Source of the DNA: Acidimicrobiales bacterium AG-414-N20
GTDB taxonomy: Bacteria > Actinomycetota > Acidimicrobiia > Acidimicrobiales > MedAcidi-G1
NCBI GenBank assembly: GCA_003214465.1
Contig: QCLO01000003.1
Span: 62,001 to 126,000, forward strand
DNA: 64,000 nt
Direction of reading: 5' to 3'
In this document: piece by piece, positions 1 through 64,000 of the stretch
Numbering within the stretch: position 1 is the stretch's first letter
Layout of the letters: each line of letters begins with the position of its first letter
The notes under the pieces: generated by a model
The model's input: the letters and a program-made list of their open reading frames with translations, nothing else
The model's database searches: none
Told to the model about the DNA's origin: nothing
Translations under genes and position numbers: made by a program

Positions 1-153
1 AAGTCCGTTGAGCACCCGAAGCAGCGTTGATTTGCCTGCTCCGGATAGCCCAACTATGACTACGAACTCTCCATCGTCAATCTCAATGTCTACGTTTCGT
101 AGAGCCTCAACTCCACCCGGGTAGGTGACTGAGACACGTTCGATTTTTATCAC
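1..153 (-). CDS. Phosphonate-type ABC transporter ATP-binding protein (5' part only, cut by window edge)
   Basis: Only the first 51 codons lie in the window; the gene runs off the left edge. The translation starts from a GTG at 153 and reads [14 protein letters not shown], a typical beginning of an ABC ATPase, followed by the P-loop GLSGAGKST near residues 35-43. It would be the cytoplasmic ATPase that powers import of the ligand bound by the lipoprotein encoded immediately upstream on the same strand (40 bp gap), so the pair is most likely a phosphonate/phosphite importer of the PhnCDE type. The family is assigned mainly from that partner, because 51 residues alone fit many importers. Confidence 0.75.
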
Positions 154-192
154 GCGCTTTTCCTAAATTATTTAAGATCTGGGATTCCAGTA

Positions 193-1248
193 TTAGTCGT
201 TGATTCCTAGTTTTTCATTTGCTTCACGAACAACATCAAAGTCGGAGTCTTTAGCTACTTGCATGTCAGTCCAGCCAAACACTTCGTCAGAAACTGCTTC
301 GCCTTCTTCAGTTTTAAGGTAAGCGTCCATATTGTAATAGATCGCACCCTTCAAGCTGTCAGGCAAGTCGGTTCTTACCGCTACGACGTCATTAGGAATT
401 TCCGAAGTCAAGTTGAAAACAATTACTTTATCTCCAACGTCTGGATTTGTTTTTCTCATTGTTCGACGCGCATCGTCATAGGCAACTCCAAAATCTGCGT
501 CACCGTTGTAAACAGCGGCCACAGATCCATCATGTCCACCCGCGAAAACTTTTTCGTACTGATCGTCTGCTATCCCTGCATTCCGAAGTTGCAAAGTTGG
601 GTACTGATACCCAGAAGTTGAACTTTCGTTTGTGAATGCGACAGTCTTCCCGATTACATTGCTTATGTCTGCCATGCATGACATTCCTGGTGAGACTGTT
701 CCTGCGTCAACGGTTTCTCCAAGAGCTTTACCAGAATCTCCAAAGTAAACACCTACTTGCAAGGCAACAGAATCTATTGCACTGACTTGTTCCATGCCAT
801 CTGATCCATTTATTAGAGCTGTTCCTGATTTCAACGTGCCAGGATTGCAGATGCTAGAATCATTTGTCATCCATTGACCATGATATGTAGGCGCTCCATA
901 GCGAATAGCTTGGGCCATAACACTCATATTTCCGAACTTTTGTTGGGCCATAACGAACCCAGCAGGTCCGAAAGCACCAAGATCGGCTTGGCCTGTTCCC
1001 ATAGCTGTTCCCAGACCGACGAAGTCAGTAGTTACAACACCCTCTACTTCAATTCCTAGTTTTTGGGTGAGATGATCCATCATCGGCTGGATGTCATCTT
1101 GAAGAGCTTCTTGTTCTTGGCTTGGAACAAAACCAAACACGATTTTGTCTGGCCACTCTTCGCCTGACTGCTCTGATTCATCGCTTCCGCATGACGCTAC
1201 TAAAAGCGATATAGCTAAAAGTAAAGAAATTCTCTTAATCATCTTCAT
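193..1248 (-). CDS. PhnD-like phosphate/phosphite/phosphonate ABC transporter substrate-binding lipoprotein
   Basis: A 351-residue extracytoplasmic binding protein. The N-terminus MKMIKRISLLLAISLLVASC is a lipoprotein signal peptide with lipobox LVASC, so Cys20 would be lipidated and the protein anchored outside the membrane. The mature part has the PhnD-type pattern: FGFVPSQE near residue 40, LGTAMGTGQADLGAFGPAGFV in the first lobe, and a SSTSGYQYPTLQLR segment in the second lobe where this family contacts the phosphonate group. It precedes the ATPase gene on the same strand. Expected role is scavenging of reduced or organic phosphorus; the exact ligand (phosphonate, phosphite or another oxyanion) cannot be told from sequence. 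Confidence 0.85.
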   Translation of the reverse strand: MKMIKRISLLLAISLLVASCGSDESEQSGEEWPDKIVFGFVPSQEQEALQDDIQPMMDHLTQKLGIEVEGVVTTDFVGLGTAMGTGQADLGAFGPAGFVMAQQKFGNMSVMAQAIRYGAPTYHGQWMTNDSSICNPGTLKSGTALINGSDGMEQVSAIDSVALQVGVYFGDSGKALGETVDAGTVSPGMSCMADISNVIGKTVAFTNESSTSGYQYPTLQLRNAGIADDQYEKVFAGGHDGSVAAVYNGDADFGVAYDDARRTMRKTNPDVGDKVIVFNLTSEIPNDVVAVRTDLPDSLKGAIYYNMDAYLKTEEGEAVSDEVFGWTDMQVAKDSDFDVVREANEKLGIND

Positions 1249-1345
1249 TCAAATCTCCAATTTTGAATTTAAAAGCCGCAAATTTATGCAGCGAAACTTA
1301 TCGCAACATTAGTAAATAAATCAGAAAGATACACCTTTCGGCGGA

Positions 1346-1361
1346 TTAACTTTTGTTAAAC
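1346..1361. promoter_or_regulatory. TTAAC-type repeat/inverted repeat in the divergent phnD-like/EamA intergenic region
   Basis: The 188-bp gap between the binding-protein gene and the DMT gene holds TTAAC-TTTT-GTTAA, readable either as a small inverted repeat or as two TTAA(A)C half-sites about 10 bp apart. Half-sites at helical spacing are how PhoP/PhoB-type operators are built, and the gene downstream on the minus strand is a phosphorus importer. The match is short and AT-rich, so this is only a candidate site. Confidence 0.2.
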
Positions 1362-1436
1362 ATCTGAAAAAAAATCTGTAAAAGCTTCAAGCTGAGATCC
1401 AGATTTACCCTATTGTTCAGTAGTGAGAGTATTCCA

Positions 1437-2342
1437 ATGAATCTGAATTTGTCCCACTTAGGACGTGTTGCAGCCATAGCTGCAGTTGTTTGTTGGTCTA
1501 CTGGAAATATTATTGTCGCTCGCCTCGAGTTATCGGGTATTGAAATCGCTTTTTGGCGCCAATCTTTGGGAGTGGTTGTTTATGGTGTGGTCTTTTTTGC
1601 GATAGGGAAAAGAGTTACATGGGAGCAAATAAAAATCGCATTTCCTGTTGCAGTCTTATTTTGTTCTGAAATAGTGGTCTTCTTTTCGGCTCTTAGTATC
1701 ACAACTGTTGCTAATGCAACGATTATCGGTGCATTGCAAACAATCGTTTTAATATTTGTTGCCGGAGGAAAGTTTGGAGAAATTATTACTAAGAGGTTGA
1801 TCGGAATTTCTATTTTCGCTACAGGAGGTGTGGCTGTAGTAGTTTTAGGTTCAAGTAATGATATTTCATGGAGTCCTCTAGGCGACTTACTTGCGTTATT
1901 GGCAATGATCTTATTTTCAGGTTATTTCGTTGCTGTGAAATCAGTTCGTTCGCGAATAGACACTTTTACGCTTCAGACTTTGGCCATGCTCATAGGTTCG
2001 ATAGGCCTGCTGCCTTTCTTAATTATTTTCCGAGATTCAACGTCAGGTTTCCCAGCTCTCACCGGAAATGAATTTCTTTGGATATTAGTTTTGTTAGCAA
2101 TACCTGGAAGTGGACATTTTTTAATGAATTGGGCCCATTTGCATGTTTCGCTGAGTCTTACAGGTTTACTGATGTTAGCTATTCCAGTGTTTTCTGCAGG
2201 CGGAGCTTGGATTTTTTTAGATCAGAGTGTCTCGCTCTTGCAGATACTAGGAGGAGCGATAGTTATAGCTGCTTTGATAGTAGTGACAAGAGATGATGTA
2301 AGTTCCCAGAGTAAAGAAAAAGAAACAACTGTAGATAGTTAA
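1437..2342 (+). CDS. EamA/DMT-superfamily transporter
   Basis: About 301 residues with ten hydrophobic segments in two similar five-helix halves, the EamA (DMT) architecture of small-molecule exporters in the inner membrane. The first half carries CWSTGNIIVARLEL, typical of the family start; the second half has LLALLAMILFSGYF and the AIPVFSAGGAWIFLDQ motif near the end. I start it at the ATG at 1437 with GAGAG eight bases upstream; an in-frame TTG at 1413 would add eight residues. It is divergent from the phosphonate binding-protein gene and not obviously tied to it. Substrate unknown; amino-acid or metabolite efflux is the usual activity of the family. Confidence 0.85.
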   Translation: MNLNLSHLGRVAAIAAVVCWSTGNIIVARLELSGIEIAFWRQSLGVVVYGVVFFAIGKRVTWEQIKIAFPVAVLFCSEIVVFFSALSITTVANATIIGALQTIVLIFVAGGKFGEIITKRLIGISIFATGGVAVVVLGSSNDISWSPLGDLLALLAMILFSGYFVAVKSVRSRIDTFTLQTLAMLIGSIGLLPFLIIFRDSTSGFPALTGNEFLWILVLLAIPGSGHFLMNWAHLHVSLSLTGLLMLAIPVFSAGGAWIFLDQSVSLLQILGGAIVIAALIVVTRDDVSSQSKEKETTVDS

Positions 2343-2445
2343 CTAGAGAATTTTCAATTAATTAAAAGTTGATCCCGTATGGGACAATCGAAAGTTTTTG
2401 ATCTACGTTTATGCGAGTAGCGACAACAATCAATGGAGGAAAAAA

Positions 2446-2742
2446 GTGAGTGCTGACGGTACATGGAATGTAACTCTTAATAGCCCAATGGGAGCCCAAG
2501 CAGGAACTCTTGAGCTTACTTCTGATGGAAATACCCTTACAGGTACTATGTCAGGACCGCAGGGCAGTATGGAACTGGAAAATGGCACTGTAGATGGAGA
2601 CAATCTTTCTTGGACAGTGAATATGACACAACCAATGCCTATAACAATTGATGCCACAGCAACCATTGATGGTGATCAGATTAGTGGTGAAGCCAAGCTT
2701 GGCGCTTTTGGAACGGCGACGTTTGAAGGATCAAGAGCCTGA
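2446..2742 (+). CDS. Small beta-rich protein of unknown function (98 aa)
   Basis: The start is set by a strong GGAGG at 2435-2439, six bases before a GTG; the open frame extends further upstream but without a ribosome-binding site. The product is cysteine-free, rich in Thr/Gly/Ser, and made of short alternating strands: TWNVTL, AGTLELT, LTGTMSG, MELENGTVDG, LSWTVNM, ITIDATATI, ISGEAKLG, GTATFEGSR. The pattern T-x-x-G-x-M/A-x-G suggests an antiparallel beta sheet or lipocalin-like barrel. There is no signal peptide. I do not recognise a characterised family. It stands alone between the DMT gene and argS. Confidence 0.7.
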   Translation: MSADGTWNVTLNSPMGAQAGTLELTSDGNTLTGTMSGPQGSMELENGTVDGDNLSWTVNMTQPMPITIDATATIDGDQISGEAKLGAFGTATFEGSRA

Positions 2743-2844
2743 AACAACTTTTTGGCTTTATTGGTTAAATCTTTAGCTGATCGAAGTTCTTTAATAAAAG
2801 TCTTTCATTAGACATGGACATGTCCGGTAACATCTTGGAGGACC

Positions 2845-2867
2845 TATAACGCCTAAAAGGTGTTATA
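2845..2867 (+). other. Hairpin just upstream of argS
   Basis: TATAACGCC-TAAAA-GGTGTTATA can fold into a 9-bp stem (one G-T wobble) with a 5-base loop, ending 19 bases before the argS start codon. It lacks a following T-run, so it is not a clear intrinsic terminator; it could be a leader structure affecting argS translation. A perfect 10-bp palindrome GGACATGTCC lies at 2816-2825, 20 bases further upstream. Confidence 0.35.
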
Positions 2868-2886
2868 AAATCTACCGGGGTGAAGC

Positions 2887-4524
2887 ATGGACGTTCGCGA
2901 AAGTATTAAGAATCTGATACGAGAAGCTTTGTCAGGCTTGGGTCTTGAATCGCCGACTGAGATTCATTTAGAAAGACCTGCAAATGTTGAACACGGGGAT
3001 TGGTCGACCAACGTCGGTCTAGTTTTAGCAAAAAAGGCAGGGTCCAATCCACGTGATTTAGCTACTCAGTTGGTGAGCACTCTAGAAGGATTCTCATCCG
3101 AGCATGTGTCTAGATTAGAGGTGGCTGGACCCGGATTCATAAATTTCTATTTAAATAAAACTTGGCTTTATGACGTCTTGCTGGAGGTAGTGAATGCTGG
3201 TTCACAAGATTGGGCACGATCGGAAGAAGGAGGCAATAGCAAAGTAATTGTTGAATTTGTAAGTGCAAATCCAACAGGACCTTTACATGCCGGACATGGA
3301 AGAGGGGCGTGTTATGGAGACTCTGTTGCCAGAATTTTAGAAAGGTCAGGCTATTCGGTCGCTAGAGAATTTTATGTCAATGACCGGGGTACACAGATGA
3401 ATCTATTTGCCGCTTCTCTAGATGCTTGTGTTTCAGGTAAAGACATTCCTGAGGATGGATATCATGGTGCTTATATAAAAGAATGGGCTACTGAGATGTC
3501 TGTTGATACAGATCCGCTTAGCTGGGGTATGCAGAGAGCTCTGTCTAGCCACAAAGAGGTCCTTAGTGATCTGAATATAGAATTTGATTCATGGTTTAGT
3601 GAAACCTCGATGGTTGAGTCAGGTTCAATTGAACAGACCCTCTCAATGCTTGAGAAAGCCAACGCCTCTTATGAAGAAGATGGAGCTATTTGGCTAAAAA
3701 GTACAAAATATGGTGATGACAAAGACAGAGTGCTAGTCAAATCAGATGGAGAGTACACGTACCTATTGCCAGATGTTGCTTATCATCTCGACAAGTTGGT
3801 TAGAGCTGAACGTCTAATCAATGTTTGGGGTGCTGATCATCACGGTTACATAACGCGTATGAAAGCAGCTATCGAATCTTTAGGGTACGAACCTGAAAGG
3901 CTAGAAGTGGAAGTGACCCAAATGGTGAATCTTCAACGCTCCGGAGAAGAAGTAAAACTTTCAAAAAGAACAGGTGACATCGTTGAACTCTCTGAAGTAG
4001 TTAAAGAAGTGGGCTCTGATGCTGCACGTTTCACTTACCTGCTTCAATCCATCGACACGGCTCAAACATTTGATTTGGATTTAGTTTCCAAAAGAGTGAA
4101 TGAAAATCCGATTTTTTACGTTCAATATGCATATGCACGAATTCGCTCAATGATGAAAAAAGCTGACCAAATTGGTTTTATACCGTCGCCTCTTCCTGAG
4201 GTTGACCTATCGCAATTACAGCACAGTCGCGAATTGATTTTACTCCGATCGCTGCATGAGTTGCCAGATGTAGTTGAGAGAGCTAGTCGTGAACTGGCTC
4301 CGCATCAAATAACCACATGGTTGCGGGAATTTGCTTCAGATTTACACGGCTTCTACCACGATTGTCGTATTCTTGGCGATGATGTAGAACCATCGTTAGC
4401 ACAAGCCCGTTTCCTGTTAATGCGAGGCGTGTTAATTGGACTCGAGATAGGAATGGACTTATTAGGAGTTAGTGCTCCCGAAGAGATGTGGCGTGACGAA
4501 CTTATTGAAGACGGAGAAAACTAA
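2887..4524 (+). CDS. argS: Arginyl-tRNA synthetase
   Basis: Class I aminoacyl-tRNA synthetase that charges tRNA-Arg with arginine in the cytoplasm. The 545-residue length is normal for the bacterial enzyme. The N-terminal Add-1 tRNA-recognition domain occupies roughly residues 1-90. The HIGH signature appears as HAGH at 134-137 within SANPTGPLHAGH, the KMSKS loop as KLSKR near 357, and the C-terminal part is the helical anticodon-binding (DALR) domain. The start has GGGGTG upstream. Its stop codon overlaps the lysA start by one base (TAATG), so the two are co-transcribed, as in Mycobacterium. Confidence 0.97.
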   Translation: MDVRESIKNLIREALSGLGLESPTEIHLERPANVEHGDWSTNVGLVLAKKAGSNPRDLATQLVSTLEGFSSEHVSRLEVAGPGFINFYLNKTWLYDVLLEVVNAGSQDWARSEEGGNSKVIVEFVSANPTGPLHAGHGRGACYGDSVARILERSGYSVAREFYVNDRGTQMNLFAASLDACVSGKDIPEDGYHGAYIKEWATEMSVDTDPLSWGMQRALSSHKEVLSDLNIEFDSWFSETSMVESGSIEQTLSMLEKANASYEEDGAIWLKSTKYGDDKDRVLVKSDGEYTYLLPDVAYHLDKLVRAERLINVWGADHHGYITRMKAAIESLGYEPERLEVEVTQMVNLQRSGEEVKLSKRTGDIVELSEVVKEVGSDAARFTYLLQSIDTAQTFDLDLVSKRVNENPIFYVQYAYARIRSMMKKADQIGFIPSPLPEVDLSQLQHSRELILLRSLHELPDVVERASRELAPHQITTWLREFASDLHGFYHDCRILGDDVEPSLAQARFLLMRGVLIGLEIGMDLLGVSAPEEMWRDELIEDGEN

Positions 4525-5795
4525 TGGCAGGTCCTATACAGAATAATCTGTTACCAGATACCGCAGATATTTCTTCAGGGGAACGAACTCTTATAGGGGG
4601 GTGCGACTTATTAGAACTTGCGGAAGAATTTGGTACACCACTTTTTGTTTATGACGAAGATCATCTGCGATCAAGATGTCGCGAAGCGGTGCGAGCTTTT
4701 GATGGCAATGTCGCATATGCCACAAAAGCTTTTCTATGCATAGAGATGGCGAAACTTGCTTATGAGGAAGGCATGAATCTTGATGTTGCGACCGGTGGGG
4801 AGTTATATATAGCTAGAAAAGCCGATGTTCCTGGTGAACGAATAGTAATGCACGGGAATAATAAGAGTCTCGAAGAGCTCAATATGGCTCTCAAAGAGGG
4901 AGTGGGTCGTATAGTTGTAGATTCTTTTAACGAACTTGACCGTTTGGAAGAATTGTGTGCAGATCTTAATACGTCAACTAAAGTTCTTTTAAGAGTTACA
5001 CCCGGAGTTGAAGCACATACTCATGAATTTGTCTCCACAGGACAAGAAGATTCAAAATTTGGATTTACAGTTAGATCAGGTATCGCTGAAGAAGCTGTTC
5101 AGAGAGCTCGAAGTTGTAAAAACTTAGAACTACTGGGTTTGCATGCCCATATAGGCAGCCAGGTTTTTGATGTTCGACCATTTGCCAAAGCAGTAGGAGT
5201 TTTAGCAGAATTTGCAGCTCCTTATGACTTTCCTGAGTTAGTTGTCGGGGGAGGATTAGGAGTTCCTTACGTTGAAGGAGAATCCGCTCCTTCGATACAG
5301 GAGTGGGCTGACGCTATTTTTGATGCTTGTGCAGAAGCTGGAGTTAAATCTTCAGTTGGCGCAGAGCCAGGTCGTTCGATAGTCGCTAGTGCAGCCGTAA
5401 CGCTTTATACAGTGGGGACAATAAAAGAAGTTCCCGATCATAGAACCTATGTTTCTGTCGATGGTGGAATGAGTGACAATCCTAGACCTGCACTTTATGG
5501 GTCCGGATACGAGACTTTTTTGCCTCGTTCCAACCAAGCGGAACGGCAAAATCCGGTTCGTCTTGTAGGTAAACATTGTGAATCCGGTGATTTTCTCATT
5601 AAAGAAGCATGGGTGCCTGAAGGGCTATCAGTAGGGGATATTATCGCTACTCCTGTAACAGGTGCTTACGGTCATTCAATGGGTTCGAATTATAATCAAA
5701 TGCTTAGACCAGCAGTAGTTTTCGTGTCTGGTGGGTCTTCACGATTGGTTGTAGCTAGAGAATCGTACGAAGATTTAATAAGACGTGACATTTAA
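4524..5795 (+). CDS. lysA: Diaminopimelate decarboxylase
   Basis: PLP enzyme of fold type III that decarboxylates meso-diaminopimelate to L-lysine, the last step of lysine synthesis. At 423 residues it has the usual length. The PLP lysine is K68 in AYATKAF; HAHIGSQ, the glycine-rich GGGLG phosphate loop, GAEPGRS and CESGDFL (catalytic Cys contributed across the dimer) are all present in order. It overlaps argS by one base and is followed by hom after 53 bp, giving a lysine-threonine biosynthesis run in the conserved actinobacterial order. Confidence 0.96.
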   Translation: MAGPIQNNLLPDTADISSGERTLIGGCDLLELAEEFGTPLFVYDEDHLRSRCREAVRAFDGNVAYATKAFLCIEMAKLAYEEGMNLDVATGGELYIARKADVPGERIVMHGNNKSLEELNMALKEGVGRIVVDSFNELDRLEELCADLNTSTKVLLRVTPGVEAHTHEFVSTGQEDSKFGFTVRSGIAEEAVQRARSCKNLELLGLHAHIGSQVFDVRPFAKAVGVLAEFAAPYDFPELVVGGGLGVPYVEGESAPSIQEWADAIFDACAEAGVKSSVGAEPGRSIVASAAVTLYTVGTIKEVPDHRTYVSVDGGMSDNPRPALYGSGYETFLPRSNQAERQNPVRLVGKHCESGDFLIKEAWVPEGLSVGDIIATPVTGAYGHSMGSNYNQMLRPAVVFVSGGSSRLVVARESYEDLIRRDI

Positions 5796-5848
5796 CATAT
5801 TAAAGAAGTTAAAACAGTACCTGACTAGAGCCTTTCGCCAAGTACTGT

Positions 5849-7153
5849 ATGGGTATGGAATTACTTAATGTCAACATAGGTCTTCTGGGCTGTGGAACAG
5901 TTGGAGCCTCTTTGTGCAAATTAATAGATGAGCAGAGCGAAGCTATTGCCGAACGCACAGGACTAAAACTCGATGTTGTCATGGTGGCTGTCCGTAACGT
6001 TTCCCAATCGCGAGATGTGCCAATAGATCCCTCTTTATTTACCGATGACTCGAATTCAGTTATAGAAAGCCCTGATGTAGATGTTGTTGTTGAAGTAATG
6101 GGAGGAATAGACCCTTCTAAAGATCTAATTGTCAAAGCTCTAGCACTAGGAAAACCGGTAGTCACAGCGAATAAAGAGCTTTTAGCTGTCCATGGGGATG
6201 AGTTGTATTCTTTAGCAAAACAATCTGAAGTCGATCTTTTATTTGAAGCTGCTGTTGCAGCTGCAATTCCCATTATCCGCCCTTTGCGTGAATCTTTAGC
6301 AGGAGAACCAATTACACGAGTCATGGGAATAGTAAATGGAACCACAAATTTTATTCTCACGAAAATGACTGAAGAGAATATGCCCTACTTGGATGCCCTT
6401 GATGAAGCACAAAAGCTTGGTTACGCGGAAAGTGATCCAACAGCCGATGTTGAAGGTCACGATGCGGCTGCTAAAGCTGCAATCATTGCAAGCTTCGCTT
6501 TTGGTGGCCAAGTCACTCTCAGTGATGTGCATGTTGAGGGAATAACAAAGATAACTCCTGAAGACATAGATTTTGCTAACCGTTTAGACCATTGCATAAA
6601 GCTTTTAGCAATTGCAGAAAAACAAAAAAATGATGGCGAAGATTCTTTATGTGTTCGTGTTCATCCAAGTATGGTTCCTTTAACTCATCCATTAGCTACG
6701 GTCCGTGAAAGTTTTAACGCTATTTTCGTCGAAGGTGATGCAATGGGGGAGTTGATGTTTTACGGCAGAGGTGCTGGGGGTGCACCTACAGCATCTGCAG
6801 TTCTAGGGGACTTGATCGACGCTTCTTGTAATTTAAAAAGATCTAATAGTGCTGCAATTGGCGAATTTAAACCCATGAAAATTTCACCAATTGCAGATTT
6901 AGAAAGTCAGTATTTCTTGGAAGTGGAAGTTGATGATCAATCAGGTGTACTGGCACAAGTAGCAACTGTTTTCGGAGAACACCATGTTTCAATACGCTCC
7001 ATGGAACAAGAGGGCCTTGATAAGGAAGCAAGGCTTATTTTTATTACTCACAAGGCTTTTGAAAGTAATTTGCAAGCAGCAATTGAGGCTTTGAATCTAC
7101 TAGAAGCGGTTAGAAGCGTGGGTACTGTTCTCAGGGTTATCGGTATCGATTGA
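5849..7153 (+). CDS. hom: Homoserine dehydrogenase with C-terminal ACT domain
   Basis: Reduces aspartate semialdehyde to homoserine with NAD(P)H, the branch point to threonine and methionine. The N-terminal Rossmann motif is GLLGCGTVG (residues 11-19). NKELLAVHG and NGTTNFILTKM mark the catalytic domain, with the conserved lysine-bearing ESDPTADVEGHDAAAK segment. Residues about 345-434 form an ACT domain (FLEVEVDDQSGVLAQVA), so threonine feedback inhibition is expected. No clear Shine-Dalgarno sequence precedes the ATG at 5849; a second ATG at 5855 is equally possible. It is followed 13 bp later by thrC. Confidence 0.95.
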   Translation: MGMELLNVNIGLLGCGTVGASLCKLIDEQSEAIAERTGLKLDVVMVAVRNVSQSRDVPIDPSLFTDDSNSVIESPDVDVVVEVMGGIDPSKDLIVKALALGKPVVTANKELLAVHGDELYSLAKQSEVDLLFEAAVAAAIPIIRPLRESLAGEPITRVMGIVNGTTNFILTKMTEENMPYLDALDEAQKLGYAESDPTADVEGHDAAAKAAIIASFAFGGQVTLSDVHVEGITKITPEDIDFANRLDHCIKLLAIAEKQKNDGEDSLCVRVHPSMVPLTHPLATVRESFNAIFVEGDAMGELMFYGRGAGGAPTASAVLGDLIDASCNLKRSNSAAIGEFKPMKISPIADLESQYFLEVEVDDQSGVLAQVATVFGEHHVSIRSMEQEGLDKEARLIFITHKAFESNLQAAIEALNLLEAVRSVGTVLRVIGID

Positions 7154-7166
7154 GTCAGGGATCCGA

Positions 7167-8564
7167 GTGAAATACGTAAGTACAAGAGGTTCAGCGCCAG
7201 AAAAAACTTTTAGTGAAGCTTTGTTGACAGGTCTTGCTGATGATGGAGGTCTATACGTTCCAGACGTATGGCCCTCATTAGAAATTTCAGGTGATGGTGA
7301 TTACTTAGAAACAGCCTTTCAGGTGATGAGTCTTTTTACAGCAGAAAGCCTTGATCAAGTAACGTTCAAAAAAATTATAGATGAGGCCTATAAGTCCTTC
7401 GATGTCCAAGAAATTGTTCCGTTGATTGAATTAGATGAGCAGATTTTCTTGATGGAACTATTTCATGGTCCCACTCTTGCTTTCAAAGACATAGCTCTCC
7501 AATTGGTCGGAGGGCTATTCGATTATGAGTTAAATAGTCGTGGTGAGCATCTTACGATCGTGGGTGCAACTTCTGGTGATACAGGTTCTGCAGCAATTGA
7601 AGCTTGTAAAGGTCGCCAGAATTTAGACATAGTTATTCTTCATCCCTCAAACAGAGTTTCAGAGGTGCAACGAAGACAGATGACTACAGTCGATTCTTTT
7701 AATGTGCATAATGTTGCCATTGAGGGAACTTTTGACGACTGTCAAGACTTGGTTAAAGCCATGTTTAACGATCTTGAATATAGAAAGAAATTGAAATTAG
7801 GTGCGGTGAATTCAATTAACTGGGCAAGAGTTATGGCTCAGATTGTTTATTACGTGGTGGCATCCGAAAGATTAGGGTCGCATGATAAGCCAGTAATTTT
7901 TTCAGTTCCTACTGGAAATTTTGGAAATGTATTCGCTGGTCACGCAGCGAGAAATTGTGGTCTTAACATCCCCAAATTATTGGTTGCAAGTAACAAAAAT
8001 GACATTCTCACACAGTTCTTTAATTCAGCCGAAATGAAAATTGACGAAGTGGTACCTACTCTTTCCCCGAGTATGGATATTCAAATCTCATCTAATTTAG
8101 AAAGATTTATTTTCGAACTATTCGAAAGAGATGGAGAAAAAGTTAGGAATCTCTTTGAAAAGTTCCGGTTGGAAGGAAATGTTAAAGTCGATTCCGATAT
8201 AAAAGCCAAGTTCTCCAATAGCTGGGCCGGATACAGCTTTGATGATGAAGAAGTAGTTAAGTGCATTTCTTCACAAGCGGAAAGTTCAGGCATAATTCTC
8301 GACCCGCATTCTGCTGTAGGGGTTTTAGCCGCCCGTTCGCATCGAGATAAACAAATTGATCCCGAAATTCCGATAGTTTCTTTGGCTACAGCACATCCAG
8401 CGAAATTTCCCAAAGCAGTTGAAAGAGCATTAGGGCATTGTCCACCTCTTCCGGATCGTCTTGCTGATTTACATGAACGTCCTGAGTTCTTTACCCAGCT
8501 GCCAAATGATCTAGAAGTCGTTAAAGATCACGTGATTAGTTGTTCCAGAATAAACGAAAAATAA
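7167..8564 (+). CDS. thrC: Threonine synthase
   Basis: PLP-dependent conversion of O-phosphohomoserine to L-threonine. The PLP lysine is K107 in HGPTLAFKD, and the cofactor-phosphate loop follows as GATSGDTGSAA. The 465-residue length, the N-terminal KYVSTRG/GLYVP features and the C-terminal AVGVLAAR...ATAHPAKFP segment fit the long class (E. coli/yeast-type) rather than the shorter actinobacterial/Bacillus-type enzyme of about 350 residues. Translation starts at GTG. It uses the product of a homoserine kinase, and the next gene downstream is the candidate for that activity. Confidence 0.95.
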   Translation: MKYVSTRGSAPEKTFSEALLTGLADDGGLYVPDVWPSLEISGDGDYLETAFQVMSLFTAESLDQVTFKKIIDEAYKSFDVQEIVPLIELDEQIFLMELFHGPTLAFKDIALQLVGGLFDYELNSRGEHLTIVGATSGDTGSAAIEACKGRQNLDIVILHPSNRVSEVQRRQMTTVDSFNVHNVAIEGTFDDCQDLVKAMFNDLEYRKKLKLGAVNSINWARVMAQIVYYVVASERLGSHDKPVIFSVPTGNFGNVFAGHAARNCGLNIPKLLVASNKNDILTQFFNSAEMKIDEVVPTLSPSMDIQISSNLERFIFELFERDGEKVRNLFEKFRLEGNVKVDSDIKAKFSNSWAGYSFDDEEVVKCISSQAESSGIILDPHSAVGVLAARSHRDKQIDPEIPIVSLATAHPAKFPKAVERALGHCPPLPDRLADLHERPEFFTQLPNDLEVVKDHVISCSRINEK

Positions 8565-8603
8565 GTTGAAGGTTATAGAGATTTTTGTCAGGGTAGGAAA
8601 AGT

Positions 8604-9752
8604 ATGAAATATGTGATTTGCGTACCAGATGGTTGTGCTGATTTGCCAGTCCCAGAACTAGGTGGAAAGACTCCATTAGAAGTGGCTAGCATGCCAAATC
8701 TCGATGCACTTGCTGCTAGAAGCACTCTGGGTAGGGCAGAAGTAATACCCAGTGGCATGCCGCCGGGAAGTGATGTCGGGAATATGTCAATTTTCGGTTA
8801 TGACCCAAGCAAGTATCACACAGGACGCGCCCCGATCGAAGTTGCTGCGCTTGGTGTGAAACTGAGACCGGACCAAACTGCATTCAGGTGCAATTTTGTA
8901 AAAGTAGTTGATGGTGTGATGGTCGATTACGCGGGCGGGAATCCCTCTTCGGATGAAGCAGCGAAGGTCATCGAACAGTTAAATAGGGAACTGGGAAACC
9001 CGGACGAAGGAATCTCCTTTCTAGCAGGTGTCAGTTTTCGCAACGCAATGATTGCCCCCATAGATTTTCTTGATGCGGTTTGTGTGCCACCACATGATCT
9101 AACAGGTAATTCGGTCGTATTTCCGTCTGGTAAATCAGGTCAAAAAATCACTGATCTGATGGCCGCATCTGAGGAGATATTGGCTGCATCAAGTCTGGAA
9201 GCAACGGGAATTTGGTTATGGGGGCAGGGAACACAACCTCAATTCCCATCGTTTGCTGGTGTTAATGGTGTTAATGGGGGTTTAGTAACAGCAGTTGATC
9301 TTGTCAGAGGTATTGGAAAGTTAGCTGATATGAAAGTATGTGATATCCCAGGTGCAACTGGTTGGTATGACACGGATTACGAAGGTAAGAGAGATATAGC
9401 TCTCAAAGAGTTGGAAGATGGTTTAGATTTATTCATCATCCATGTTGAGGCTACTGATGAAGCCGGCCATGCTGGAAATGTCGAAGCGAAGGTCGAATCG
9501 CTCGAAAATTGGGATAGCCGCATTTTGAAAGATTTGATTTCAGGCTTAGAGGATTTAGGACCATGGAGAATGTTGATGCTCCCAGATCATGCAACACCTT
9601 TAACCCTTCGGACACATACGCCTGATCCCGTTCCTTATCTTCTGTTTGATTCAGAAAAAGATTCAGATGGTGGTGTTTTTACTGAAATTGGAGTTTCGGA
9701 CAAGCCTTTAATTAAGGGGCATGAGCTGATGAAAGCCCTTTTAGCCAATTAA
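8604..9752 (+). CDS. ApgM-family metalloenzyme, proposed homoserine kinase
   Basis: A 382-residue member of the alkaline-phosphatase superfamily, related to archaeal cofactor-independent phosphoglycerate mutase (ApgM) and specifically to the subfamily annotated as proposed homoserine kinase. Metal-binding Asp9 is in VPDGCAD; the catalytic-site segment is PPGSDVGNMSIFGYDP (Ser56); HTGRAPIE follows at 72-79; C-terminal metal ligands are in FIIHVEATDEAGHAG and LPDHATP. It follows thrC by 39 bp with AGGAAAA ahead of the ATG, exactly where GHMP-type thrB lies in Mycobacterium. No thrB is present in the window. The kinase role is inferred from family and position; phosphoglycerate mutase activity is the alternative. 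Confidence 0.8.
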   Translation: MKYVICVPDGCADLPVPELGGKTPLEVASMPNLDALAARSTLGRAEVIPSGMPPGSDVGNMSIFGYDPSKYHTGRAPIEVAALGVKLRPDQTAFRCNFVKVVDGVMVDYAGGNPSSDEAAKVIEQLNRELGNPDEGISFLAGVSFRNAMIAPIDFLDAVCVPPHDLTGNSVVFPSGKSGQKITDLMAASEEILAASSLEATGIWLWGQGTQPQFPSFAGVNGVNGGLVTAVDLVRGIGKLADMKVCDIPGATGWYDTDYEGKRDIALKELEDGLDLFIIHVEATDEAGHAGNVEAKVESLENWDSRILKDLISGLEDLGPWRMLMLPDHATPLTLRTHTPDPVPYLLFDSEKDSDGGVFTEIGVSDKPLIKGHELMKALLAN

Positions 9753-9778
9753 ATAAAAGATTTTTACAGGAAAAAAAT

Positions 9779-9803
9779 AAAAACTCTTTTTAAGTAAGTT
9801 TTT
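9779..9803 (+). terminator. Weak AT-rich hairpin with trailing T-run after the ApgM-like gene
   Basis: AAAAACT and AGTTTTT can pair as a 7-bp stem around an 11-base loop, ending in TTTTT, 27 bases after the stop codon. The stem is almost all A-T, so termination would be weak. Its place between the threonine genes and a candidate rho promoter is sensible. Confidence 0.35.
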
Positions 9804-9806
9804 GTG

Positions 9807-9835
9807 TTGTCGACTACTTGAGGTTCGCATACAGT
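9807..9835 (+). promoter_or_regulatory. Candidate sigma70-type promoter for rho, with a long leader
   Basis: TTGTCG (9807-9812) and TACAGT (9830-9835) are separated by 17 bp, each matching the -35 and -10 consensus at four of six positions. Transcription would start near 9842, leaving a leader of about 160 nt before rho. That leader contains a small hairpin (CCTGAT 9860-9865 with ATCAGG 9874-9879). A perfect TTGACA at 9865-9870 has no good -10. Long leaders are common for rho, which is autoregulated in several bacteria. Confidence 0.4.
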
Positions 9836-10004
9836 ACTAGATGTCGTTATGGCTAAGGGCCTGATTGACATTCATCAGGTCTGATGGTTACACGAGTGTA
9901 CGACCCAGATCGTGTTTCGTTTTAACGGCAATTCAATTTCGGTGTTAAGCCAATTTTCTAGAGGGGTTTAACACTCAACACACAGAACACAGAGGTGTTT
10001 AAGT

Positions 10005-11645
10005 ATGGACTCGACTGAGTTACAAAGCGATTCATTGGAAGCCAAAGGGCGAGATGAACTTATTACTATTGCCACGGCCTTAGGAGGGAAACCTGCTTCA
10101 CGTGCTAGAAAAGCGGAGATAGTTGAGCTGATCCTTGATTTGGCTTCTGGGGGTACGCCTTCTAGTGCTGATACCGAAGAGTCGGAAAAAGCGACACCTT
10201 CAGACGTTGGAGACACAGCGACAAAAGATGAAGAGGAACCGTTGGCTGATTGGGAGATAGCTCTCAAAGATGAGGCTGAAGAAGAAGGCAAGGGCGATGA
10301 TTCTAGCAAGTCTGTTAAATCTGAAACTTCTGAAAACGCAAGTAGCGCAAGAGCATCGTCAAGTAAAGATTCTGATTCAAGAAGTTCTAACAATAATCGA
10401 GAAAAACGTAATAATGAATACACCGAACCCGGAAACCGTCGACGTCGTCGTCGTGGGAGAGGACCAGAAGGCCAAGATGATTCTTGGGATGGCGAACCTG
10501 TTTCGATAGAGGGCTATCTAGATTTGCGTAATGAAGGTTATGGCTTTTTGCGAACAACAGGATTCCGCCCTTCGAAACAAGATGCTTATGTGTCTGTGAA
10601 ACAGGTGAAGCAATTTGATCTCCGACGCGGAGACTATTTAGTTGGTGGGGCAAGACCAGCAAATAGAAGTGAAAAAAATCCTGCTTTATTGAGATTAGAT
10701 ACTGTGAATGGGAACCCGCCTGAAGATGCACTGAAACGACCTCATTTCGAAGATCTAACACCACTCTTTCCGGACGAGAGATTAAACCTAGAATTAGCAG
10801 CTGACCCATCTAACATGACAGCTCGCATCGTTGACCTGTTGTCCCCAATAGGTAAGGGGCAAAGGGGACTTATCGTCTCACCACCGAAGGCTGGGAAGAC
10901 AACAATAATGAAACAGATTGCTAGGTCAATAGAAACAAATAATCCTGAAGTTAAGTTGATTGTGTTGCTAGTTGACGAAAGACCTGAAGAAGTTACTGAT
11001 ATGAAAAGATGGCTTATCAATGGTGAAGTTGCCGCTTCAACTTTTGATAGACCAGCTGAAGAACACACTGCCATTGCTGAGGTAACCATAGAGAGGGCTC
11101 GAAGACTCGTCGAATATGGTGAAGATGTAGTGATCATTCTTGACGGAATCACACGATTGGCTAGAGCTTACAATTTGGCTGCTCCAGCGACAGGAAGAAT
11201 CATGTCTGGTGGTGTTGATAGTGGGGCTTTATATCCACCAAAGAAATTCTTTGGTGCTGCTAGAAATGTTGAAGAAGGTGGCTCTCTGACTATTTTGGCC
11301 ACGGCTTTGGTAGAAACAGGATCAAAGATGGATGAAGTGATTTTTGAAGAGTTCAAAGGAACAGGAAACATGGAGCTTCGTTTAGATCGAAGAATTGCGG
11401 AAAGGCGTGTTTACCCCGCTATTGACGTGAACGCTTCATCAACTCGTCATGAAGAACTTTTATTTGATCGCAAACAATTAAATCAAGTATGGAAATTAAG
11501 ACGAGTTTTAAATGGTTTGGCGTCAGATGGGGATAATGGTTCAGGCGCAGGTCTAGAACTGCTCATTGACCGATTAAAAACTTTTCCTAACAATGATGAA
11601 TTTTTGGCAGAAGTTGCTAAAGGCCCTTCAATAGAAGCTTCTTGA
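10005..11645 (+). CDS. rho: Transcription termination factor Rho
   Basis: Hexameric RNA helicase that terminates untranslated transcripts. Residues about 10-50 form the Rho_N helical domain ([13 protein letters not shown]). It is followed by a long acidic, then Ser-rich, then arginine-rich insertion ([13 protein letters not shown] near 145-157) as in high-GC Gram-positive Rho. The OB-fold RNA-binding domain starts at [15 protein letters not shown]. ATPase motifs are SPPKAGKTT (about 291-299), [11 protein letters not shown] and [14 protein letters not shown]. The start ATG has AGAGG upstream. At 546 residues it is longer than E. coli Rho (419) because of the insertion. Confidence 0.97.
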
Positions 11646-11695
11646 ATTGAAAAAAAGGTTGTTAATACTAAACAATTCCAACAGACTGGACAGCT

Positions 11696-11956
11696 ATGAG
11701 ATCTGAAATACACCCTGAATATAGAACAGTTGCGTTCCAAGACACTAGTGAGGGAACGACGTTTTTGATTCCTTCAACGGCTGAGTCCGGAGAAACAACA
11801 ATTGTTGACGGGGTTGAGTACCCGTTGGTTAAAGTTGAAGTTTCTTCTGCGAGTCACCCATTTTTCACGGGCAAGATGCAGATCATTGATACAGCGGGTC
11901 GAGTTGAAAGATTTGAGCGCAGGTACGGCAAAGGTCGTAAAAAGGGTTCTGAGTAG
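11696..11956 (+). CDS. rpmE2: 50S ribosomal protein L31, type B (zinc-free form)
   Basis: An 86-residue L31 protein beginning [18 protein letters not shown], with SASHPFFTG in the centre and a basic tail. It has no cysteine, so it is the zinc-independent (C-minus) form, the type that in other bacteria replaces zinc-binding L31 under zinc limitation. Here it sits in the standard rho-rpmE-prfA position, so it may be the main copy rather than an emergency paralogue. GGACAG precedes the start codon. Confidence 0.93.
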
Positions 11957-11985
11957 AACTAGCTACAGATAATATTTTTTAAAAA

Positions 11986-12975
11986 TTGCCTTTAGACGAA
12001 GAACAACGGTTATCTCTAAACCGAAGTAAATTACGAAAAATTCTTGCCGAAGACTCTCTTCAAGAATTTGGAAATTTGACAGATTCTTCTGGAAGTGGAA
12101 TTCATAACAATTCGACCTTATGGGTTATTGCTGACGAAGAAAGTCCAGAAAGCTTGCTGGGCGCATCTCTTTTAGAATTAACAACTCAGGATCAGCTCGA
12201 GTTAGTTATCTTTTTTGAAGATCTGGAGGGTGCTCAAGTGACACAAAGGCGGGCAAGTATTTTGAACCCGTCACCCAGTATTTTCTTCCTTTCTGATGGG
12301 AAGCCTATTCCTGTGGAACCAGCCACTTTTGCTCGCAGGGATAACCTGCAAGATGCACCTTCTGAGTTTTATGATTTGTGTTCGAAATTTGGGTTGCAAC
12401 CAATTTATGAGTGTGGAATATGGAAAGGTGAGATTTTAGGACTTGAAGTGATGAGAGTTACTGGTGATGAAATTGAAGTGGGAGTGGGGAAATTTGATCG
12501 CGAAGCTACTTCATTAATAAGTAGCGGTAGACCGTTGTCGGAAGTTCTTGCATCAGCAGTAGAGATTGTTACTTCTTCTAGAAACCCAGAGTCTGGTTTC
12601 CATCCATTATCGAGGCTCGCTAGGGAAAGATGGCTTAGAGCAGATGCTTTAGCCAGTCCAGAAATATTCGGTTTTGAAAATCTGACTTGCGTTGATCCTC
12701 CTAGAGAAAGGGAATCATTACGAGAAATGATGCCAGCAGCAGCAACCGGTATTGATGCGGTGGGTGAAAAAGTTCTCATTGTTTTCTCAGTTGGTGTTGA
12801 TATTTGTCTAGTTTCATTTATTGCAGATTTAATTTCGATTGAATGTCCTGACCGTGTTGAAGTAGTACTTCCCGAAAAAGACATTTTAGTTCCGGTGAAA
12901 AAATGCCTTAGCTATTTAGATATTCCTTTAAATGTTAAAGGGGTTGTAGGAGCGTGGGAGATTCCAACTAGTTAA
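11986..12975 (+). CDS. Hypothetical protein between rpmE and prfA (329 aa)
   Basis: Unrecognised. It starts at TTG 29 bp after rpmE2 and ends 62 bp before the preferred prfA start, so it belongs to the operon. The product is soluble-looking and acidic, with mixed alpha/beta segments. A possible second domain begins around residue 215 (RERWLRADALASPEIFGFENLTCV) and ends with a Rossmann-like alternation (KVLIVFSVGVDICLVSFIADL, VEVVLPEKDI, VKGVVGAWEI). I see no catalytic motif, signal peptide or membrane helix. In Mycobacterium rpmE and prfA are adjacent, so this gene is an insertion into a conserved block, possibly linked to translation. Confidence 0.75.
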   Translation: MPLDEEQRLSLNRSKLRKILAEDSLQEFGNLTDSSGSGIHNNSTLWVIADEESPESLLGASLLELTTQDQLELVIFFEDLEGAQVTQRRASILNPSPSIFFLSDGKPIPVEPATFARRDNLQDAPSEFYDLCSKFGLQPIYECGIWKGEILGLEVMRVTGDEIEVGVGKFDREATSLISSGRPLSEVLASAVEIVTSSRNPESGFHPLSRLARERWLRADALASPEIFGFENLTCVDPPRERESLREMMPAAATGIDAVGEKVLIVFSVGVDICLVSFIADLISIECPDRVEVVLPEKDILVPVKKCLSYLDIPLNVKGVVGAWEIPTS

Positions 12976-13037
12976 ATTGTTTTTGTGTAAAACCAGAATG
13001 CATATTGCAGCAAGTCACATACCGATACCCTGAGTTA

Positions 13038-14105
13038 ATGATCGATCAAGTAAAAGCTTTAATTGCCGAGTTTGAAGACGTCGAAAAACGATTAGCTGAC
13101 CCAGAAGTAGTTTCTGATTCAAAACTGTTAGAAACACTTGGTCGAAGGCACAAAGAATTAGGAAATACTCTTTTAGTCGGACGTCCTCTGCAATCTGCAT
13201 ATGAAAATCTTGAGACTGCAAAAGAGTTGATGGAAGTCACCGAAGGTGATGAACGTGATCAACTTCAGGAAGAAGTGACAAAATTAAAGAATGAGATTGA
13301 GAAACTAGAAGCCGAATTGCGAGTTTTCTTGTTACCTCAAGACCCGAATGACGGAAGAACAGTAATTATAGAAATTAGAGGCGCGGAAGGTGGAGAAGAG
13401 GCCAATCTTTTTGCACGTAATCTCCGTGACATGTATGTAGCTATTGCTGCCACCAAAGGGTGGGCTGTTGAACATCTTGAGAGTAAAGAGTCTGATATGG
13501 GTGGATTTACAGAGGTAGTTTTTTTAATCCGCGGCGAAACAGCCTGGACTCACTTAAAACACGAAGGGGGCGTTCACAGGGTCCAAAGAGTTCCGGTTAC
13601 AGAAACTCAGGGACGTGTTCATACATCATCCGCAACTGTAACCGTCTTACCGGAGGTAGATGAAGTAGAGATAGCTATAGAAGAAAAAGATTTACAAGTT
13701 GATGTTTATAGGTCATCTGGCCCTGGTGGGCAATCGGTTAACACTACGGATTCGGCTGTTCGAATCACTCACATCCCAACCGGTCTAGTCGTAACTATGC
13801 AAGATGAGAAAAGTCAGCTCCAGAATAAAACAAAAGCTTTGCGTGTTCTTAGAGCAAGGTTGTTTCAGATTGAACAGGAACGTCAACAGTCAGAGGCGGC
13901 ATCAGCTAGACGAGATCAAGTGGGCGGTGGTGGCCGATCAGAAAAAATAAGGACATACAATTTTAAAGAGAATCGAGTTACTGATCATCGAGTAGGACTA
14001 ACTCTGCATCGCTTAGACAGTATTCTTGCGGGAGACCTTGACGAGGTCGTTGAAACTTTACTAATTGCAGAAAGAGATCGACAATTAGCTGAGAGCTTTG
14101 AATAA
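13038..14105 (+). CDS. prfA: Peptide chain release factor 1
   Basis: Recognises UAA and UAG stop codons and triggers peptide release. The GGQ motif is at residues 230-232 in SGPGGQSVN, and the codon-recognition tripeptide is PVT in RVPVTETQGRVHTS, which marks RF1 rather than RF2 (SPF). From the ATG at 13038 the protein is 355 residues, close to the 360 of E. coli, and begins MIDQVKALIAEFEDVEKRLADPEV like other RF1 proteins; the open frame from a TTG at 13005 adds eleven residues not seen in the family. Neither start has a good Shine-Dalgarno sequence. Followed 12 bp later by the methylase that modifies its GGQ glutamine. Confidence 0.96.
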   Translation: MIDQVKALIAEFEDVEKRLADPEVVSDSKLLETLGRRHKELGNTLLVGRPLQSAYENLETAKELMEVTEGDERDQLQEEVTKLKNEIEKLEAELRVFLLPQDPNDGRTVIIEIRGAEGGEEANLFARNLRDMYVAIAATKGWAVEHLESKESDMGGFTEVVFLIRGETAWTHLKHEGGVHRVQRVPVTETQGRVHTSSATVTVLPEVDEVEIAIEEKDLQVDVYRSSGPGGQSVNTTDSAVRITHIPTGLVVTMQDEKSQLQNKTKALRVLRARLFQIEQERQQSEAASARRDQVGGGGRSEKIRTYNFKENRVTDHRVGLTLHRLDSILAGDLDEVVETLLIAERDRQLAESFE

Positions 14106-14117
14106 TCGGCAGTAGTA

Positions 14118-15008
14118 ATGGATGGAGAGTTGTTTAGTCAAGATGCTTCAGTGAGTTGGGAGGAACTGCTTTCTGAAACAACTCGGAGGCTTGAAGGTGA
14201 TAACGCTGAATTTGAAGCGAAATGGATGATAGAAGAAGTTTCTGGTGTAACGAACCTGCATGACTATCAGGAACAAGCCAAACCCATCCAATTGAAAAGA
14301 TTGAGTAAATTGATTGCAAGGCGATTAACTGGTGAGCCTCTCCAGTATGTACTGGGTAGGTGGCAGTTTAGAGAACTCGATTTATTTGTAGATGACAGAG
14401 TTTTGATACCGAGGCCAGAAACTGAAATTTTAGTTGGCTATGCGTTAGAAGAATGCAAGAGCAAGAAAAATCAATTGGATGAAACAAGATCTTTAAACGT
14501 CGCAGATTTAGGTTGTGGTTCGGGGGCGATAGGGCTGTCTATAGCCAGAGAGATCCAAGAAGTATCTGTGTGGTGTACGGATGTTTCAGAAGGAGCGATT
14601 GAAGTTACGCGTGCTAATCTTGCGGGCTTAGGGATGGCTGGGCAAAAAGTTTCAATTAGTCAAGGGTCTTGGTTTGAAGCTTTACCGCAAGAGATGTTGG
14701 AGAAATTTGACGTTATTATTTCTAACCCCCCGTATATAAGTGATAGTGAAGAATTGCCACTAGAGGTAAGTGAATGGGAACCTTCTTCTTCTTTACGCTC
14801 TGGACCTCTAGGAACAGAGGATTTAAGTTTTCTATTGAATAATTCGATTGAGTGGTTGTCCGCGGAGGGACAATTAATTTTAGAATTAGCACCCATGCAG
14901 GCAGATCAAATGGTTGAAGAGGCTAAAAATTTAAATTTCAGAGAAGTTCAGTTGCGAAATGACTTGACGGGCCGAGACCGTGTTTTAATGGCAAAAAAAC
15001 CGCTATGA
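14118..15008 (+). CDS. prmC: Release factor glutamine N5-methyltransferase
   Basis: SAM-dependent methylase acting on the GGQ glutamine of release factors. It has the N-terminal helical substrate-binding domain (TGEPLQYVLGRWQF), the SAM motif VADLGCGSGAIGL (128-140) and the signature ISNPPYIS with NPPY at 203-206. The 296-residue length is normal. Its direct position after prfA fits its substrate. Its 3' end overlaps tsaC by four bases. Confidence 0.95.
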   Translation: MDGELFSQDASVSWEELLSETTRRLEGDNAEFEAKWMIEEVSGVTNLHDYQEQAKPIQLKRLSKLIARRLTGEPLQYVLGRWQFRELDLFVDDRVLIPRPETEILVGYALEECKSKKNQLDETRSLNVADLGCGSGAIGLSIAREIQEVSVWCTDVSEGAIEVTRANLAGLGMAGQKVSISQGSWFEALPQEMLEKFDVIISNPPYISDSEELPLEVSEWEPSSSLRSGPLGTEDLSFLLNNSIEWLSAEGQLILELAPMQADQMVEEAKNLNFREVQLRNDLTGRDRVLMAKKPL

Positions 15009-15625
15009 ATTATTTTTTGGATTTAGATTCAGATTTCGAGTTAGCAGTTTCTGAGTCGTCTCAAGTATTAAAAGAGGGCGGATTAGTTCTGCTTCCAACC
15101 GACACAGTTTATGGAGTAGCGGCCATACCGACTAATAAGAGTGCTGTTGAAGAGATATTTAAACGTAAAAATCGTTTAGATGATCAAGCATGTGCGGTTC
15201 TGGTTTCAGAAGCTTCCCAAGCTTCAGAGCTTGTTGTCTCTTCAGCAGAGTTCGAACTTTTATCCCAAAAATTTTGGCCAGGGCCGCTCACAGTTGTAAT
15301 TGAACGTGCAGACCATTTGGATTACTTCTTGGGCGGTGATGAAAGCTCGATAGGAGTCAGGTGTCCTGATAATGATTTTGTTCGATCCTTAACAGAGGTT
15401 GTGGGGCCTTTGGCTGTTACGTCAGCAAATCGTTCGGGTGTACAAACGCCGGAAAACGCTAAAGAAGCAGCAGAGCAATTAGGTGAAAATTTGTTAGTGG
15501 TAGATGGAGGGAAGTGTAAGGGTAAACCATCAACCGTTATTAATTTATTAGCAAATGGAACTGAGATTCTTCGAGAAGGGGCTTTAAGTGCCGAAGATCT
15601 AATCGCTGCAGGTCTTCGACTGTAA
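15005..15625 (+). CDS. tsaC: L-threonylcarbamoyladenylate synthase (Sua5/YrdC/YwlC)
   Basis: Makes threonylcarbamoyl-AMP from threonine, bicarbonate and ATP for the t6A37 modification of ANN-decoding tRNAs. The 206-residue single YrdC domain includes LLPTDTVYGVAA, KRKNR, WPGPLTVV, SIGVRCPD and TSANRSG, all expected around the basic ATP-binding cleft. It is the short form without the Sua5 C-terminal domain. ATGA overlap with prmC implies translational coupling. Confidence 0.94.
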   Translation: MNYFLDLDSDFELAVSESSQVLKEGGLVLLPTDTVYGVAAIPTNKSAVEEIFKRKNRLDDQACAVLVSEASQASELVVSSAEFELLSQKFWPGPLTVVIERADHLDYFLGGDESSIGVRCPDNDFVRSLTEVVGPLAVTSANRSGVQTPENAKEAAEQLGENLLVVDGGKCKGKPSTVINLLANGTEILREGALSAEDLIAAGLRL

Positions 15626-15643
15626 GACGGCTAGTCTATTGTC

Positions 15644-16087
15644 ATGAAAGTAATAGCAATTGGTTGTGATCACGCAGGTTATGAACTTAAAGAACGTTTG
15701 AAGAGTGAACTTACTGAAATGGGTCATGAAGTTATTGACTGTGGTACGGACTCAACCGAACGAGTTGATTATCCTGATTATGGATTTGCAGTTGGCATCA
15801 AGGTTTCGGAAGGCCCTGCAGATTTAGGGGTTGCGGTTTGCGGTTCTGGCATCGGAATTGGAATAGCAGCGAACAAAGTTTCCGGTATTAGAGCAGCGAC
15901 TGTAAATGATGTTGAAACTGCGAAGTGGGCGAAAGCTCACAATAATGCAAATGTTCTTTGTTTTGGAGAACGTCTGATTGACCCAGAAGTTGCTGTCACT
16001 GCTTTGAATGCTTGGTTAAATGAAGAATTTGAAGGTGGGCGCCACGAAGCGCGAGTAGCCAAGCTTGACTCCAAGATCGATCCCTAA
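15644..16087 (+). CDS. rpiB: Ribose-5-phosphate isomerase B
   Basis: Interconverts ribose-5-phosphate and ribulose-5-phosphate in the pentose phosphate pathway. The 147-residue sequence starts KVIAIGCDHAGYELKERL and contains the catalytic cysteine loop AVCGSGIGIGIAANK, followed by IRAATVNDVETA and HNNANVLCFGERL, the standard RpiB order. It is 18 bp from tsaC, placed where Mycobacterium has rfe and the atp operon, so the conserved block ends here. Confidence 0.93.
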   Translation: MKVIAIGCDHAGYELKERLKSELTEMGHEVIDCGTDSTERVDYPDYGFAVGIKVSEGPADLGVAVCGSGIGIGIAANKVSGIRAATVNDVETAKWAKAHNNANVLCFGERLIDPEVAVTALNAWLNEEFEGGRHEARVAKLDSKIDP

Positions 16088-16101
16088 AGGCTGGTTTATA
16101 A

Positions 16102-17325
16102 ATGGCATTTGTAAACAGTATTCGTTCTGTTGTCAAGTTCCGGAAGTTGGAGATTAACAGAACAAAACGACTTCTTAGAAAAGCTGCAAACGTTGAAGAT
16201 TTGAGGAAATTGGCTAAACGGCGTCTCCCAATAGGAGTTTTTGACTATATAGACGGTGGCGCAGAAGATGAAATTACTTTGCGGAAAAACGTTGAAGCTT
16301 ACAGAAAGGTTTCGTTCAAACCCAGAGTATTAAGAGACATGGCGAATATCGATACGTCTACTTCTTTGTTCGGCCGTAAGTTAGCTTTCCCTCTTGTTCT
16401 GGCGCCAACAGGTTTCACTCGAATCGCACATTCTGAAGGTGAATTAGCGGTTGTTAGGGCAGCAACTCGGGCAGGTATTCCATTTACCTTGTCAACAATG
16501 GCTACACGTTCCATAGAGGAATGCGCATCAGTAGCTGAAAAGGATTCTCGTCTCTGGTTTCAGATATACACATGGAAAGACCGTTCTGTCGTTAAAAACC
16601 TTGTTGAAAGAGCTGACGCTGCAGGCTTTGAGGCAGTGTGTCTCACCGTTGACACCGCAGTTCTTGGACGCCGAGAGCGTGATGTGCGACGGGGATTCAC
16701 TTTGCCCCCCGAAATCGGTCTTGGAACGATAATTGATGGCGTAAAAAATCCGGGTTGGACATGGGATTTTTTAACATCAGATCCTATTCGTTTCGCAAAT
16801 GTTGAAGGTCTAACTTCTATTGACGGTTCAACAGCAGTTGATCTTGCAGAACATATGAAATCTCAGTTCGATCCTGGTCTTTCTTGGAAGGATGTTGAAT
16901 GGCTTAGATCTATCTGGAAAGGGCCAATTTTGATAAAAGGAATCCAAACTGTCGAGGATGCTTTAATTGCTGTTGACTCTGGCGTGGAGGCAATTGCAAT
17001 CTCTAACCATGGAGGAAGACAACTGGACGAGGCGCCAACACCATTCGATCTACTGCCAGAAGTTGCTGAAGCGGTTCAAGACCGTTTAGAGATTATTTGT
17101 GATGGCGGAGCTCGTAGAGGTTCAGACATCGTGAAAGCGGTTTCCTTAGGGGCCACTGCAGTCATGGCTGGAAGACCCTACCTTTACGCTCTAGCAGCAT
17201 GTGGTGAAAGGGGAGTTGACCACGTTCTTGATTTACTTCATGAAGGGGTTGAAAGGACAATGTCTTTAACTGGAGCCGCTTCAGTTGATGGCCTGACTAA
17301 AGAGTTAATCAGCAGAACAGAATAA
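16102..17325 (+). CDS. FMN-dependent alpha-hydroxy acid dehydrogenase (LldD-like)
   Basis: A 407-residue TIM-barrel flavoenzyme of the L-lactate dehydrogenase/glycolate oxidase family. Visible are FDYIDGGAEDE near the N-terminus, LAPTGFTR, the substrate/FMN segment WFQIYTWKDR, LTVDTAVLGRRERDVR, and the active-site His303 in ISNHGGRQLD; the FMN-phosphate loop ends the barrel (ICDGGARRGSDIVKA...AGRPYLY). It most resembles mycobacterial LldD2 from memory; the related mycofactocin protein MftD is the alternative, but no other mft gene is here. Likely oxidises L-lactate or a related 2-hydroxyacid. AAAGG lies upstream of the ATG. Confidence 0.88.
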   Translation: MAFVNSIRSVVKFRKLEINRTKRLLRKAANVEDLRKLAKRRLPIGVFDYIDGGAEDEITLRKNVEAYRKVSFKPRVLRDMANIDTSTSLFGRKLAFPLVLAPTGFTRIAHSEGELAVVRAATRAGIPFTLSTMATRSIEECASVAEKDSRLWFQIYTWKDRSVVKNLVERADAAGFEAVCLTVDTAVLGRRERDVRRGFTLPPEIGLGTIIDGVKNPGWTWDFLTSDPIRFANVEGLTSIDGSTAVDLAEHMKSQFDPGLSWKDVEWLRSIWKGPILIKGIQTVEDALIAVDSGVEAIAISNHGGRQLDEAPTPFDLLPEVAEAVQDRLEIICDGGARRGSDIVKAVSLGATAVMAGRPYLYALAACGERGVDHVLDLLHEGVERTMSLTGAASVDGLTKELISRTE

Positions 17326-17329
17326 TAAA

Positions 17330-17947
17330 TTAGTTGCCGACAGGGGCTTCAAGGATTCCCACGAGCATGTCAATCAAGTTTTCTTCATATTCTGAATTAC
17401 CTAACACCATTTGCACTCCAGCTTCCAAAGAACGAGCTCTCTCTGAAAGAGAGGAGGTCATTAATTGAATCATTGCAATAAGTCGTTCTTGTCGCACGGG
17501 GATTGGTAAGAACACCGGACGACTCTCAAGTAATTCCAGTGCTTTAGAAAGGTGAGGAGAAGAGAGATCTCCAGAAAGACTCCTCCAATTTGAGAACTGA
17601 TCTGACAACTGGGAAATTATTTGAAGGTAACGACAGCCGCTTTGGGTTTCCAGGCAGCTAACCATCGGTACAACCAGAGAATTCACTAGTGCTCTAGTAG
17701 ACGATTTTTGATCAAGAGACAAGAGAAGTTCTCCTCTACGTTTATCGATAGGGCTTCCGTGTGAGGTGAGTATTCCTTCAAGCAGACCTTCTCTTGAACC
17801 AAAATGATATGTAACAGCGGAGGTATTACGTTGATCCGCAGCTACCACAATTTCTTGAACTTGAACTTGCCAGATTCCTTTTAGGGCAAAAAGCCTTTCA
17901 GCTTCTAAAAGCAGTTGTTCGCGCGTTTTGACGCTACTTCGGGGCAC
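17330..17947 (-). CDS. TetR-family transcriptional regulator
   Basis: A 205-residue repressor-type protein. The N-terminal helix-turn-helix is in TREQLLLEAERLFALKGIWQVQVQEIVVAADQRNTSAVTYHFGSREGLLEGIL (residues about 8-60), with the YHFGSREGLL recognition-helix end typical of TetR. The rest is the helical ligand-binding/dimerisation domain. Translation starts at GTG directly after the TAA of the upstream LLM gene on the same strand, so the two form one transcript. It probably controls that operon and possibly the divergent acyl-CoA ligase gene through the palindrome at 19175-19189. Confidence 0.88.
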   Translation of the reverse strand: MPRSSVKTREQLLLEAERLFALKGIWQVQVQEIVVAADQRNTSAVTYHFGSREGLLEGILTSHGSPIDKRRGELLLSLDQKSSTRALVNSLVVPMVSCLETQSGCRYLQIISQLSDQFSNWRSLSGDLSSPHLSKALELLESRPVFLPIPVRQERLIAMIQLMTSSLSERARSLEAGVQMVLGNSEYEENLIDMLVGILEAPVGN

Positions 17948-19159
17948 TTATCCGAGTGGCAATAGGGCATTCGAAGGCAAAACAGAAACCGATATGTCTT
18001 CTGGAAGTTCATACTGAAAGTCAGGAAACTTTCTTTGCGCTTCTGCTCTATAGCGATCTGTTGAATGAATAGGGTCTTTGTCGAATTCAGGAATCACACG
18101 TTGTCCAAAAATTTCGAGCATTTCCAGGACCTGTTCATGAGCCATTCCTTCGATGGGTAAACCGAACACGACCTGATCGCAACCTACGTCTTGGTAACGA
18201 ACCAGTTGCTCACACACCTCTTCAGGTGTTCCGCAGAGCATGTATCCCTCGCCGATTGCCCAATCAAGCATTTCATCTGTCCAGTTCGGATCTATTGGTG
18301 AGTCAGGCCAAGTCACAGCGTCGGGGGATTTGGGCATCGTATCGTGATACATGTTGACCATGGTTACTAGGTAGCCTCTACCTTTTGTTTTAGCAATAGC
18401 TCTTGCTTCATCTCGATTTTCAAGGCAAATAACAGCATTAGTCATCATGACATTGTCGTTTTTAAACTGTCCGATTTGTTCTACTGGATCCTGAATAGCC
18501 TCTTTGTATGCATCAACACGCCCTTTGAGGTTATGAATAGGTTCGAAGTTGAATGCTATGGCACCAATGCCAAGTGAACCTGCTTTTGCAAATGTTGGCG
18601 GATTCCCACAAGCCACCCAAAGAGGGGGGTGGCCTTTACCATATGGTTTAGGAAGAATATTGTGTGGAGTCGGTACAGTAAAAAATTCTCCTTTAAAGTC
18701 ATAGTCTTTCTGCTCCCACATTCGAGGTATCTCGCGAATAACCTCATCCCACTGTGCTTTAGTTTCACTAGGATCTGTGACGTTAAAACTTAGAAGTTCA
18801 TGGCTTCCTGCACCGCGCCCAGTTCCAAATTCAAAGCGATTTTCGGTTACATGATCAAGCATTGCAGCTCTTTCGGCGATGCGAACCGGATGCTCTTTGT
18901 TTGTCGGCAAACTCGTGATTGCCGAACCAAGATGTATGTAGTCTGTTTGTGCTGCCACCCAGCCCATCAACGGTGATGGGGCAGACATGTGACTGTATTC
19001 AGTAAGAGCATGGTGCTCGCCAAACCACATATATTTCCAGTTGTTTTTATCAGCTAAGATCCCGTAACTAGCTTCACGCATTAGTTCCGTATGTTCGGAC
19101 TCTGTGTCATGGGCAGCCGGTCCAGGTATGTAACCGTTGCTGAAAATACCGAATTCCAT
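17948..19159 (-). CDS. LLM-class flavin-dependent oxidoreductase (luciferase-like)
   Basis: A 403-residue luciferase-fold monooxygenase. It begins MEFGIFSNGYIPG, has WFGEHHALTEYSHMSAPSPLMGWVA (the conserved EHH early in the barrel), LGSAITSLPTNKEHPVRIAERAAMLDH, FEFGTGRGAGSHE, and WVACGNPPTFAKAGSLGIGA, the usual succession in FMN-type LLM enzymes. AAGGGG precedes the ATG. It is the first gene of an operon with the TetR regulator. The substrate is unknown; the neighbouring CoA ligase and Rieske genes point to breakdown of an organic acid or aromatic compound (inference). Confidence 0.87.
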   Translation of the reverse strand: MEFGIFSNGYIPGPAAHDTESEHTELMREASYGILADKNNWKYMWFGEHHALTEYSHMSAPSPLMGWVAAQTDYIHLGSAITSLPTNKEHPVRIAERAAMLDHVTENRFEFGTGRGAGSHELLSFNVTDPSETKAQWDEVIREIPRMWEQKDYDFKGEFFTVPTPHNILPKPYGKGHPPLWVACGNPPTFAKAGSLGIGAIAFNFEPIHNLKGRVDAYKEAIQDPVEQIGQFKNDNVMMTNAVICLENRDEARAIAKTKGRGYLVTMVNMYHDTMPKSPDAVTWPDSPIDPNWTDEMLDWAIGEGYMLCGTPEEVCEQLVRYQDVGCDQVVFGLPIEGMAHEQVLEMLEIFGQRVIPEFDKDPIHSTDRYRAEAQRKFPDFQYELPEDISVSVLPSNALLPLG

Positions 19160-19174
19160 AGAAACCCCTTTATT

Positions 19175-19189
19175 TAATGGCTTCCATTA
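19175..19189. promoter_or_regulatory. 15-bp perfect inverted repeat, candidate TetR operator
   Basis: TAATGG-CTT-CCATTA is a perfect 6+3+6 inverted repeat beginning 16 bp upstream of the LLM start codon and overlapping the predicted transcription start, directly after the candidate -10. Odd-length palindromes at the start site are typical for TetR repressors, and the TetR gene is second in this operon. A second inverted repeat, CCACG-GG-CGTGG at 19220-19231, lies just upstream of the -35. Confidence 0.5.
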
Positions 19190-19217
19190 GTATGCCTGAT
19201 TTTGCCTGTTGTGTCAA
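19189..19217 (-). promoter_or_regulatory. Promoter of the LLM-TetR operon
   Basis: On the minus strand a perfect TTGACA (plus-strand 19212-19217) is followed after 17 bp by CATACT (19189-19194), a four-of-six match to TATAAT. Transcription would start around 19182, inside the palindrome at 19175-19189, giving a leader of about 23 nt that contains AAGGGG as ribosome-binding site. Confidence 0.55.
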
Positions 19218-19276
19218 GGCCACGGGCGTGGTTGCTTGTATGTTCGAAATGTAAGAAAAGGTATTGAAAAATTTGT

Positions 19277-20758
19277 ATGGGAACTCAACTTGTAATATCA
19301 GGGCATAAATTACGGATACCAGACGAAGAAACCCTTGTGGGGTCTTGGGTAAAAAGTTTAGAAATAGAACCCGAAAGAAAAATTTTTTCTTTCAATGGTC
19401 GTGTAATAGATCGAGGAAGTTTTCTAGATCTGACTTCCAAAACAGCATCTAACCTAGCTAATTCTGGGCTACTCCCCGGGGATCGTGTTCTAATCGCTGG
19501 AGAAAATTCGCTAGATTTAGTCATTTCTCACGTCGCATGTTTAAGACTCGGTCTTGTTGTTGTGCCTGTAAATATCTCATACACGGAAACAGAATTAGCA
19601 TTTCTAATTGAAGATTCGAAACCACGAGCAGCCTTAGTAGATCAAGAGGAATGGCACAAACTTCTAAATTCAATCGATTCTGAATTATTTGTCTCTTCCA
19701 CAGCAGTTGAAACAAGAAGCGGACCCATGCCAGATCTTGATATTGCTAAACCAGAAGATCCGGCTTTAATCGCATATACATCAGGAACTACTGGTAAACC
19801 CAAAGGAGCTACCCACACCCAGAGATCGTTATTAGCTGGAGCCCTTTCAGTCGCTAGAGCATGGGAGTGGACAGAGTCAGACTGTCTTTTGTTATGTCTA
19901 CCTTTATTCCATATTCATGGAATGGGTATAGGTTTACACGGAACATTGCTAGTCGGAGGCTCAGCTGTTTTACAGAAAGGTTTTGACAGAGATTTGGTTT
20001 TTTCTGAAATAACTGAAAATAATTGCTCGATGTTTTTTGGAGTCCCAACCATGTATCAAAGACTTGTTGAAGATGAAAGAATCAGTCAGCTCGCTTCTTT
20101 ACGCTTATGCGTTTCTGGCTCTGCACCTCTACCAGCAGATCTGCATCAACAATTAAAAGACAAAGGAGGAGTTGACGTACTGGAACGTTACGGGACCACC
20201 GAGACGATGCTTACGATTTCTAACCCTTATATAGGTGAACGACGTGCTGGTTCAGTTGGATTTCCTTTGCCTGGTGTAGAGATTCAAATAGCGGAAGAAA
20301 GCAAGGAAGTATTAGTCCGTGGTGAATCTGTTTTCAAAGGATATTGGTCTAAACAGAAAGAAACTGATGATTCTTTTATCTCGGGTTGGTTTAAAACAGG
20401 AGATATAGCAGAGGTATCTGACGACAATTATGTGACGATTAACGGTCGTATAAAAGAGCTGATAATTACTGGTGGGTTAAATGTTTACCCACAAGAAGTT
20501 GACGAAGTCATACAAGCTCACCCTGAAATTGCTGAAGCGGCAGTATCAGGAGTTAAATCACAAGAGTGGGGAGAGGAAGTCGTAGTGTGGGTTGTGATGG
20601 AAAAAGGATTTAACAGTATTAATATCGACGAAGTCAGAAAATATGCTTCACAATATTTAGCTTCCTACAAAATTCCTAAAAGATTGGTAATTGTGAAAGA
20701 ATTACCTAGGAACGCACTTGGTAAGGTTTTACGTCATAAATTGCAAGAAAAGGAGTAA
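19277..20758 (+). CDS. Acyl-CoA synthetase / AMP-dependent ligase, MatB-like
   Basis: A 493-residue ANL-superfamily ligase that activates a carboxylic acid to acyl-AMP and then to the CoA thioester. Core motifs: AYTSGTTGKPKGA (P-loop), LCLPLFHIHGMG, FGVPTMYQRL, ERYGTTETM (A5), GWFKTGDIAEV (A7), GRIKELIITGGLNVYPQEVDEVI (hinge/A8) and the catalytic lysine at LPRNALGKVLRHKL. FGVPTMYQRL, GERRAGSVGFPLPGV and the short length resemble malonyl-CoA synthetases (MatB), but medium-chain or aromatic acids remain possible. It is divergent from the LLM-TetR operon and heads a plus-strand run to msrA. Confidence 0.87.
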   Translation: MGTQLVISGHKLRIPDEETLVGSWVKSLEIEPERKIFSFNGRVIDRGSFLDLTSKTASNLANSGLLPGDRVLIAGENSLDLVISHVACLRLGLVVVPVNISYTETELAFLIEDSKPRAALVDQEEWHKLLNSIDSELFVSSTAVETRSGPMPDLDIAKPEDPALIAYTSGTTGKPKGATHTQRSLLAGALSVARAWEWTESDCLLLCLPLFHIHGMGIGLHGTLLVGGSAVLQKGFDRDLVFSEITENNCSMFFGVPTMYQRLVEDERISQLASLRLCVSGSAPLPADLHQQLKDKGGVDVLERYGTTETMLTISNPYIGERRAGSVGFPLPGVEIQIAEESKEVLVRGESVFKGYWSKQKETDDSFISGWFKTGDIAEVSDDNYVTINGRIKELIITGGLNVYPQEVDEVIQAHPEIAEAAVSGVKSQEWGEEVVVWVVMEKGFNSINIDEVRKYASQYLASYKIPKRLVIVKELPRNALGKVLRHKLQEKE

Positions 20759-20761
20759 TTG

Positions 20762-21445
20762 ATGGAAAATGAAAACAGTCCGAGTCATGTGGCATTTCAT
20801 TTTGACGTCATGTGCCCTTGGGCGTATCAAACATCGATTTGGATGCGCGAAGTTAGGGACAGGTTAAACATAGAAGTTGACTGGTGTTTTTTTAGTCTTG
20901 AAGAAATTAATCGCGAAGAAGGTAAAAAACACCCATGGGAGCGTGAATGGTCTTATGGGTGGTCAATGATGCGGATAGGAGCTTTTCTCAAAAGAATTGA
21001 CCCGGCTCTAAATGACGCTTGGTATCTAAAATCAGGAACTGCTCTCCACATTGAAGGACGTAAGCCCCATGATCCCGATGTGGCTCGCTTACTTTTGAAA
21101 GAAATGGATCAAGACCCTCAGATCGTTGAAGAAGCACTTGCCGACCTAACGACACACGATGATGTGAAAAGAGATCACGAACTTGTTGTATCTTTGGGAG
21201 GTTTCGGGGTTCCAACACTTGTTTTTAGTGACGATGAAAGGATTTTTGGACCGGTTTTAATTAATCCACCTACAGGCGAGAAGGCTGATAAATTATGGCA
21301 TTTAATAACCGGATGGCTGGAATTTCCTAATTTGTACGAGATGCAAAGACCTAAAATGCTCTCCGATCTTGAAATGATCAGCGACACATTCAACCCTTAT
21401 GTCAAAGCAAGAGATTGGGAGACAAGAGCAAACCCTACACCTTAA
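20762..21445 (+). CDS. DsbA-family oxidoreductase, mono-cysteine CPWA type
   Basis: About 227 residues with a thioredoxin-like fold: N-terminal strand HVAFHFDVMCPWAYQTSIW, then the DsbA helical insertion, then GVPTLVFSDD containing the cis-proline. The CxxC active site is reduced to CPWA, so disulfide exchange in the usual way is unlikely; this is common in the FrnE/2-hydroxychromene-2-carboxylate isomerase branch, whose members use a thiol cofactor. The start is the ATG at 20762, six bases after AGGAG, rather than the adjacent TTG. No signal peptide, so it is cytoplasmic. It follows the ligase stop codon directly. Confidence 0.82.
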   Translation: MENENSPSHVAFHFDVMCPWAYQTSIWMREVRDRLNIEVDWCFFSLEEINREEGKKHPWEREWSYGWSMMRIGAFLKRIDPALNDAWYLKSGTALHIEGRKPHDPDVARLLLKEMDQDPQIVEEALADLTTHDDVKRDHELVVSLGGFGVPTLVFSDDERIFGPVLINPPTGEKADKLWHLITGWLEFPNLYEMQRPKMLSDLEMISDTFNPYVKARDWETRANPTP

Positions 21446-21457
21446 ATAGGAGTGAAA

Positions 21458-22273
21458 ATGAGTATAAACAAAACCCAGATTGTTGAAGGACTCAATCAAA
21501 TTTGGGGAAAATGGAGTCAGTTTGGCTCAGAATTGAACGAAAGCCAATGGCAAACTTATAGCCGTCTTCCCGGTTGGACTGTCAAAGACAACTTATCTCA
21601 TCTTGTCGGAGGCGAATACATGTTAAGTGGTAAGAAACTTCCAGAAGTAGAAGTATCGGCCGATCACGTAAAAAACCCTGTAGGCGAAGCAAACGAAAAA
21701 GCTATACATAGTTTTCGTGAAAAGGCAGGTAGTGAAGTGCTTGCTTTGTTCAACGAAGTAACAGCTGAAAGATTTAAAGTCTTATCAGAAATGAGTGAAG
21801 AAGAGTTCCAAGCTGTTGGGTGGACACCAGCCGGAGAAGCGCCGTACGGAAGGTTTATGCAAATTAGAGTTTATGACGCATGGTTACATATGCAGGATTG
21901 CAGAGAACCTCTGGGTCTCCCCGGAGATGAAGATGGTTTGCCGGCTGAAATAGCAATTGATGAAGTCTCTTCCGCTGCTGGATACATAGTGGGTAAAAAA
22001 GGTGGAGCCCCAGAAGGTAGCCGTATCCAAATTACTATTTCAGGACCTGTCGAGAGAACCCTAAGAGTTGGAGTGAATGATGGTAGGGCATCATTAGTGG
22101 AATCTTTTGACGAAGATCCAACTAGTACCTTGACAATGTCATCCTTAGATTTCACCGCCTTAACTGGAGGACGTGACGATTCAACAAAATATATAGAAGA
22201 TGGGCGAGTAGTTCTAGGCGGTGATCTGGAAGTAGCAAGACAAATCGCAGAGAATCTTGCCTATACAATTTAG
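21458..22273 (+). CDS. Maleylpyruvate isomerase/DinB-like (TIGR03083-type) protein
   Basis: About 271 residues. The N-terminal helical-bundle metal-binding domain shows LPGWTVKDNLSHLVGGE, the histidine motif of mycothiol-dependent maleylpyruvate isomerase-like (MDMPI/DinB) proteins, and a second one, IRVYDAWLHMQDCREPLG; the C-terminal third (GSRIQITISGPVERTLRVGV...STLTMSSLDFTALTGGR) is the MDMPI_C/SCP2-like domain. The ATG at 21458 is used because TAGGAG lies just upstream and overlaps the earlier in-frame GTG. The family acts with mycothiol in actinobacteria; the actual reaction here is unknown. A paralogue lies at 28254-28955. Confidence 0.82.
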   Translation: MSINKTQIVEGLNQIWGKWSQFGSELNESQWQTYSRLPGWTVKDNLSHLVGGEYMLSGKKLPEVEVSADHVKNPVGEANEKAIHSFREKAGSEVLALFNEVTAERFKVLSEMSEEEFQAVGWTPAGEAPYGRFMQIRVYDAWLHMQDCREPLGLPGDEDGLPAEIAIDEVSSAAGYIVGKKGGAPEGSRIQITISGPVERTLRVGVNDGRASLVESFDEDPTSTLTMSSLDFTALTGGRDDSTKYIEDGRVVLGGDLEVARQIAENLAYTI

Positions 22274-22285
22274 GAGAATTTAACA

Positions 22286-22918
22286 ATGTCTTTTCACCAG
22301 AAGCTTTTAAACATACCCAAAAGCGAAGATTGTTTACCCGGCCGATCTACGCCCACTTCCATTTCAGGAATTCACACTTTTAATGGTAATAACATGATCC
22401 CGCCCTTTTCTGAAGAGATGGATTCACTGGTAGTCGGAATGGGTTGCTTTTGGGGAGCAGAAAGATTTTTTTGGGAACTGGATGGGGTATGGGTTACAGC
22501 AGTTGGATACAGCGGCGGTCATACACCCAATCCGACTTATGAAGAAGTTTGCTCAGGGTTAACCGGGCACGCAGAGGTTGTGTTGGTGGTTTTTCAGAAA
22601 GAGTCGCTTGACTTCAAGGATTTGTTAAAGGTGTTTTGGGAGAGTCATGACCCAACGCAAGGCATGAGGCAAGGAAACGACATTGGTACACAATACAGAT
22701 CAGGAATTTGGTTAACGGATCAAAAGCAGTTAGTTGAAGCAGAAGAAAGTCTTAAGGCTTATGAAGAGTCGTTACTTGCTTCTGGTTTCGAAGAAATTAA
22801 AACGACAGTAGAAATGCAAGAAAATTTTTACTATGCGGAAGAATACCACCAACAATATTTACATAAGAATCCGAATGGATATTGCGGTATTGCTGGAACA
22901 GGTGTGCTTTGCAAATAA
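22286..22918 (+). CDS. msrA: Peptide-methionine (S)-S-oxide reductase
   Basis: Repairs oxidised methionine. The catalytic cysteine is in GMGCFWGAERFFW; VGYSGGHTPNPTYEEVCSGLTGHAE, FWESHDPTQGMRQGNDIGTQYRS and the C-terminal AEEYHQQYLHKNPNGYCG are all family signatures. At 210 residues it has the usual extended N-terminus of the 213-residue MsrA type. TAGGAG precedes the ATG, 12 bp after the preceding stop, so it is at the end of the ligase operon. Confidence 0.95.
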   Translation: MSFHQKLLNIPKSEDCLPGRSTPTSISGIHTFNGNNMIPPFSEEMDSLVVGMGCFWGAERFFWELDGVWVTAVGYSGGHTPNPTYEEVCSGLTGHAEVVLVVFQKESLDFKDLLKVFWESHDPTQGMRQGNDIGTQYRSGIWLTDQKQLVEAEESLKAYEESLLASGFEEIKTTVEMQENFYYAEEYHQQYLHKNPNGYCGIAGTGVLCK

Positions 22919-23005
22919 AGAAATGACACTTTGAATACACATTCGATCCTTAACAAAGTTTCAATGGAGTACCTGTGCGATTTAAGCTTTCTGTAGGGGA
23001 AAATT

Positions 23006-24271
23006 ATGAGTGAATTTTTACTTGATCAAAAACTAGTTGATCGACTAGTCTCAGACATGGAGTATGAACTAGACAGAAAAGCCCCACCAGAAAATTTCCC
23101 TCAGTTTCCTGATATTCCTTCAGCACGTTATACGAATGCAGATTTTTATGATCTCGAGCAAAAACATTTATGGAATAACAGTTGGCTCGTAGCGGGCCGG
23201 GTTGAAGACATACCCGATTCAGGAAACTACTTTCTATTCGAAGAGATCGGAATTCCTTTAATAGTAGTAAGAGGAAACGACAATAAAATTCGATGTTTTT
23301 CAAACACCTGCAGACATCGCGGAGCACCAGTAGTAAGAGAGAAAGCAGGCACTATACGGCACTTACAGTGCCAGTATCACTCGTGGACATATGGAATAGA
23401 TAACGGCGAACTTTTAGCAGTACCAGACGAAAGAGATTTCGTTGACCTTTGCAAGGAAGACCGAGGATTACCAGAAATAAGTTGTGACACATGGGGAGGA
23501 TGGATTTGGATCAATGTAAATCCAAACGCATCTCCTCTAATTGATTTCTTAGGAAAAATTCCTGCAGAAATGGAACAGTATCAATGTGAGAATCTTCGCT
23601 TAGTGGGTACAGATCATCGCGAAGTGAATTGCAACTGGAAAGTTGCAATCGAAGCATTTCAAGAGGTTTATCATTTCCGCTTCATACATGATCGAGGAGG
23701 ATGGACGAGTCTTGACTCACGTGGCGGAACAATGGGTCTTTTCAAACATGGTAATTCCAGAATGGTAGTTCCAAGGTCAAAACAAATGGTAGAGAAACTT
23801 GAAATGGAAACATGGAAAGATTTTAAGATAGTAAAAGACCCATTAGGGCTTGAAAACATTCCAACTGTTCACCCCATTGTCCATTGCACCAGTTACTCAT
23901 TTACAATTTTTCCAAATTTCATCACGCCCTTAGCGGCAACAGGCTTTCCCGTGATGTTATTTTTTCCTGCAGGCATTGATAAAACTAAGATCCGCATATA
24001 TCACTACGCCCCAGATTGGGGAGAGGGAGACCCTCCTGAAGAATGGAAACAACGGATTTCTGAATTTGCTGGAGTAATAGACGAAGACGTTTGGAATCTT
24101 GACGCAATGCAGAAAGCGATGGAGTCTCCCACTTATGACGGAACGCCTCTGTGCTACCAGGAGCGACGGATATACAACATGCAAGAAGTAATTGATCGCG
24201 TAATCGGAGTTGAAAGAATTCCACCAGAGATGACTGTTGCCCAGCTCCTAGACAAATATATTGAGGAATAA
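23006..24271 (+). CDS. Rieske non-heme iron oxygenase, large (alpha) subunit
   Basis: A 421-residue aromatic-ring-hydroxylating-type oxygenase. The Rieske 2Fe-2S site is CRHRGAPVV...CQYHSW (C-x-H, then C-x2-H, residues about 98-120). The mononuclear iron site is within NWKVAIEAFQEVYHFRFIH (H-x4-H), with the third ligand likely the Asp of DEDVWNLDAMQ near residue 363. It lacks a recognisable beta subunit, ferredoxin or reductase next door, so it would be a homomeric KshA/demethylase-type oxygenase using reductases from elsewhere. It converges with the CoA-transferase gene (2 bp gap). Substrate unknown. Confidence 0.88.
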   Translation: MSEFLLDQKLVDRLVSDMEYELDRKAPPENFPQFPDIPSARYTNADFYDLEQKHLWNNSWLVAGRVEDIPDSGNYFLFEEIGIPLIVVRGNDNKIRCFSNTCRHRGAPVVREKAGTIRHLQCQYHSWTYGIDNGELLAVPDERDFVDLCKEDRGLPEISCDTWGGWIWINVNPNASPLIDFLGKIPAEMEQYQCENLRLVGTDHREVNCNWKVAIEAFQEVYHFRFIHDRGGWTSLDSRGGTMGLFKHGNSRMVVPRSKQMVEKLEMETWKDFKIVKDPLGLENIPTVHPIVHCTSYSFTIFPNFITPLAATGFPVMLFFPAGIDKTKIRIYHYAPDWGEGDPPEEWKQRISEFAGVIDEDVWNLDAMQKAMESPTYDGTPLCYQERRIYNMQEVIDRVIGVERIPPEMTVAQLLDKYIEE

Positions 24272-24273
24272 AT

Positions 24274-25524
24274 TTAGGGGCTGATTATCCCCATTTTTCT
24301 AAGGTCTTCTAGTTCTTTAACGCTGAGATCTAGTTCTTCAGTAAGAACTAGATCTGTGTGCTCTCCAACCCATGGAACTCTGATTTCGGGTCCTTCAGAT
24401 ACTTTTGACATTTTTATAGGATTTCCAGGTAGCAGAATAGGCTCGCTTACTTCATCTGTCCTAGGGAATGACACGATCATATTTCGTTCTTCTAAGTGTG
24501 GGTCCTCAACCACTTCTGAGGCAGTTAATACAGGTCCCGATGCCACGTTTGCCTCTGCGAGCAGACTTGAAGTCTCAGATCTAGTTAGGTTTTTAGACCA
24601 TTCTTCTAATGCAGGAATAATGTCAGAATGTAAATGTTCTCCCCAACCTGAGCGCTCCTGAAAACGTGAGTCTCCGATCCAGTCAGGTTTGTCGATCAGA
24701 TTTGCGAGGTTTTCGAACTGATGCTCTCTTACAAATTGAAGAACTAAATAGCCGTCACTACAGCGGAAGGGGGCAATGACATAAGGTGCTGGGTTTGGTT
24801 CTCGTGGGATTCCCATTGAATGAAAATTTATAGCAACATCAGCTAAAGACGCCATGCAATCAAACATAGCTATATCAATGTACTGACCCTTACCTGTATC
24901 TTCTCTATGTCTAAGAGCAGCAAGTATCCCGATCACACCGAATAAACTCGTTGCAATATCACCTACTGCGCCCATCGGATTAACTATGGGGGGTTCTCCG
25001 TCACGGCGCTTGAAATCGTAAAGGCCTGACATTGCTTCGGCTACTGAATTGTAAGCTGGCCAGTTCTGATAAGGCGAGTCTCCGGAGTTTCCAAAACCTG
25101 AAATAGATATAACTATTACACTTGGATACTTAGAGTTGATCGATTTGTAATCAAGTCCAAATTTTGTCATCGTTCCCGGTTTAAAATTGTCTCCAATTAC
25201 ATCAAAATTTGGAACTAAACGAAGAAAAAGATCCTGACCTTCTGATGTCGAGAGGTCAATTCCAACACTTTTCTTATTTAAGTTATTTCGAAGAAAAGTA
25301 GCCCCGACAGGTTTTCCAGATGGATCGTTCATAAAAGGCACTGAACCACGTGCAGACTCACCTTTGATTGGATGCTCAATTTTCACCACTTCAGCTCCCA
25401 AGCGGGCTAGTAATTGAGTAGCAAATGGTAAAGCCTGCATCTGCTCAACCGCAAGTATTTTCACACCATCAAGTGGTTTTCCGTACTTGGCGGCCTCTTC
25501 ATTTGATATATCTCCTAAATCCAT
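24274..25524 (-). CDS. CaiB/BaiF family (class III) CoA-transferase
   Basis: A 416-residue family III CoA-transferase that moves CoA between carboxylic acids. The sequence opens with KPLDGVKILAVEQMQALPFATQLLARLGAEVVKIE and contains the catalytic aspartate in YIDIAMFDCMASL, plus GFGNSGDSPYQNWPAYNSVAEAMSGL. The ATG at 25524 has GGAG six bases upstream and is preferred over the TTG one codon earlier. It is divergent from the HMG-CoA-synthase-like gene, so the two transcripts share a 119-bp control region and probably a pathway of acyl-CoA metabolism. Confidence 0.9.
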   Translation of the reverse strand: MDLGDISNEEAAKYGKPLDGVKILAVEQMQALPFATQLLARLGAEVVKIEHPIKGESARGSVPFMNDPSGKPVGATFLRNNLNKKSVGIDLSTSEGQDLFLRLVPNFDVIGDNFKPGTMTKFGLDYKSINSKYPSVIVISISGFGNSGDSPYQNWPAYNSVAEAMSGLYDFKRRDGEPPIVNPMGAVGDIATSLFGVIGILAALRHREDTGKGQYIDIAMFDCMASLADVAINFHSMGIPREPNPAPYVIAPFRCSDGYLVLQFVREHQFENLANLIDKPDWIGDSRFQERSGWGEHLHSDIIPALEEWSKNLTRSETSSLLAEANVASGPVLTASEVVEDPHLEERNMIVSFPRTDEVSEPILLPGNPIKMSKVSEGPEIRVPWVGEHTDLVLTEELDLSVKELEDLRKMGIISP

Positions 25525-25643
25525 CAAGAACTCCTTGTGTCGGGAGAATAGAGATTTAAGCCTAGGATACTTCCTTAAGGTTCATTGGATTGGATTAAGT
25601 TGATTCTTACTAATTCAGATAATAGGCAATTGGGGGCTTAATT

Positions 25644-27059
25644 ATGGGAGTCCATGGAATTATTTCATATGGCGCCTACATACCCAGAGGCAGCCTGCTG
25701 CGTTCATCAATAGTTGAATTCACAGGTAAAGGCTCAAATAAGGGCTCTAGATCCGTTGCATCGTATGATGAAAATACAACGACCATGGGCGTTGAAGCTG
25801 CTCGAAATGCTTTAAAAGGATCAGAGAGTAACCCTAAAAAGCTCTGGTTCTCAACTGTTGTTCCTGCATATTTGGATAAAACAAATGCAACAAATATCCA
25901 CTCAGCCCTTCAATTGGACGATTTTGTAGAAGCGGTCGACTTTGGGAATTCAACCCGTTCAGCAATGGGAGCTTTATCTAATGCTCTAGAAAGCGATGAT
26001 TCAACTTTGGTAGTCACTGCAGATCTAAGAACAGGACCATCAGGTGGAACTGAAGAATCCTCAGGTGGGGACGCTTCCACAGCTCTATTAATCGGTACAG
26101 ATAAACAAGGAGTTTTACTGGCAGAGTATTTAGGCGGAGTTGCTATAACGTCTGACTTCACTGACAGATGGCGTGTGCCAGGAAGTTCTTATTCTCAAGT
26201 ATGGGAAGAGCGGTTTGGGGAACAGGCATACAAGCCACTAGTTGACAGAGCTTGGAGTGAAGCTTTGAAAAAACTTGACATAAAAACTGAAGACATAAGC
26301 GTGGCGCTTGTATCAGGTTTGCATTCCCGAGCTGTAGCCAGATCAATTCCTTCACTAGACGTTGACATTTCTAATGACTTGACTGACCAAATTGGAAATA
26401 CAGGTGCCGCTCACCCTTCACTTCTTTTGGCTAATTTTCTTGATCAAGCAAAACCAAATGAGATAGTTGCGTTAATCGTTCTGGCTGATGGTTGCGATGT
26501 CCTTTTCTTTCGAACCACTCAAGAAGTTGAAAATAGGAGAAATTCTTTTCCTGTTTCCGAACAAATAGAAAACCAGTCCACAGTTCCATATAGCAAGTAC
26601 TTGTCATGGCGCGGATTATTAGACAGTCAACTCCCTAATCGCCCTTCTCCGACTAGGCCTTCCTCGTCAGCTGCTATGAGGCGAAATGATTGGAAAATGG
26701 GTTTTGTTGCATCCAAAGATACAACGACAGGAATAGTCCACATGCCACCATCTCGCATCGGTATAAAAGGCGGCGGTATTGATGACATGGAACAGTTACC
26801 TATGGCTGATTCCATAGGAACCATTGAGACTTTCACAGTTGACAATTTGGTTTACTCGCCAAACTCTCCTGTAGTTTTCGCTGTAGTTAATTTCGAAGAT
26901 GGGGGGCGACTTCCCGTCGAACTTACAGACACAGACCCAGAGAAAATTGAAATTGGTGATCGGGTGGAAATGACCTTTCGTTGTTTGTATACCGCTGATG
27001 GAATCCACAACTACTTTTGGAAAGCAAGACCGATAAGACGAGAAAGAGAGAAGTCTTAG
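25644..27059 (+). CDS. HMG-CoA synthase-like protein fused to a C-terminal DUF35/OB-fold domain
   Basis: A 471-residue two-domain protein. Residues about 1-300 are thiolase-fold, starting GIISYGAYIPRG as in archaeal-type HMG-CoA synthases and ending with the GAAHPSLLLAN segment. Where the catalytic cysteine loop belongs, the sequence is VDFGNSTRSAMGAL (about 98-111), with Thr104 at the cysteine position. Residues about 325-471 resemble the DUF35 OB-fold companion of thiolases (MGFVASKDTTTG...MPPSRIG), but its zinc-ribbon cysteines are gone. It is followed without a gap by a SCPx-type thiolase gene, the arrangement of thiolase-DUF35-HMGCS complexes. Possibly structural or channelling in function rather than catalytic. 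Confidence 0.75.
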   Translation: MGVHGIISYGAYIPRGSLLRSSIVEFTGKGSNKGSRSVASYDENTTTMGVEAARNALKGSESNPKKLWFSTVVPAYLDKTNATNIHSALQLDDFVEAVDFGNSTRSAMGALSNALESDDSTLVVTADLRTGPSGGTEESSGGDASTALLIGTDKQGVLLAEYLGGVAITSDFTDRWRVPGSSYSQVWEERFGEQAYKPLVDRAWSEALKKLDIKTEDISVALVSGLHSRAVARSIPSLDVDISNDLTDQIGNTGAAHPSLLLANFLDQAKPNEIVALIVLADGCDVLFFRTTQEVENRRNSFPVSEQIENQSTVPYSKYLSWRGLLDSQLPNRPSPTRPSSSAAMRRNDWKMGFVASKDTTTGIVHMPPSRIGIKGGGIDDMEQLPMADSIGTIETFTVDNLVYSPNSPVVFAVVNFEDGGRLPVELTDTDPEKIEIGDRVEMTFRCLYTADGIHNYFWKARPIRREREKS

Positions 27060-28253
27060 ATGGCATCACATGGTATTAAAGATCAAGTCGCAATTGTAGG
27101 AATGGGTTGTACGAGTTTTGGCGAACATTGGGACAAATCACTTGACGATCTCATTATCGAGGCATCGGAAAAAGCCACTAAATCGGCGGGTATTGAAACT
27201 GATCTGATAGATGCTTATTGGTTCGGGACTTCACAGTCCGCAGCATCAGGAATAGCTTTAGCTACTCCTTTGAGACTTTCGGGTAAGCCCGTTACCCGTG
27301 TAGAAAATTATTGTGCCACCGGGTCTGAGTCTTTACGCCAAGCGTGTTACGCGGTTGCTTCTGGAGCGTATGACTCTGCAATGGCGCTAGGAGCAGAAAA
27401 AGTAAAAGATAGCGGTTACCAAGGTCTCAATGCTTTTCCTGTTCCGACTGATGGCACAAATCGGACGTTGACAGCAGCAGCCATGTTTAGTCTGATTATC
27501 CCTGCGTATGCAAAACGATACGGAGTTGATGAAGACGAGCTCAGATACGTCGCGGCTCGCATAGCTCAAAAAAACCATTTCAATGGGTCAAGAAATGAAT
27601 TAGCTCAATTTCGGCGTGAGATTTCGGCTGAGAAGATCTGTGAGATGCCGTCGATTGCTGGATGTCTCTCAGTTATGGATTGTGCCGGCGTTGCTGATGG
27701 GGCAGCGGCTGCCATAGTTGTCAGAGCCGAAGATGCTCATAAATATACTGATAAACCTTTATATATAAAGGCTCTTTCTGTGGTTGCTGGAGATAGCAGC
27801 GGTTTAGTGGATCCTGATTTTGATTTCACCACTCTTCCCGAGTGCGCCGTTGCAGCTGAAGATGCCTATATGCAAGCTGGAATCAAGGAACCGAGAAAAG
27901 AGCTAGCCATGGCGGAGGTTCATGACTGTTTTACTCCAACAGAGATGATTCTTATGGAAGACTTGGGTTTTTGTGAAAAAGGTACAGCATGGCAGGAAGT
28001 GCTTGATGGGTCTTTCGATATAGATGGTGAGATTCCTGTAAATACTGATGGTGGTCTTAAAGCCTTCGGTCATCCAGTGGGTGCCAGTGGACTAAGAATG
28101 TTTTATGAGACATGGTTGCAACTAAGGGGAGAGGCGCCAGCTGATAGGTCAATTTCTCTTGAACAATCCCAGCAGGCACTTGTACATAATCTGGGTGGTT
28201 ATCCAGGTGAGATGGTCTCTTTCGTGGGCATTGTAGGAGCTGAACTCTCCTGA
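27060..28253 (+). CDS. SCPx-type thiolase (acetyl-CoA acetyltransferase family)
   Basis: A 397-residue thiolase-fold enzyme of the lipid-transfer/SCP2-thiolase branch. The nucleophile is Cys85 in VENYCATGSESLRQA; the second active-site segment is EVHDCFTPTEMI; the C-terminal GGLKAFGHPVGASGLRMFYE carries the GHP histidine. The start codon follows the stop of the HMG-CoA-synthase-like/DUF35 gene directly, so the proteins probably form one complex. Likely reaction is thiolytic cleavage or Claisen condensation of an acyl-CoA. It converges with the MDMPI-like gene, whose stop is adjacent. Confidence 0.9.
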   Translation: MASHGIKDQVAIVGMGCTSFGEHWDKSLDDLIIEASEKATKSAGIETDLIDAYWFGTSQSAASGIALATPLRLSGKPVTRVENYCATGSESLRQACYAVASGAYDSAMALGAEKVKDSGYQGLNAFPVPTDGTNRTLTAAAMFSLIIPAYAKRYGVDEDELRYVAARIAQKNHFNGSRNELAQFRREISAEKICEMPSIAGCLSVMDCAGVADGAAAAIVVRAEDAHKYTDKPLYIKALSVVAGDSSGLVDPDFDFTTLPECAVAAEDAYMQAGIKEPRKELAMAEVHDCFTPTEMILMEDLGFCEKGTAWQEVLDGSFDIDGEIPVNTDGGLKAFGHPVGASGLRMFYETWLQLRGEAPADRSISLEQSQQALVHNLGGYPGEMVSFVGIVGAELS

Positions 28254-28955
28254 TTAAGGGCCAATGCGTGCCCAAGTATTAATCACCTCTTCATCTCCGA
28301 AGCATTCAAGGTTTTCCTGTCCTCGACCCCAGAGGTAAAGAAGGATATCTTCCGCTCTACCTCTTACAGCCGCATCGCCTTTACCGTGCTCTCTCTTTAT
28401 TTCAAGTTCGCCGTCTGATGAAGCCAGCATCCATTCGCCTTCACAATCAGTGCAATGTAAGTGAATTGAAGCATTAGGAAAGTCGGCATCAGTTCGAAAC
28501 ATAAACAGCTTCTCCTCGATTCCATCAAGAGCTAACAATGTCGAGATTGAAGAACGTGTGTTTAAAGTCCCTTCTGTGTCCCAATTGTGAACTGTGTTTT
28601 CATGAGCCATGCGTCTAACCCAAAAACCGACAGTTTTATTTGTCGTCCAAGACCAGCAAGGAGATGAAAAATCATTGTCTTGAAATTCATTTAATAAGTT
28701 TTCAAGTTGTTCTAAGGGGGAGTTTTTCATTTCATCAGATGGAACAGCTCTCTCATTTTCGTTTCCAGCATTTATTTGTGAAGCTCCGAACCACCACACC
28801 ATTTTCATATGGTTAAGAAGTTCCAAATTGTTCCATTCCGGACAGGTAGGAACAATTGCATCAAGATCTTTTTCAGCAGAAGCTATTAATGATCTGCCGG
28901 CCTGTTCGGCTACTACTAGAAGCTCTGAAAGTTCCATGTGACTGTTCTGATTCAT
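28254..28955 (-). CDS. Maleylpyruvate isomerase N-terminal-domain (TIGR03083-type) protein
   Basis: About 233 residues. The N-terminal metal-binding bundle has IVPTCPEWNNLELLNHMKMVWWFG, and RRMAHENTVHNWDTEG supplies the second histidine segment; the C-terminal part (IHLHCTDCEGEW...GDAAVRGRAEDILLYLWGR) is the MDMPI_C domain. The start is the ATG at 28955, preceded by GGAGA, ten bases after the stop of the PAC2 gene on the same strand; upstream in-frame codons would overlap that gene. This is the second protein of this family in the window (see 21458-22273); the N-terminal CPxW motif is more canonical here. Likely mycothiol-linked; function unassigned. Confidence 0.82.
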   Translation of the reverse strand: MNQNSHMELSELLVVAEQAGRSLIASAEKDLDAIVPTCPEWNNLELLNHMKMVWWFGASQINAGNENERAVPSDEMKNSPLEQLENLLNEFQDNDFSSPCWSWTTNKTVGFWVRRMAHENTVHNWDTEGTLNTRSSISTLLALDGIEEKLFMFRTDADFPNASIHLHCTDCEGEWMLASSDGELEIKREHGKGDAAVRGRAEDILLYLWGRGQENLECFGDEEVINTWARIGP

Positions 28956-28965
28956 ATTTCTCCAG

Positions 28966-29850
28966 TTATCTATCTTGGTTCGGACCTTGTTCACGAAGGA
29001 AAGCTTCGAATTCGGCAGCCAGATCATCTCCTGAAGGTAAAAGGTTTTCATCTTCATCAATAGCTGTTTCTAAACGTGTTACATAAGCAGTTATTTCATC
29101 GTCACTAGCAACAGCAGCATCTACTTGTTTCTGCCAATCAGCAGCGGGTCCATCAAGTTCCTCATATTCTGTTGTAACTCCAGTTACTTGTTCAAAGCGT
29201 CTAAGAAGAGCTCTTGTTGCTTTTGGATTAGGTGAATCTGGAACATAGTGAGGAACTGAAACTCGAAGTGATATAACTGGAATCTTTGAACGATCGAGTG
29301 CATCGTGAAGCACGCCAACTATTCCAGTTGGCCCTTGATAAGAAGGTTTTTCCAGATGTAAGCGTTCCGCAAGCTCTGGATTAGTACTACTTCCTGTCAC
29401 CGTTAGAGGTCGACTGTGTGGAGTCATTCCGACCATTGAGCCGAGTGTAAGAACAGATTCAGCATTTGACTTGTTAACTATCTCTATTAAAAGTTTGCTA
29501 AATGTACGCCAGCGAAGGTGTGGTTCGATTCCAGAAATGGCTAGAAGGTCTCTTTCATTTCCATTAGTTTTGATCGTTACTATTTTATTTTTAGGCCAAG
29601 TAAGAGTTCTTTCTCCATTTTTATCAAAACTTATCAGTGGTCTTTCCTGAGTGAAGTCAAAAAAAGTTTCAGAGTCAATTTCTCCAATATTCTCAGACTC
29701 TGATTTTTCCATTAGCCACTCAAGAGCAGAGGTGGCTGAACCGCTGGCATCAAAAAGTCCTTTAAAAGCAACAACAAGGACTGGTCTGGTCAAAGAATCT
29801 AACGAGTCATAATCCAAGATTAATTCATTCACTAGAACAGGATCGCGCAA
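28966..29850 (-). CDS. PAC2-family protein
   Basis: A 294-residue protein beginning LVNELILDYDSLDSLTRPVLVVAFKGLFDASGSATSALEWL, the characteristic PAC2 (proteasome assembly chaperone 2-like, COG2047) opening, with the later LTLGSMVGMTPHSRPLTVTGSS and GPTGIVGVLHDALDRSKIPVISLRVSVPHYV segments. Actinobacteria carry it widely and its role is unsettled. The TTG start at 29850 lies 11 bp from the divergent MFS start, leaving little room for promoters; a GTG at codon 7 (29832) is another possible start. C-terminal residues are acidic with a predicted coiled segment. Confidence 0.85.
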   Translation of the reverse strand: MRDPVLVNELILDYDSLDSLTRPVLVVAFKGLFDASGSATSALEWLMEKSESENIGEIDSETFFDFTQERPLISFDKNGERTLTWPKNKIVTIKTNGNERDLLAISGIEPHLRWRTFSKLLIEIVNKSNAESVLTLGSMVGMTPHSRPLTVTGSSTNPELAERLHLEKPSYQGPTGIVGVLHDALDRSKIPVISLRVSVPHYVPDSPNPKATRALLRRFEQVTGVTTEYEELDGPAADWQKQVDAAVASDDEITAYVTRLETAIDEDENLLPSGDDLAAEFEAFLREQGPNQDR

Positions 29851-29861
29851 GTTTTGTTCTA

Positions 29862-31127
29862 ATGCACGATCATTCCTTCATTGTTGTGAGATTATTTGAC
29901 GTGCGTAAGAAATTCCTTCAAGAACCTGTACACAACGATTCATACAGATGGGTGATTTTTTCTGGTGTTTTCGGTGTTTACCTTGGATTTGGCATGGTAG
30001 CTATGTCATTAGCCCCTCTTGTAGGAGAAATACGGTCAGATTTGAATCTGACCCGTGGAGAAATAGGAATTGCACTAGGAACATGGCAATTGATCTATAT
30101 AGTCACGTCTCCAATAGCAGGACGTGTAATAGATCGTTTAGGTGTTGGTTATTCAATGACAATTGGAGCCTCTCTAGTTTTTATAAGCGGTATCACACGT
30201 TCTTTGGCTAATGACCTCACGACTTTATGTATGGCAGTAGCCTTTTTTGGAATTGGAGGACCTTTAGTATCCGCTTGTGCACCGACTGCAGTTGGTTTTT
30301 GGTTCACAAATGAACGAGAAAGAAAATTTGCAGTAGGGGCTTACACGGCTGCCCCTGCAGTCGGGAGCATCTTAGTTCTCGTCATGTCAAATTCACTTTT
30401 GATGCCTTTAACTGACTCATGGCGTTGGACAATTGCAATTGAAACACTTGTAATCGCTTTTGCCTTACTTTTTTGGATATTCATAGCCGAATTTAAAATT
30501 GAAAAAGATCATGTTCGTAAAAGAGAGGGAAATAAAACATTCCTGATTTGGAAATCTATAGTCATTTCAAAAGAAATTAAAATCATATTTCTTTTAGGAA
30601 TCACCGTGTTCTTTTTATCGCACGGGTTGGGTGGATGGATGCCTGAGATCCTTAGAGAACACATTGGATTTTCTTCTATGGCGGCATCAAACTGGACTGC
30701 AGCAAGTTTAGGAATAGGAATTCTCATATCACTATTGCTCCCGTCGCGTACACGAAGAGAAAACTTTTCTTTTATTCTCACTAGCCTCCTTTTGGTTATT
30801 GTTCTCTCCTTGGTCGCAATCATTTTTCTACCAAGCTATATGACCCCGTTATCAGTAATGATTGCTGGTTCCAGATCAGCATTAATACCGCTGGTAATTC
30901 TCGCTCTGATGGAGTCACCTAAGTTGAATATTAAACAAATGGGAACCGCTTACGGCCTTTGGTTTGCAAGTGCGGAAATTGGCGGTGTCTTAGGGCCAGT
31001 AACAGCAGGAAGAATGGCTGATTCGACCTTTGGGTATGACGGAGTCTTGTGGCTGATGGTCGCAGTTTGTCTAATGATGATTCTTTTGGCTTACGCTTTG
31101 CGTATAAGAACAGATGAAAGTAACTGA
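29862..31127 (+). CDS. MFS transporter
   Basis: About 421 residues with twelve hydrophobic segments, a major facilitator. The stretch SLAPLVGEIRSDLNLTRGEIGIALGTWQLIYIVTSPIAGRVIDRLG contains the loop-2/3 signature G-x-x-x-D-R-x-G of the superfamily (AGRVIDRLG). The N-terminal 30 residues before the first helix are hydrophilic; GTG codons at 29886 and 29901 are possible alternative starts. Its 3' end overlaps the sulfatase start by 14 bases, so it likely moves a sulfated substrate or its product. No substrate can be named. Confidence 0.85.
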   Translation: MHDHSFIVVRLFDVRKKFLQEPVHNDSYRWVIFSGVFGVYLGFGMVAMSLAPLVGEIRSDLNLTRGEIGIALGTWQLIYIVTSPIAGRVIDRLGVGYSMTIGASLVFISGITRSLANDLTTLCMAVAFFGIGGPLVSACAPTAVGFWFTNERERKFAVGAYTAAPAVGSILVLVMSNSLLMPLTDSWRWTIAIETLVIAFALLFWIFIAEFKIEKDHVRKREGNKTFLIWKSIVISKEIKIIFLLGITVFFLSHGLGGWMPEILREHIGFSSMAASNWTAASLGIGILISLLLPSRTRRENFSFILTSLLLVIVLSLVAIIFLPSYMTPLSVMIAGSRSALIPLVILALMESPKLNIKQMGTAYGLWFASAEIGGVLGPVTAGRMADSTFGYDGVLWLMVAVCLMMILLAYALRIRTDESN

Positions 31128-33474
31128 CATGTTCAAAAAAATGACAGCCAGAAATGACAAAGGGAAAAATTTGAATAGGGCATACTCAGGATTCGAAGGA
31201 GAAATCGGACTTACACACTCGACCTCTTCGCCATCTTGGCCACAAAGAAATGAACCTCACGAAGGTGCCCCTAATGTTCTTATAGTTCTATGCGACGATC
31301 TTGGTTTTTCAGATCTAGGTTCGTATGGTTCTGAGATTGAAACACCTAATTTGGATGCTCTAGCAGCTGAAGGTCTTAGGTATACCAATTTTCATGTGAA
31401 TCCAATGTGTTCCCCAACACGGGCTTCCTTATTGACTGGTTTAAATTCTCATTTAGCTGGACTAGCTACTGTCTGCCATGCAGACCCTGGTTTTCCTGGA
31501 TATGCAGCATCCATTCGAAGTGATACTGCAACTTTGGCTGAGATCCTCTCAGACAATGGATGGGCAACCCTTATGGTTGGCAAATGGCATTTAACTCCTG
31601 ACAACACTCTTTCAGAAGCTGGACCGAAAAATTCTTGGCCTTGTCAACGCGGTTTTGATCGTTACTACGGAATACTTGATGGTTTTACAAACTTTCATCA
31701 GCCGCATCGTTTATATGAAGACAATCATGTAGTGCAGGTTGATTCATATCCGGAAAACTATTTTTTTACTGATGACCTAACCGACCATGCATTGAACATG
31801 ATAAAAGAGGTGAGAATAGGACACCCAAAAAAACCGTGGTTTATGTATTTTTCGCACGGAGCTGTACACGCCCCTCTTCAAGCGCCTGAAAAAGACATAA
31901 AGAAATATGAAGGAATGTATAACAGAGGATGGGACAAAATCAGAGCAGAGCGCTACGAACGTCAGATTTCATCCCGATTGATCCCAGAGGGAACAGTTTT
32001 ACCTCCAAGGAATACAGAAAAGAACTATTCAGTAAGCCCGTGGGATGAATTAAGTGAAATGGAAAAGGAGACTTTTGCCCGATATCAGGAGATTTATGCG
32101 GCAATGGTTGACAATGTCGATCAGAATTTTGGAAAGTTACGACAAGAACTAGAAGCGATGGGAGAGTGGGAAAACACCGTTGTGATTTTCACTTCAGATA
32201 ATGGCGCGAGTAGAGAAGGTTTGGATAATGGAACATCGGCATATTTTAGAACCCTAATAAGCCAAGTTAGAAAGAATCCTCTTGATTCACTAAAGGTTGA
32301 CAATTCAAGATTGGATCTACTAGGCGGTCCACAAGCATTGGCTCATTATCCAAATGGCTGGGCAATGGCCTCTAATACTCCATTCCGCTTGTACAAAACA
32401 AACACCCATCAAGGAGGCCATCAAGTTCCATTGATAATTTCAAAAGGTGATGGTTTGAATGACAGGGGATCAATCAGAAAGCAATATCAACACGTGACTG
32501 ATCTTCTACCCACGATCCTCGAAATGCTTGAAGTCAAAATCCCACAAGAGCGAAAAGGTCAAAAGTTGGTGCCACCTAGTGGCAATAGCTTCCTTGAGTC
32601 ATTGAATGACGAAGAGGCTGAAAGTACCCACAGATTGCAGTACTACGAGCAAGAAGGGCATAGGGGGATTTATCGAGAAGGATGGTCGGCGGTGACCTGT
32701 CATCAGAAAAGGACTTCATTTGAAGAGGACAAATGGGAACTTTTTGATCTATCAACCGATCCAACAGAAACTCAGGATCTATCGGATTTACACCCCGAAG
32801 TTCTATCTGAATTGAAAGATATTTGGGAACAAGAAGCATGGGCTAACCAAGTATTTCCACTTGATGAAGGTACAGGTTTAAAAAATATCGTCCGTCCACA
32901 ATGGGAGGAAGAACTTGAAAGAACGCAGTCCTTCTTACCAGGCACTCCGACAGTGGAAAGATACAGATCTCTTAAGTTGATTAATGCCCGTTCCTTTGAA
33001 ATCATCATTTCGCTCGATTACAAGAAAGGCGATGAAGGGATACTCGTGGCTCACGGGGATCAGGGAGGGGGATACTCTATTTATATAGAAAATGGAGAGC
33101 TTTATCATGTCCATAATGGCTATGGGACTATGACTGAGGTTCCTTGTGGAGATCTTGTAGAAGGTGTAACAGAAATAAAATTGAAAGTCGAAGCAATGGG
33201 AGATTTGAAATGGAATACGCAGGTATATGTAGAGGATTCCATGGTTGCAGATACTCCCGATCTTCCTGTACTGACAGCGATGGCTCCATTTGAAGGAATA
33301 GATGTTGGGATTGATAGAAGATCACCAGTTTCATGGGCCTTGTACGAACGACATGGAACATTTCCCTACAAAGGTATTTTAAATTCGGTTACGTATGTGC
33401 CTGGGGAACTAGGCCCTGACGCGGGAAGTAGATGGATTGATTTATTAAGGGATTCTGGAGTCAAATATGAGTAA
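31114..33474 (+). CDS. Arylsulfatase-type sulfatase
   Basis: A 786-residue formylglycine-dependent sulfatase. The modification motif is CSPTR with Cys99 in NPMCSPTRASLLTG, to be oxidised to formylglycine; calcium ligands are the paired aspartates of LCDDLGFSDLGSYG (61-62) and VIFTSDNGASREG. The last ~200 residues form a beta-sandwich (GILVAHGDQGGGYSIYIENGELYHVHN) seen in the long AtsA-type enzymes. No signal peptide is evident, so it is probably cytoplasmic, consistent with uptake by the overlapping MFS gene. Start codon overlaps that gene; a second ATG at 31129 is possible. Hydrolyses a sulfate ester of unknown identity. Confidence 0.92.
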   Translation: MKVTDMFKKMTARNDKGKNLNRAYSGFEGEIGLTHSTSSPSWPQRNEPHEGAPNVLIVLCDDLGFSDLGSYGSEIETPNLDALAAEGLRYTNFHVNPMCSPTRASLLTGLNSHLAGLATVCHADPGFPGYAASIRSDTATLAEILSDNGWATLMVGKWHLTPDNTLSEAGPKNSWPCQRGFDRYYGILDGFTNFHQPHRLYEDNHVVQVDSYPENYFFTDDLTDHALNMIKEVRIGHPKKPWFMYFSHGAVHAPLQAPEKDIKKYEGMYNRGWDKIRAERYERQISSRLIPEGTVLPPRNTEKNYSVSPWDELSEMEKETFARYQEIYAAMVDNVDQNFGKLRQELEAMGEWENTVVIFTSDNGASREGLDNGTSAYFRTLISQVRKNPLDSLKVDNSRLDLLGGPQALAHYPNGWAMASNTPFRLYKTNTHQGGHQVPLIISKGDGLNDRGSIRKQYQHVTDLLPTILEMLEVKIPQERKGQKLVPPSGNSFLESLNDEEAESTHRLQYYEQEGHRGIYREGWSAVTCHQKRTSFEEDKWELFDLSTDPTETQDLSDLHPEVLSELKDIWEQEAWANQVFPLDEGTGLKNIVRPQWEEELERTQSFLPGTPTVERYRSLKLINARSFEIIISLDYKKGDEGILVAHGDQGGGYSIYIENGELYHVHNGYGTMTEVPCGDLVEGVTEIKLKVEAMGDLKWNTQVYVEDSMVADTPDLPVLTAMAPFEGIDVGIDRRSPVSWALYERHGTFPYKGILNSVTYVPGELGPDAGSRWIDLLRDSGVKYE

Positions 33475-34093
33475 CGACCATCACAAAATAAAAGATTTAG
33501 TGGACCCTAACCATACAGCTTTACTTTTGGTGGAATGTCAAAACGGAGTTATAGGCGAAAAGTCTAGTTTTCCAGCTCTTGCAGAAGCCTCTAAAAATAT
33601 GCTTGCCAACTTAGGAAAGCTCGCACAAGCAGCAAGAAATTCAAAAATAAAAGTAATTCATGGATTAGCAATGGTAAGAGAAGATGGTTGGGGATCAAAT
33701 AATAATGCTCGACTTTTTGGCGCTGCTCGTCGCTCACCTATAAAGCAGTTGCCTGATTCTGAAGCAGTAGAACCAATAAAAGAAATAGGTTTCGATAGCG
33801 AATCAGACGTCCTCCTTCCTAGGCTTCATGGTCTCTCACCGACATCGGGAACCGAATTAGACGCTTTGTTCAGAAACGAAGAAATTTCTACAGTGGTTGT
33901 AAGTGGAGTCTCTTTAAATGTCGCTGTGCAAAATTGTGTTTTCGATCTAATAAACAATGGTTACCAAGTCGTAGTTCCTGTAGATGCCGTAGCAGGTGTG
34001 CCGTTCGAATATGGAGAAACAATTATTGAAAACACTCTTGCGGTTTTAGCCACATTGACCGATGTTGAATCATTAATAAAAGTTTGGTCTTAA
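33467..34093 (+). CDS. Isochorismatase-fold protein lacking the usual catalytic triad
   Basis: A 208-residue cysteine-hydrolase-fold protein. Relative to the family, the catalytic Asp of the D-x-Q motif is Glu23 (LLLVECQNG), the Lys of K-x-R is Leu117 (VLLPRLHGLSPTSGTELD), and the nucleophile Cys of the G-V-x-x-N-x-C-V motif is Ala153 (SGVSLNVAV). The fold signatures remain (GTELDALFRN, VVVPVDAVAG). So it is either a non-catalytic homologue or uses different residues (Cys24 and Cys157 are nearby). It overlaps the sulfatase gene by eight bases and ends the MFS-sulfatase operon. Confidence 0.85.
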   Translation: MSNDHHKIKDLVDPNHTALLLVECQNGVIGEKSSFPALAEASKNMLANLGKLAQAARNSKIKVIHGLAMVREDGWGSNNNARLFGAARRSPIKQLPDSEAVEPIKEIGFDSESDVLLPRLHGLSPTSGTELDALFRNEEISTVVVSGVSLNVAVQNCVFDLINNGYQVVVPVDAVAGVPFEYGETIIENTLAVLATLTDVESLIKVWS

Positions 34094-34101
34094 CGGAAAT
34101 T

Positions 34102-35352
34102 TTAAATCTGGTTATTATCTAGTCTTGATTTCTTAAAAATACTGACAAGTATAGAAATTCCGATTCCGACAAGAACGCCTCTTTCCACATGGGGTGAAAG
34201 AGTTAGTGTTGCGATAAAAGTACTCCAGGTGATAAATGCGTCGGAAGCAGAGTCACGAATTGAAAATAAGAGTTTCTTTGGCCGAATAAGTCCTATTACC
34301 GCAGCGATCACTACAGCGCCGAGGGTTGCTTCTGGTAGTCGATCCAAAATATTAGCGAATGGTAAGAAAACACAGACCACGACCCCAGTTATCAAACCCG
34401 ACCACTTGCTTTGAGCGCCGGAGAGCTTGTTAAGAGAGGATCTGCTAAATGAACCTCCAACAGGTAGCGCGCCTGAAAAAGCAGAGGCCACATTTGCTAG
34501 TCCTTGGCTGACAAATTCACGGTTAGCACTCCATCTCTGATTCTCTTGCGAAGCAAATATTCTTGAGATTGAAGCCGGTTCAGCAAAACCAATAAGAGCA
34601 ATAACAATTCCTGATAGTAAAAGCTCATCTATGGAACTCCAAGGCAATTCGAATCCAAGATTAGGAATGCCCGTAGGTATTTCTCCTACAACAGGGCCTT
34701 TGTAATCACCTAAATGGCTATAGATGGATCCGCCGACAAGTACAAGAAGTGCACCGGGAAAAAGCTTGTGCAGATATTTACCGGCAATTATAAGAAAAAT
34801 GGTCACCCCAGAGATCAGTAAGGATTCGATTTCCCAATTTTCAAAATCACTTAAAGATCTATAGGCGCGATTTAAAGTCCCATTTGCATCAATCTCATTT
34901 CCTACAGTTTTAGGGATTTGAGAAGCAATAATTAGTATTACAGCTGCCGAAGTGAAACCTGTTACTACAGGTGCATTCATGAAGTAAACGATCTTACCCA
35001 TTCTTAGAAATCCAAAAATAAGTCGTGAAATTCCAACTATTAAAGCTAGTAAGGCTGCAAGTTCTACATATTGTGTTGTACCTGAATCAGCTAGTCCATT
35101 CAGCGCTCCTAGAGTTAGAAGACTTGTAAGTGCTACAGGTCCTGTTTGTAAATAAGGAGACGAAGCTACAAAGGCCGCAAAAATAGGCGGTAAAGCTGAT
35201 GCAAAAAGACCAATCTCTGGTGGTAGACCTGCGAGTTCTGCATAAGCCATTGACTGAGGAATAAGCAGTAAAGCGACACTTACTCCAGCTAATACATCTC
35301 CAAATATCATGCGATCAGCATTTCTCAGTTTCTCTGTTGCTGAATATCGCAT
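34102..35352 (-). CDS. SulP-family anion transporter without STAS domain
   Basis: A 416-residue polytopic membrane protein of the SulP (SLC26) family. It starts DVLAGVSVALLLIPQSMAYAELAGLPPEIGLFAS, the family signature of transmembrane segments 1-2, followed by LQTGPVALTSLLTLGAL and the conserved GALPVGGSFSRSSLNKLSGAQSKWSGLI loop. Typical members are 500-580 residues because of a C-terminal cytoplasmic STAS domain; this one stops about 10 residues after the last membrane segment (ISILVSIFKKSRLDNNQI), so STAS is absent. The anion (sulfate, bicarbonate or other) is unknown; the sulfatase operon next door makes sulfate possible. Confidence 0.88.
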   Translation of the reverse strand: MRYSATEKLRNADRMIFGDVLAGVSVALLLIPQSMAYAELAGLPPEIGLFASALPPIFAAFVASSPYLQTGPVALTSLLTLGALNGLADSGTTQYVELAALLALIVGISRLIFGFLRMGKIVYFMNAPVVTGFTSAAVILIIASQIPKTVGNEIDANGTLNRAYRSLSDFENWEIESLLISGVTIFLIIAGKYLHKLFPGALLVLVGGSIYSHLGDYKGPVVGEIPTGIPNLGFELPWSSIDELLLSGIVIALIGFAEPASISRIFASQENQRWSANREFVSQGLANVASAFSGALPVGGSFSRSSLNKLSGAQSKWSGLITGVVVCVFLPFANILDRLPEATLGAVVIAAVIGLIRPKKLLFSIRDSASDAFITWSTFIATLTLSPHVERGVLVGIGISILVSIFKKSRLDNNQI

Positions 35353-35434
35353 TCAGAAACCATATGTCTTAAAAGTCTTAATACACATCTATTGCTTCAA
35401 GTTTCTTCTCTTAACTGCAAGTAGCGTCAAGCAT

Positions 35435-36265
35435 GTGAATAATTTGGATCCTTGGGTTTCGAGAAATGATATAGAAACTGACGAAATTCCAATACTTCCT
35501 GCGGCGACTATGGTTCTTTTAGATGATCGTCCAGACCTTCAGGTTTTGATGCTTCTTAGAAATGACTCTTCCGGATTCGTTGCAAGTCATACGATTTTTC
35601 CTGGCGGTGCGATTGAACAGGATGACAGAAACTACATTTGGGATGATCTTGTTTCAGGTCTAACGAACGAAGAAGCAGACGCACAACTACGGACAGATGA
35701 AGCGAGGTGTTATTGGATTGCTGCTATCAGAGAAACTATTGAAGAGGTCGGCGTAGTTATCGGAAGTCATGAAGATGAGTTGCTGGAATATCGACAGTCT
35801 TTAGAAGATGGGTCATCAAAATTTTCACAAATTATTTCACAAAACCAGCTTTCTTTAGATCTGACAGGAATTAAACCGATAAGTAGATGGATCACTCCGA
35901 AGGGAGGACCTAGGAGGTATGACACTTATTTTTTCATAGCTCAGTCACGCAGCTCAGTCACTCCTCGAGTTGATGGTAAGGAGGCCGTTGAAGCTTTCTG
36001 GATTAGCCCATCAGACGCTCTTAATAAATGGGAAGCAGGGGAACTGACCATGATCAGCCCCACACTTGCGACACTTCAGCAATTGCAAACATATACAAAT
36101 GTAGATGAGGTTTTTACAGTTCTTAACTCGAAGCCTTCACCGGAAAACATCAGAATTGTTGATGAGTCAAAAGCTCTTCCGTTATTTCCAAATGATGAGA
36201 ACTACAGAGCTTCTTATACATGGCCAGCTTTAGGCTGGACTTGGCTACCAAAACAGGATCATTAG
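35435..36265 (+). CDS. Nudix hydrolase with split Nudix box (NUDT7/19-type)
   Basis: About 276 residues from a GTG at 35435; upstream in-frame codons would overlap the divergent SulP start and give an unlikely hydrophobic extension. The Nudix box is interrupted: FPGGAIEQDD supplies the G-x5-E start, and after an insertion of roughly 30 residues comes WIAAIRETIEEVGVVIG (R-E-x-x-E-E). Such a split box is known in NUDT19 and related CoA diphosphatases, whose C-terminal region also resembles the one here (GGPRRYDTYFFIAQ, EAFWISPSDALNKWEAGE). Likely hydrolyses CoA or acyl-CoA; other nucleoside diphosphate derivatives are possible. Confidence 0.83.
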   Translation: MNNLDPWVSRNDIETDEIPILPAATMVLLDDRPDLQVLMLLRNDSSGFVASHTIFPGGAIEQDDRNYIWDDLVSGLTNEEADAQLRTDEARCYWIAAIRETIEEVGVVIGSHEDELLEYRQSLEDGSSKFSQIISQNQLSLDLTGIKPISRWITPKGGPRRYDTYFFIAQSRSSVTPRVDGKEAVEAFWISPSDALNKWEAGELTMISPTLATLQQLQTYTNVDEVFTVLNSKPSPENIRIVDESKALPLFPNDENYRASYTWPALGWTWLPKQDH

Positions 36266-36327
36266 AATGTTATTTGTTTTAGAGGTCTCGATTATTCAAA
36301 TTAGAGAAAACGAAAAGGATTGAAAAT

Positions 36328-36966
36328 TTGAGTACGCACATTACAGGAGATGAAGCTAGCTATAGACGTTTAATAGACTCCGTTGCTCCAGTAGCTATCT
36401 TTTTACTACTCAACAGATTCGCCGGTCTTGGTTGGGCTGTGGGTGGAGCTACTGTTTGGGGAATTCAGGCAGCAGTGCGACGAAGCCTTAGAGGAGAGGC
36501 GGTAGGGAAGTTTCTGCCTTTACTAATTGTTTATTTGTTAGTGAGAGGTCTGATAGGAATAATCACTGATTCAGAAGATGTCTATTTTGGCATAGGAATA
36601 GCTACAAAGGCTGCAATCGGTTTGGGACTTATAGCAACTGTGCTCCTCAAGCGTTCTTTTTTAAGCCAGGTTCTACCTGTTGTTCTTCCATTTAAGAAAG
36701 AGACGATTAAACACGAGGTATTTTCTAGAGTTATGTCGCAGATGACAGTCTTATTAGGGCTTTATCAAATTCTGACATCTATTTGGGATGTCTGGTTATA
36801 TAGACATACATCTGTAGACGGCTATGTAGTGATCAGAAGTTTAGTTGGTTTTCCAGCGGGCTTCGTCGCTAGCTTCATTGCTCTTTTATATCTAGATCGA
36901 TCTCTAAGAAAAGCTGATGGCTTTGAAGGATTTGTAGATCTACTAGAAATAGAAGAAAAAAAATGA
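36328..36966 (+). CDS. DUF3159-like integral membrane protein
   Basis: A 212-residue membrane protein with five to six hydrophobic segments: VAPVAIFLLLNRFAGLGWAVGG, FLPLLIVYLLVRGLIGIIT, ATKAAIGLGLIATVLL, a segment around MTVLLGLYQILTSIWDVW, and FPAGFVASFIALLYLD. The short R-R-S-L-R-G motif after the first helices and the overall plan match the actinobacterial DUF3159 family as I remember it. Start is TTG with AAGGA upstream. Function unknown. Confidence 0.65.
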   Translation: MSTHITGDEASYRRLIDSVAPVAIFLLLNRFAGLGWAVGGATVWGIQAAVRRSLRGEAVGKFLPLLIVYLLVRGLIGIITDSEDVYFGIGIATKAAIGLGLIATVLLKRSFLSQVLPVVLPFKKETIKHEVFSRVMSQMTVLLGLYQILTSIWDVWLYRHTSVDGYVVIRSLVGFPAGFVASFIALLYLDRSLRKADGFEGFVDLLEIEEKK

Positions 36967-36976
36967 TACTAAAACT

Positions 36977-38176
36977 TTAATTTTCTTCGAGGACTATGTG
37001 AGCTTCACGAAGACCATAGACAAAAGAATTTGGCATCTCGACTGGGGGGTTATTTTCATCAAGTGACAGATTTTTAAAACGCTTTAAAAATTCCTCGAAG
37101 AAAATTTTTATTTCCAATCTTGCCAGAGATGCTCCTAAACAAAAATGAGTTCCATGACCAAAAGACAGATGGTGATTTGGGTTTCTGTCAACTTTGAGAG
37201 TCTCGGGATCATCAAAATGATCTGAATCTCTATTAGCAGATGAGTACATAAGTACCACTTGATCACCTTGTTTGATTTGCACGTCATTGACTGTGACATT
37301 TTCAGTAGCCACTCGACACATATTATGAATTGGAGTAACGAATCTTATAAATTCTTCAACGGCTATTGAAATATCGTCCATTCGCCGTAGGTCGTTCCAA
37401 ACGGTTTCATTTTTGGCTAGCTCTACCAAAGTTCTCGCTATTACCGTGCGAGTTGTTTCTGCACCGCCATCAAGCATTAATAGACAATCAGAAATTATCT
37501 GGTCTAAACCAAAAGGATGGTCGTCCAAACCTTTTAGTTCTGTGTCAACCCATTTAGACATGACATCATCGGCGGGGCATTCCTTTTTACTTTCGTAAAG
37601 ATGACTACAAGCATCAGCGAATTCAAAAACCGCAGTAATTCCTTCATCGTTCATATATTCGGGTCCACCTCCTAAGGCAATTGACCTTTCAGACCACTCT
37701 GCAAGCTTGGGCCACATTTCATTAGGAAAACCAAGGAAAAGACCAATCATTTGGGCTGGAAGCGGGGCTGCCAACTCAGAAATAACTTCAGCTCTTCCTG
37801 CTGTAGCAACATTGTCTAATAATTCTTTAACTGTTTCTCGAATATGTTCTTCCCAAGTCAGCACTGCCTTAGGGGTGAAACGACGTGATACCAAATTGCG
37901 ACGTATGACATGGTGCGGGTCGTCAAGTCCTATTATCGATGGATCTGCTGGAATGTTGGGCCGGTAGCCCCCCTTCTTCGTATCTGAAGAAATAAACCTT
38001 TTTTTATCCCGTTCTATAGAGACAATGTCGTCATAACGAGACACTCCCCATAGTTCATTTTTTGCATCCCAGAAAATGGGTTCATTATTACGCAACCAAG
38101 CAAAAGTATCGTATGGAGAGTTAACGTAAAATTCTCCATCTAGAAGATTTATTTCGGGCCTATCGCCAGAGGTCAT
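36977..38176 (-). CDS. Cytochrome P450
   Basis: A ~399-residue soluble bacterial P450 monooxygenase. The heme-thiolate loop is FGHGTHFCLGASLARLE; the I-helix oxygen-activation motif is LDGGAETTRTV; the K-helix ExxR is in VEEFIRFVTP. DPHHVIRRNLVSRRFTPKAV is typical of the CYP105/CYP125-like bacterial groups. I prefer the ATG at 38176; a TTG at 38194 would add six residues and neither has a clear ribosome-binding site. Redox partners are not in the neighbourhood. It is divergent from an alpha/beta hydrolase gene. Substrate unknown. Confidence 0.92.
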   Translation of the reverse strand: MTSGDRPEINLLDGEFYVNSPYDTFAWLRNNEPIFWDAKNELWGVSRYDDIVSIERDKKRFISSDTKKGGYRPNIPADPSIIGLDDPHHVIRRNLVSRRFTPKAVLTWEEHIRETVKELLDNVATAGRAEVISELAAPLPAQMIGLFLGFPNEMWPKLAEWSERSIALGGGPEYMNDEGITAVFEFADACSHLYESKKECPADDVMSKWVDTELKGLDDHPFGLDQIISDCLLMLDGGAETTRTVIARTLVELAKNETVWNDLRRMDDISIAVEEFIRFVTPIHNMCRVATENVTVNDVQIKQGDQVVLMYSSANRDSDHFDDPETLKVDRNPNHHLSFGHGTHFCLGASLARLEIKIFFEEFLKRFKNLSLDENNPPVEMPNSFVYGLREAHIVLEEN

Positions 38177-38278
38177 ATTCTGATCGTATTGCAAATAGCC
38201 GTATTTGTCTCATCACTTAATATTGCAAAGTAGTTCCGGAGTGTTAGAAATATGTAAAGGTTTAAAGGAGTATCACAA

Positions 38279-39193
38279 TTGGTTGAGTACGAAGAATTTT
38301 CAATGTTGAAAGAAAATGCTGATGAGGCAGGAATTTCATGGAAAGAAACGCCGAAAGTTGAGCGAAAATTCTTTACGAGTTCTCAAGGCTTTTCAATAAG
38401 TGGGATTTTTTGGGGTGGAGAGCCCCCTCAATTAATACTTCTGCACGGGGGGGCACAAAATGCTCATACATGGGACACAGTCGCTTTGGCGCTTGATATC
38501 CCACTATTAGCATTGGACCTTCCTGGTCATGGCCATTCAGATTGGAGACCTGAGTGTGACTACACTCCTTTTGTTCTTGCAGATCAAGTATCTGAGGCAA
38601 TAAAATATTGGGCTCCAGAAACTGAAGCACTTGTAGGAATGTCATTAGGTGGATTAACTGCTTTATGTATAGCGGCCGACCACCCACAAATCGTGAAAAG
38701 GCTTGGAATTGTCGACGTCACACCAGGCACTGATCAGGCAAAAGCCGAACCGATAATAAATTTTGTTTCAGGACCTGAAGTTTTTGAAAGTTTTGAAGAA
38801 ATTTTAAAAAGAACTATTGAACACAACCCAACTAGATCGGAAACTTCCTTGAGACGCGGGGTTCTTCACAACGCTCACGAAGTGGAAGATGGAAAATGGT
38901 CGTGGAGGTATGACGTAGGCAGAGCATGGAAGGATAAAAACAATGAAAACGCTTCAGAACCAATTGATTTTTCAGAATTGTGGAACAAGGTTGCTGAGAT
39001 TAAATCTCCATTCCATTTATGGTTAGGTGGCGCCTGGAGCGTTGTAGGAGACGAAGACGTTGAGAAGATGAAAAACTTGCAGCAAGAAATAGTTGTAAAA
39101 AAAGTAGAAGGAGCGGGGCATAGCATCCAAGGTGACAAGCCACTGGAACTCAAAGAACTCATAGAGGATTTACTTGATTCAAAAATAGTTTAA
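38279..39193 (+). CDS. Alpha/beta hydrolase
   Basis: A 304-residue alpha/beta-hydrolase-fold enzyme. Oxyanion-hole segment LILLHGGAQNAHTWD, nucleophile elbow VGMSLGGLTAL (Ser in G-x-S-x-G) and catalytic histidine in EGAGHSIQGDKP are in place; the acid is probably in the strand ending FHLWLGGAWSVVGDED. The TTG start at 38279 has AAAGGAG eight bases upstream. Its end overlaps the converging cofC stop by four bases. Could be an esterase, lactonase or C-C hydrolase; the sequence does not decide. Confidence 0.88.
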   Translation: MVEYEEFSMLKENADEAGISWKETPKVERKFFTSSQGFSISGIFWGGEPPQLILLHGGAQNAHTWDTVALALDIPLLALDLPGHGHSDWRPECDYTPFVLADQVSEAIKYWAPETEALVGMSLGGLTALCIAADHPQIVKRLGIVDVTPGTDQAKAEPIINFVSGPEVFESFEEILKRTIEHNPTRSETSLRRGVLHNAHEVEDGKWSWRYDVGRAWKDKNNENASEPIDFSELWNKVAEIKSPFHLWLGGAWSVVGDEDVEKMKNLQQEIVVKKVEGAGHSIQGDKPLELKELIEDLLDSKIV

Positions 39194-39756
39194 TTAGTTT
39201 TAAAGAATTTTAAATCTTCTGGTTCGTCTACATCAAAGCTAAGTTTAGGATCGAATAATTGACGATAGGGAAGTCCAAGACGTTGTGCTTCCAACGTATG
39301 AGCAGCAAATGAATCTGGACCGTACGAAAAACGAAAACCTTCACCAGTAGGTATTACTAAAACGGGCGTTCCATCGCCTTTATGATCTTGAACAATAGTG
39401 ACCCCTTCGAATTCTGCACATTTTTGAAGATTGTCTGCATTCGGAAGATCAGCATGCGCAATTATTACTTTAGAGAAACCAGCTTTTTCAAGAGTGCTGA
39501 CACCTTCTTCTATGGCAGTATTCAAACCCGGTTTCCTAACTTTTATCACTGAAACATTTTTTGATTTAGCCCATACAGCAACCTCATCATCGTCACAAAC
39601 CACCCAGATAGACAAAGAGCCTGATGAATCGATTACGGTTTCTGCCATCTTTTTCATAAGAACAGAGCGTTCAGATTTACTGAGACTTTCTGAGAGTCTT
39701 GCCTTGGCATCATGGAAAGATTTAATAGGAATCAAGACAGCGGTTGTTTTATTCAT
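39190..39756 (-). CDS. cofC: 2-phospho-L-lactate / phosphoenolpyruvate guanylyltransferase (F420 biosynthesis)
   Basis: A 188-residue nucleotidyltransferase, the CofC/FbiD enzyme that makes the GPP-activated three-carbon unit of coenzyme F420; in mycobacteria the substrate is phosphoenolpyruvate. It opens with TTAVLIPIKSFHDAKARLS, the family N-terminal GTP-binding signature, then SLSIWVVCDDDEVA, VIIAHADLPNADNL and the C-terminal DGTPVLVIPTGEGFRFSYGPDSFAAH and DVDEPEDL. Start is the ATG at 39756; nine further upstream codons would run toward the divergent rnhB. F420 made through this enzyme could serve the LLM oxidoreductases in the window. Confidence 0.9.
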   Translation of the reverse strand: MNKTTAVLIPIKSFHDAKARLSESLSKSERSVLMKKMAETVIDSSGSLSIWVVCDDDEVAVWAKSKNVSVIKVRKPGLNTAIEEGVSTLEKAGFSKVIIAHADLPNADNLQKCAEFEGVTIVQDHKGDGTPVLVIPTGEGFRFSYGPDSFAAHTLEAQRLGLPYRQLFDPKLSFDVDEPEDLKFFKTN

Positions 39757-39839
39757 CCGTTGGAGTCTATGAAAGTTATACACCTATTAATCTCGTAAGG
39801 TGTTTAACAGTTTCGGAATCATTTAAATTATGGAAAAAT

Positions 39840-40526
39840 ATGCGAAAAGCTCTTATCGGTAAATCACCTAATTTAAGTATGGAACGTTCTTGCTGGGACG
39901 CTGGTTATGAAATAGTTGCAGGGTTAGATGAAGTTGGCAAGGGGGCATGGGCGGGGCCTTTGACAATTGTTGCATTAGTGCCAAACCGTAATTGTCGGAT
40001 AAATGGAGTTAGGGATTCCAAAATGCTCAAAGAAGCAGAACGCGAGAAATTATTTGATCGCATAGATAAATGGTCGGAAGATTGGTCGTTAGGTCATGCT
40101 AGTAATGAAGAATGTGACGAACTTGGAATGTCCATGGCTCAAAGAATAGCTGCGAGAAGAGCTATAGATGGATTGATAAAAAGACCGGATCGGCTTTTAT
40201 TAGATGGCACATGGGATTTTGTTAGTGATGGTAGATCCGAGACTATTGTTCGGGGTGATCAAATTAGTCTTTCCATCGCTGCAGCTTCGATAATGGCGAA
40301 AGTTAGTCGCGATCGAATAATGAAAGAAGCAGACAAGCTCTACCCGGATTATGACTTCCCCCAAAATAAGGGATACCCAAGCCCAAAACACCGGTTGGCT
40401 CTTGAAAGTAAGGGGGCAACTTTTTTTCACCGAAGGACTTGGGGGTTCATGAAAAATATTCCCCCAATAGGTGCCCCATACATCAAAAAAATTGAAGCTC
40501 AAACGAATATTTTTGAACTCAAGTAG
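39840..40526 (+). CDS. rnhB: Ribonuclease HII
   Basis: Removes misincorporated ribonucleotides and RNA primers from DNA. From the ATG at 39840 it is 228 residues. The first two metal ligands are D30 and E31 in IVAGLDEVGKGAWAGP (the usual DExGRG with Lys for Arg); DSKMLKEAEREKLFDRI, RPDRLLLDGTWDF and SIAAASIMAKVSRDRIM with the remaining acidic ligands follow, as does NKGYPSPKHRLAL. Earlier in-frame starts overlap cofC. The gene is divergent from cofC with an 83-bp gap. Confidence 0.93.
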   Translation: MRKALIGKSPNLSMERSCWDAGYEIVAGLDEVGKGAWAGPLTIVALVPNRNCRINGVRDSKMLKEAEREKLFDRIDKWSEDWSLGHASNEECDELGMSMAQRIAARRAIDGLIKRPDRLLLDGTWDFVSDGRSETIVRGDQISLSIAAASIMAKVSRDRIMKEADKLYPDYDFPQNKGYPSPKHRLALESKGATFFHRRTWGFMKNIPPIGAPYIKKIEAQTNIFELK

Positions 40527-40558
40527 TTGATCATTAAGACATTGGTTACCTTTTTGCT

Positions 40559-40945
40559 ATGAATCGCTTGATCTCTTCTCTATGGATTTTTGCTGGTTCA
40601 ACTCTTTTGGTATGGATAATTAGGGTCTACAACCTTTTTGAAGACAATGAAATTTCAAATGGTGAAAGAGTTTGGAGCCTTTTGGTATCGACTGTTTTTC
40701 TTTTAGCAGCTATAGCAGTCATAAAAATTCTGGTAGGGAGTTGGAGGGATAGAAACATAAAAAAATCTCGCTTAATTACAGCATTTTGTATTTGGACCGT
40801 AACCTTCTGGATTGTTCGATCTGTCGGGATACTAATTGCTGACCATGGAGCGGGTTTTAAAATAGTGCATGCCTGCTTAGCGATAGTTTTCATTTTGCTT
40901 GCTTTGATAGTTAATAGACTTAAAACGATAGTGACTAATATTTAG
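40559..40945 (+). CDS. Small four-helix membrane protein of unknown function
   Basis: A 128-residue protein with four hydrophobic segments: LWIFAGSTLLVWIIRVY, VWSLLVSTVFLLAAIAVIKIL, LITAFCIWTVTFWIVRSVGIL and KIVHACLAIVFILLALIVN, joined by short basic loops (SWRDRNIKKSR). I do not recognise the family. It lies 32 bp after rnhB on the same strand. The hydrophobic, codon-regular frame and absence of a better frame make it a likely real gene. Confidence 0.7.
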   Translation: MNRLISSLWIFAGSTLLVWIIRVYNLFEDNEISNGERVWSLLVSTVFLLAAIAVIKILVGSWRDRNIKKSRLITAFCIWTVTFWIVRSVGILIADHGAGFKIVHACLAIVFILLALIVNRLKTIVTNI

Positions 40946-41000
40946 CATTTTTGGTCGAAAAAAATGTACTCTACGTTCAACCTAGGTAACCTTCGTGATT

Positions 41001-41336
41001 ATGGGCCAGCCAATAAATGTAGTGTTTACACGTTCTTCCAAACCAGGGATTTACCGTTTCGAAGTTAATAGATGTTTGACTGGAATGGATCATGAAAGAT
41101 TTCGAGTTGATGATGACATAATCGGTGATACACCGTCAGATGAGTTAGCAAGAAGATTGTTTTCCTTGGATGGCATTGTTGGGATTCATCTAAATTCCAA
41201 CATGATTACCGTGAAGTCAGATGGATCAGAGCTTTCTGTAGAAGGGTTAATTGAAACAATCTCAGATTTGCATCTTTTTTATAATGACGAATTAGAAGTA
41301 GTAAATGACGATGAGAAAGTCGAATCAGATATCTAG
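41001..41336 (+). CDS. Nfu/NifU N-terminal-domain protein (stand-alone)
   Basis: About 111 residues matching only the Nfu N-terminal domain: GIYRFEVNRCLTG, SDELARRLFSLDGIVGIHLNSNMITVKSDG. That domain normally precedes a CxxC iron-sulfur scaffold domain; here there is no CxxC and the protein ends after it. It might assist iron-sulfur transfer as a partner, or bind something else. ATG at 41001 is used; GTG at 40995 is in frame two codons earlier. Confidence 0.72.
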   Translation: MGQPINVVFTRSSKPGIYRFEVNRCLTGMDHERFRVDDDIIGDTPSDELARRLFSLDGIVGIHLNSNMITVKSDGSELSVEGLIETISDLHLFYNDELEVVNDDEKVESDI

Positions 41337-41383
41337 ATCTTCGTGCTTTAGTGAATCAAGCGATTGAGGAATAGCAAATAGAA

Positions 41384-42025
41384 GTGAAAGAAAAAGAACC
41401 ATTAGATAAGGAAGTGCAAGGTTTTTCCATAGGGGTTGGGCCACATCCGGAGCCTTGGCCTGAAGATGATCGTTTAGATCCTGAACTCTTAGCGCAAGGA
41501 GACAAACGAAATGTGATTGACAGTTATCGTTATTGGAGTGTTGAGGCGATAAGCAGAGATTTAGATACTCGACGACATTCTTTTCATGTTGCTGTTGAGA
41601 ATTGGGATCATGATTTAAACATCGGGACTGTAGTAAGAAATGCCAATGCATTTCTAGCTGCGGGAGTGCACATTATCGGACGACGACGTTGGAATAGGCG
41701 TGGAGCAATGGTGACCGACCGGTATCAGCATGTCACCTATCATCCGAAAATTGAAGACTTGCTTACTTGGGCTGACTCGCAATCGATTCCACTAATAGGG
41801 ATAGATAACCTTCCCGGATCGGTTCCTCTGGAAACTGTTGCTTTGCCGAAAGAATGTGTTTTGGTATTTGGTCAAGAAGGCCCAGGTCTTTCATCAATAA
41901 CACAAAATGCATGTTCTATGGTTTGTTCGATTTCTCAATATGGTTCAACTAGATCTATTAATGCAGGCGTTGCATCAGGCATTGCCATGCACGCATGGAT
42001 ACGTCAGCACGCAGAAATAAACTAA
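41384..42025 (+). CDS. TrmH/SpoU-family RNA methyltransferase
   Basis: A 213-residue SPOUT methyltransferase that would 2'-O-methylate rRNA or tRNA. The three SPOUT motifs are visible: NIGTVVRNANAF (motif 1), CVLVFGQEGPGLS (motif 2) and STRSINAGVASGIAMHAW (motif 3), forming the SAM-binding knot. The N-terminal extension is short and basic-acidic, without the L30e-like domain of rRNA Gm2251 enzymes. GTG start. Which RNA it modifies is not evident. Confidence 0.85.
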   Translation: MKEKEPLDKEVQGFSIGVGPHPEPWPEDDRLDPELLAQGDKRNVIDSYRYWSVEAISRDLDTRRHSFHVAVENWDHDLNIGTVVRNANAFLAAGVHIIGRRRWNRRGAMVTDRYQHVTYHPKIEDLLTWADSQSIPLIGIDNLPGSVPLETVALPKECVLVFGQEGPGLSSITQNACSMVCSISQYGSTRSINAGVASGIAMHAWIRQHAEIN

Positions 42026-42055
42026 AAGTAGAACGATGAAGCATTTACTTGCATT

Positions 42056-42295
42056 ATGAACTCCACAGATATTAGTCAAGAGACGGAAAGTGAAATTCTC
42101 TTAGATGAAGGTGATCATGACCGCTTCTCACATTATGCGAGAAAGTCTGACATAGTTGAATCAGCTGTTACCGGAAAGCCAATAGTTGCTTTATGCGGAA
42201 AAGTTTGGGTGCCAGACAGAAATCCGGATCGCTTTCCTCTTTGTCCTAGATGCAAAGAGCTATATGAACAAAAAAAAGCGAAGGAGAACCTTTGA
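42056..42295 (+). CDS. DUF3039-family small zinc-ribbon-like protein
   Basis: A 79-residue protein typical of actinobacteria. The N-terminus is acidic; DRFSHYARKSDIVESAVTGKP is followed by ALCGKVWVPDRNPDRFPLCPRCKELYE, the DUF3039 signature with C-G-K-x-W...C-P-x-C-K, likely a zinc site. Function unknown. Its presence is one of the better taxonomic pointers to Actinomycetota in the window. Confidence 0.88.
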   Translation: MNSTDISQETESEILLDEGDHDRFSHYARKSDIVESAVTGKPIVALCGKVWVPDRNPDRFPLCPRCKELYEQKKAKENL

Positions 42296-42360
42296 TTTTT
42301 TTAATCAAGTTTCCTAAAAAGAACCGATTCATATTCGACAGATTGTTCTAGAGTCAGTGC

Positions 42361-43206
42361 ATGAGTGTTTTAATTACAGGAAGCAATACGGGATTTGGGA
42401 AATTGGCTGCTCTTTCGCTGGCTAGAAAAGGTGAAAAAGTTATAGCCACTATGCGGGATCTTAGTAAAGGTGATGATATTCGCAGAGTTGCGAACGAAGA
42501 AGAACTTCCAATAGAAATTCGTCAACTGGATGTGTGCGACCAGGAAATGGTAAAAGATTGTTTGGCAGATGCGCAAGAAATAGAAGCGATCGTAAATAAC
42601 GCTGGATTTGAAATACAAGCAGCTGTTGAGCAACTCGAAGATGATTTGATGTGGAAGCAACTTGACACAAATCTATTGGGCCCATTGAGACTGATAAGAA
42701 CGGTATTACCAATTTGGACCCAGCGAGGCAGTGGAGTAATAGTGAACGTCAGTAGCATCGCAGGTCGTTCTGCACCTCCTTATAGTGGTTCGTACGCAGC
42801 TTCAAAGCATGCTCTCGAAGCTTTAAGCGAGTCTTTGCACTTTGAAGTTTCACACTTGGGTATTCGAGTATGTGTTATAGAACCTGGTCGGTTTTCGACG
42901 GGCTTTTTTGAAAATATTGTTAGGCCAGATACATGGGAGGGTTCTCAACATCAAGAGCGCGCCATGGCCTTTCGTGAAGCTTTATTAAGACTTGACAACA
43001 TCAGCGATAGTGAATCCGATGCAAGTAATGGACCGCCTGACCCTCAAGAAGTAGCTGACGCAATTGTAAGAGCGGTAACTGACCCAAAAATGCCGTTTAG
43101 GACACTTGTAGGTCAAGATGCTGAATTGATTGATGCCACTAAAACTTCGATGAGTTTTGAAGATTTTGAAACAACCATGAGGACTGCACTCGATTGGCAT
43201 GATTGA
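42361..43206 (+). CDS. Short-chain dehydrogenase/reductase
   Basis: A 281-residue classical SDR oxidoreductase. TGSNTGFGKLAALSLA is the N-terminal T-G-x3-G-x-G dinucleotide motif, NNAGFE the central NAG, NVSSIAGR the catalytic serine strand, and YAASKHALEALSESLHFEV the catalytic Y-x3-K. VCVIEPGRFSTGFF follows as in retinol-dehydrogenase-like SDRs. NADP is suggested by the basic residue in MRDLSKGDDI. Substrate unknown. Overlaps the next gene by eight bases. Confidence 0.9.
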   Translation: MSVLITGSNTGFGKLAALSLARKGEKVIATMRDLSKGDDIRRVANEEELPIEIRQLDVCDQEMVKDCLADAQEIEAIVNNAGFEIQAAVEQLEDDLMWKQLDTNLLGPLRLIRTVLPIWTQRGSGVIVNVSSIAGRSAPPYSGSYAASKHALEALSESLHFEVSHLGIRVCVIEPGRFSTGFFENIVRPDTWEGSQHQERAMAFREALLRLDNISDSESDASNGPPDPQEVADAIVRAVTDPKMPFRTLVGQDAELIDATKTSMSFEDFETTMRTALDWHD

Positions 43207-43696
43207 TGTGAAAAACAGAATTATTAAGTTTCCTCGACGAGTCATTTCACTATTCTTCATTTCATCTGTTTTATTGATCCCGTCTTGTGGAAGTGAAAAT
43301 AAGATTTCAAACATTTCTTTGTTAGAAGAGGAGAATGAGAAGACCAGCCACGATCACGCCGGACACAATCATGGTGGACATGATCATCACGGTCTTGAAG
43401 ATGCAATTGATTTGGATCCTATTACTGACCCTCCAAATGTTTCATTCGAAGTAGAGGTGTTGGAAGGAAAGGTCAAAGATGGCTTTTCGCGCTTCAAAGT
43501 TTCAAAAGGTGATGTAGTTGAGATAACTGTTTTCAGCGACAAAAATGATGAAGTTCATCTGCATGTGTATGACAACATGGTAGATGTCGGGCCTGGTGCT
43601 CCAGCAGTAATAAATGTGAAAGCTACGATTCCTGGAATTTTTGAAGCTGAATTGCATTCAGCTGGGTTCAGAATATTTGAACTTCAGGTTTCGTGA
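43199..43696 (+). CDS. Histidine-rich lipoprotein with cupredoxin-like domain
   Basis: A 165-residue secreted lipoprotein. Residues 14-30 (RVISLFFISSVLLIPSC) are a signal peptide with lipobox LIPSC, Cys30. Residues 51-64 hold nine histidines within 14 residues (HDHAGHNHGGHDHH), a likely metal-binding segment. The C-terminal part (SFEVEVLEGKVKDGFSRFKVSKGDVVEITVFSD...HLHVYDNMVDVGPG) looks like a beta-sandwich cupredoxin-like domain but lacks the standard Cys/Met copper ligands. The next gene overlaps it by four bases, so they are co-translated. Suggested role is metal capture at the membrane surface (inference). Confidence 0.75.
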   Translation: MIDVKNRIIKFPRRVISLFFISSVLLIPSCGSENKISNISLLEEENEKTSHDHAGHNHGGHDHHGLEDAIDLDPITDPPNVSFEVEVLEGKVKDGFSRFKVSKGDVVEITVFSDKNDEVHLHVYDNMVDVGPGAPAVINVKATIPGIFEAELHSAGFRIFELQVS

Positions 43697-45012
43697 CTGA
43701 ACTCCTTATACTTGCACACGGAGTTGGAGGGCGCCTTGACTTGCCCTTGTCTGAATGGCAAGTGGCTTGGGCTGGAGTGGTTGCACTAGTTTTTTCTTTC
43801 GCCGCACTCGGTTATTTTTGGCAAAAGCCTTTATTAAAAAAGCTTTCAATTGGGCGTTCTACATTCCGCATTTTTAAGCAATTTAGTTTATTTAAAACGG
43901 TCATTCGTTATATTTCCTTAATCTTGTTTCTGGTTGTTGTGGTCGCAGGTTTTATTGGTCAAGACAATACGGTTGCCAATCTTGCACCCATAACAGTCTT
44001 TGTTGTCTTTTGGATAGGGATTGCATTCGCTTCAGCTTTTTTTGGGCATATTTGGAGAGAGATAAGCCCATGGGAGACACTCGGTAAGTTAGTAGATCAA
44101 ATAAGAAAAGAAAATGGAGAATCTGCTCCAAAATGGTTGACCTCTGGGTGGGCAGCCTTGGCTCCAATAAGTGTTTTTCACTGGTTTGAGCTGGCATACC
44201 ATGACGGAGCAAGCCCCAGAGTTCTCGGATGGTGGATATTGATATACACCATCGGCCTATTAGCCATAGCTTGGAGATGGGGATGGGCACAAGCACGAAA
44301 AGCCGAGGGATTTGGTGTTTTATTTGGTGCTCTGGCTGAGCTATCTCCGTTCAGGGTAAAAGAAACAGAAGAGCAAAAACCCAAGAAAATGTTCATACGG
44401 GTTCCTTTTTCAGGAGTTGCAAACTATGAGATGACTTCATCACAGCTTGCCGTAGTTTTAGCCGCTTTAGGTGGTACTGCCTTTGATGGTTTTTCCAGAA
44501 CCCGGTTTTGGAGTGAGATCATCGTCGGACGCACCAAATGGGAACTGACGTTAGTGAACACAATTGGGCTTATATGGATAGTTGCTGTAGTCGGAGTGGC
44601 TTATCACCTAGCCGGAAAGTTAGGCAGTAGGGCAACTGGCGATGCAAAGTTCTCTGAGAGATTTGGAGCCTCTTTAATCCCAATACTTTTTGGTTACGAC
44701 TTGGCCCATTATTTTTCTTTATTACTCCTCGAAGGACAAGCTTTCAAAGTTCTTATTTCGGACCCATTTGGCAGAGGGTGGGATATTTTTGGAACAGCGA
44801 CTGACCCGATCAACTGGACATTAATTTCATCAGGAGCAATAGGGTGGGTGCAAGTCCTTTCGATCGTAGGTGGTCATTTAGTGGGAGTAATGGTTTCACA
44901 TGATAAAGGAATTGAAAAATTTGAACTCAAGAAAGCAATGAAAAGCCAGTATCCGATGTTGGCGGTAATGGTTCTTTACACGATGTTCGGTTTGGTCCTA
45001 ATGACCGGGTAG
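43693..45012 (+). CDS. Polytopic membrane protein, 'fenitrothion hydrolase'-like
   Basis: A 439-residue membrane protein with about ten hydrophobic segments. It begins LLILAHGVGGRLDLPLSEWQVAWAGVVALVFSFAALG, an opening I associate with actinobacterial proteins annotated as fenitrothion hydrolase-like; real activity on organophosphates is doubtful for most. Histidines in membrane segments (VFHWFELAYHDG, GYDLAHYFSLLL, SIVGGHLVGVMVSHD) could bind metal. GTG start overlaps the His-rich lipoprotein stop, so the two probably act together, perhaps in metal handling. Annotated function is uncertain. Confidence 0.65.
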   Translation: MTELLILAHGVGGRLDLPLSEWQVAWAGVVALVFSFAALGYFWQKPLLKKLSIGRSTFRIFKQFSLFKTVIRYISLILFLVVVVAGFIGQDNTVANLAPITVFVVFWIGIAFASAFFGHIWREISPWETLGKLVDQIRKENGESAPKWLTSGWAALAPISVFHWFELAYHDGASPRVLGWWILIYTIGLLAIAWRWGWAQARKAEGFGVLFGALAELSPFRVKETEEQKPKKMFIRVPFSGVANYEMTSSQLAVVLAALGGTAFDGFSRTRFWSEIIVGRTKWELTLVNTIGLIWIVAVVGVAYHLAGKLGSRATGDAKFSERFGASLIPILFGYDLAHYFSLLLLEGQAFKVLISDPFGRGWDIFGTATDPINWTLISSGAIGWVQVLSIVGGHLVGVMVSHDKGIEKFELKKAMKSQYPMLAVMVLYTMFGLVLMTG

Positions 45013-45078
45013 TTATTTTGCATTCATTTAGAAATAGTTTTATTTGCACGCTAGTGTGTTCAACAATCAGGAGGGGTT

Positions 45079-45582
45079 GTGTCCGAACGCGAAGAGATGG
45101 ATTGGGGTATCTACGGAAAAGCAGTTAGAGAACTCGCCCAAATAATCGCAGACGATAACTATCAACCAGATATTATTTTGGCGATTGTTCGCGGGGGAAT
45201 GATTGTAGCTGGCTCACTCGGATATGCATTAGCAGTAAAAAATCTTTACGTAATGAATGTGGAATACTACACAGGAGTCGACGAACACTTAGACCTCCCA
45301 GTAGTGCTTCCACCATACGTGGACTGGGTTGATTTAGGAAAAGCAAAAGTCCTTATAGTTGATGATGTTGCAGATACTGGAAATACTCTCGCTTTAGTCC
45401 GCGGACATGCTTTAGAAAAAGTAGCAGAAGTAAAATCTGCCGTTCTTTATCAAAAACCTCATTCAATCGTCGACTGTGAATACGTTTGGAAACACACTGA
45501 AAAATGGGTTAATTTCCCATGGTCCAATGAACCACCAGTTGTCGATATTGGTCAAGCTGGCTATGGGGTTCTCGACGCTTGA
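45079..45582 (+). CDS. Phosphoribosyltransferase (purine type)
   Basis: A 167-residue type I PRTase. The PRPP-binding motif is VLIVDDVADTGNTLALV; IILAIVRGGMIVAGSLGYAL is the earlier substrate loop, and KWVNFPW lies where purine PRTases contact the base. It resembles hypoxanthine/xanthine-type salvage enzymes. The GTG start has a strong GGAGGGG upstream. It converges with the amidase gene (3 bp) at the edge of the N-heterocycle island, so a purine link is plausible but unproven. Confidence 0.85.
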   Translation: MSEREEMDWGIYGKAVRELAQIIADDNYQPDIILAIVRGGMIVAGSLGYALAVKNLYVMNVEYYTGVDEHLDLPVVLPPYVDWVDLGKAKVLIVDDVADTGNTLALVRGHALEKVAEVKSAVLYQKPHSIVDCEYVWKHTEKWVNFPWSNEPPVVDIGQAGYGVLDA

Positions 45583-45585
45583 AAG

Positions 45586-47055
45586 TTAAGCATGAAAAGG
45601 TGCCCGATTTTCAGACCACCTAACCATTTCCTCTAATTGAGAGCTGACCCCTAGAATTAAATCCTCTCTTCCATAAGCACCTACCAATTGAATGCCAACA
45701 GGCAATTCATTGGAATTTCCAATTGGCAGAGAGATAGCAGGCTGACCAGTCGTGTTGAATGGCGAAGTAAACACAGAGTAAGGAACAGACTCTATTGATG
45801 CCCGTATAGGGTCTTCCTCTGTTGGAACTAGCTGACCAATAAGAGGGGGAGGTTGAGCAGTTGTAGGTGTTAAAAGTAGATCAAATCCACTAGACCACCA
45901 ATTGGCTAATTCTCTTCGAAGAGTCGACATTATTCCCTGAGCTTTGACAAAATTTATAGCCGACTGTTCTTTTCCTCGTTGCGCCAAAAACCATGTTCCA
46001 GGTTCTACATCATCTTCTACTATTTCACGTCCCAAACGTTCAGCTAGGTAAGCAAAATTTGATGCAATATTTACAGACCAATTTATTCCGAACGCCCAAC
46101 CCAGTTCACTGACTCTTCCTGCATCGTTTAAAGCTTCCGGAGATGTTTCTTCAACATGATGTCCCAAATCTGATAGTAGGGATGCAGTATTGTTAACAGC
46201 TTCGATGCAATCAGGGTGCACTTCTACGCGGGTGTCAGAGATTTTAAGTCCAATTTTAAGTGGTTTTAAATTTTGAGAATTTTTATTGAAATATGGTCTT
46301 CCTAATTCAGGAGCGAAAACCCCATCACCTGGGAAATTTATTGCAGTAGCATCAAGAATTGCTGAAGTGTCTCGGACCGTATGCGAAACCACATGTTGAA
46401 TAGAAACCCCCCATTCTTCTTTTTCTGGTCCCATCGGAATTCGTCCTCTTGATGGTTTCAACCCAACCAAACCGCACATTGCAGCTGGAATTCGTATGGA
46501 ACCTCCGCCATCACTCGCGTTGGCAGCGGGTAAAAAGCCTGCTGCTACAGCGGCTGCAGCACCACCAGATGAGCCGCCAGGACCGTAATCAAAACCCCAT
46601 GGGTTTTTAGTCGGACCATACGCTAAGGGTTCTGTAGTTGCAACTGCCCCCATTTCAGGAGTGTTAGTTCTACCGACAATTATAAAACCAGCTTCTTTGT
46701 ACCTAGTGACAAGATCACTGTCGGTTTTAGCAATGTATTTAGCATCACGCATTCCTTTAACTCCTGCGTGGTGAGGTTCTCCACTTTCTTCTGCCCAAAG
46801 ATCCTTGATTAACATCGGAACACCTCTGAAAGGTCCATCAGGAAGATCAGATGAAGCCGCGAGCTCTAAAGCTTTTTCAAATTGCCGGTGGATTACAGAA
46901 TTCAGATCTTTATCTAACCTCTCAATCCTTTCAATTGTCATTGAAACGACTTCGACTGGAGATAGTTCTTTATCTCTAATCATTTTTGCTAAAGCAACTG
47001 CATCTACGCGAGATAAGTCATCATTGCTGTCTGTTTTAGATGGAGATTCAGTCAT
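45586..47055 (-). CDS. Amidase-signature family amidase
   Basis: A 489-residue amidase with the Ser-cisSer-Lys triad: Lys in VPMLIKDLW, cis-Ser in GGSSGGAAAAVAAG, and nucleophile Ser in SDGGGSIRIPAAMCGLVGLKPSRGR. Hydrolyses an amide to acid plus ammonia. GatA is unlikely because no gatB/C lies nearby. It follows the YheO/DauR-like regulator on the minus strand (28 bp), placing it under the same control as the island of nitrogen-compound enzymes, where it would release ammonia from a carboxamide intermediate (inference). Confidence 0.9.
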   Translation of the reverse strand: MTESPSKTDSNDDLSRVDAVALAKMIRDKELSPVEVVSMTIERIERLDKDLNSVIHRQFEKALELAASSDLPDGPFRGVPMLIKDLWAEESGEPHHAGVKGMRDAKYIAKTDSDLVTRYKEAGFIIVGRTNTPEMGAVATTEPLAYGPTKNPWGFDYGPGGSSGGAAAAVAAGFLPAANASDGGGSIRIPAAMCGLVGLKPSRGRIPMGPEKEEWGVSIQHVVSHTVRDTSAILDATAINFPGDGVFAPELGRPYFNKNSQNLKPLKIGLKISDTRVEVHPDCIEAVNNTASLLSDLGHHVEETSPEALNDAGRVSELGWAFGINWSVNIASNFAYLAERLGREIVEDDVEPGTWFLAQRGKEQSAINFVKAQGIMSTLRRELANWWSSGFDLLLTPTTAQPPPLIGQLVPTEEDPIRASIESVPYSVFTSPFNTTGQPAISLPIGNSNELPVGIQLVGAYGREDLILGVSSQLEEMVRWSENRAPFHA

Positions 47056-47083
47056 AGAAAAGAAGCTAGTCCCTAAAAGTCAA

Positions 47084-47443
47084 TTAGTCATTTTCAGAAC
47101 GCTCAAGATAGTTATAAACCGTAAAACGGCTAACTTCTAAAGCTTCTGCAACGCTCTCTACAGATTTCCTCAAATTGAAAACACCCCATTCATTAAGCAA
47201 AGCGACTGCTTGTTGCTTTTGAGTTCTGTCCATATCTTTAACTTTTAAATTCATTTCGACCTCGACAGCAGACAGAAGACGAGTTAAAGCTCCATTTAAA
47301 TTATGTCTACGCACTCCACCTACAACTTCACCTTCCCAAAGGAGATGTAAATCTGATTCTGATATTTCATCCTTATCTAGAATTTGAATCCCCAGAATGT
47401 CCGCTAACGGTAAGAGAGCTTCAAGTAAAGGGTGTTTTGACAT
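47084..47443 (-). CDS. Short YheO/DauR-like helix-turn-helix regulator
   Basis: A 119-residue DNA-binding protein. The C-terminal part, LLNEWGVFNLRKSVESVAEALEVSRFTVYNYL, is the HTH of the YheO/DauR family, whose founding member controls D-arginine use. The family's N-terminal PAS-like sensor (about 110 residues) is here compressed to HPLLEALLPLADILGIQILDKDE plus a short link. The start at ATG 47443 fits a promoter ending about seven bases upstream (leaderless mRNA); a GTG at 47503 would leave only 9 bp to the divergent gene. It probably regulates the divergent molybdenum-hydroxylase operon. Confidence 0.75.
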   Translation of the reverse strand: MSKHPLLEALLPLADILGIQILDKDEISESDLHLLWEGEVVGGVRRHNLNGALTRLLSAVEVEMNLKVKDMDRTQKQQAVALLNEWGVFNLRKSVESVAEALEVSRFTVYNYLERSEND

Positions 47444-47456
47444 GACCACAAGATTA

Positions 47457-47484
47457 AAGATACAGGTATCAAACGCGTTGACAA
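47457..47484 (-). promoter_or_regulatory. Promoter of the YheO-like regulator; -35 overlaps a divergent TTGACA
   Basis: On the minus strand TTGTCA (plus 47479-47484) and TATCTT (plus 47457-47462) are 16 bp apart, placing the start site within a few bases of the ATG at 47443. On the plus strand a perfect TTGACA (47478-47483) occupies nearly the same bases and could serve the divergent operon, though no good -10 follows it before 47513. The shared -35 would let one bound regulator affect both directions. Confidence 0.4.
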
Positions 47485-47512
47485 AATGTTGAAGTTCCGG
47501 CACCCTTAATAG

Positions 47513-48367
47513 ATGGGGGTAATTATCGCTAAGTCAGTTAATGAAGCATGTGCTGTATTGGCAGAAAATCCTGCGGCAACAGTACTTGCAGGCGGAACTG
47601 ACCTTATGGTGCAAGTAAATAGAGGTACACACTCTTTGGAAACTGTTTTAGACCTAAGTCGAATACCTGAATTGAAAAAATGGACCATGGAAGACAACCA
47701 AATCATTTTAGGAGCAGGAATTTCTTATACAGATTTGACGCATCCCCAATTATCAGCATTTTTTCCTGCTTTAGCGCAAGCAGCAAGAACAGTAGGTTCC
47801 CCACAAATACGCAATGCAGGTACTTTGGGAGGTAATTTAGCTACCGCATCACCTGCCGGAGATACAATTCCTGTGCTCGTAGCAATGGACGCATCTATGC
47901 AATTGAAATCGTCGACAGAAACTCGAGAAGTTTCTATTACAGAATTTATAACTGGCGTTAAAGCAAATGCCCTAAAACCGGGCGAAATTATTGAATCGAT
48001 AAAAGTCCCTATATTCAAAGGGCCTCAGGAATTTCTAAAAGTCGGGACCCGAAACGCAATGGTTATTTCAGTTGTTTCCTTGGCATTAGTAACAGATTAT
48101 TTAGAGAGAAAATTAAGGATAGGTGTAGGTTCTGTATCGCCTGTCCCGTTCCGAGCGACTGAAGCAGAAGAATTTATATCAGATAAATTTGACTGGGAAA
48201 CCAACAGAAATCTCTCAGAAAAAGTTATAAACAAATTTTCTGAACTAGTGGCTAATTCAACAGAACCCATTGACGACCATCGAGGAACTGCAAATTACCG
48301 TAAACACGCAGTAAAAGTTTTAGCTAAGAGAGCTTTGGAAAGAGTTAGCGCGGGAGATATAAAATGA
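47513..48367 (+). CDS. Molybdenum hydroxylase FAD-binding subunit (CoxM/XdhB type)
   Basis: A 284-residue medium subunit carrying FAD between the iron-sulfur and molybdenum subunits. FAD-phosphate loop TVLAGGTDLMVQ near residues 22-33, and TVGSPQIRNAGTLGGNLATASPAGDTIP, the second FAD signature, are clear; the C-terminal CO_deh_flav_C domain follows. It starts the plus-strand operon with no clear ribosome-binding site at ATG 47513. It overlaps the 2Fe-2S gene by four bases. As the only FAD subunit in the island, it may also serve the fused enzyme at 53359. Confidence 0.92.
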   Translation: MGVIIAKSVNEACAVLAENPAATVLAGGTDLMVQVNRGTHSLETVLDLSRIPELKKWTMEDNQIILGAGISYTDLTHPQLSAFFPALAQAARTVGSPQIRNAGTLGGNLATASPAGDTIPVLVAMDASMQLKSSTETREVSITEFITGVKANALKPGEIIESIKVPIFKGPQEFLKVGTRNAMVISVVSLALVTDYLERKLRIGVGSVSPVPFRATEAEEFISDKFDWETNRNLSEKVINKFSELVANSTEPIDDHRGTANYRKHAVKVLAKRALERVSAGDIK

Positions 48368-48864
48368 TTTCTGAAACTTACAGCCTCTTAGTAAATGGTA
48401 AGAGTTACCAAGTTGTCGATGGCCACCCATCTGAAAGTCTTCTATGGGTTTTAAGAGAAAGGCTGGAACTTTCCGGATCAAAAAACGCCTGTGAGGAAGG
48501 GGAGTGTGGGTCTTGCACGGTTCTTGTTGACGGAGAAATTGTTTGTAGTTGTTTAGTGCTTGCAGCGTCTGCTGTAGGTCGCGAAATCACCACAATAGAA
48601 GGACTGGGCTCAGAAGACGAAATCTCAGATGTTCAGAAAGCTTTTGTAGACGCAGGAGCAGTCCAGTGCGGATTCTGTACACCAGGGTTACTGGTAGCGA
48701 TAGATCAACTGTTGAATACAGATCCTGATCCAGATGATTTGACGGTTAGGGAAGCAATTAGTGGAAATCTTTGCAGGTGTACCGGTTATGGAAGGATCCT
48801 CGAAGCTGTTCGGATAGCAAGTAAAAACCGAAAAGTTCAAAATCAAGAGGAACAAGGCAAATGA
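48364..48864 (+). CDS. Molybdenum hydroxylase 2Fe-2S subunit (CoxS/XdhC-small type)
   Basis: A 166-residue small subunit. The N-terminal plant-type ferredoxin cluster uses C43, C48, C51 and C61 or C63 (ACEEGECGSC...VCSC), and the C-terminal helical cluster uses CGFCTPG and CRCTGYGRI. Two [2Fe-2S] clusters pass electrons from the molybdenum centre to FAD. ATGA-type overlaps on both sides (FAD and Mo subunits) indicate coupled translation. Confidence 0.95.
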   Translation: MISETYSLLVNGKSYQVVDGHPSESLLWVLRERLELSGSKNACEEGECGSCTVLVDGEIVCSCLVLAASAVGREITTIEGLGSEDEISDVQKAFVDAGAVQCGFCTPGLLVAIDQLLNTDPDPDDLTVREAISGNLCRCTGYGRILEAVRIASKNRKVQNQEEQGK

Positions 48865-51146
48865 GTCGGCTTCAAACTGTAGATACTGCTACTAAAGGAT
48901 CTCGAATAGGCGAGAGTGCTATTAGGCCAGATGGAGTTCCAAAAGTTAAAGGAGAATTTGTATTTTCCAATGATTTGCGTCACCCTGACATGATTTGGGG
49001 AGGGACTCTTCGATCGCCACACCCATCTGCACGAATAGTTTCGATAAATACAACTCCTGCTCTGAAAATGACGGGAGTGTACGCGGTCTTGACAAGCGAA
49101 GATCTGGACGGCATGCCATTGTACGGACTTGAGCACCCCGACCAGCCAGTTTTAGCAGACGGAGTCGTGAGATTTCAGGGTGAACCGGTAGCAATAGTTG
49201 CAGCTGATCACCCTGACAATGTAAGACTCGCTTTGGAAGCAATAGATGTCGAATATGAACTAATTGAACCACTTTCGGACTCAAAGCTGGCACAAGAAAA
49301 TGAAGCGATACATCCGGATGGAAATCTTTTCAGGGAAATAAACATAAATTATGGAAACTCTCAAGAAGAGGGAGAAATAACTGTTGAAGGAACATATGAA
49401 GTAGGGATGCAAGATCAAGCGCCTTTGGGAACAGAATCAGGAATGGCAGTTCCATCAGAAGATGGAGGAATTGACCTTTTTGTATCGACCCAATGGCTAC
49501 ATGCTGACCGTGATCAAGTCGCTGCCTGTCTAAATCTTCCACCGGAAAAAGTAAGACTTACGTTGGCAGGAGTCGGAGGGGCATTTGGCGCAAGAGAGGA
49601 TATCAGTCTTCACATACATCTTTGTCTCCTGGCTATGAGAACTGGTAAACCCATAAAGATGTCATATTCTCGAACTGAAAGTTTCCATGGACACGTACAC
49701 CGTCACCCAGCGCAGATGTGGTACCGGCATCATGCTAAATCTGACGGAACACTTATACGAATTGAAGCCCGACTACTTTTGGACGGGGGGGCTTATGCCT
49801 CCACAAGCAGCGCTGTATTAGCTAACGCTACTTGTTTTGCGGCCGGGCCGTATCGAGTGCCCAACGTCGAAATATATGGAGCTGTAGTTAGGACAAATAA
49901 TCCCCCTTGCGGAGCTATGAGAGGATTTGGATGCGTGCAAGTTTGTTTTGCCCATGAAGCACAGATGGACAAACTGGCCGTTGAACTAGGTATGGATCCT
50001 GTTGAATTACGAGTAAAGAACGCTCTCGAACCTGGAGATCAGATAATAACCGGACAAACTATTACGGGGACAGCTCCAGTGGCTGAAGTTATAGAGACAT
50101 GCGCTCAACATTCCTCTTCTGTAGGCCCAGCATCACAACAAATGGAGCTACCAGGAGGTGCAGGGAGAACTGCTGATCCAAAACATATTGTAAGAGGAGA
50201 AGCTATTGCAGTTGGATTCAAGAATCTCATGTTTTCAGAAGGATTTGATGATTTCAGTACCGCATCGTGTCAGCTTTTAGACGGGGTAGCGACGATTACA
50301 TCTGCATGTGCCGAAGTTGGCCAAGGTTTTGTGACACTGGCTCAGCAGATAGTCAGAGAAATTTTAGGAGTTGAAGAAGTAATTTTGGCACCCGCTTCCA
50401 CAGCTAGCGTGGGATCGGCGGGCTCCACTTCAGCTAGTAGACAAACTTGGATGTCGGGTGGTGCAGTTAAGAGTGCGTGTGATGCGGTGCGCATCAAACT
50501 TTTGTCTCGCATCGCAGAATCTCATGATCTAGATGTCGAATCTTTGGTAATAGTTGATGGAGGAATAGCTTCCTTATCAAGCGAGTTCTCGATCAGTTTG
50601 AAAGAAGCTACTTCTGATCTAGTAGAAGCAGAAGAGGTCTATCGACATGTACCCACTTTCCCCTTAGATGAAAATGGTCAAGGGAATGCCCATGTTTCTT
50701 TTGTATTTTCAGCACATAGAGCAGTAGTGGATGTGGATCAGGAACTTGGATTAGTCAAAGTCGTCGAATTAATAACTTCCCAAGATGTAGGAAGAGTATT
50801 GAACCCACTGCAACTTCAAGGCCAATTGGAAGGTGGAGCTGCACAAGGTCTTGGCTTGGCTGTAATGGAGGAAATTAATGTTGTAGACGGTCGAATTCTG
50901 AATCCGTCTTTTACCGATTATCTCCTACCTACTGCTCTTGACATGCCACCTGTAGAAATAGCAGCGCTTATAGAACAACCAGAACCTAATGCACCTTTTG
51001 GAGCGAAAGGTGTTGGAGAGCCTCCAGCCATTTCATCGACAGCTGCCATAGCTTCAGCAGTCAGAAATGCTACGGGTTTAGATCTTCATAGGGTCCCAAT
51101 TAGACCTACAGACATTGTTTTTCCAGAAAGGAACGATAATGACTGA
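48861..51146 (+). CDS. Molybdenum hydroxylase, molybdopterin-binding subunit (xanthine dehydrogenase type)
   Basis: A 761-residue catalytic subunit that hydroxylates a carbon in an N-heterocycle or aldehyde using water. It opens with the ab-hammerhead domain (VKGEFVFSNDLRHPDMIWGGTLRSPHP), has VGGAFGAREDIS at the Mo-cofactor loop, AMRGFG, and the catalytic base in GAKGVGEPPAIS near the C-terminus. It lacks the AYRGAGR signature of CO dehydrogenases, so xanthine-dehydrogenase-like activity on purines or similar rings is more likely. Its last eight bases overlap the carbamoylase start. Confidence 0.93.
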   Translation: MSRLQTVDTATKGSRIGESAIRPDGVPKVKGEFVFSNDLRHPDMIWGGTLRSPHPSARIVSINTTPALKMTGVYAVLTSEDLDGMPLYGLEHPDQPVLADGVVRFQGEPVAIVAADHPDNVRLALEAIDVEYELIEPLSDSKLAQENEAIHPDGNLFREININYGNSQEEGEITVEGTYEVGMQDQAPLGTESGMAVPSEDGGIDLFVSTQWLHADRDQVAACLNLPPEKVRLTLAGVGGAFGAREDISLHIHLCLLAMRTGKPIKMSYSRTESFHGHVHRHPAQMWYRHHAKSDGTLIRIEARLLLDGGAYASTSSAVLANATCFAAGPYRVPNVEIYGAVVRTNNPPCGAMRGFGCVQVCFAHEAQMDKLAVELGMDPVELRVKNALEPGDQIITGQTITGTAPVAEVIETCAQHSSSVGPASQQMELPGGAGRTADPKHIVRGEAIAVGFKNLMFSEGFDDFSTASCQLLDGVATITSACAEVGQGFVTLAQQIVREILGVEEVILAPASTASVGSAGSTSASRQTWMSGGAVKSACDAVRIKLLSRIAESHDLDVESLVIVDGGIASLSSEFSISLKEATSDLVEAEEVYRHVPTFPLDENGQGNAHVSFVFSAHRAVVDVDQELGLVKVVELITSQDVGRVLNPLQLQGQLEGGAAQGLGLAVMEEINVVDGRILNPSFTDYLLPTALDMPPVEIAALIEQPEPNAPFGAKGVGEPPAISSTAAIASAVRNATGLDLHRVPIRPTDIVFPERNDND

Positions 51147-52383
51147 AGATCTTCGAATAAATGGTGACCGTCTTTTGAGTCGTATTGAAGAATTAGCATC
51201 TATAGGGGCTATCGATGGGGGTGGTTCTTGCCGCCTTGCCCTAACGGATGAAGATCGAGCAGGTCGCGACCTTGTTGTTACATGGATGAGAGATTTAGAT
51301 CTCGATATAAGTATTGATTCAATTGGAAACGTAGTAGCAGTTAGACCTGGAAAAACTGATGGTCCGCCAACTATGACAGGAAGTCATATCGACACTGTTA
51401 GAACTGGGGGGAGATATGACGGCAATTTAGGCGTACTCGCAGGTTTAGAGATAATAGAGTCTCTTTCTGAAAATAAAATTGAGACCCAACATCCAGTAGC
51501 AGTTGCTTTTTTTACCGATGAAGAAGGTTCTAGATTCGCACCGGACATGTTAGGCAGTCTCGTTTATGTAGGAGGAATGACACTTGAGGAGGCCTTAGAT
51601 ATAAAAGGTGTTGATGGGGCCAAAGTCGGAGATGAATTAGACCGCATTGGTTATAGAGGGACCTCTCCTTGCCCCGGTCCTTCACCTAGAGCTTTTGTTG
51701 AGTTGCATATTGAACAAGGCCCTGTTTTGGAAGTAGAAGGTGTAACAATAGGAGCTGTTACAGGAGTGCAGGGGATTTCATGGACTGAGCTCACAGTCAC
51801 TGGAGAATCTAATCATGCAGGAACCACTCCAATGGCTCTTAGACGTGATTCAGGCTTTGCAGCCGCCGCGATTTCTACTTATGTCCGTGATCTATCTTTA
51901 GAAATGGGAGGAAGTCAAGTAGCTACAGTTGGCAGACTCGAGCTTCACCCTAACTTGGTGAATGTGGTGGCAGGTTCAGCTGTTTTGACTGTAGATCTAA
52001 GAAACACTGTCGAGGCTTATTTATTAGAGTCTGAAAATAAGCTTGCTGATTTTCTATTAGAACTAGCTTCAAATGAAGGTTTAGAAATTGAAAAAAGACA
52101 ATTAGCTAGATTTGAGCCTGTCGAATTCAATCAAGAAGTTGTTGACACAGTAGAAAATATAGCTTCCCGACTAGGGCACTCAGTAATGAAACTTCCGTCT
52201 GGTGCAGGACATGATGCCCAGATGATGGCAAGAGTTTGCCCAACAGGGATGGTATTTGTGCCAAGCCACAAAGGGATAAGTCACAACCCACAGGAACATA
52301 CAGATTCCGATGACCTCATTGCAGGTTGCAACGTTTTATTCCAGACGATTCTTGATTTAGACATGAAAGATCTCGGAGGCTAG
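51139..52383 (+). CDS. M20-family N-carbamoyl-amino acid / allantoate amidohydrolase
   Basis: A 414-residue zinc-dependent amidohydrolase of the HyuC/AllC/beta-ureidopropionase branch. Metal ligands are in GSHIDTVRTGGRYDGNLG, TDEEGSRF, ELHIEQGPVLE and the C-terminal HNPQEHTD; SGAGHDAQMM is also conserved. The dimerisation lid lies between. It hydrolyses N-carbamoyl-L-amino acids, allantoate or ureidoglycine-type ureides. Start ATG at 51139 has AGAAAGGA upstream; an in-frame extension to 51115 lies inside the Mo-subunit gene. The next gene is a D-type carbamoylase. Confidence 0.9.
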   Translation: MTEDLRINGDRLLSRIEELASIGAIDGGGSCRLALTDEDRAGRDLVVTWMRDLDLDISIDSIGNVVAVRPGKTDGPPTMTGSHIDTVRTGGRYDGNLGVLAGLEIIESLSENKIETQHPVAVAFFTDEEGSRFAPDMLGSLVYVGGMTLEEALDIKGVDGAKVGDELDRIGYRGTSPCPGPSPRAFVELHIEQGPVLEVEGVTIGAVTGVQGISWTELTVTGESNHAGTTPMALRRDSGFAAAAISTYVRDLSLEMGGSQVATVGRLELHPNLVNVVAGSAVLTVDLRNTVEAYLLESENKLADFLLELASNEGLEIEKRQLARFEPVEFNQEVVDTVENIASRLGHSVMKLPSGAGHDAQMMARVCPTGMVFVPSHKGISHNPQEHTDSDDLIAGCNVLFQTILDLDMKDLGG

Positions 52384-52387
52384 AAGT

Positions 52388-53353
52388 ATGACACGTATTT
52401 TGAAAGTAGGCGCGGCTCAACTTGGACCTATACAGAGAGATAACAATAGAAAGATAGTAGTTGAGAGACTTATTGCGCTTTTACATAAAGGAGCAGCGGA
52501 ATCTTGCGATCTTGTGGTTTTTCCAGAATTGGCTCTTACAACCTTTTTCCCGAGATGGTGGTCGGAAGACATATCCGAATTCGATCATTTTTTCGAAACC
52601 GAAATGCCGAATCAAGAAGTTCAGCCATTATTTGATAAGGCGAAAAAATTAGGAGTCGGTTTTCATTTGGGTTATGCAGAAATGACTCCTGATGGTCATC
52701 GTTACAACACCGCAATTCTTGTTTCCAAAAACGGTGACAAGCTCGGTAAATATCGAAAAGTTCATCTTCCCGGCCATGAAGAGAATGAGCCTTGGAGAAC
52801 TTTTCAGCATTTAGAACGCTACTACTTCGAACCTGGTAACGAATTAAAGGTATTTGGAGCGTTTGATGGAGTTTTGGGTATGGCTATCTGTAATGATAGA
52901 AGATGGTCAGAAACCTACAGGGTGCTTGGATTGCAAGGTTGTGAGCTAGCACTTATTGGGTATAACACCCCAGTCCATTACCCTCCTGATCCAAGCCAGG
53001 ATGTTTTAGCTGGCTTTCATAATCATTTGGTAATGCAATCAGGTGCATATCAGAATGGGATGTGGGTAGTTGGAGTAGCTAAAGCTGGCAATGAAGAAGG
53101 TTGTGATCTTTTAGGAGAGAGTTCGATAATAGCTCCATCTGGTGAAATCGTTGCTCAGTGTTCAACGGTAGAAGACGAATTAGTATCAGCAGTTGTCGAT
53201 TTAGACATGTGTGCAAACTATAAGGAAACTCTTTTCGATTTTGATCGTTACAGGAGACCCGAGGTATACAAGTCAATTACTTCGCAAGTTGGTGTTGAAA
53301 TACCTGAAGGAATTGAAGTTCGAAAACAAGACGATGAAAACCCTGAAGGATAG
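52388..53353 (+). CDS. N-carbamoyl-D-amino acid hydrolase-type nitrilase-superfamily enzyme
   Basis: A 321-residue carbon-nitrogen hydrolase that closely follows the Agrobacterium N-carbamoyl-D-amino acid amidohydrolase pattern: VFPELALTTFFPRWW, FETEMP, KYRKVHLPGHEE, MAICNDRRWSE and YNTPVHYPP...FHNHLVMQSGAYQNG. The catalytic triad would be Glu47, Lys124 and Cys168. It removes the carbamoyl group to give amino acid, CO2 and ammonia. Preceded by GGAGG and only 4 bp after the M20 carbamoylase. Substrate stereochemistry is inferred from family resemblance. Confidence 0.88.
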   Translation: MTRILKVGAAQLGPIQRDNNRKIVVERLIALLHKGAAESCDLVVFPELALTTFFPRWWSEDISEFDHFFETEMPNQEVQPLFDKAKKLGVGFHLGYAEMTPDGHRYNTAILVSKNGDKLGKYRKVHLPGHEENEPWRTFQHLERYYFEPGNELKVFGAFDGVLGMAICNDRRWSETYRVLGLQGCELALIGYNTPVHYPPDPSQDVLAGFHNHLVMQSGAYQNGMWVVGVAKAGNEEGCDLLGESSIIAPSGEIVAQCSTVEDELVSAVVDLDMCANYKETLFDFDRYRRPEVYKSITSQVGVEIPEGIEVRKQDDENPEG

Positions 53354-53358
53354 TTGAC

Positions 53359-55941
53359 ATGACGACTTTCGAACTAAACGGTGTAAAGGTTGAGACTGAA
53401 AAGTCACATCCACATCTTTTAGCTGCGATTCGGGATGAGTTCGGACTTATTTCTCCAAAAGATGGTTGCGCTCCATCTGGTCAGTGCGGATGTTGCACTG
53501 TTTTGATCGATGGAAAAGCACGAATCGCTTGTCAGACATCAATGGAGAAAACGGAAAATACAAAAGTTTTAACATTAGAAGGTTTTGATCCGAAAGAGCG
53601 TGAACTTTTTTCACAGACCTTCGCAGCACACGGGGCCCTTCAATGCGGATTTTGCATTCCGGGTATTTTGGTTAGAACTAAGTCACTAATTGACCGCAAA
53701 GGAAGCTCGTTAACTCGTGAAGAGTCATCTAGACATTTAGGAGCCCACCTTTGCAGGTGCACAGGTTATACCAAAATTTTAGATGCAGTTGAAGCTTTAG
53801 CTTCAGGTGAAGTACCCGTAAAAATCCAAACAGGGGGTGTCGGGACCTCAGGAAGTCGTTATGAAGCAGAAGCTTTGAGTTTAGGAGACAGGCCATTTAT
53901 TGACGATATAAAGCCTAGTGGTTTACTTCATGGGGCTGTGAGGTTGTCTGATCATGCAAGAGCAGAAGTTGTAAGGATAAATATAGAGGTTGCGGAGAAG
54001 TTAGAAGGAGTTGAGAAGGTAATCACAGCTTCTGATGTTCCAGGTGAGTTGCGAGTTGGTCTAATACATCAGGATTGGCCAATATTTATTCCCGAAGGCG
54101 GGAAAACCTCTTACATGGGTGATGTCTTGGCTTTAGTAGTTGCAAAAGACAGAGAGACAGCCCGCAAAGCAGCTGAATTAATTGAGATTGAGTACAGAGT
54201 TTTAAAACCATTTAGTGATCCCGTAGAAGCAGTTAACTCTAATGAAGATGCAGTTTGGGGTTTAGATGGCAATGTTTTGTCAGAGTCAAGTTATGAGCGT
54301 GGCGATACCGAAAAAGCTTTTCAGGGATCAAAATATATAGTTGAAGAAGTATTTCAGACCCAGAGAGTTGAACAGGCTTTTCTTGAGCCTGAATCAACAC
54401 TTGCGGTTCCTAATGATGAAGGACTATATGTGTATTCAGGCGGTCAGGGGGTCTGGGATGACCGAAATCAGATCGCAAAAGTACTTGGAGTTGAGACAAG
54501 TGCGGTAACGGTTGAGCTTGTTTCTAATGGTGGTGCATTTGGCGGAAAAGAAGACATGTCAAATCAGGCACAGACTGCTTTAGCTGCACATCTAATAGGG
54601 AAACCAGTAAGTTGCACTCTAAGCCGCGAAGAGTCGTTACTAATCCACGCTAAGCGACATCCAATTCAAATGCAATATAAAGCAGGTTGCGATGAGAACG
54701 GCATACTCACTGGATTGTGGGTTCGAATGATTGGCGATTCAGGACCATATGCCTCAGTAGGTATGAAGGTACTGGAAAGGGCTGCAGGTCATGCAAGTGG
54801 TCCTTATGTAGTTAATGCAATTGATGTTCGTTCAATCGCAGTAAGAACAAATAATCCAGTAGGAGGAGCTTTTCGAGGTTTTGGCGCCAATCAAGCTCAG
54901 TTTGCGATGGAAGGAGTAATGGACCGACTCGCAGAAAAAGTCGGAATAAGCGGATGGGAGATTAGAAAGCGTAACGTTGTTAAACCTGGTTCAATCTGGG
55001 GACCTGGCCAGATAATGGATGAAGGTAGCAGAGGGGCGGATTCCTGTTTAGAAGCAATTAAAGAACCATATGATCAGGCAATCAAAGATGGGAAAGTAGT
55101 CGGTTTAGGTTTAGGTCTAAAAAATTCTGGTCTCGGAAACGGTGCAAAAGAAATAGCTAAGGCGATAGTGAGATTCCGCAAAGATGGAAAAGTCGAAGTC
55201 AGACACTGTTGGACTGAAATGGGACAAGGAGTTCACACAGTAGCTTTGCAAGTAGCAGTTGAAGAGTTAGGTATCGACCCTTCCTTGATAGATGTAATTG
55301 TGGACACGAGTCGAGAAATGAATGTAGGGCAAACGACTGGTAGTCGAGGCACGTTAATGGGGGCAGGGTCAGTTGCCGACGCTTGCAGGGTAGCTATGGC
55401 TGATGGATGTAAACCTGAGATTGACTATCAGGGAGAATATAGAGTTGATTGGACCAATTCGATGTCTGATGATGTAGAGAACCCTTTGATTCATTCAACT
55501 TTTGGTTACGCAGCGCAACTGGTGGTAATGAGCGAAGAAAAAGAAAAGGTTGAGTACGTAGTGGCAGCTCATGATGTTGGCAGGGCAGTAAACCCAGTTT
55601 TGTGTGAAGGGCAAATTGAAGGATCGGTGCATATGGGATTGGGATACGCTCTCACAGAAGGTTTCCCTACAAATGAAGAATCAAGACCTTTAAATATGAC
55701 ACTTAAGGCCCTTGGTATTTTGCGACCTAAGGACATGCCCCCTGTGGAAGTAATCCTAGTTGAAGAGCCACAACCTGATTCACCTTATGGAATAAAAGGA
55801 GTTGGGGAAATCGGACTAGTACCCACCGCTGGGGCAGTAGCAGCCGCTTTGCATAATCAAGATGGAATTTGGCGAAATAGCCTGCCAATGGCCTCAGATA
55901 ATCAACAGGAGAATTGGCAAGAGTGGAATTGTGATGACTGA
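53359..55941 (+). CDS. Fused 2Fe-2S / molybdopterin hydroxylase (XdhD, selenium-dependent xanthine dehydrogenase type)
   Basis: An 860-residue protein with iron-sulfur and molybdenum domains on one chain. Residues 1-155 hold both [2Fe-2S] sites (GCAPSGQCGCC...ARIAC; CGFCIPG; LCRCTGYTKI); the rest is the Mo-binding part, with SNGGAFGGKEDMSNQAQ, GGAFRGFGANQAQ and the catalytic base in GIKGVGEIGLV. No FAD domain is present. This layout is that of E. coli XdhD and of the selenium-dependent xanthine dehydrogenase group, and the island encodes YqeB/YqeC. Selenium would be a labile ligand on Mo, not selenocysteine. GAAGGA lies upstream of the ATG. Confidence 0.88.
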   Translation: MTTFELNGVKVETEKSHPHLLAAIRDEFGLISPKDGCAPSGQCGCCTVLIDGKARIACQTSMEKTENTKVLTLEGFDPKERELFSQTFAAHGALQCGFCIPGILVRTKSLIDRKGSSLTREESSRHLGAHLCRCTGYTKILDAVEALASGEVPVKIQTGGVGTSGSRYEAEALSLGDRPFIDDIKPSGLLHGAVRLSDHARAEVVRINIEVAEKLEGVEKVITASDVPGELRVGLIHQDWPIFIPEGGKTSYMGDVLALVVAKDRETARKAAELIEIEYRVLKPFSDPVEAVNSNEDAVWGLDGNVLSESSYERGDTEKAFQGSKYIVEEVFQTQRVEQAFLEPESTLAVPNDEGLYVYSGGQGVWDDRNQIAKVLGVETSAVTVELVSNGGAFGGKEDMSNQAQTALAAHLIGKPVSCTLSREESLLIHAKRHPIQMQYKAGCDENGILTGLWVRMIGDSGPYASVGMKVLERAAGHASGPYVVNAIDVRSIAVRTNNPVGGAFRGFGANQAQFAMEGVMDRLAEKVGISGWEIRKRNVVKPGSIWGPGQIMDEGSRGADSCLEAIKEPYDQAIKDGKVVGLGLGLKNSGLGNGAKEIAKAIVRFRKDGKVEVRHCWTEMGQGVHTVALQVAVEELGIDPSLIDVIVDTSREMNVGQTTGSRGTLMGAGSVADACRVAMADGCKPEIDYQGEYRVDWTNSMSDDVENPLIHSTFGYAAQLVVMSEEKEKVEYVVAAHDVGRAVNPVLCEGQIEGSVHMGLGYALTEGFPTNEESRPLNMTLKALGILRPKDMPPVEVILVEEPQPDSPYGIKGVGEIGLVPTAGAVAAALHNQDGIWRNSLPMASDNQQENWQEWNCDD

Positions 55942-56986
55942 CGAGCTTATTGGGTCAAATGAGACGTATGGTCTTGTTTGCGCCCACCATCACCTTTATT
56001 CAACGCTGGCTAGAGGAATGCCTGCACCAGCGAGCCAGCCTGACAACTTTGAAGAGATACTAAAGTTAGTCTGGTGGCGACTTGATAGAGCCCTTGACCT
56101 CGAATCGATTAAATGGTCTGCGATGCTGGGAGCCCTTGAAGCGCTCGAGCGTGGATGTACAGCAATTGTCGATCATCACGAATCCCCAGAAGCGATCGAA
56201 GGTTCTTTGAGCGTTATAGCCGAGGCTTGTGAAACTGTCGGTATAAGAGTCTTGTGTTCTTATGGAGTAACTGATCGGCATGGTCCTGATGGAGCAAAAA
56301 AAGGATTAGAAGAAAATAGAAGGTTTTTGGAAGAAGGGGGACGCGGAATGGTCGGTTTACATGCGTCCTTCACATGTGAAGATGAGACAATAGAATCTGC
56401 TGTTGAAATAGCTGAAAGTTTTGGTGTTGGTGTTCATGTCCACGTAGCAGAAGGTGCAGTAGATGCAAATGCTGTTTCAAGATTAAAGAACTATTCAAGA
56501 GACAATTGGCTCATTATTCATGGGGTGCATCTTGAAGATAGTCACGATCTGAAAGGAATTCTGGTTCATAACCCTCGATCAAACATGAATAATTCTGTCG
56601 GATACGCCAATCCTGTTCGCTTTAGCAACCAGATTGCATTAGGCACAGATGGAATTGGCGCAGACATGCTTGAAGAGTTTCGTCTTGCTTATGCACGTCA
56701 TCGTGAGTCTGATGTAAAAGCTTCGCCAGAGATAGCTTGGGAATGGCTAACGAATGGCTATCGAGTTGTTCCCGAAGCAATGAACGATCGGGTTGTTTGG
56801 GATTACCCAAACATGGACCCCTGGGAGCTCGCATTTTCAACAGGGGTTAATCCAATAGAGGTTATAGTCGAACAAGAAACCATTTGGTCAAATGGGACAC
56901 CAACTCTCGTCGACCCTCATGAAATTAGAGCGAAAGCCGCTGAACAAGCAAGAAAAGTTCACGCAAGATTAGCTGAAATTGTTTGA
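55934..56986 (+). CDS. SsnA-like amidohydrolase, N-terminally short
   Basis: A 350-residue COG0402-type metal-dependent amidohydrolase/deaminase. The HxH ligand pair is H18/H20 in [60 protein letters not shown] and [10 protein letters not shown] follow as in SsnA. SsnA is about 440 residues; this one lacks most of the ~60-residue N-terminal beta-sandwich strand region before HxH, and the preceding 24 in-frame codons do not supply it. SsnA accompanies selenium-dependent xanthine dehydrogenase in other bacteria, and here it overlaps that gene by eight bases. Confidence 0.85.
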
Positions 56987-57015
56987 AGTTCAGTTTTAAG
57001 AAAAAAGGAGAGAAA

Positions 57016-58017
57016 ATGACTCGATTAGGAATATACCTTCAAGATGCACATTCGATAAGCGAAGCAATCGAATATGCACAGTATGCCGAGTCGAATGGTT
57101 TTGAAGCTGTATGGCAGGCTGATTCACGTCTTGTTCGTGACGCTGTTGTACCTATGGCCGCATTTGCAGCAGAGACCGAAAAGATAAAAATAGGTTCTGG
57201 TGTGGTTGATTGCTGGACCCGAAATCCTGCAAGACTAGCGTCCACTTTTTCAACTTTAGATGACTTAGCACCGGGTCGAATCATTCTTGGTATTGGAGCA
57301 TGGTGGGACCCATTGGCTTCAAAGGTGGGAATAGAACGCAAAAAACCTCTAAAAGTGATGAGGGAAGTGGTTACAACAGTTCGGGCTTTGTTAGCCGATG
57401 AAACTGTTACTTACTCAGGTGATTTTGTGCAACTTGATGGTGTAGAGCTCGATTATGTATATCAGGAACGGCGACCAAAAGAGGTCCCTATATACATAGG
57501 AGCTACTGGAATGAAAATGATGGAGTTGACTGGTGAGATTGCCGACGGTGTCGTTCTTAACTATTTGGTTTCACCCGAATACAACAAAAGAGCGATGGAG
57601 CATTTAGAAATAGGGGCTTCAAAAGCCGGTAGAAGTATTGATGAAATCGACCGTCCTCAGCTTCTAGTTTGTTCCCTAGCCGAGGATCGAAAAGAAGCTT
57701 TAGACGGAGCTCGACTTATGGTCACTCAATACTTAGGACAGCAACCTCACATCATGAAGGCTTCTGGAGTTCCTGAAGAACTTCTAGATGAGATAGGTCA
57801 AGTTTTGACATGGCCGGCAACACATGAACAAGTAGAGGCAGCATCAAAATTGGTTCCTGATGAAGTTGTTCAGATGATTTGCGCTGCTGGCACTCCTGAT
57901 GAGGTAAGAGAAAAAGTAGCCCAATATATGGAAGATGGCTGCACATGTCCGATTCTCTATCCATTAGGACCAGATGTCAGATTGATGATTGACACTTTTA
58001 GCGATTGGTCACCATGA
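57016..58017 (+). CDS. LLM-class flavin/F420-dependent oxidoreductase (Mer-like)
   Basis: A 333-residue luciferase-fold enzyme resembling F420-dependent methylenetetrahydromethanopterin reductase: [75 protein letters not shown], and [25 protein letters not shown]. The ATG at 57016 has AAAGGAG five bases upstream. It lies between two amidohydrolase genes, overlapping the next by four bases (ATGA). It may oxidise or reduce a ring intermediate, using F420 (CofC is encoded at 39190) or FMN. The paralogue at 60084 is in the converging operon. Confidence 0.85.
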
Positions 58018-59312
58018 ATAACCGTTTAGTCATAAGGGGATTGCGGTACCCCGGTGACATAGCTATAGAAAATGGTGTCATAACTGAAGTTGGCTTAGTT
58101 GAACCGCAAGACAATGATCAAGTGGTTACTTGCACTGGAGATATAGCTACTCCAGGTTTGATAAATACTCATCACCACTTATATCAATGGATGACACGTG
58201 GACGAGCAGTTGGTTGCAACTTGTTTGATTGGTTGGTGCATCTATACCCTGTCTGGGGCAAACTGTCGGTCGATGATGTGCATGCTGCTGCGCTAGTCGG
58301 TTTAGGTGAATTAGCCTCAACAGGCTGCACAACAGCATTTGACCATCACTACTTGGTGCCAAATGGTGACGACTCAGTGTTTGATGCAATAGTCGAGGCA
58401 GCTCAACAGGTCGGAATTAGATTACATTTATCACGAGGCTCTATGGATCTTGGAGAGAGCCAAGGGGGGCTGCCCCCAGATCATGTTGTAGAAGATCGAG
58501 AAGCAATCCTTTTATCTACAGAATCAATAATTTCAAGACATCATGATGGGGAAATGGTTCACGTTGTTGTGGCCCCGTGCAGCCCTTTTTCCGTGACCAC
58601 GGAATTAATGATTGATTCTGCGGAGCTTGCTAGAAAACACGGTGTTCGTCTTCATACTCATCTTTGCGAAACTTTAGAGGAACAAGAGTACTGTCTTGAG
58701 AAATTTGGAAGGCGACCAGTCGAGATGTTGGACGAATGGGGTTGGGTTGACAATGATGTTTGGCTGGCACATGGTATCCACATTGATAAAGAAGAAATGC
58801 AGAGACTGGGAGGAGCAGGTACAGGTATTGCACATTGTCCATCCTCGAATGCGCGTTTGGCAGCAGGAATGTGCCCGGTGACAGATCTTTTGGAAGCAGG
58901 TTGTCCGGTCGGACTTGGAGTAGATGGGGTGGCTTCGAATGAGATCGGTGGTTTATTCCCAGAACTTAGACAAGCACTTTTTACTGCACGGCAAAGAGAA
59001 ATGAGACCTGATGCTCTTATGCCAGAAGAAGTAGTCGAGATGGCAACAATAGGTGGAGCGCGCTGTTTGGGCTTAGAGGATTTAGGAAGTTTCGCAAAAG
59101 GCCAAAAGGCAGATATTGCTATTTGGCCGGGTGCAGACCTAGGTGATATTCAAGATTCTATAACGGGTCTTGTAATGGGACCAGACAGAAGAGTGAAGCA
59201 CCTTTTTGTTGGAGGAAACCAGATCATCGATCATTCAGAGTTGAAAAATGTTGATATGAGTTCGGCTTATTTAGAATTATCTACACATGCCAGGCGACTT
59301 TTTGATGATTGA
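58014..59312 (+). CDS. Amidohydrolase, 8-oxoguanine deaminase-like
   Basis: A 432-residue COG0402 deaminase with the full two-domain plan: N-terminal beta-sandwich, then [21 protein letters not shown] (metal ligands H53 and H55), [36 protein letters not shown] and [12 protein letters not shown]. These match the 8-oxoguanine/isoguanine deaminase and hydroxyatrazine aminohydrolase group, which deaminates purine or triazine rings. ATGA overlap with the LLM gene. It ends the plus-strand operon and converges on the minus-strand operon. Confidence 0.88.
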
Positions 59313-59380
59313 TCACAAATTAAAAGCAGCTTCGAGTCCTTTTTAGTTACTTTTCTAGTCTCATGTGACGGAACTGCCAA

Positions 59381-60082
59381 CTAGTTAAAAGGGCTTGCAA
59401 CTCCAAATTTTGCCTTTTCTCCAGTTAAAGCGCCCCAACGGCGTGTACCGAACTCAAAATGCCACCACTCCTCTTCAAAAACAACAAAGTTATGTGTGTG
59501 CATCGTCCAATACAAAAAACGACGAAAATCCCTATTAAAACCTGAGATTTCTTCTAAAAAATCGGCTCTAGCTGCAGGAGAAATATCATCAAATCCTGAT
59601 CCGGGTGCCAAAGGAACATTATCAACGGTGAAAGTAAGGTCAACTGCTCCGCCAGTCAAATGAGGAGGTGGAGCAACAGGATCGCTGCTTGGTTCGGCGA
59701 ACAATTCTTCCGGAATCAGTGGATCTTCGCATGCGGTTTTAAAAAGTTCATTTTGTAGAGCCAGCGGTCTCCATGCATCAAAAATGGCCAATCCCCACCT
59801 GTCCGGTAGTTCTTCAGCTATGTCATATAGTTTTTCTGCAACAGATTCACGGATCCAGCAGCCATCTATAGCATTTTCCCAGCCTGCTTCCCAGTAGCAA
59901 TTCAGCAGTTTGACATCGGGGTGCTTTAATTCAACAAGAGGTTCGTTATCAAATATTTCCAAATCAGATGCTTTAGGTTCCTGCAATTCAGGGATAGCTT
60001 CTGATTCAGGAATGTTTATGTTGACATTTTCAAAAAATTTTTGCACGTCAGTGGTAAGAACAGGTTCTCCAATTTTTTGCAT
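59381..60082 (-). CDS. D-alanyl-D-alanine dipeptidase (VanX/M15D family)
   Basis: A 233-residue zinc dipeptidase. VanX-type residues are visible: Arg105 in DAWRPLALQ, His141 and Asp148 in PHLTGGAVDLTF, and Glu205 and His208 in EEEWWHFEFG. The family cleaves D-Ala-D-Ala and related short peptides. It has no resistance ligase or dehydrogenase (vanA/H) next to it and no signal peptide, so peptide or amide nutrition is more likely than vancomycin resistance. ATG at 60082 has GAAGG upstream, inside the end of the previous gene; TTG at 60094 is the alternative. Last gene of the minus-strand operon. Confidence 0.85.
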   Translation of the reverse strand: MQKIGEPVLTTDVQKFFENVNINIPESEAIPELQEPKASDLEIFDNEPLVELKHPDVKLLNCYWEAGWENAIDGCWIRESVAEKLYDIAEELPDRWGLAIFDAWRPLALQNELFKTACEDPLIPEELFAEPSSDPVAPPPHLTGGAVDLTFTVDNVPLAPGSGFDDISPAARADFLEEISGFNRDFRRFLYWTMHTHNFVVFEEEWWHFEFGTRRWGALTGEKAKFGVASPFN

Positions 60083-60083
60083 A

Positions 60084-61049
60084 TTAACCTTCAATAACCT
60101 GAGCTGTTATTTCAAGTAAAGAGACTCCGTTATCAGGTTCAAACACCGGAATCATGAATTCATTAAAACCATGAATTTCAACAAGACGAGCAAGCTCTTC
60201 AGCACATTCGCTTACACTTCCAGAGATCACGAAAGGTAGAACCCAATCATCAGACACGTATTCGGCCGCTGCTTCAAGGCCATCAGCAAGAGAACTGCGG
60301 ATATTTGAAACATCTTTTTCAGTGACACCCAACTCATCGAGCACTGTCTTAGGCGAGTCCACCAGACGGTATGTCATATGAGGTCTAACAATTTCAAGAG
60401 ACTCATCGTCAGTGACGATCATTGTTGAATAACAAATTTTCGGATTGTTGCTCCCACGTTCAGCGCCCATCCTTATCTTCTCTACATATTCACCGAGTGA
60501 AGGTTTGAAAATAAAATCCAGCATCACTCCATCAGCAGTAGAACCACCAAGGTCAAGCATTTTAGGGCCACGACCAGCCAACCAAATTTCAATATCAGAT
60601 CTTCCATAATTTAATTCCGCAGAATTGAAAGAAAATACTGGTGCCTCCAAATCAACTTTTTCACCAGCGAACAACTGTCGACAGGCAGAAATAGTTTGAC
60701 GAACAGTTTCGATAGGTTTGTAACGCTCGATTCCAAGAGGATCCAAAGTTAAACTTCCACCGGCTCCTATTCCTAAAAAAGCACGACCGTTAGACATTTC
60801 ATCGAGCGAAGCTATAGCAGCAGCAGTCTGACCCGGATGACGGGTGTAAGAATTCGTAATACCGGGACCAACCACTAATTTTTCAGTAGCCCGCAGAATC
60901 GCAGTCATAGTGACATAAACATCTCGAGTTGCTAAACCTTCGTCATACACCCAGCAGCGCTCAAAACCCAACTTTTCAGACCTGATAGCTAAATCACGTA
61001 TCGAGTCAACTGAAGTTTCTGGAATGAGATTGACACTTCCTGGAATCAT
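60084..61049 (-). CDS. LLM-class F420-type oxidoreductase (Mer-like, second copy)
   Basis: A 321-residue luciferase-fold protein: LAIRSEKLGFERCWVYDEGLATRDVYVTM, LVVGPGITNSYTRHPGQTAAAIASLDEMSNGRAFLGIGAGG, and IEIWLAGRGPKMLDLGGSTADGVMLDF, a Mer-like plan as in the 57016 gene but clearly diverged from it. Sits between YqeC and the dipeptidase, 9 bp after yqeC. Having one in each arm of the island suggests both work on the island's substrate. Cofactor F420 versus FMN is not resolved by sequence alone. Confidence 0.85.
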   Translation of the reverse strand: MIPGSVNLIPETSVDSIRDLAIRSEKLGFERCWVYDEGLATRDVYVTMTAILRATEKLVVGPGITNSYTRHPGQTAAAIASLDEMSNGRAFLGIGAGGSLTLDPLGIERYKPIETVRQTISACRQLFAGEKVDLEAPVFSFNSAELNYGRSDIEIWLAGRGPKMLDLGGSTADGVMLDFIFKPSLGEYVEKIRMGAERGSNNPKICYSTMIVTDDESLEIVRPHMTYRLVDSPKTVLDELGVTEKDVSNIRSSLADGLEAAAEYVSDDWVLPFVISGSVSECAEELARLVEIHGFNEFMIPVFEPDNGVSLLEITAQVIEG

Positions 61050-61058
61050 CTAAGAAAC

Positions 61059-61796
61059 CTATCCTTTGTTATGACTTAGAACTAGAGAAATTTCAACTTT
61101 TGGGTCAAAACTCTGAAGCTCTTCAACTAAACGGTTAACAATATTTTGGTTTTTAGTAGAAACCTTCGTAATTGCTATAACGAAACGCATTCCATTTTCT
61201 AACCCTTTTCTAGATCCGTTCGAATCAAGTAAAAGAACGGCAGCCCTTTGCGGGGTGAGTCTTTCATAAGGAGAACAATTAACTACTGCAGCGACCCTCA
61301 GAGGTCTATGGCATTGGTCTTCAATAACTCTATCAATCGCATCAGCGCCGATCACTGCAATAACAGTTGTTACACCTAGGGGTAAAACAGGTTCGTAAGG
61401 CGCAGGAGCCTTAGCAGGGTGCCGCCTTGCCCCATCTGCTTCAACAATGACTCTGGTTGCTTCGGGTAGCCAGCTTTCTGGCAGTGAAGGGTCAACACCG
61501 AAAGCTTTTTCACCCTCGACGCGATCCCATATTAGAACAGGAGAAGTTCCGTCCAAGGCTCCGACAAGTTCCTTTTCGGAAGGACTAACAAGTAAAGTTG
61601 CTTCTCCTGTTTGGTCACTCCCCATTTTAGTTGTTGTAGTTAAAATCGTGCCTTTACCGTGAAGTTCTCCAAGCGCCTTAAGAAGAGTTGATTTACCCCC
61701 ACCTCCGACCAGAGCAACTATCTCACCTTCTTTTATCCCTAGATTTTCGACAGCCTTGTGAACCTCTAAAGGTTCGATTCGTTTTTTTCTAACCAT
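61059..61796 (-). CDS. yqeC: YqeC-family selenium-dependent molybdenum hydroxylase maturation protein
   Basis: A 245-residue P-loop protein: Walker A is ALVGGGGKSTLLKAL (near residues 28-42), then TILTTTTKMG, and VIVEADGARRHPAKAPAPYEPVLP, the signature of the YqeC family. It is a marker gene of genomes with selenium-dependent molybdenum hydroxylases, thought to act in selenium or Mo-cofactor insertion. Its start overlaps the 3' end of the yqeB-like gene by 31 bases in another frame, so translation is coupled. selD is not in the window. Confidence 0.88.
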   Translation of the reverse strand: MVRKKRIEPLEVHKAVENLGIKEGEIVALVGGGGKSTLLKALGELHGKGTILTTTTKMGSDQTGEATLLVSPSEKELVGALDGTSPVLIWDRVEGEKAFGVDPSLPESWLPEATRVIVEADGARRHPAKAPAPYEPVLPLGVTTVIAVIGADAIDRVIEDQCHRPLRVAAVVNCSPYERLTPQRAAVLLLDSNGSRKGLENGMRFVIAITKVSTKNQNIVNRLVEELQSFDPKVEISLVLSHNKG

Positions 61797-62569
61797 TTAG
61801 TTACAGCTTCCGTTACGCCGTTTCCAACTGCTAGAGCCTTGTCAGAAACTTTGCTTACATCAACATTCGCACCTCTCGGGTCGATATCTCCGATCTTCAT
61901 GCCAGCTTCTAGCAGCATGCCCTCATTAATCATTCCACGAATCAGTCCGCTAGTTCCGGCAACTATACAGCTATCTCCTACGGAGCCGATTACTTCACCT
62001 TTTTTGACTAAATCGCCTATGTCCTTCATCCAGTGAATTTCCCCATTAGAAGGAGAACGCAATAATCGCTCACTTGTAAGCCCTCCAACTTCACCAGGAA
62101 TTCCTGTATCTTTATGTGCATAACCATCCCAAATGACTTTCCCCAGATTCGGTCCGCGCATGGTCTCGATAACAGCATGGCAGTCCTTACCTGCAAAGAA
62201 ACCAGGTCCAAGAGCAACAACTAGTTCGGCATCATCGATTTTCGTATCCATAGGGTTTTTCATCATTCTGGCATCGACAATTACAGAAATGGGAAAAGTT
62301 GGAAGAGTATCGCTAATTAGAACTGGGACAACGTTAGTAAACGTAAAGTCATCAACATTTGAAAGGTCATCAACTCTTTCGCCTATTATTTCTTCTATTT
62401 CTATTTTTTTGTCGAGAATCGCTGACGAAAGTGAAACTTTTCTTCTTACCGCCAAAGGATTTTCTAAATCAAATACGACTACAGGCATTCCTTTTCTTTT
62501 CAACTGAAGAGCGACACCGGTTCCCAGATCGCCGCCTCCACGAATTAAACAGAGATAATCAGAAATCAC
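61766..62569 (-). CDS. yqeB: YqeB-family selenium-dependent molybdenum hydroxylase maturation protein (EF2563 type)
   Basis: A 267-residue protein starting LCLIRGGGDLGTGVALQLKRKGMPVVVFDLENPLAVRRKVSLSSAI, the nucleotide-binding opening of the YqeB/EF2563 family, with DARMMKNPMDTKIDDAELVVALGPGF and MRGPNLGKVIWDG in the middle and a C-terminal biotinyl-like DIGDLVKKGEVIGSVGD segment. It is expected to take part in making the selenated Mo-cofactor. It lies 2 bp after the XdhC-like gene and overlaps yqeC by 31 bases. Confidence 0.88.
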   Translation of the reverse strand: MISDYLCLIRGGGDLGTGVALQLKRKGMPVVVFDLENPLAVRRKVSLSSAILDKKIEIEEIIGERVDDLSNVDDFTFTNVVPVLISDTLPTFPISVIVDARMMKNPMDTKIDDAELVVALGPGFFAGKDCHAVIETMRGPNLGKVIWDGYAHKDTGIPGEVGGLTSERLLRSPSNGEIHWMKDIGDLVKKGEVIGSVGDSCIVAGTSGLIRGMINEGMLLEAGMKIGDIDPRGANVDVSKVSDKALAVGNGVTEAVTKWLEKNESNL

Positions 62570-62571
62570 AG

Positions 62572-63375
62572 TTAATTATTACTAGTATTATCTTTTTCGA
62601 TGATTTGAGACACGATAGAAATAGCTATTTCTTGCGGGGTCTCGGCATTCAAATCTAGACCTATAGGAGAAGTGACTCTAGATAGATCTTGTTCGGAAAT
62701 GCCAGCTGAGGATAGTGAAGAACGAGTGGTTTCCCATCGTCTAGAGCTTCCCATCACTCCGATTGATTTTGCATCAGTAGAAAGTAAATGAGGAAGATTC
62801 TGGATATCCAATTCAGCATTACGTGTAACTGCTACTACATGATCTTGATTGGTTAAATTGACCTGTTTTAAGGCATCTTCAATTGAGCCGGCGATAACAA
62901 GATCCGCCCCCGTTACATCATCGGCAAGTTCCTCTCGGTCGTCAGTCGCGACGACGTAATAGCCCAACCAGCTAGCAAGTTCCGCCACGGCTCTTCCAAC
63001 ATGACCGCATCCGATAATAAGAATTTTAGAATTGGGCATATAGGCCTCCAAGTGAATAGTAACCGTTCCACCACAAACACCTGGATCTCCAGCTACTGGA
63101 TCAACTAGCTCATAGTTCAGCAGAAGTGAAGTGCCGTCGTCCATGCAGGCGCAGGCTTCTTTTATCACCCGCGCTTCCATTTCTCCACCACCTATAGTTC
63201 CAATTTGATTAGAGTCGGAAAGTATCAACATTTTTGCTCCGGAATGACGTGGTACAGATCGAGAAGTTTCCACAACGGTTGCCAGTACAACAGTATTTCC
63301 TTCATCAACGAGTTCATTGAGTTTGTTCAGTATCTGAGTTTCATCGATACCCTTACTGAGATTCTTTTTACTCAT
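62572..63375 (-). CDS. xdhC: XdhC/CoxI-family molybdenum cofactor maturation protein
   Basis: A 267-residue maturation factor that delivers the sulfurated (or selenated) Mo-cofactor to hydroxylases. The N-terminal XdhC-CoxI domain shows VVLATVVETSRSVPRHSGAKMLI and IGTIGGGEMEARVI; the C-terminal Rossmann domain has ILIIGCGHVGRAVAELASWLGYYVVATDDREE and VAVTRNAELDIQNL, and then GVMGSSRRWE. ATG at 63375 has GGGGTG upstream and overlaps the preceding amidohydrolase by eight bases; a longer in-frame reading to 63453 lies inside that gene. Confidence 0.92.
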   Translation of the reverse strand: MSKKNLSKGIDETQILNKLNELVDEGNTVVLATVVETSRSVPRHSGAKMLILSDSNQIGTIGGGEMEARVIKEACACMDDGTSLLLNYELVDPVAGDPGVCGGTVTIHLEAYMPNSKILIIGCGHVGRAVAELASWLGYYVVATDDREELADDVTGADLVIAGSIEDALKQVNLTNQDHVVAVTRNAELDIQNLPHLLSTDAKSIGVMGSSRRWETTRSSLSSAGISEQDLSRVTSPIGLDLNAETPQEIAISIVSQIIEKDNTSNN

Positions 63376-64000
63376 TTTCACCCCAGAGGCGTTTAGCTTG
63401 CCGATGAATTGACTCTCTTTGCTTTTCAAGATCGACCCCAAGAATCTCACCATTTTTTAACTTCCATACTCCATCAATCATCACAGAGTCGACATGATTG
63501 CCAGATCGATGAAGTATTACTTGTTCGATCAGGTTTTCTTCACTTAAGGGAGTTGGAAAGTTCGCGTCAATTAATTGGAGGTCAGCTACAAAACCTGGTT
63601 CCAAAGCACCGACATTATCAAGTCCCAGTGCTTTGGCTCCCTGGAGAGTTGCCATTTCAAAAACTTGGTCTGCCAGCATTGTTCCAGGGTCTTGAAGACG
63701 CGCTTTGTGGATAAGAAAAGCACCACGCATTACCTCAAACATATCATTTATGTATCCGTCGCTTCCCAGAGAGATACACACATCTTTTTCAAGCAGTTCG
63801 GGAATAGGAGCTATTCCACCTCCGACTTCACAATTAGACAAAGGCATATGGACACAACGCGTTCCGGAAGATGAAATTAATTCAATTTCCCTTTCGGATA
63901 GATGGACACACTGTGAAGCCAGAAATCGGGGGCCGTTTATTCCAAGTTTTTCGTAATGCTCGAAAGTCCGGTGTCCAAAAGTTTTTTCACACCAGTCTCC
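63368..64000 (-). CDS. Amidohydrolase (COG0402 type), C-terminal part, cut by window edge
   Basis: The frame is open to the right edge, giving 210 residues of a C-terminal half. It includes the ligand segment ASQCVHLSEREIELI, VHMPLSNCEVGGGIAPI, the catalytic Asp in SLGSDGYINDM, then the closing beta-sandwich with the typical ATLQGAKALGLDNVGALEPGFVADLQLID and VMIDGVWKL. The family deaminates or hydrolyses ring C-N bonds. It is the first gene in this window of the minus-strand yqeB/yqeC operon and a third amidohydrolase in the island. Its N-terminal HxH lies outside. Confidence 0.87.
   Translation of the reverse strand, partial: GDWCEKTFGHRTFEHYEKLGINGPRFLASQCVHLSEREIELISSSGTRCVHMPLSNCEVGGGIAPIPELLEKDVCISLGSDGYINDMFEVMRGAFLIHKARLQDPGTMLADQVFEMATLQGAKALGLDNVGALEPGFVADLQLIDANFPTPLSEENLIEQVILHRSGNHVDSVMIDGVWKLKNGEILGVDLEKQRESIHRQAKRLWGENE

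Follow-up and report, generated by a model that had tools for sequence, protein, structure and literature searches.

A probable F420-linked variant of reductive uric acid degradation in an Acidimicrobiales bacterium

Judged by their sequences, twelve genes of Acidimicrobiales bacterium AG-414-N20 (block 1, positions 45079-59312 of the window, i.e. of the whole 64,000-nucleotide stretch analysed here) probably encode the reductive degradation of purines and uric acid, for which an F420 enzyme would carry out the dearomatisation. The key chemistry is most likely this reductive dearomatisation and not hydroxylation alone. Reductive degradation of uric acid was recently described in Escherichia coli and Clostridium difficile as an anaerobic pathway of (gut) bacteria that is of interest for gout; its chemistry is established in E. 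coli, and a swap to an F420-dependent yanthine reductase of the luciferase family (PF00296) has already been proposed for Chloroflexota (Li et al. 2025, PMC12507026). A preliminary description of the present genes held that no described pathway has such a set; PMC12507026 matches most steps and, thus, the pathway logic is not undescribed. The gene-for-gene match to a characterised purine pathway, which that description had named as a refutation, is found in part. What is new here is the occurrence in Acidimicrobiia and haloarchaea and the D-carbamoylase; in a limited search of the literature on purine degradation in these two groups, the cluster was not described.

Two modules in one stretch of genes

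The 17 adjacent genes that had been read as one N-heterocycle/ureide degradation island were all recovered in the ORF list and in profile searches (17/17) with the families named: a three-subunit Mo hydroxylase (47513-51146), a fused 2Fe-2S/Mo hydroxylase (53359-55941), the maturation factors YqeC, YqeB and XdhC, three COG0402 proteins of which one is truncated by the window end, an M20 hydrolase, a nitrilase-family hydrolase, an amidase, an M15 (VanX-type) protein, two Mer-like LLM proteins and an HTH_22 regulator. The assignment to N-heterocycle/ureide degradation holds; the single 17-gene unit was rejected on the basis of synteny. The genes belong to two modules: block 1, which includes an operon at 47513-59312, and block 2, which extends from 59381 past position 64000. 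The order and strand of the 12 genes of block 1 are kept in 6/6 genera of the window's family (ORFs of high-GC relatives were called with codon-position GC) and their grouping is therefore not due to chance. The order of block 2 is not kept across these genera; in genera g2 and g3, and in most of g4, block 1 has no block 2 next to it.

Block 1 begins with a purine-type phosphoribosyltransferase gene (45079-45582, plus strand; PF00156; best NCBIfam match xanthine phosphoribosyltransferase, E=5e-14, below cut-off), the position of which is common to family members and lies just outside the range described earlier. It is followed on the minus strand by an amidase (AmiS; 45586-47055; PF01425, E=1e-92) and by the HTH_22 regulator (47084-47503; PF13309, 68 bits), which is divergent from the operon and conserved in place. 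The amidase is missing from some g2 genomes; its candidacy as a hydantoinase substitute is unsupported because it is not part of the core in other families. The operon, entirely on the plus strand, opens with the FAD subunit (47513-48367; XdhB-type, E=4e-59), the 2Fe-2S subunit (48364-48864; XdhC/PucE type, E=2e-50) and the Mo subunit PucD (48861-51146; TIGR03196, 844 bits, cut-off 784) of a xanthine dehydrogenase. An M20 carbamoylase (51139-52383; TIGR01879, 402/204 bits), a homologue of N-carbamoyl-D-amino-acid hydrolase (Nit; 52388-53353), the fused hydroxylase SeXDH (53359-55941), an SsnA core (55934-56986) and the Mer-like protein LLM1 (57016-58017) come next, and an 8-oxoguanine deaminase (58011-59312; NF006055, 549 bits, cut-off 532; 7ww2, E=4e-94) is the last gene of both the operon and block 1.

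Enzymes of block 1 and their substrate

The substrate had been left open. The evidence points to purines because the 8-oxoguanine deaminase scores above the curated cut-off, the three-subunit enzyme is of the PucD type, SeXDH carries the substrate residues of xanthine dehydrogenases, a phosphoribosyltransferase is part of the core, and the core of relatives is adjoined by purine genes and transporters, namely those for adenine deaminase, adenosine deaminase, nucleoside hydrolase, xanthine-type permeases and BMP-type transporters. SeXDH is 38% identical over its full length to the xdh product of the Enterococcus faecalis ssnA-ygfK-hydA-dpaL-ygeY-ygeW-arcC cluster, to which it is sister in a tree with support 1.0, and 23% identical to E. 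coli XdhD. Glu606 of E. coli XdhD is not found in SeXDH, where the loop aligns loosely, and is present in MoH3 of block 2. Against the selenium-dependent profile TIGR03311, SeXDH scores 802 bits and is just under the cut-off of 830. We suggest that SeXDH is most likely an XdhD of the Enterococcus type and a putative urate/yanthine enzyme; alternatively, it could be a second purine hydroxylase, since XDH-like enzymes run both ways. Over 292 residues, the SsnA core shares 38% identity with E. coli SsnA, and it keeps the metal ligands and SsnA motifs; its N-terminal part is missing.

The closest solved relative of LLM1 is Mer, the F420-dependent methylenetetrahydromethanopterin reductase, by sequence (E=8e-45) and by fold (TM 0.87), and in both rankings F420 enzymes come ahead of FMN monooxygenases as relatives of LLM1. 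LLM1 is ~33% identical to Mer; it differs from Mer in gene context and most likely in substrate. The gene for CofC (2-phospho-L-lactate guanylyltransferase), which functions in F420 biosynthesis, is within the window upstream of the island (39190-39783, minus strand; TIGR03552, 129/105 bits). The YgfK reductase domain is absent from the genome searched, that of AG-414-N20, and LLM1 stands in its place. Among the 42 relatives with SeXDH, LLM1 occurs in 37/42, YgfK in 4/42 and both in 0/42, neither occurs in relatives lacking SeXDH (0/19), and the corresponding counts of loci are 44/80, 18/80 and 0/80, all of these counts being not independent because the loci are related; on the tree, the exchange took at least three switches. 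Seven loci (L120, L128 and five similar ones) have neither LLM1 nor YgfK near SeXDH-SsnA, and the next gene there is NUDIX-hydrolase-like by eye. In total, these data suggest that LLM1 most likely replaces the dearomatising reductase YgfK/UacX as a putative F420-dependent reductase.

Nit matches 8i99 over its full length (E=3e-115) and keeps the CNDRRW motif. The adjoining M20 protein has carbamoylases, including N-carbamoyl-beta-alanine amidohydrolase, as solved relatives closer than allantoate amidohydrolase. These two families are unlike YgeW/UacY and YgeY. A search for a hydantoinase beyond the window, as had been proposed, was successful: the genome encodes one in its pyrimidine operon (G000:C2:34929-36311; 566/393 bits, 40% identical to E. 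coli HyuA), and this enzyme may not serve the urate pathway. In relatives, a HyuA-type hydantoinase is encoded within the cluster. The PLP enzymes of the genome are only distant relatives of YgeX (22% over 207 residues); a true YgeX-family member (330/276 bits) is present in the relative L142, a single locus of which carries LLM1, SeXDH, SsnA, YgeY, HyuA-type and YgeX-type proteins together with 8-oxoguanine deaminase and adenine deaminase.

Proposed pathway and related systems

Combining homology with gene context, we suggest the following scheme: (i) the PucD-type xanthine dehydrogenase would form urate from xanthine, and 8-oxoguanine deaminase would form it from 8-oxoguanine, (ii) SeXDH would convert urate to yanthine (2,8-dioxopurine), (iii) LLM1 would reduce yanthine with F420H2, (iv) the SsnA core would open the reduced ring to give ureidomethylhydantoin, (v) the D-hydantoinase encoded elsewhere (see above) would open the hydantoin ring and yield 2,3-diureidopropionate, (vi) the D-carbamoylase Nit would take off the 2-ureido group and the M20 enzyme the 3-ureido group, and (vii) a pair of PLP enzymes, whose genes lie close to the end of the contig (L009:18463-19689 and L012:686-2257), would cleave 2,3-diaminopropionate to pyruvate and ammonia. 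The cell would gain purine nitrogen and some carbon without uricase. The order of steps suggested earlier is likely correct for ring opening, decarbamoylation and ammonia release.

Like the E. coli/C. difficile pathway, the cluster does without uricase and combines SsnA with an XdhD-type Mo enzyme and two enzymes for deureidation, and in relatives HyuA-, YgeY- and YgeX-type proteins share the locus with LLM1. In contrast, YgfK/UacX is replaced by the F420-type LLM1, YgeW/UacY and YgeY by the D-carbamoylase and the M20 carbamoylase, and in the window's family the hydantoinase is encoded outside the cluster. Moreover, the host has cytochrome oxidase and probably respires oxygen, whereas the described pathway is anaerobic, and this counts against our reading. 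In Chloroflexota, a different phylum, a PF00296 protein proposed as an F420-dependent yanthine reductase is encoded beside SsnA (PMC12507026). Clusters on haloarchaeal plasmids (Haloarcula marismortui pNG700 and others, L170-L172) encode an LLM1 orthologue (58-59%), which on pNG700 lies at L170:15968-17002, SsnA, a HyuA-like protein, M20, Mo hydroxylases and a PLP enzyme; they differ in having a D-aminoacylase (UacY-like) in place of the D-carbamoylase, Mo enzymes nearer to MoH3 (43%) than to SeXDH, and npdG (F420 reductase) or cofC inside the cluster. The E. faecalis urate cluster (pCF3A-343-2, L173) resembles block 1 in its fused xdh, ssnA, hydA and carbamoyl-group removal, but has its own ygfK, dpaL, ygeY, ygeW, carbamate kinase and in-cluster selenium genes and no LLM.

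If our reading is true, reductive uric acid degradation also takes place in haloarchaea and in marine actinobacteria that probably respire oxygen, with F420 driving the pathway instead of NADH or ferredoxin and with uricase-free recycling of purine nitrogen in seawater and brines. F420 would take part in breaking down natural N-heterocycles, and the automatic labels 'selenium-dependent xanthine dehydrogenase' and 'methylenetetrahydromethanopterin reductase' would be corrected. The LLM1-YgfK exchange makes the reading testable with few purified enzymes and laboratory-grown haloarchaea.

Alternative explanations and block 2

Purines could instead be degraded oxidatively by an unrecognised, e.g. 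FAD-dependent, urate oxidase, with M20 as allantoate amidohydrolase and LLM1 as an FMN monooxygenase acting on the ring as RutA does on uracil. RutA belongs to the same superfamily as LLM1, M20 passes the cut-offs of two NCBIfam subfamilies named allantoate amidohydrolase, and the host probably respires oxygen; nevertheless, we consider this route unlikely. Uricase (PF01014) was found in 0/61 genomes in a profile search in which controls matched, and the allantoinase profile TIGR02033 detected in the genome of AG-414-N20 only the hydantoinase (566 bits) and a dihydroorotase-level match (144 bits); the reported lack of a hydantoinase is limited to the window. The solved relatives of M20 and the F420-type ranking of LLM1 argue against this route, as do the exchange of LLM1 with a reductase, YgfK, and its link to npdG and cofC in haloarchaea. 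Alternatively, the reductive logic and the enzyme set would be unchanged, and in place of urate the substrate of SeXDH, LLM1 and SsnA would be a different purine-like N-heterocycle (a methylated xanthine, a pterin or a hydantoin-type compound). Both COG0402 deaminases and Mo hydroxylases belong to promiscuous families, block 2 provides paralogous sets within one genome, and SeXDH is distant from E. coli XdhD; on the other hand, a fit to the urate pathway is seen in the SsnA motifs, in the exchange with YgfK and in the HyuA/YgeY/YgeX relatives at L142, and the purine deaminases, nucleoside enzymes, permeases and transporters adjoin the core in relatives, which makes a different substrate improbable.

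A single selenium-dependent pathway encoded by all 17 genes, which were first read as one island, is very unlikely. The genes are adjacent, YqeB and YqeC are present, and the genome has a SelD gene with an in-frame TGA where selenocysteine is usually encoded. However, block 2 is separable from block 1, and YqeB and YqeC follow block 2 and not the core, YqeB being absent from the SeXDH-bearing g2 and g3 genomes. Selenium was rejected as a core-defining feature on two grounds, the distribution of YqeB with block 2 and the lack of SelD in G038, a complete genome that has SeXDH; SelD itself is uninformative as a marker because it is present in 48/61 genomes, most with the in-frame TGA. The selenium-Mo maturation factors counted in the set are encoded in block 2, the separable part.

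Within the window, block 2 lies on the minus strand and comprises the M15 (VanX-type) protein (59381-60094; PF01427, 43/27 bits), the Mer-like LLM2 (60084-61049; 28% identical to LLM1), YqeC for selenium cofactor biosynthesis (61059-61796; TIGR03172, 144/73 bits), YqeB for selenium-dependent Mo cofactor biosynthesis (61766-62569; TIGR03309, 294/220 bits), an XdhC-type Mo cofactor maturation factor (62572-63453; PF13478 and PF02625) and the C-terminal part of SsnA2, a second SsnA-like amidohydrolase (63368-64000; 28% identical to E. coli SsnA) that continues into L009:1-699. In addition to SsnA2 and the selenium maturation genes, the block contains MoH3, an enzyme of the E. coli XdhD type, together with its YgfM-like subunit, a third COG0402 enzyme, LLM3 (53% identical to LLM1), RidA and an ABC transporter. 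Tentatively, blocks 1 and 2 may be two side-by-side F420-linked reductive ring-degradation modules, one for urate and one for a second N-heterocycle, and reductive F420 dearomatisation may be a strategy in general use among haloarchaea and oxygen-respiring marine actinobacteria; the LLM protein of the pyrimidine operon (L164) might be a third case.

Organization of the island

The open reading frames and gene families named in the preliminary description were recovered in place and confirmed by family profiles. The window (G000:C3:62001-126000) is part of a 1.8 Mb draft genome that is ~85% complete, and its near relatives in the comparison set are Acidimicrobiia MAGs, several of them labelled as marine. 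When each island protein was mapped onto 20 kb stretches of relatives, order and strand of a core module, block 1 (45079-59312), were conserved in 6/6 genera of the family (g1-g6) with identities of 44 to 98%, the exception being the amidase, which is missing from some g2 genomes. Block 1 encodes, in order, a phosphoribosyltransferase, the amidase, a regulator, three xanthine dehydrogenase subunits, the M20 carbamoylase (51139-52383), the D-carbamoylase homologue Nit (52388-53353), the fused 2Fe-2S/Mo hydroxylase SeXDH (53359-55941), an SsnA core (55934-56986), the Mer-like protein LLM1 (57016-58017) and an 8-oxoguanine deaminase. The genes at 47513-59312 look like one operon because they share one strand and either overlap slightly or lie no more than 29 bases apart. 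Elsewhere in the class, the core is reduced in other families to M20-Nit-SeXDH-SsnA together with LLM1 or YgfK.

Block 2 starts at 59381 and encodes an M15 protein, LLM2, YqeC, YqeB, XdhC and SsnA2 in the window, and MoH3, an FAD subunit, a COG0402 protein, LLM3, RidA, an ABC transporter and more past it. Only g1, g5, g6 and a single g4 genome have it downstream of block 1; in g2, g3 and other g4 genomes its place is taken by a BMP-type ABC transporter plus two genes for PLP enzymes. Family-wide conservation holds for block 1, and block 2 is separable.

Relation to the reductive uric acid pathway

The preliminary description knew of no pathway with this set, but block 1 follows the same logic as the published reductive uric acid pathway of E. 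coli and C. difficile (PMC12507026). In that pathway, E. coli XdhD reduces urate to yanthine (2,8-dioxopurine), yanthine is dearomatised by YgfK in E. coli and UacX in C. difficile, the rings are opened by SsnA and HyuA, two ureido groups are taken off by YgeW or UacY, and YgeY, and YgeX cleaves diaminopropionate in the last step (Li et al., PMC12507026). From its gene content, block 1 is most likely a variant of this pathway. The variant was partly foreseen for Chloroflexota by Li et al., who noted a luciferase-family, putatively F420-dependent protein in place of YgfK/UacX in SsnA clusters (PMC12507026). New are its occurrence in Acidimicrobiia and haloarchaea, the YgfK exchange with counts, the npdG/cofC linkage, the D-carbamoylase and the setting apart of a second module.

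SeXDH shares 23% identity with E. coli XdhD versus 38% with a fused xdh from an E. faecalis plasmid, where ssnA, ygfK, hydA, dpaL, ygeY, ygeW and arcC belong to the same cluster. In a tree the SeXDH group is sister to this xdh (support 1.0). MoH3 of block 2 clusters with E. coli XdhD (support 0.95), and both have lost 2Fe-2S cysteines. In an alignment with rat xanthine dehydrogenase, SeXDH conserves E802, R880 and F914 (positions counted by eye) and the catalytic Glu in its GxGE motif, and F1009 is not conserved; these residues are compatible with a purine substrate in either reaction direction. The SsnA core (350 aa) lacks the N-terminal part of SsnA and conserves the metal ligands and SsnA motifs, e.g. 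[15 protein letters not shown] and LGTDGIG.DM.

Nit aligns over its full length with N-carbamoyl-D-amino-acid hydrolases (E=3e-115), a homology that would fit the product of a D-hydantoinase and, with it, the 2-ureido group. The nearest relatives of M20 are carbamoylases, N-carbamoyl-beta-alanine amidohydrolase among them, and this relatedness would fit the 3-ureido group. In one relative's locus (L109), two carbamoyltransferases and a carbamate kinase take the place of Nit and M20; in another (L142), YgeY and a D-aminoacylase-like protein do so, and a true diaminopropionate lyase, a D-hydantoinase and an adenine deaminase lie around SeXDH, SsnA and LLM1. These exchanges support the putative roles of Nit and M20 without proving them.

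The preliminary description saw no hydantoinase of a standard type, but the genome encodes one outside the window, at C2:34929-36311, where its neighbours in a pyrimidine-type operon include MMSDH, an aminotransferase and a beta-ureidopropionase-like protein. In other families, a hydantoinase above cut-off is found in 7/7 genomes with SeXDH versus 1/17 without. Two PLP enzymes near the contig end, cysteine-synthase-like (523 aa, L012:686-2257) and threonine-synthase-like (408 aa, L009:18463-19689), resemble YgeX only remotely. They form a conserved pair that accompanies the clusters in many relatives, and we propose that it is a candidate lyase. The genome encodes a cytochrome oxidase and, therefore, the host is probably oxygen-respiring.

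The pyrimidine-type operon (L164:6750-16495; G000:C2:28749-38494) encodes an ABC transporter, MMSDH, dihydropyrimidinase, an aminotransferase, a nitrilase-family beta-ureidopropionase-like protein and a TIGR03842 LLM protein (566/295 bits). PydA was not seen there and, by analogy with LLM1 and YgfK, the LLM protein may stand in its place.

LLM1 as the proposed replacement of YgfK

The best solved relatives of LLM1 are Mer and then Fgd1 and F420-dependent alcohol dehydrogenase. Mer is also the top fold match of its AlphaFold model (pLDDT 90; TM 0.87), and the best 30 matches are all F420-type, with FMN monooxygenases and luciferases ranking lower. CofC is encoded within the window. LLM1 is thus F420-type by sequence and model, and a putative F420 enzyme. 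Haloarchaeal plasmids encode LLM1 orthologues (58-59% identity) in clusters with two Mo hydroxylases, M20, a D-aminoacylase (32-34% to the L142 protein), SsnA-family and HyuA-like amidohydrolases, a 'threonine synthase', NCS2 permeases, and BMP transporters (Haloarcula) or adenine deaminase (Haladaptatus); their F420 genes are the NADPH:F420 reductase gene npdG (Haladaptatus) or cofC (Natrinema).

Among 80 named SeXDH loci, LLM1 is present in 44, YgfK in 18 and both in none. For the 51 loci with enough flank, Fisher's test gives p = 1.6e-6, uncorrected for kinship among loci; the SeXDH tree requires at least three LLM1/YgfK switches and, therefore, single loci do not count as independent events. 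At the genome level, 37 of 42 SeXDH-positive relatives have LLM1, four (G042, G052, G053, G060) have YgfK and none has both, YgfK being counted by its reductase domain with widespread matches to another profile part (positions ~430-940) left out. The sole relative with neither is G034, in which SeXDH lies at a contig end. SeXDH-negative relatives have LLM1 or the YgfK reductase domain in 0/19 cases. In G052 and G053, YgfK lies between M20 and Nit. Judged by this distribution, LLM1 is the predicted replacement of YgfK.

In seven loci of one branch (including L120 and L128), neither LLM1 nor YgfK lies near SeXDH-SsnA; in L120 and L128 the next gene downstream of SsnA resembles a NUDIX hydrolase by eye.

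Selenium and block 2

YqeB above cut-off co-occurs with block 2, and is also found in G016, G020 and G052; none was found in g2 or g3 genomes. SelD was not found in G038 (single contig, 99% complete) although SeXDH is present. Because YqeB tracks block 2 and G038 is without SelD, SeXDH is probably not selenium-dependent despite its family name. The organism's own SelD (L015:7198-8496, G000:C13) has an in-frame TGA in a GAGUGCK motif, as in most relatives and, therefore, the organism probably uses selenium and decodes selenocysteine.

Block 2 extends over 59381-64000 of the window and L009:1-9300 (G000:C3:126001-135300) and combines the E. coli-type XdhD (MoH3) and a YgfM-like subunit with SsnA2, the COG0402 enzyme, RidA and selenium maturation. 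LLM3 is 53% identical to LLM1, and the ABC transporter, beyond the window, is SsuC/TauC-type. Possibly, block 2 is a parallel pathway for another N-heterocycle. Elsewhere in the genome, L013:5075-6610 (G000:C2) encodes a fused 2Fe-2S/Mo-hydroxylase-like protein of only 511 aa in which much of the Mo domain is seemingly missing. Near block 2 lie UbiD-like (L009:13236-14579) and UbiX-like (L009:16803-17384) decarboxylase genes, named by eye and conserved in genus g1, for which prenylated-FMN chemistry is possible.

Follow-up and report, generated by a model that had tools for sequence, protein, structure and literature searches.

Since 2008 it has been a question how labile selenium reaches molybdenum (Mo) enzymes, and which enzymes carry it. 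Haft and Self reported diverse Mo enzymes near YqeB, none of which led to a family restricted to SelD-positive genomes, and YqeB itself (TIGR03309) was reported only in selD+ genomes (PMC2276186). On urate, the yqeB and selD mutants of C. difficile show similar behaviour (PMC11448449). Meanwhile, the XdhD-YgfM enzyme of E. coli reduces urate to yanthine with NADH, with YgfK and SsnA taking the next steps, and an F420 enzyme has been predicted in place of YgfK in Chloroflexota (PMC12507026). Most known carriers of the selenium-cofactor trait are anaerobes (PMC5029168).

Here we describe a locus in which YqeB is accompanied by a Mo enzyme that lost its Fe-S cluster ligands and is encoded just past the edge of the window (the whole 64,000-nucleotide stretch of DNA that was analysed). 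Because one enzyme family tracks YqeB across a bacterial class, there is a named client to test. These findings extend the selenium-cofactor trait to bacteria of the oxic surface ocean, and raise the chemical question of how electrons pass through XdhD-type enzymes devoid of Fe-S clusters.

The xdhC-yqeB-yqeC cassette and its host

The source DNA belongs to the genus MedAcidi-G1 of the Acidimicrobiales, which inhabits the oxic upper ocean; the host genome is 1.8 Mb and 85% complete. The nearest named contigs come from marine Acidimicrobiales, including 'marine actinobacterium MedAcidi-G1', in agreement with an earlier sequence-only reading that had placed the locus in an actinobacterium. An origin in SAR202/Chloroflexota, which the 43% GC had suggested, was rejected on the basis of named contigs of the same genus. 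The genus is epipelagic and never found below 150 m, and selenium goes unmentioned in the paper describing the family (PMC10205998).

The cassette is the 3' part of an operon that extends past the window edge. Its genes are listed below, with off-window genes given as equivalents (position in L020 plus 62000 gives the window coordinate):

59381-60094, minus strand: D-Ala-D-Ala-dipeptidase-like M15 protein (PF01427), a conserved operon end
60084-61049, minus strand: LLM2, LLM-class (F420-type) oxidoreductase (PF00296, 150 bits), conserved downstream of yqeC
61059-61796, minus strand: yqeC, putative accessory protein for the selenium cofactor, with a P-loop (VGGGGKST) (TIGR03172, PF19842)
61766-62569, minus strand: yqeB, selenium-dependent Mo cofactor maturation protein (TIGR03309)
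62572-63453 (alternative start 63375), minus strand: xdhC-type maturation factor (PF02625 and PF13478)
63368-64000, minus strand: SsnA-type amidohydrolase of 443 aa, cut by the window edge (full gene equivalent to 63368-64699)
64702-67623, off-window, same operon as the cassette: XdhD-type Mo enzyme, 973 aa
67623-68363, off-window: FAD subunit (YgfM-like), 246 aa

Profile searches recovered yqeC, yqeB and xdhC on the minus strand where the sequence-only reading had placed them. The 31-base overlap it described between yqeB and yqeC is exact (61766-61796), and both genes do sit with XdhC, of which both domains were matched. The outer boundary needs qualification, as 63375 is the second ATG of xdhC and the longest open reading frame begins at 63453; alignments with xdhC relatives start at about residue 25. 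YqeC scored 144.4 bits against TIGR03172 (cut-off 73.05) and also matched PF19842, with no alternative start within its first 30 codons, and YqeB scored 293.6 bits against TIGR03309 (cut-off 220). The cassette is kept in seven of the eight other genomes of the genus, in identical order wherever the contig permits, and this conservation at the same place indicates that it is not a chance arrangement. Upstream of xdhC, the SsnA-type, XdhD and FAD-subunit genes follow one another closely, separated or overlapping by a few bases. The full order, FAD-XdhD-ssnA-xdhC-yqeB-yqeC, is kept across families in Acidimicrobiia loci (named GTDB contigs). A second amidohydrolase and another LLM oxidoreductase lie ahead of the FAD-XdhD-ssnA genes.

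YqeB combines an N-terminal Rossmann-like part with a C-terminal biotinyl/lipoyl-like barrel-sandwich domain, its residues ~165-230 matching lipoyl/BCCP domains in both profile and Foldseek searches; a resemblance to the biotin carrier protein was noted by the authors of the C. difficile study (PMC11448449). The pair Cys130-His131 is conserved here. We rejected a universal YqeB cysteine as selenium carrier: Cys130 is absent in E. faecalis, Peptoclostridium and Haloterrigena, and a cysteine-bound carrier is therefore not general. Nor is YqeC a strict partner of YqeB, being missing in 6 of 24 YqeB+ genomes and present in 12 YqeB- genomes. In the sister genus g6, yqeC is absent beside yqeB in five of six YqeB+ genomes, in line with the missing yqeC phenotype of C. 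difficile. YqeC matches over cut-off were also seen without YqeB over cut-off (L244-L248, L255 (genus g2), L249-L254), most of them away from Mo hydroxylases, so YqeC may have a second role.

The sequence-only reading would have fallen had selD been absent, and it supposed that, were selD present without selA/selB, selenium use would be restricted to a single enzyme. A search of the host genome for selD, selA, selB and tRNA-Sec found all four (tRNA-Sec at 64 bits, with ARAGORN in agreement), and SelD is not an orphan, that is, one without selA, selB and tRNA-Sec. The selD gene carries an in-frame UGA at the active site, ...HGAG(UGA)GCK... (L001:1510-2544, genome C13), a feature common to nearly all relatives examined. 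By its sequence, SelD is thus itself a selenoprotein and Sec decoding is present. The combination of selA, selB, tRNA-Sec and the UGA in selD means that selenium use is not confined to one enzyme, and the supposed restriction does not hold. A cysteine-desulphurase-like gene lies immediately upstream of selD (L019:6232-7401). The gene set of the SDMH trait (selD, yqeB and yqeC) occurs in this one genome, and Mo hydroxylases occupy the same locus: the off-window XdhD-type enzyme in the same operon and a TIGR03311-type enzyme convergent with it. Candidates for a YgfJ-family molybdenum cofactor cytidylyltransferase were discarded, as the genome matches were weak and under the cut-off.

The molybdenum enzyme that tracks YqeB

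The distribution of these genes was compared among 119 genomes of the order, 24 of them YqeB+ and 95 YqeB-; the XdhD orthologues counted have 72% identity or more. SelD was present in 23 of the 24 YqeB+ genomes, the exception being 68% complete, and 65 genomes were SelD+ and YqeB-. XdhD orthologues occurred in 22/24 YqeB+ versus 1/95 YqeB- genomes (p=1e-20, uncorrected for phylogeny), and within the family in 19/21 versus 1/27 (likewise uncorrected). Exceptions G003 and G016 are contig breaks. Across the class, fused XdhD was found in many families. Its gene has yqeB as a neighbour at 38 of 42 loci, and contig ends account for three of the other four. Meanwhile, in a sister clade (45-51% identity) that uses a separate [2Fe-2S] subunit, yqeB was adjacent in 0/18 loci, 12 of which hold enough sequence to show it (p=2e-9). 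The Mo enzyme that tracks YqeB is the off-window XdhD-type enzyme of the cassette's own operon.

Two loci were observed to depart from the usual arrangement. In G033 (L062 / L144), yqeB and LLM2 are kept and the FAD-XdhD-ssnA-xdhC block is gone between the amidohydrolase and yqeB, through either deletion or misassembly. In G330 (L283), a fused cluster-less XdhD, ssnA and LLM2 are present, but the 7 kb downstream contain neither xdhC nor yqeB.

The off-window XdhD is 36% identical over its full length to E. coli XdhD and 45% identical to the Haloterrigena Mo enzymes encoded beside yqeB-selD, the nearest annotated homologues among those compared. It scored 643 bits against TIGR03313 (cut-off 1102), so it is XdhD-type and falls outside the equivalog; it shares with E. 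coli XdhD a fused cluster-less N-terminal domain, an FAD partner gene and the equivalent of Glu606. None of the eight [2Fe-2S] ligand cysteines is present in any of 50 distinct orthologues checked (0/8 in 50/50), in the class-wide set (0/8 in 41/41) or in E. coli XdhD (0/8), whereas the separate [2Fe-2S] subunits of the sister clade have all eight (18/18). The N-terminal domain has thus parted with the eight ligands of a xanthine-oxidase-type [2Fe-2S] domain and retained a fold of the ferredoxin type: along its length the AlphaFold model corresponds to 1sij, a fused aldehyde oxidoreductase, with a low-confidence stretch (36-44) at the cluster loop. In the tree, E. coli XdhD, on a long branch, groups with the cluster-bearing clade (97/95), and a single Fe-S loss shared with it was borderline rejected (AU p=0.044, long branch); for these reasons the loss may have occurred once or twice. 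In text searches of the 2025 E. coli paper (PMC12507026), Fe-S came up for YgfK only, so the ligand loss seems to have gone unremarked there.

At the Mo site, the catalytic Glu is conserved in all sequences, and the xanthine-type Glu/Arg pair is not kept in XdhD. On the basis of a model, Glu606 of E. coli XdhD was suggested to orient urate (PMC12507026); the position aligned with it is occupied by Glu in 63/63 homologues, in an alignment that is gapped nearby. Among solved structures, the best sequence relative is 4-hydroxybenzoyl-CoA reductase (1rm6), a dehydroxylase.

Convergent with the operon lies a purine cluster within the window:

47513-51146, plus strand: three-subunit xanthine dehydrogenase (FAD, 2Fe-2S, Mo; TIGR03196 pucD, 844 bits, cut-off 784)
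51115-52383, plus strand: hydantoinase/carbamoylase-type M20 hydrolase (TIGR01879, 401.7 bits, cut-off 204)
52388-53353, plus strand: nitrilase/N-carbamoyl amidase family (TIGR03381, 107 bits, under cut-off)
53359-55941, plus strand: fused [2Fe-2S]-Mo hydroxylase, TIGR03311 / E. faecalis type, with xanthine-type residues
55862-56986, plus strand: ssnA1, SsnA-like short amidohydrolase (best to NF005540/TIGR03314, under cut-off)
56983-58017, plus strand: LLM1, LLM-class F420-type oxidoreductase
58005-59312, plus strand: 8-oxoguanine deaminase, product urate (NF006055, 548.6 bits, cut-off 532)

The sequence-only reading correctly described 53359-55941 as fused and convergent with the cassette, and took it for an XdhD-type hydroxylase; it is instead TIGR03311-type, 38% identical over its full length to the E. 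faecalis Se-XDH and 23% to E. coli XdhD, although its 802.5 bits against TIGR03311 fall just under the 830.45 cut-off. It retains the xanthine-type Glu/Arg pair, the catalytic Glu and, like TIGR03311-type enzymes generally, 8/8 Fe-S cysteines. The convergent SsnA-like protein of that reading is the ssnA1 product, 38% identical to E. coli SsnA over residues 37-299. As called, ssnA1 shares 80 bases with the end of 53359-55941, but translation more likely starts from the ATG at its codon 25 (55934); its product is without the N- and C-terminal parts of a typical SsnA. LLM1 occupies the spot beside ssnA1 that a YgfK homologue holds at six yqeB loci from other Acidimicrobiia or from related MAGs (L172, L176, L180, L186, L209, L211). 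These six homologues show about 43% identity to E. coli YgfK across its N-terminal 400 residues and lie within 20 kb of the XdhD-yqeB operon, forming an E. coli-like reductive urate gene set. Urate is the product of both the 8-oxoguanine deaminase and the pucD-type xanthine dehydrogenase of the cluster, and no uricase was found in 49 relatives.

A predicted selenium-loaded XdhD and the alternatives

We propose, with a probability of about 0.6, that YqeB, YqeC and XdhC put selenium on the cluster-less XdhD, which would reductively dehydroxylate urate or a similar N-heterocycle. The xdhC-yqeB-yqeC genes would be the maturation end of the operon, and the off-window XdhD with its YgfM-like FAD subunit would be the Mo enzyme. 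SelD would make selenophosphate, and YqeB would deliver selenium as the terminal Mo ligand of XdhD, with assistance from XdhC and, less strictly, from YqeC. F420-dependent LLM enzymes may reduce the ring, the role of YgfK in E. coli, and SsnA-type amidohydrolases may open it. Gene content, operon order, co-distribution, Fe-S ligand loss, Mo-site residues, SelD and Sec decoding are direct observations. Selenium on the Mo of XdhD is a well-supported prediction from them, and we infer the substrate, the order of steps and the electron path. A reductive F420-linked urate route is plausible given Glu606, the exchange of YgfK for LLM enzymes, the lack of a detected uricase and the gathering of urate-yielding enzymes.

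Several points stand against a Mo-Se XdhD. We know of no selenium measurement for any XdhD, and one paper reportedly considers E. coli unlikely to make any SDMH. Fe-S clusters are retained in those SDMHs that are proven or likely, E. faecalis Xdh and E. barkeri NDH. The hosts live in oxic water, whereas the trait is mostly anaerobic, and G033 has yqeB without XdhD just as G330 has XdhD without yqeB nearby. In addition, no dependence on selenium was reported from the assays of E. coli XdhD.

The sequence-only reading had named 53359-55941 as the recipient of selenium. Its likeness to the selenium-dependent Xdh of E. faecalis, in identity and in xanthine-type residues, its presence in 24/24 YqeB+ genomes of the order sample and its position close to the cassette all speak for this choice. 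However, it lies on the opposite strand in a different operon, and the TIGR03311-type enzyme is found in 25/27 YqeB- members of the family as well as in 21/21 YqeB+ members (p=0.50). Its orthologues in relatives are 64-75% identical and have the same neighbours, and YqeB- genera retain the whole purine cluster (xdh FAD/FeS/Mo, M20, nitrilase, TIGR03311-type, ssnA1, LLM1 and 8-oxoguanine deaminase). Orthologues occur even in genomes without detectable SelD (G049, G086, G106), of which G049, a 4.6-Mb single contig that is 99% complete, has no SelD match and a close orthologue. TIGR03311-type enzymes sit beside yqeB in 17/80 named loci, versus 51 for XdhD. As orthologues exist without YqeB and without detectable SelD, 53359-55941 is probably the wrong client, and we regard selenium loading onto it in place of XdhD as unlikely; in this host it probably works as a plain sulphido-Mo enzyme, and would use selenium optionally at most. 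TIGR03311 enzymes are not confined to genomes with SelD/YqeB, and the name therefore overpredicts selenium use. Such enzymes were seen at L221, L222 and L223 without detectable SelD, and the one in G086 exceeds the curated cut-off. An in-frame TGA in the Mo hydroxylases of G086 and G106 was considered as selenocysteine and dismissed; in the G086 locus examined, the TGA lies where two genes in one frame meet. It is similarly doubtful that YqeB acts as a general inserter, with both Mo enzymes taking selenium where YqeB is present and the TIGR03311-type using sulphur elsewhere. Clostridial work suggests such mixed sulphur/selenium use (PMC11448449), and the complete co-occurrence in the order fits it, but within the family the TIGR03311-type enzyme has no tie to YqeB.

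Two further explanations dispense with a Mo-Se enzyme. The operon could encode a selenate reductase feeding selenide to SelD, so that YqeB would be linked to it through selenium supply. This follows an older annotation of E. coli YgfK/M/N (TIGR03313 and TIGR03312 are so named, and were matched under cut-off), and it would be unusual for a hydroxylase to have an N-terminal domain that lacks cluster ligands. We nevertheless consider it very unlikely: the many SelD+ YqeB- relatives are without the operon, the amidohydrolase and LLM neighbours suit a heterocycle, and urate reduction by E. coli XdhD-YgfM has meanwhile been demonstrated (PMC12507026). More improbable still is a YqeB that matures a sulphur-only Mo enzyme with no role for selenium. 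YqeB and YqeC singletons exist and YqeB is without direct biochemistry, but this conflicts with SelD in nearly all YqeB+ genomes, with the reported restriction of TIGR03309 to selD+ genomes and with the phenotype shared by the C. difficile yqeB and selD mutants.

Beyond the loading of XdhD by YqeB, a broader idea can be put forward tentatively: within the xanthine oxidase family, a Mo-Se branch that gave up both [2Fe-2S] clusters might serve aerobic marine bacteria in F420-linked reductive degradation of urate or a similar heterocycle. YqeB-dependent selenium on Mo would go hand in hand with the disappearance of the Fe-S relay, perhaps on two occasions (Acidimicrobiia and E. coli XdhD). With the relay lost, electrons would have to reach the Mo-Se centre by another route.

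Comparison with known systems

Like the proposed enzyme, 4-hydroxybenzoyl-CoA reductase belongs to the xanthine oxidase family and works as a reductive dehydroxylase; it has Fe-S clusters and another substrate, and to our knowledge no selenium has been reported for it. The plasmid SDMH loci of Haloarcula and Haloterrigena contain the closest annotated Mo enzymes compared (45%), beside yqeB, yqeC and selD, but have separate [2Fe-2S] subunits keeping 7 or 8 of 8 Cys, and XdhC is fused to YqeB. The E. faecalis cluster EF2563-EF2570, with an orphan SelD and a selenium-dependent Xdh, likewise combines overlapping yqeC/yqeB, an XdhC-type gene and a Mo hydroxylase within a purine cluster. It differs in its yqeC-yqeB order, in having selD, mocA and sclA inside the cluster, in the type of Mo enzyme (TIGR03311-type with 8/8 Cys) and in having no Sec system. 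In the E. coli locus xdhD-ygfM-ssnA-ygfK-mocA-yqeC-yqeB (PMC12507026), identity is 36%, XdhC and YqeB are fused rather than encoded separately as in MedAcidi-G1, YgfK stands where the aerobic MedAcidi-G1 has LLM (F420-type) enzymes, and XdhD belongs to another clade of the tree. Both loci nevertheless pair a cluster-less XdhD (0/8 Cys) with a YgfM-like FAD subunit, have an SsnA-type amidohydrolase and yqeB/yqeC close by, and keep the catalytic Glu and the Glu606 position.
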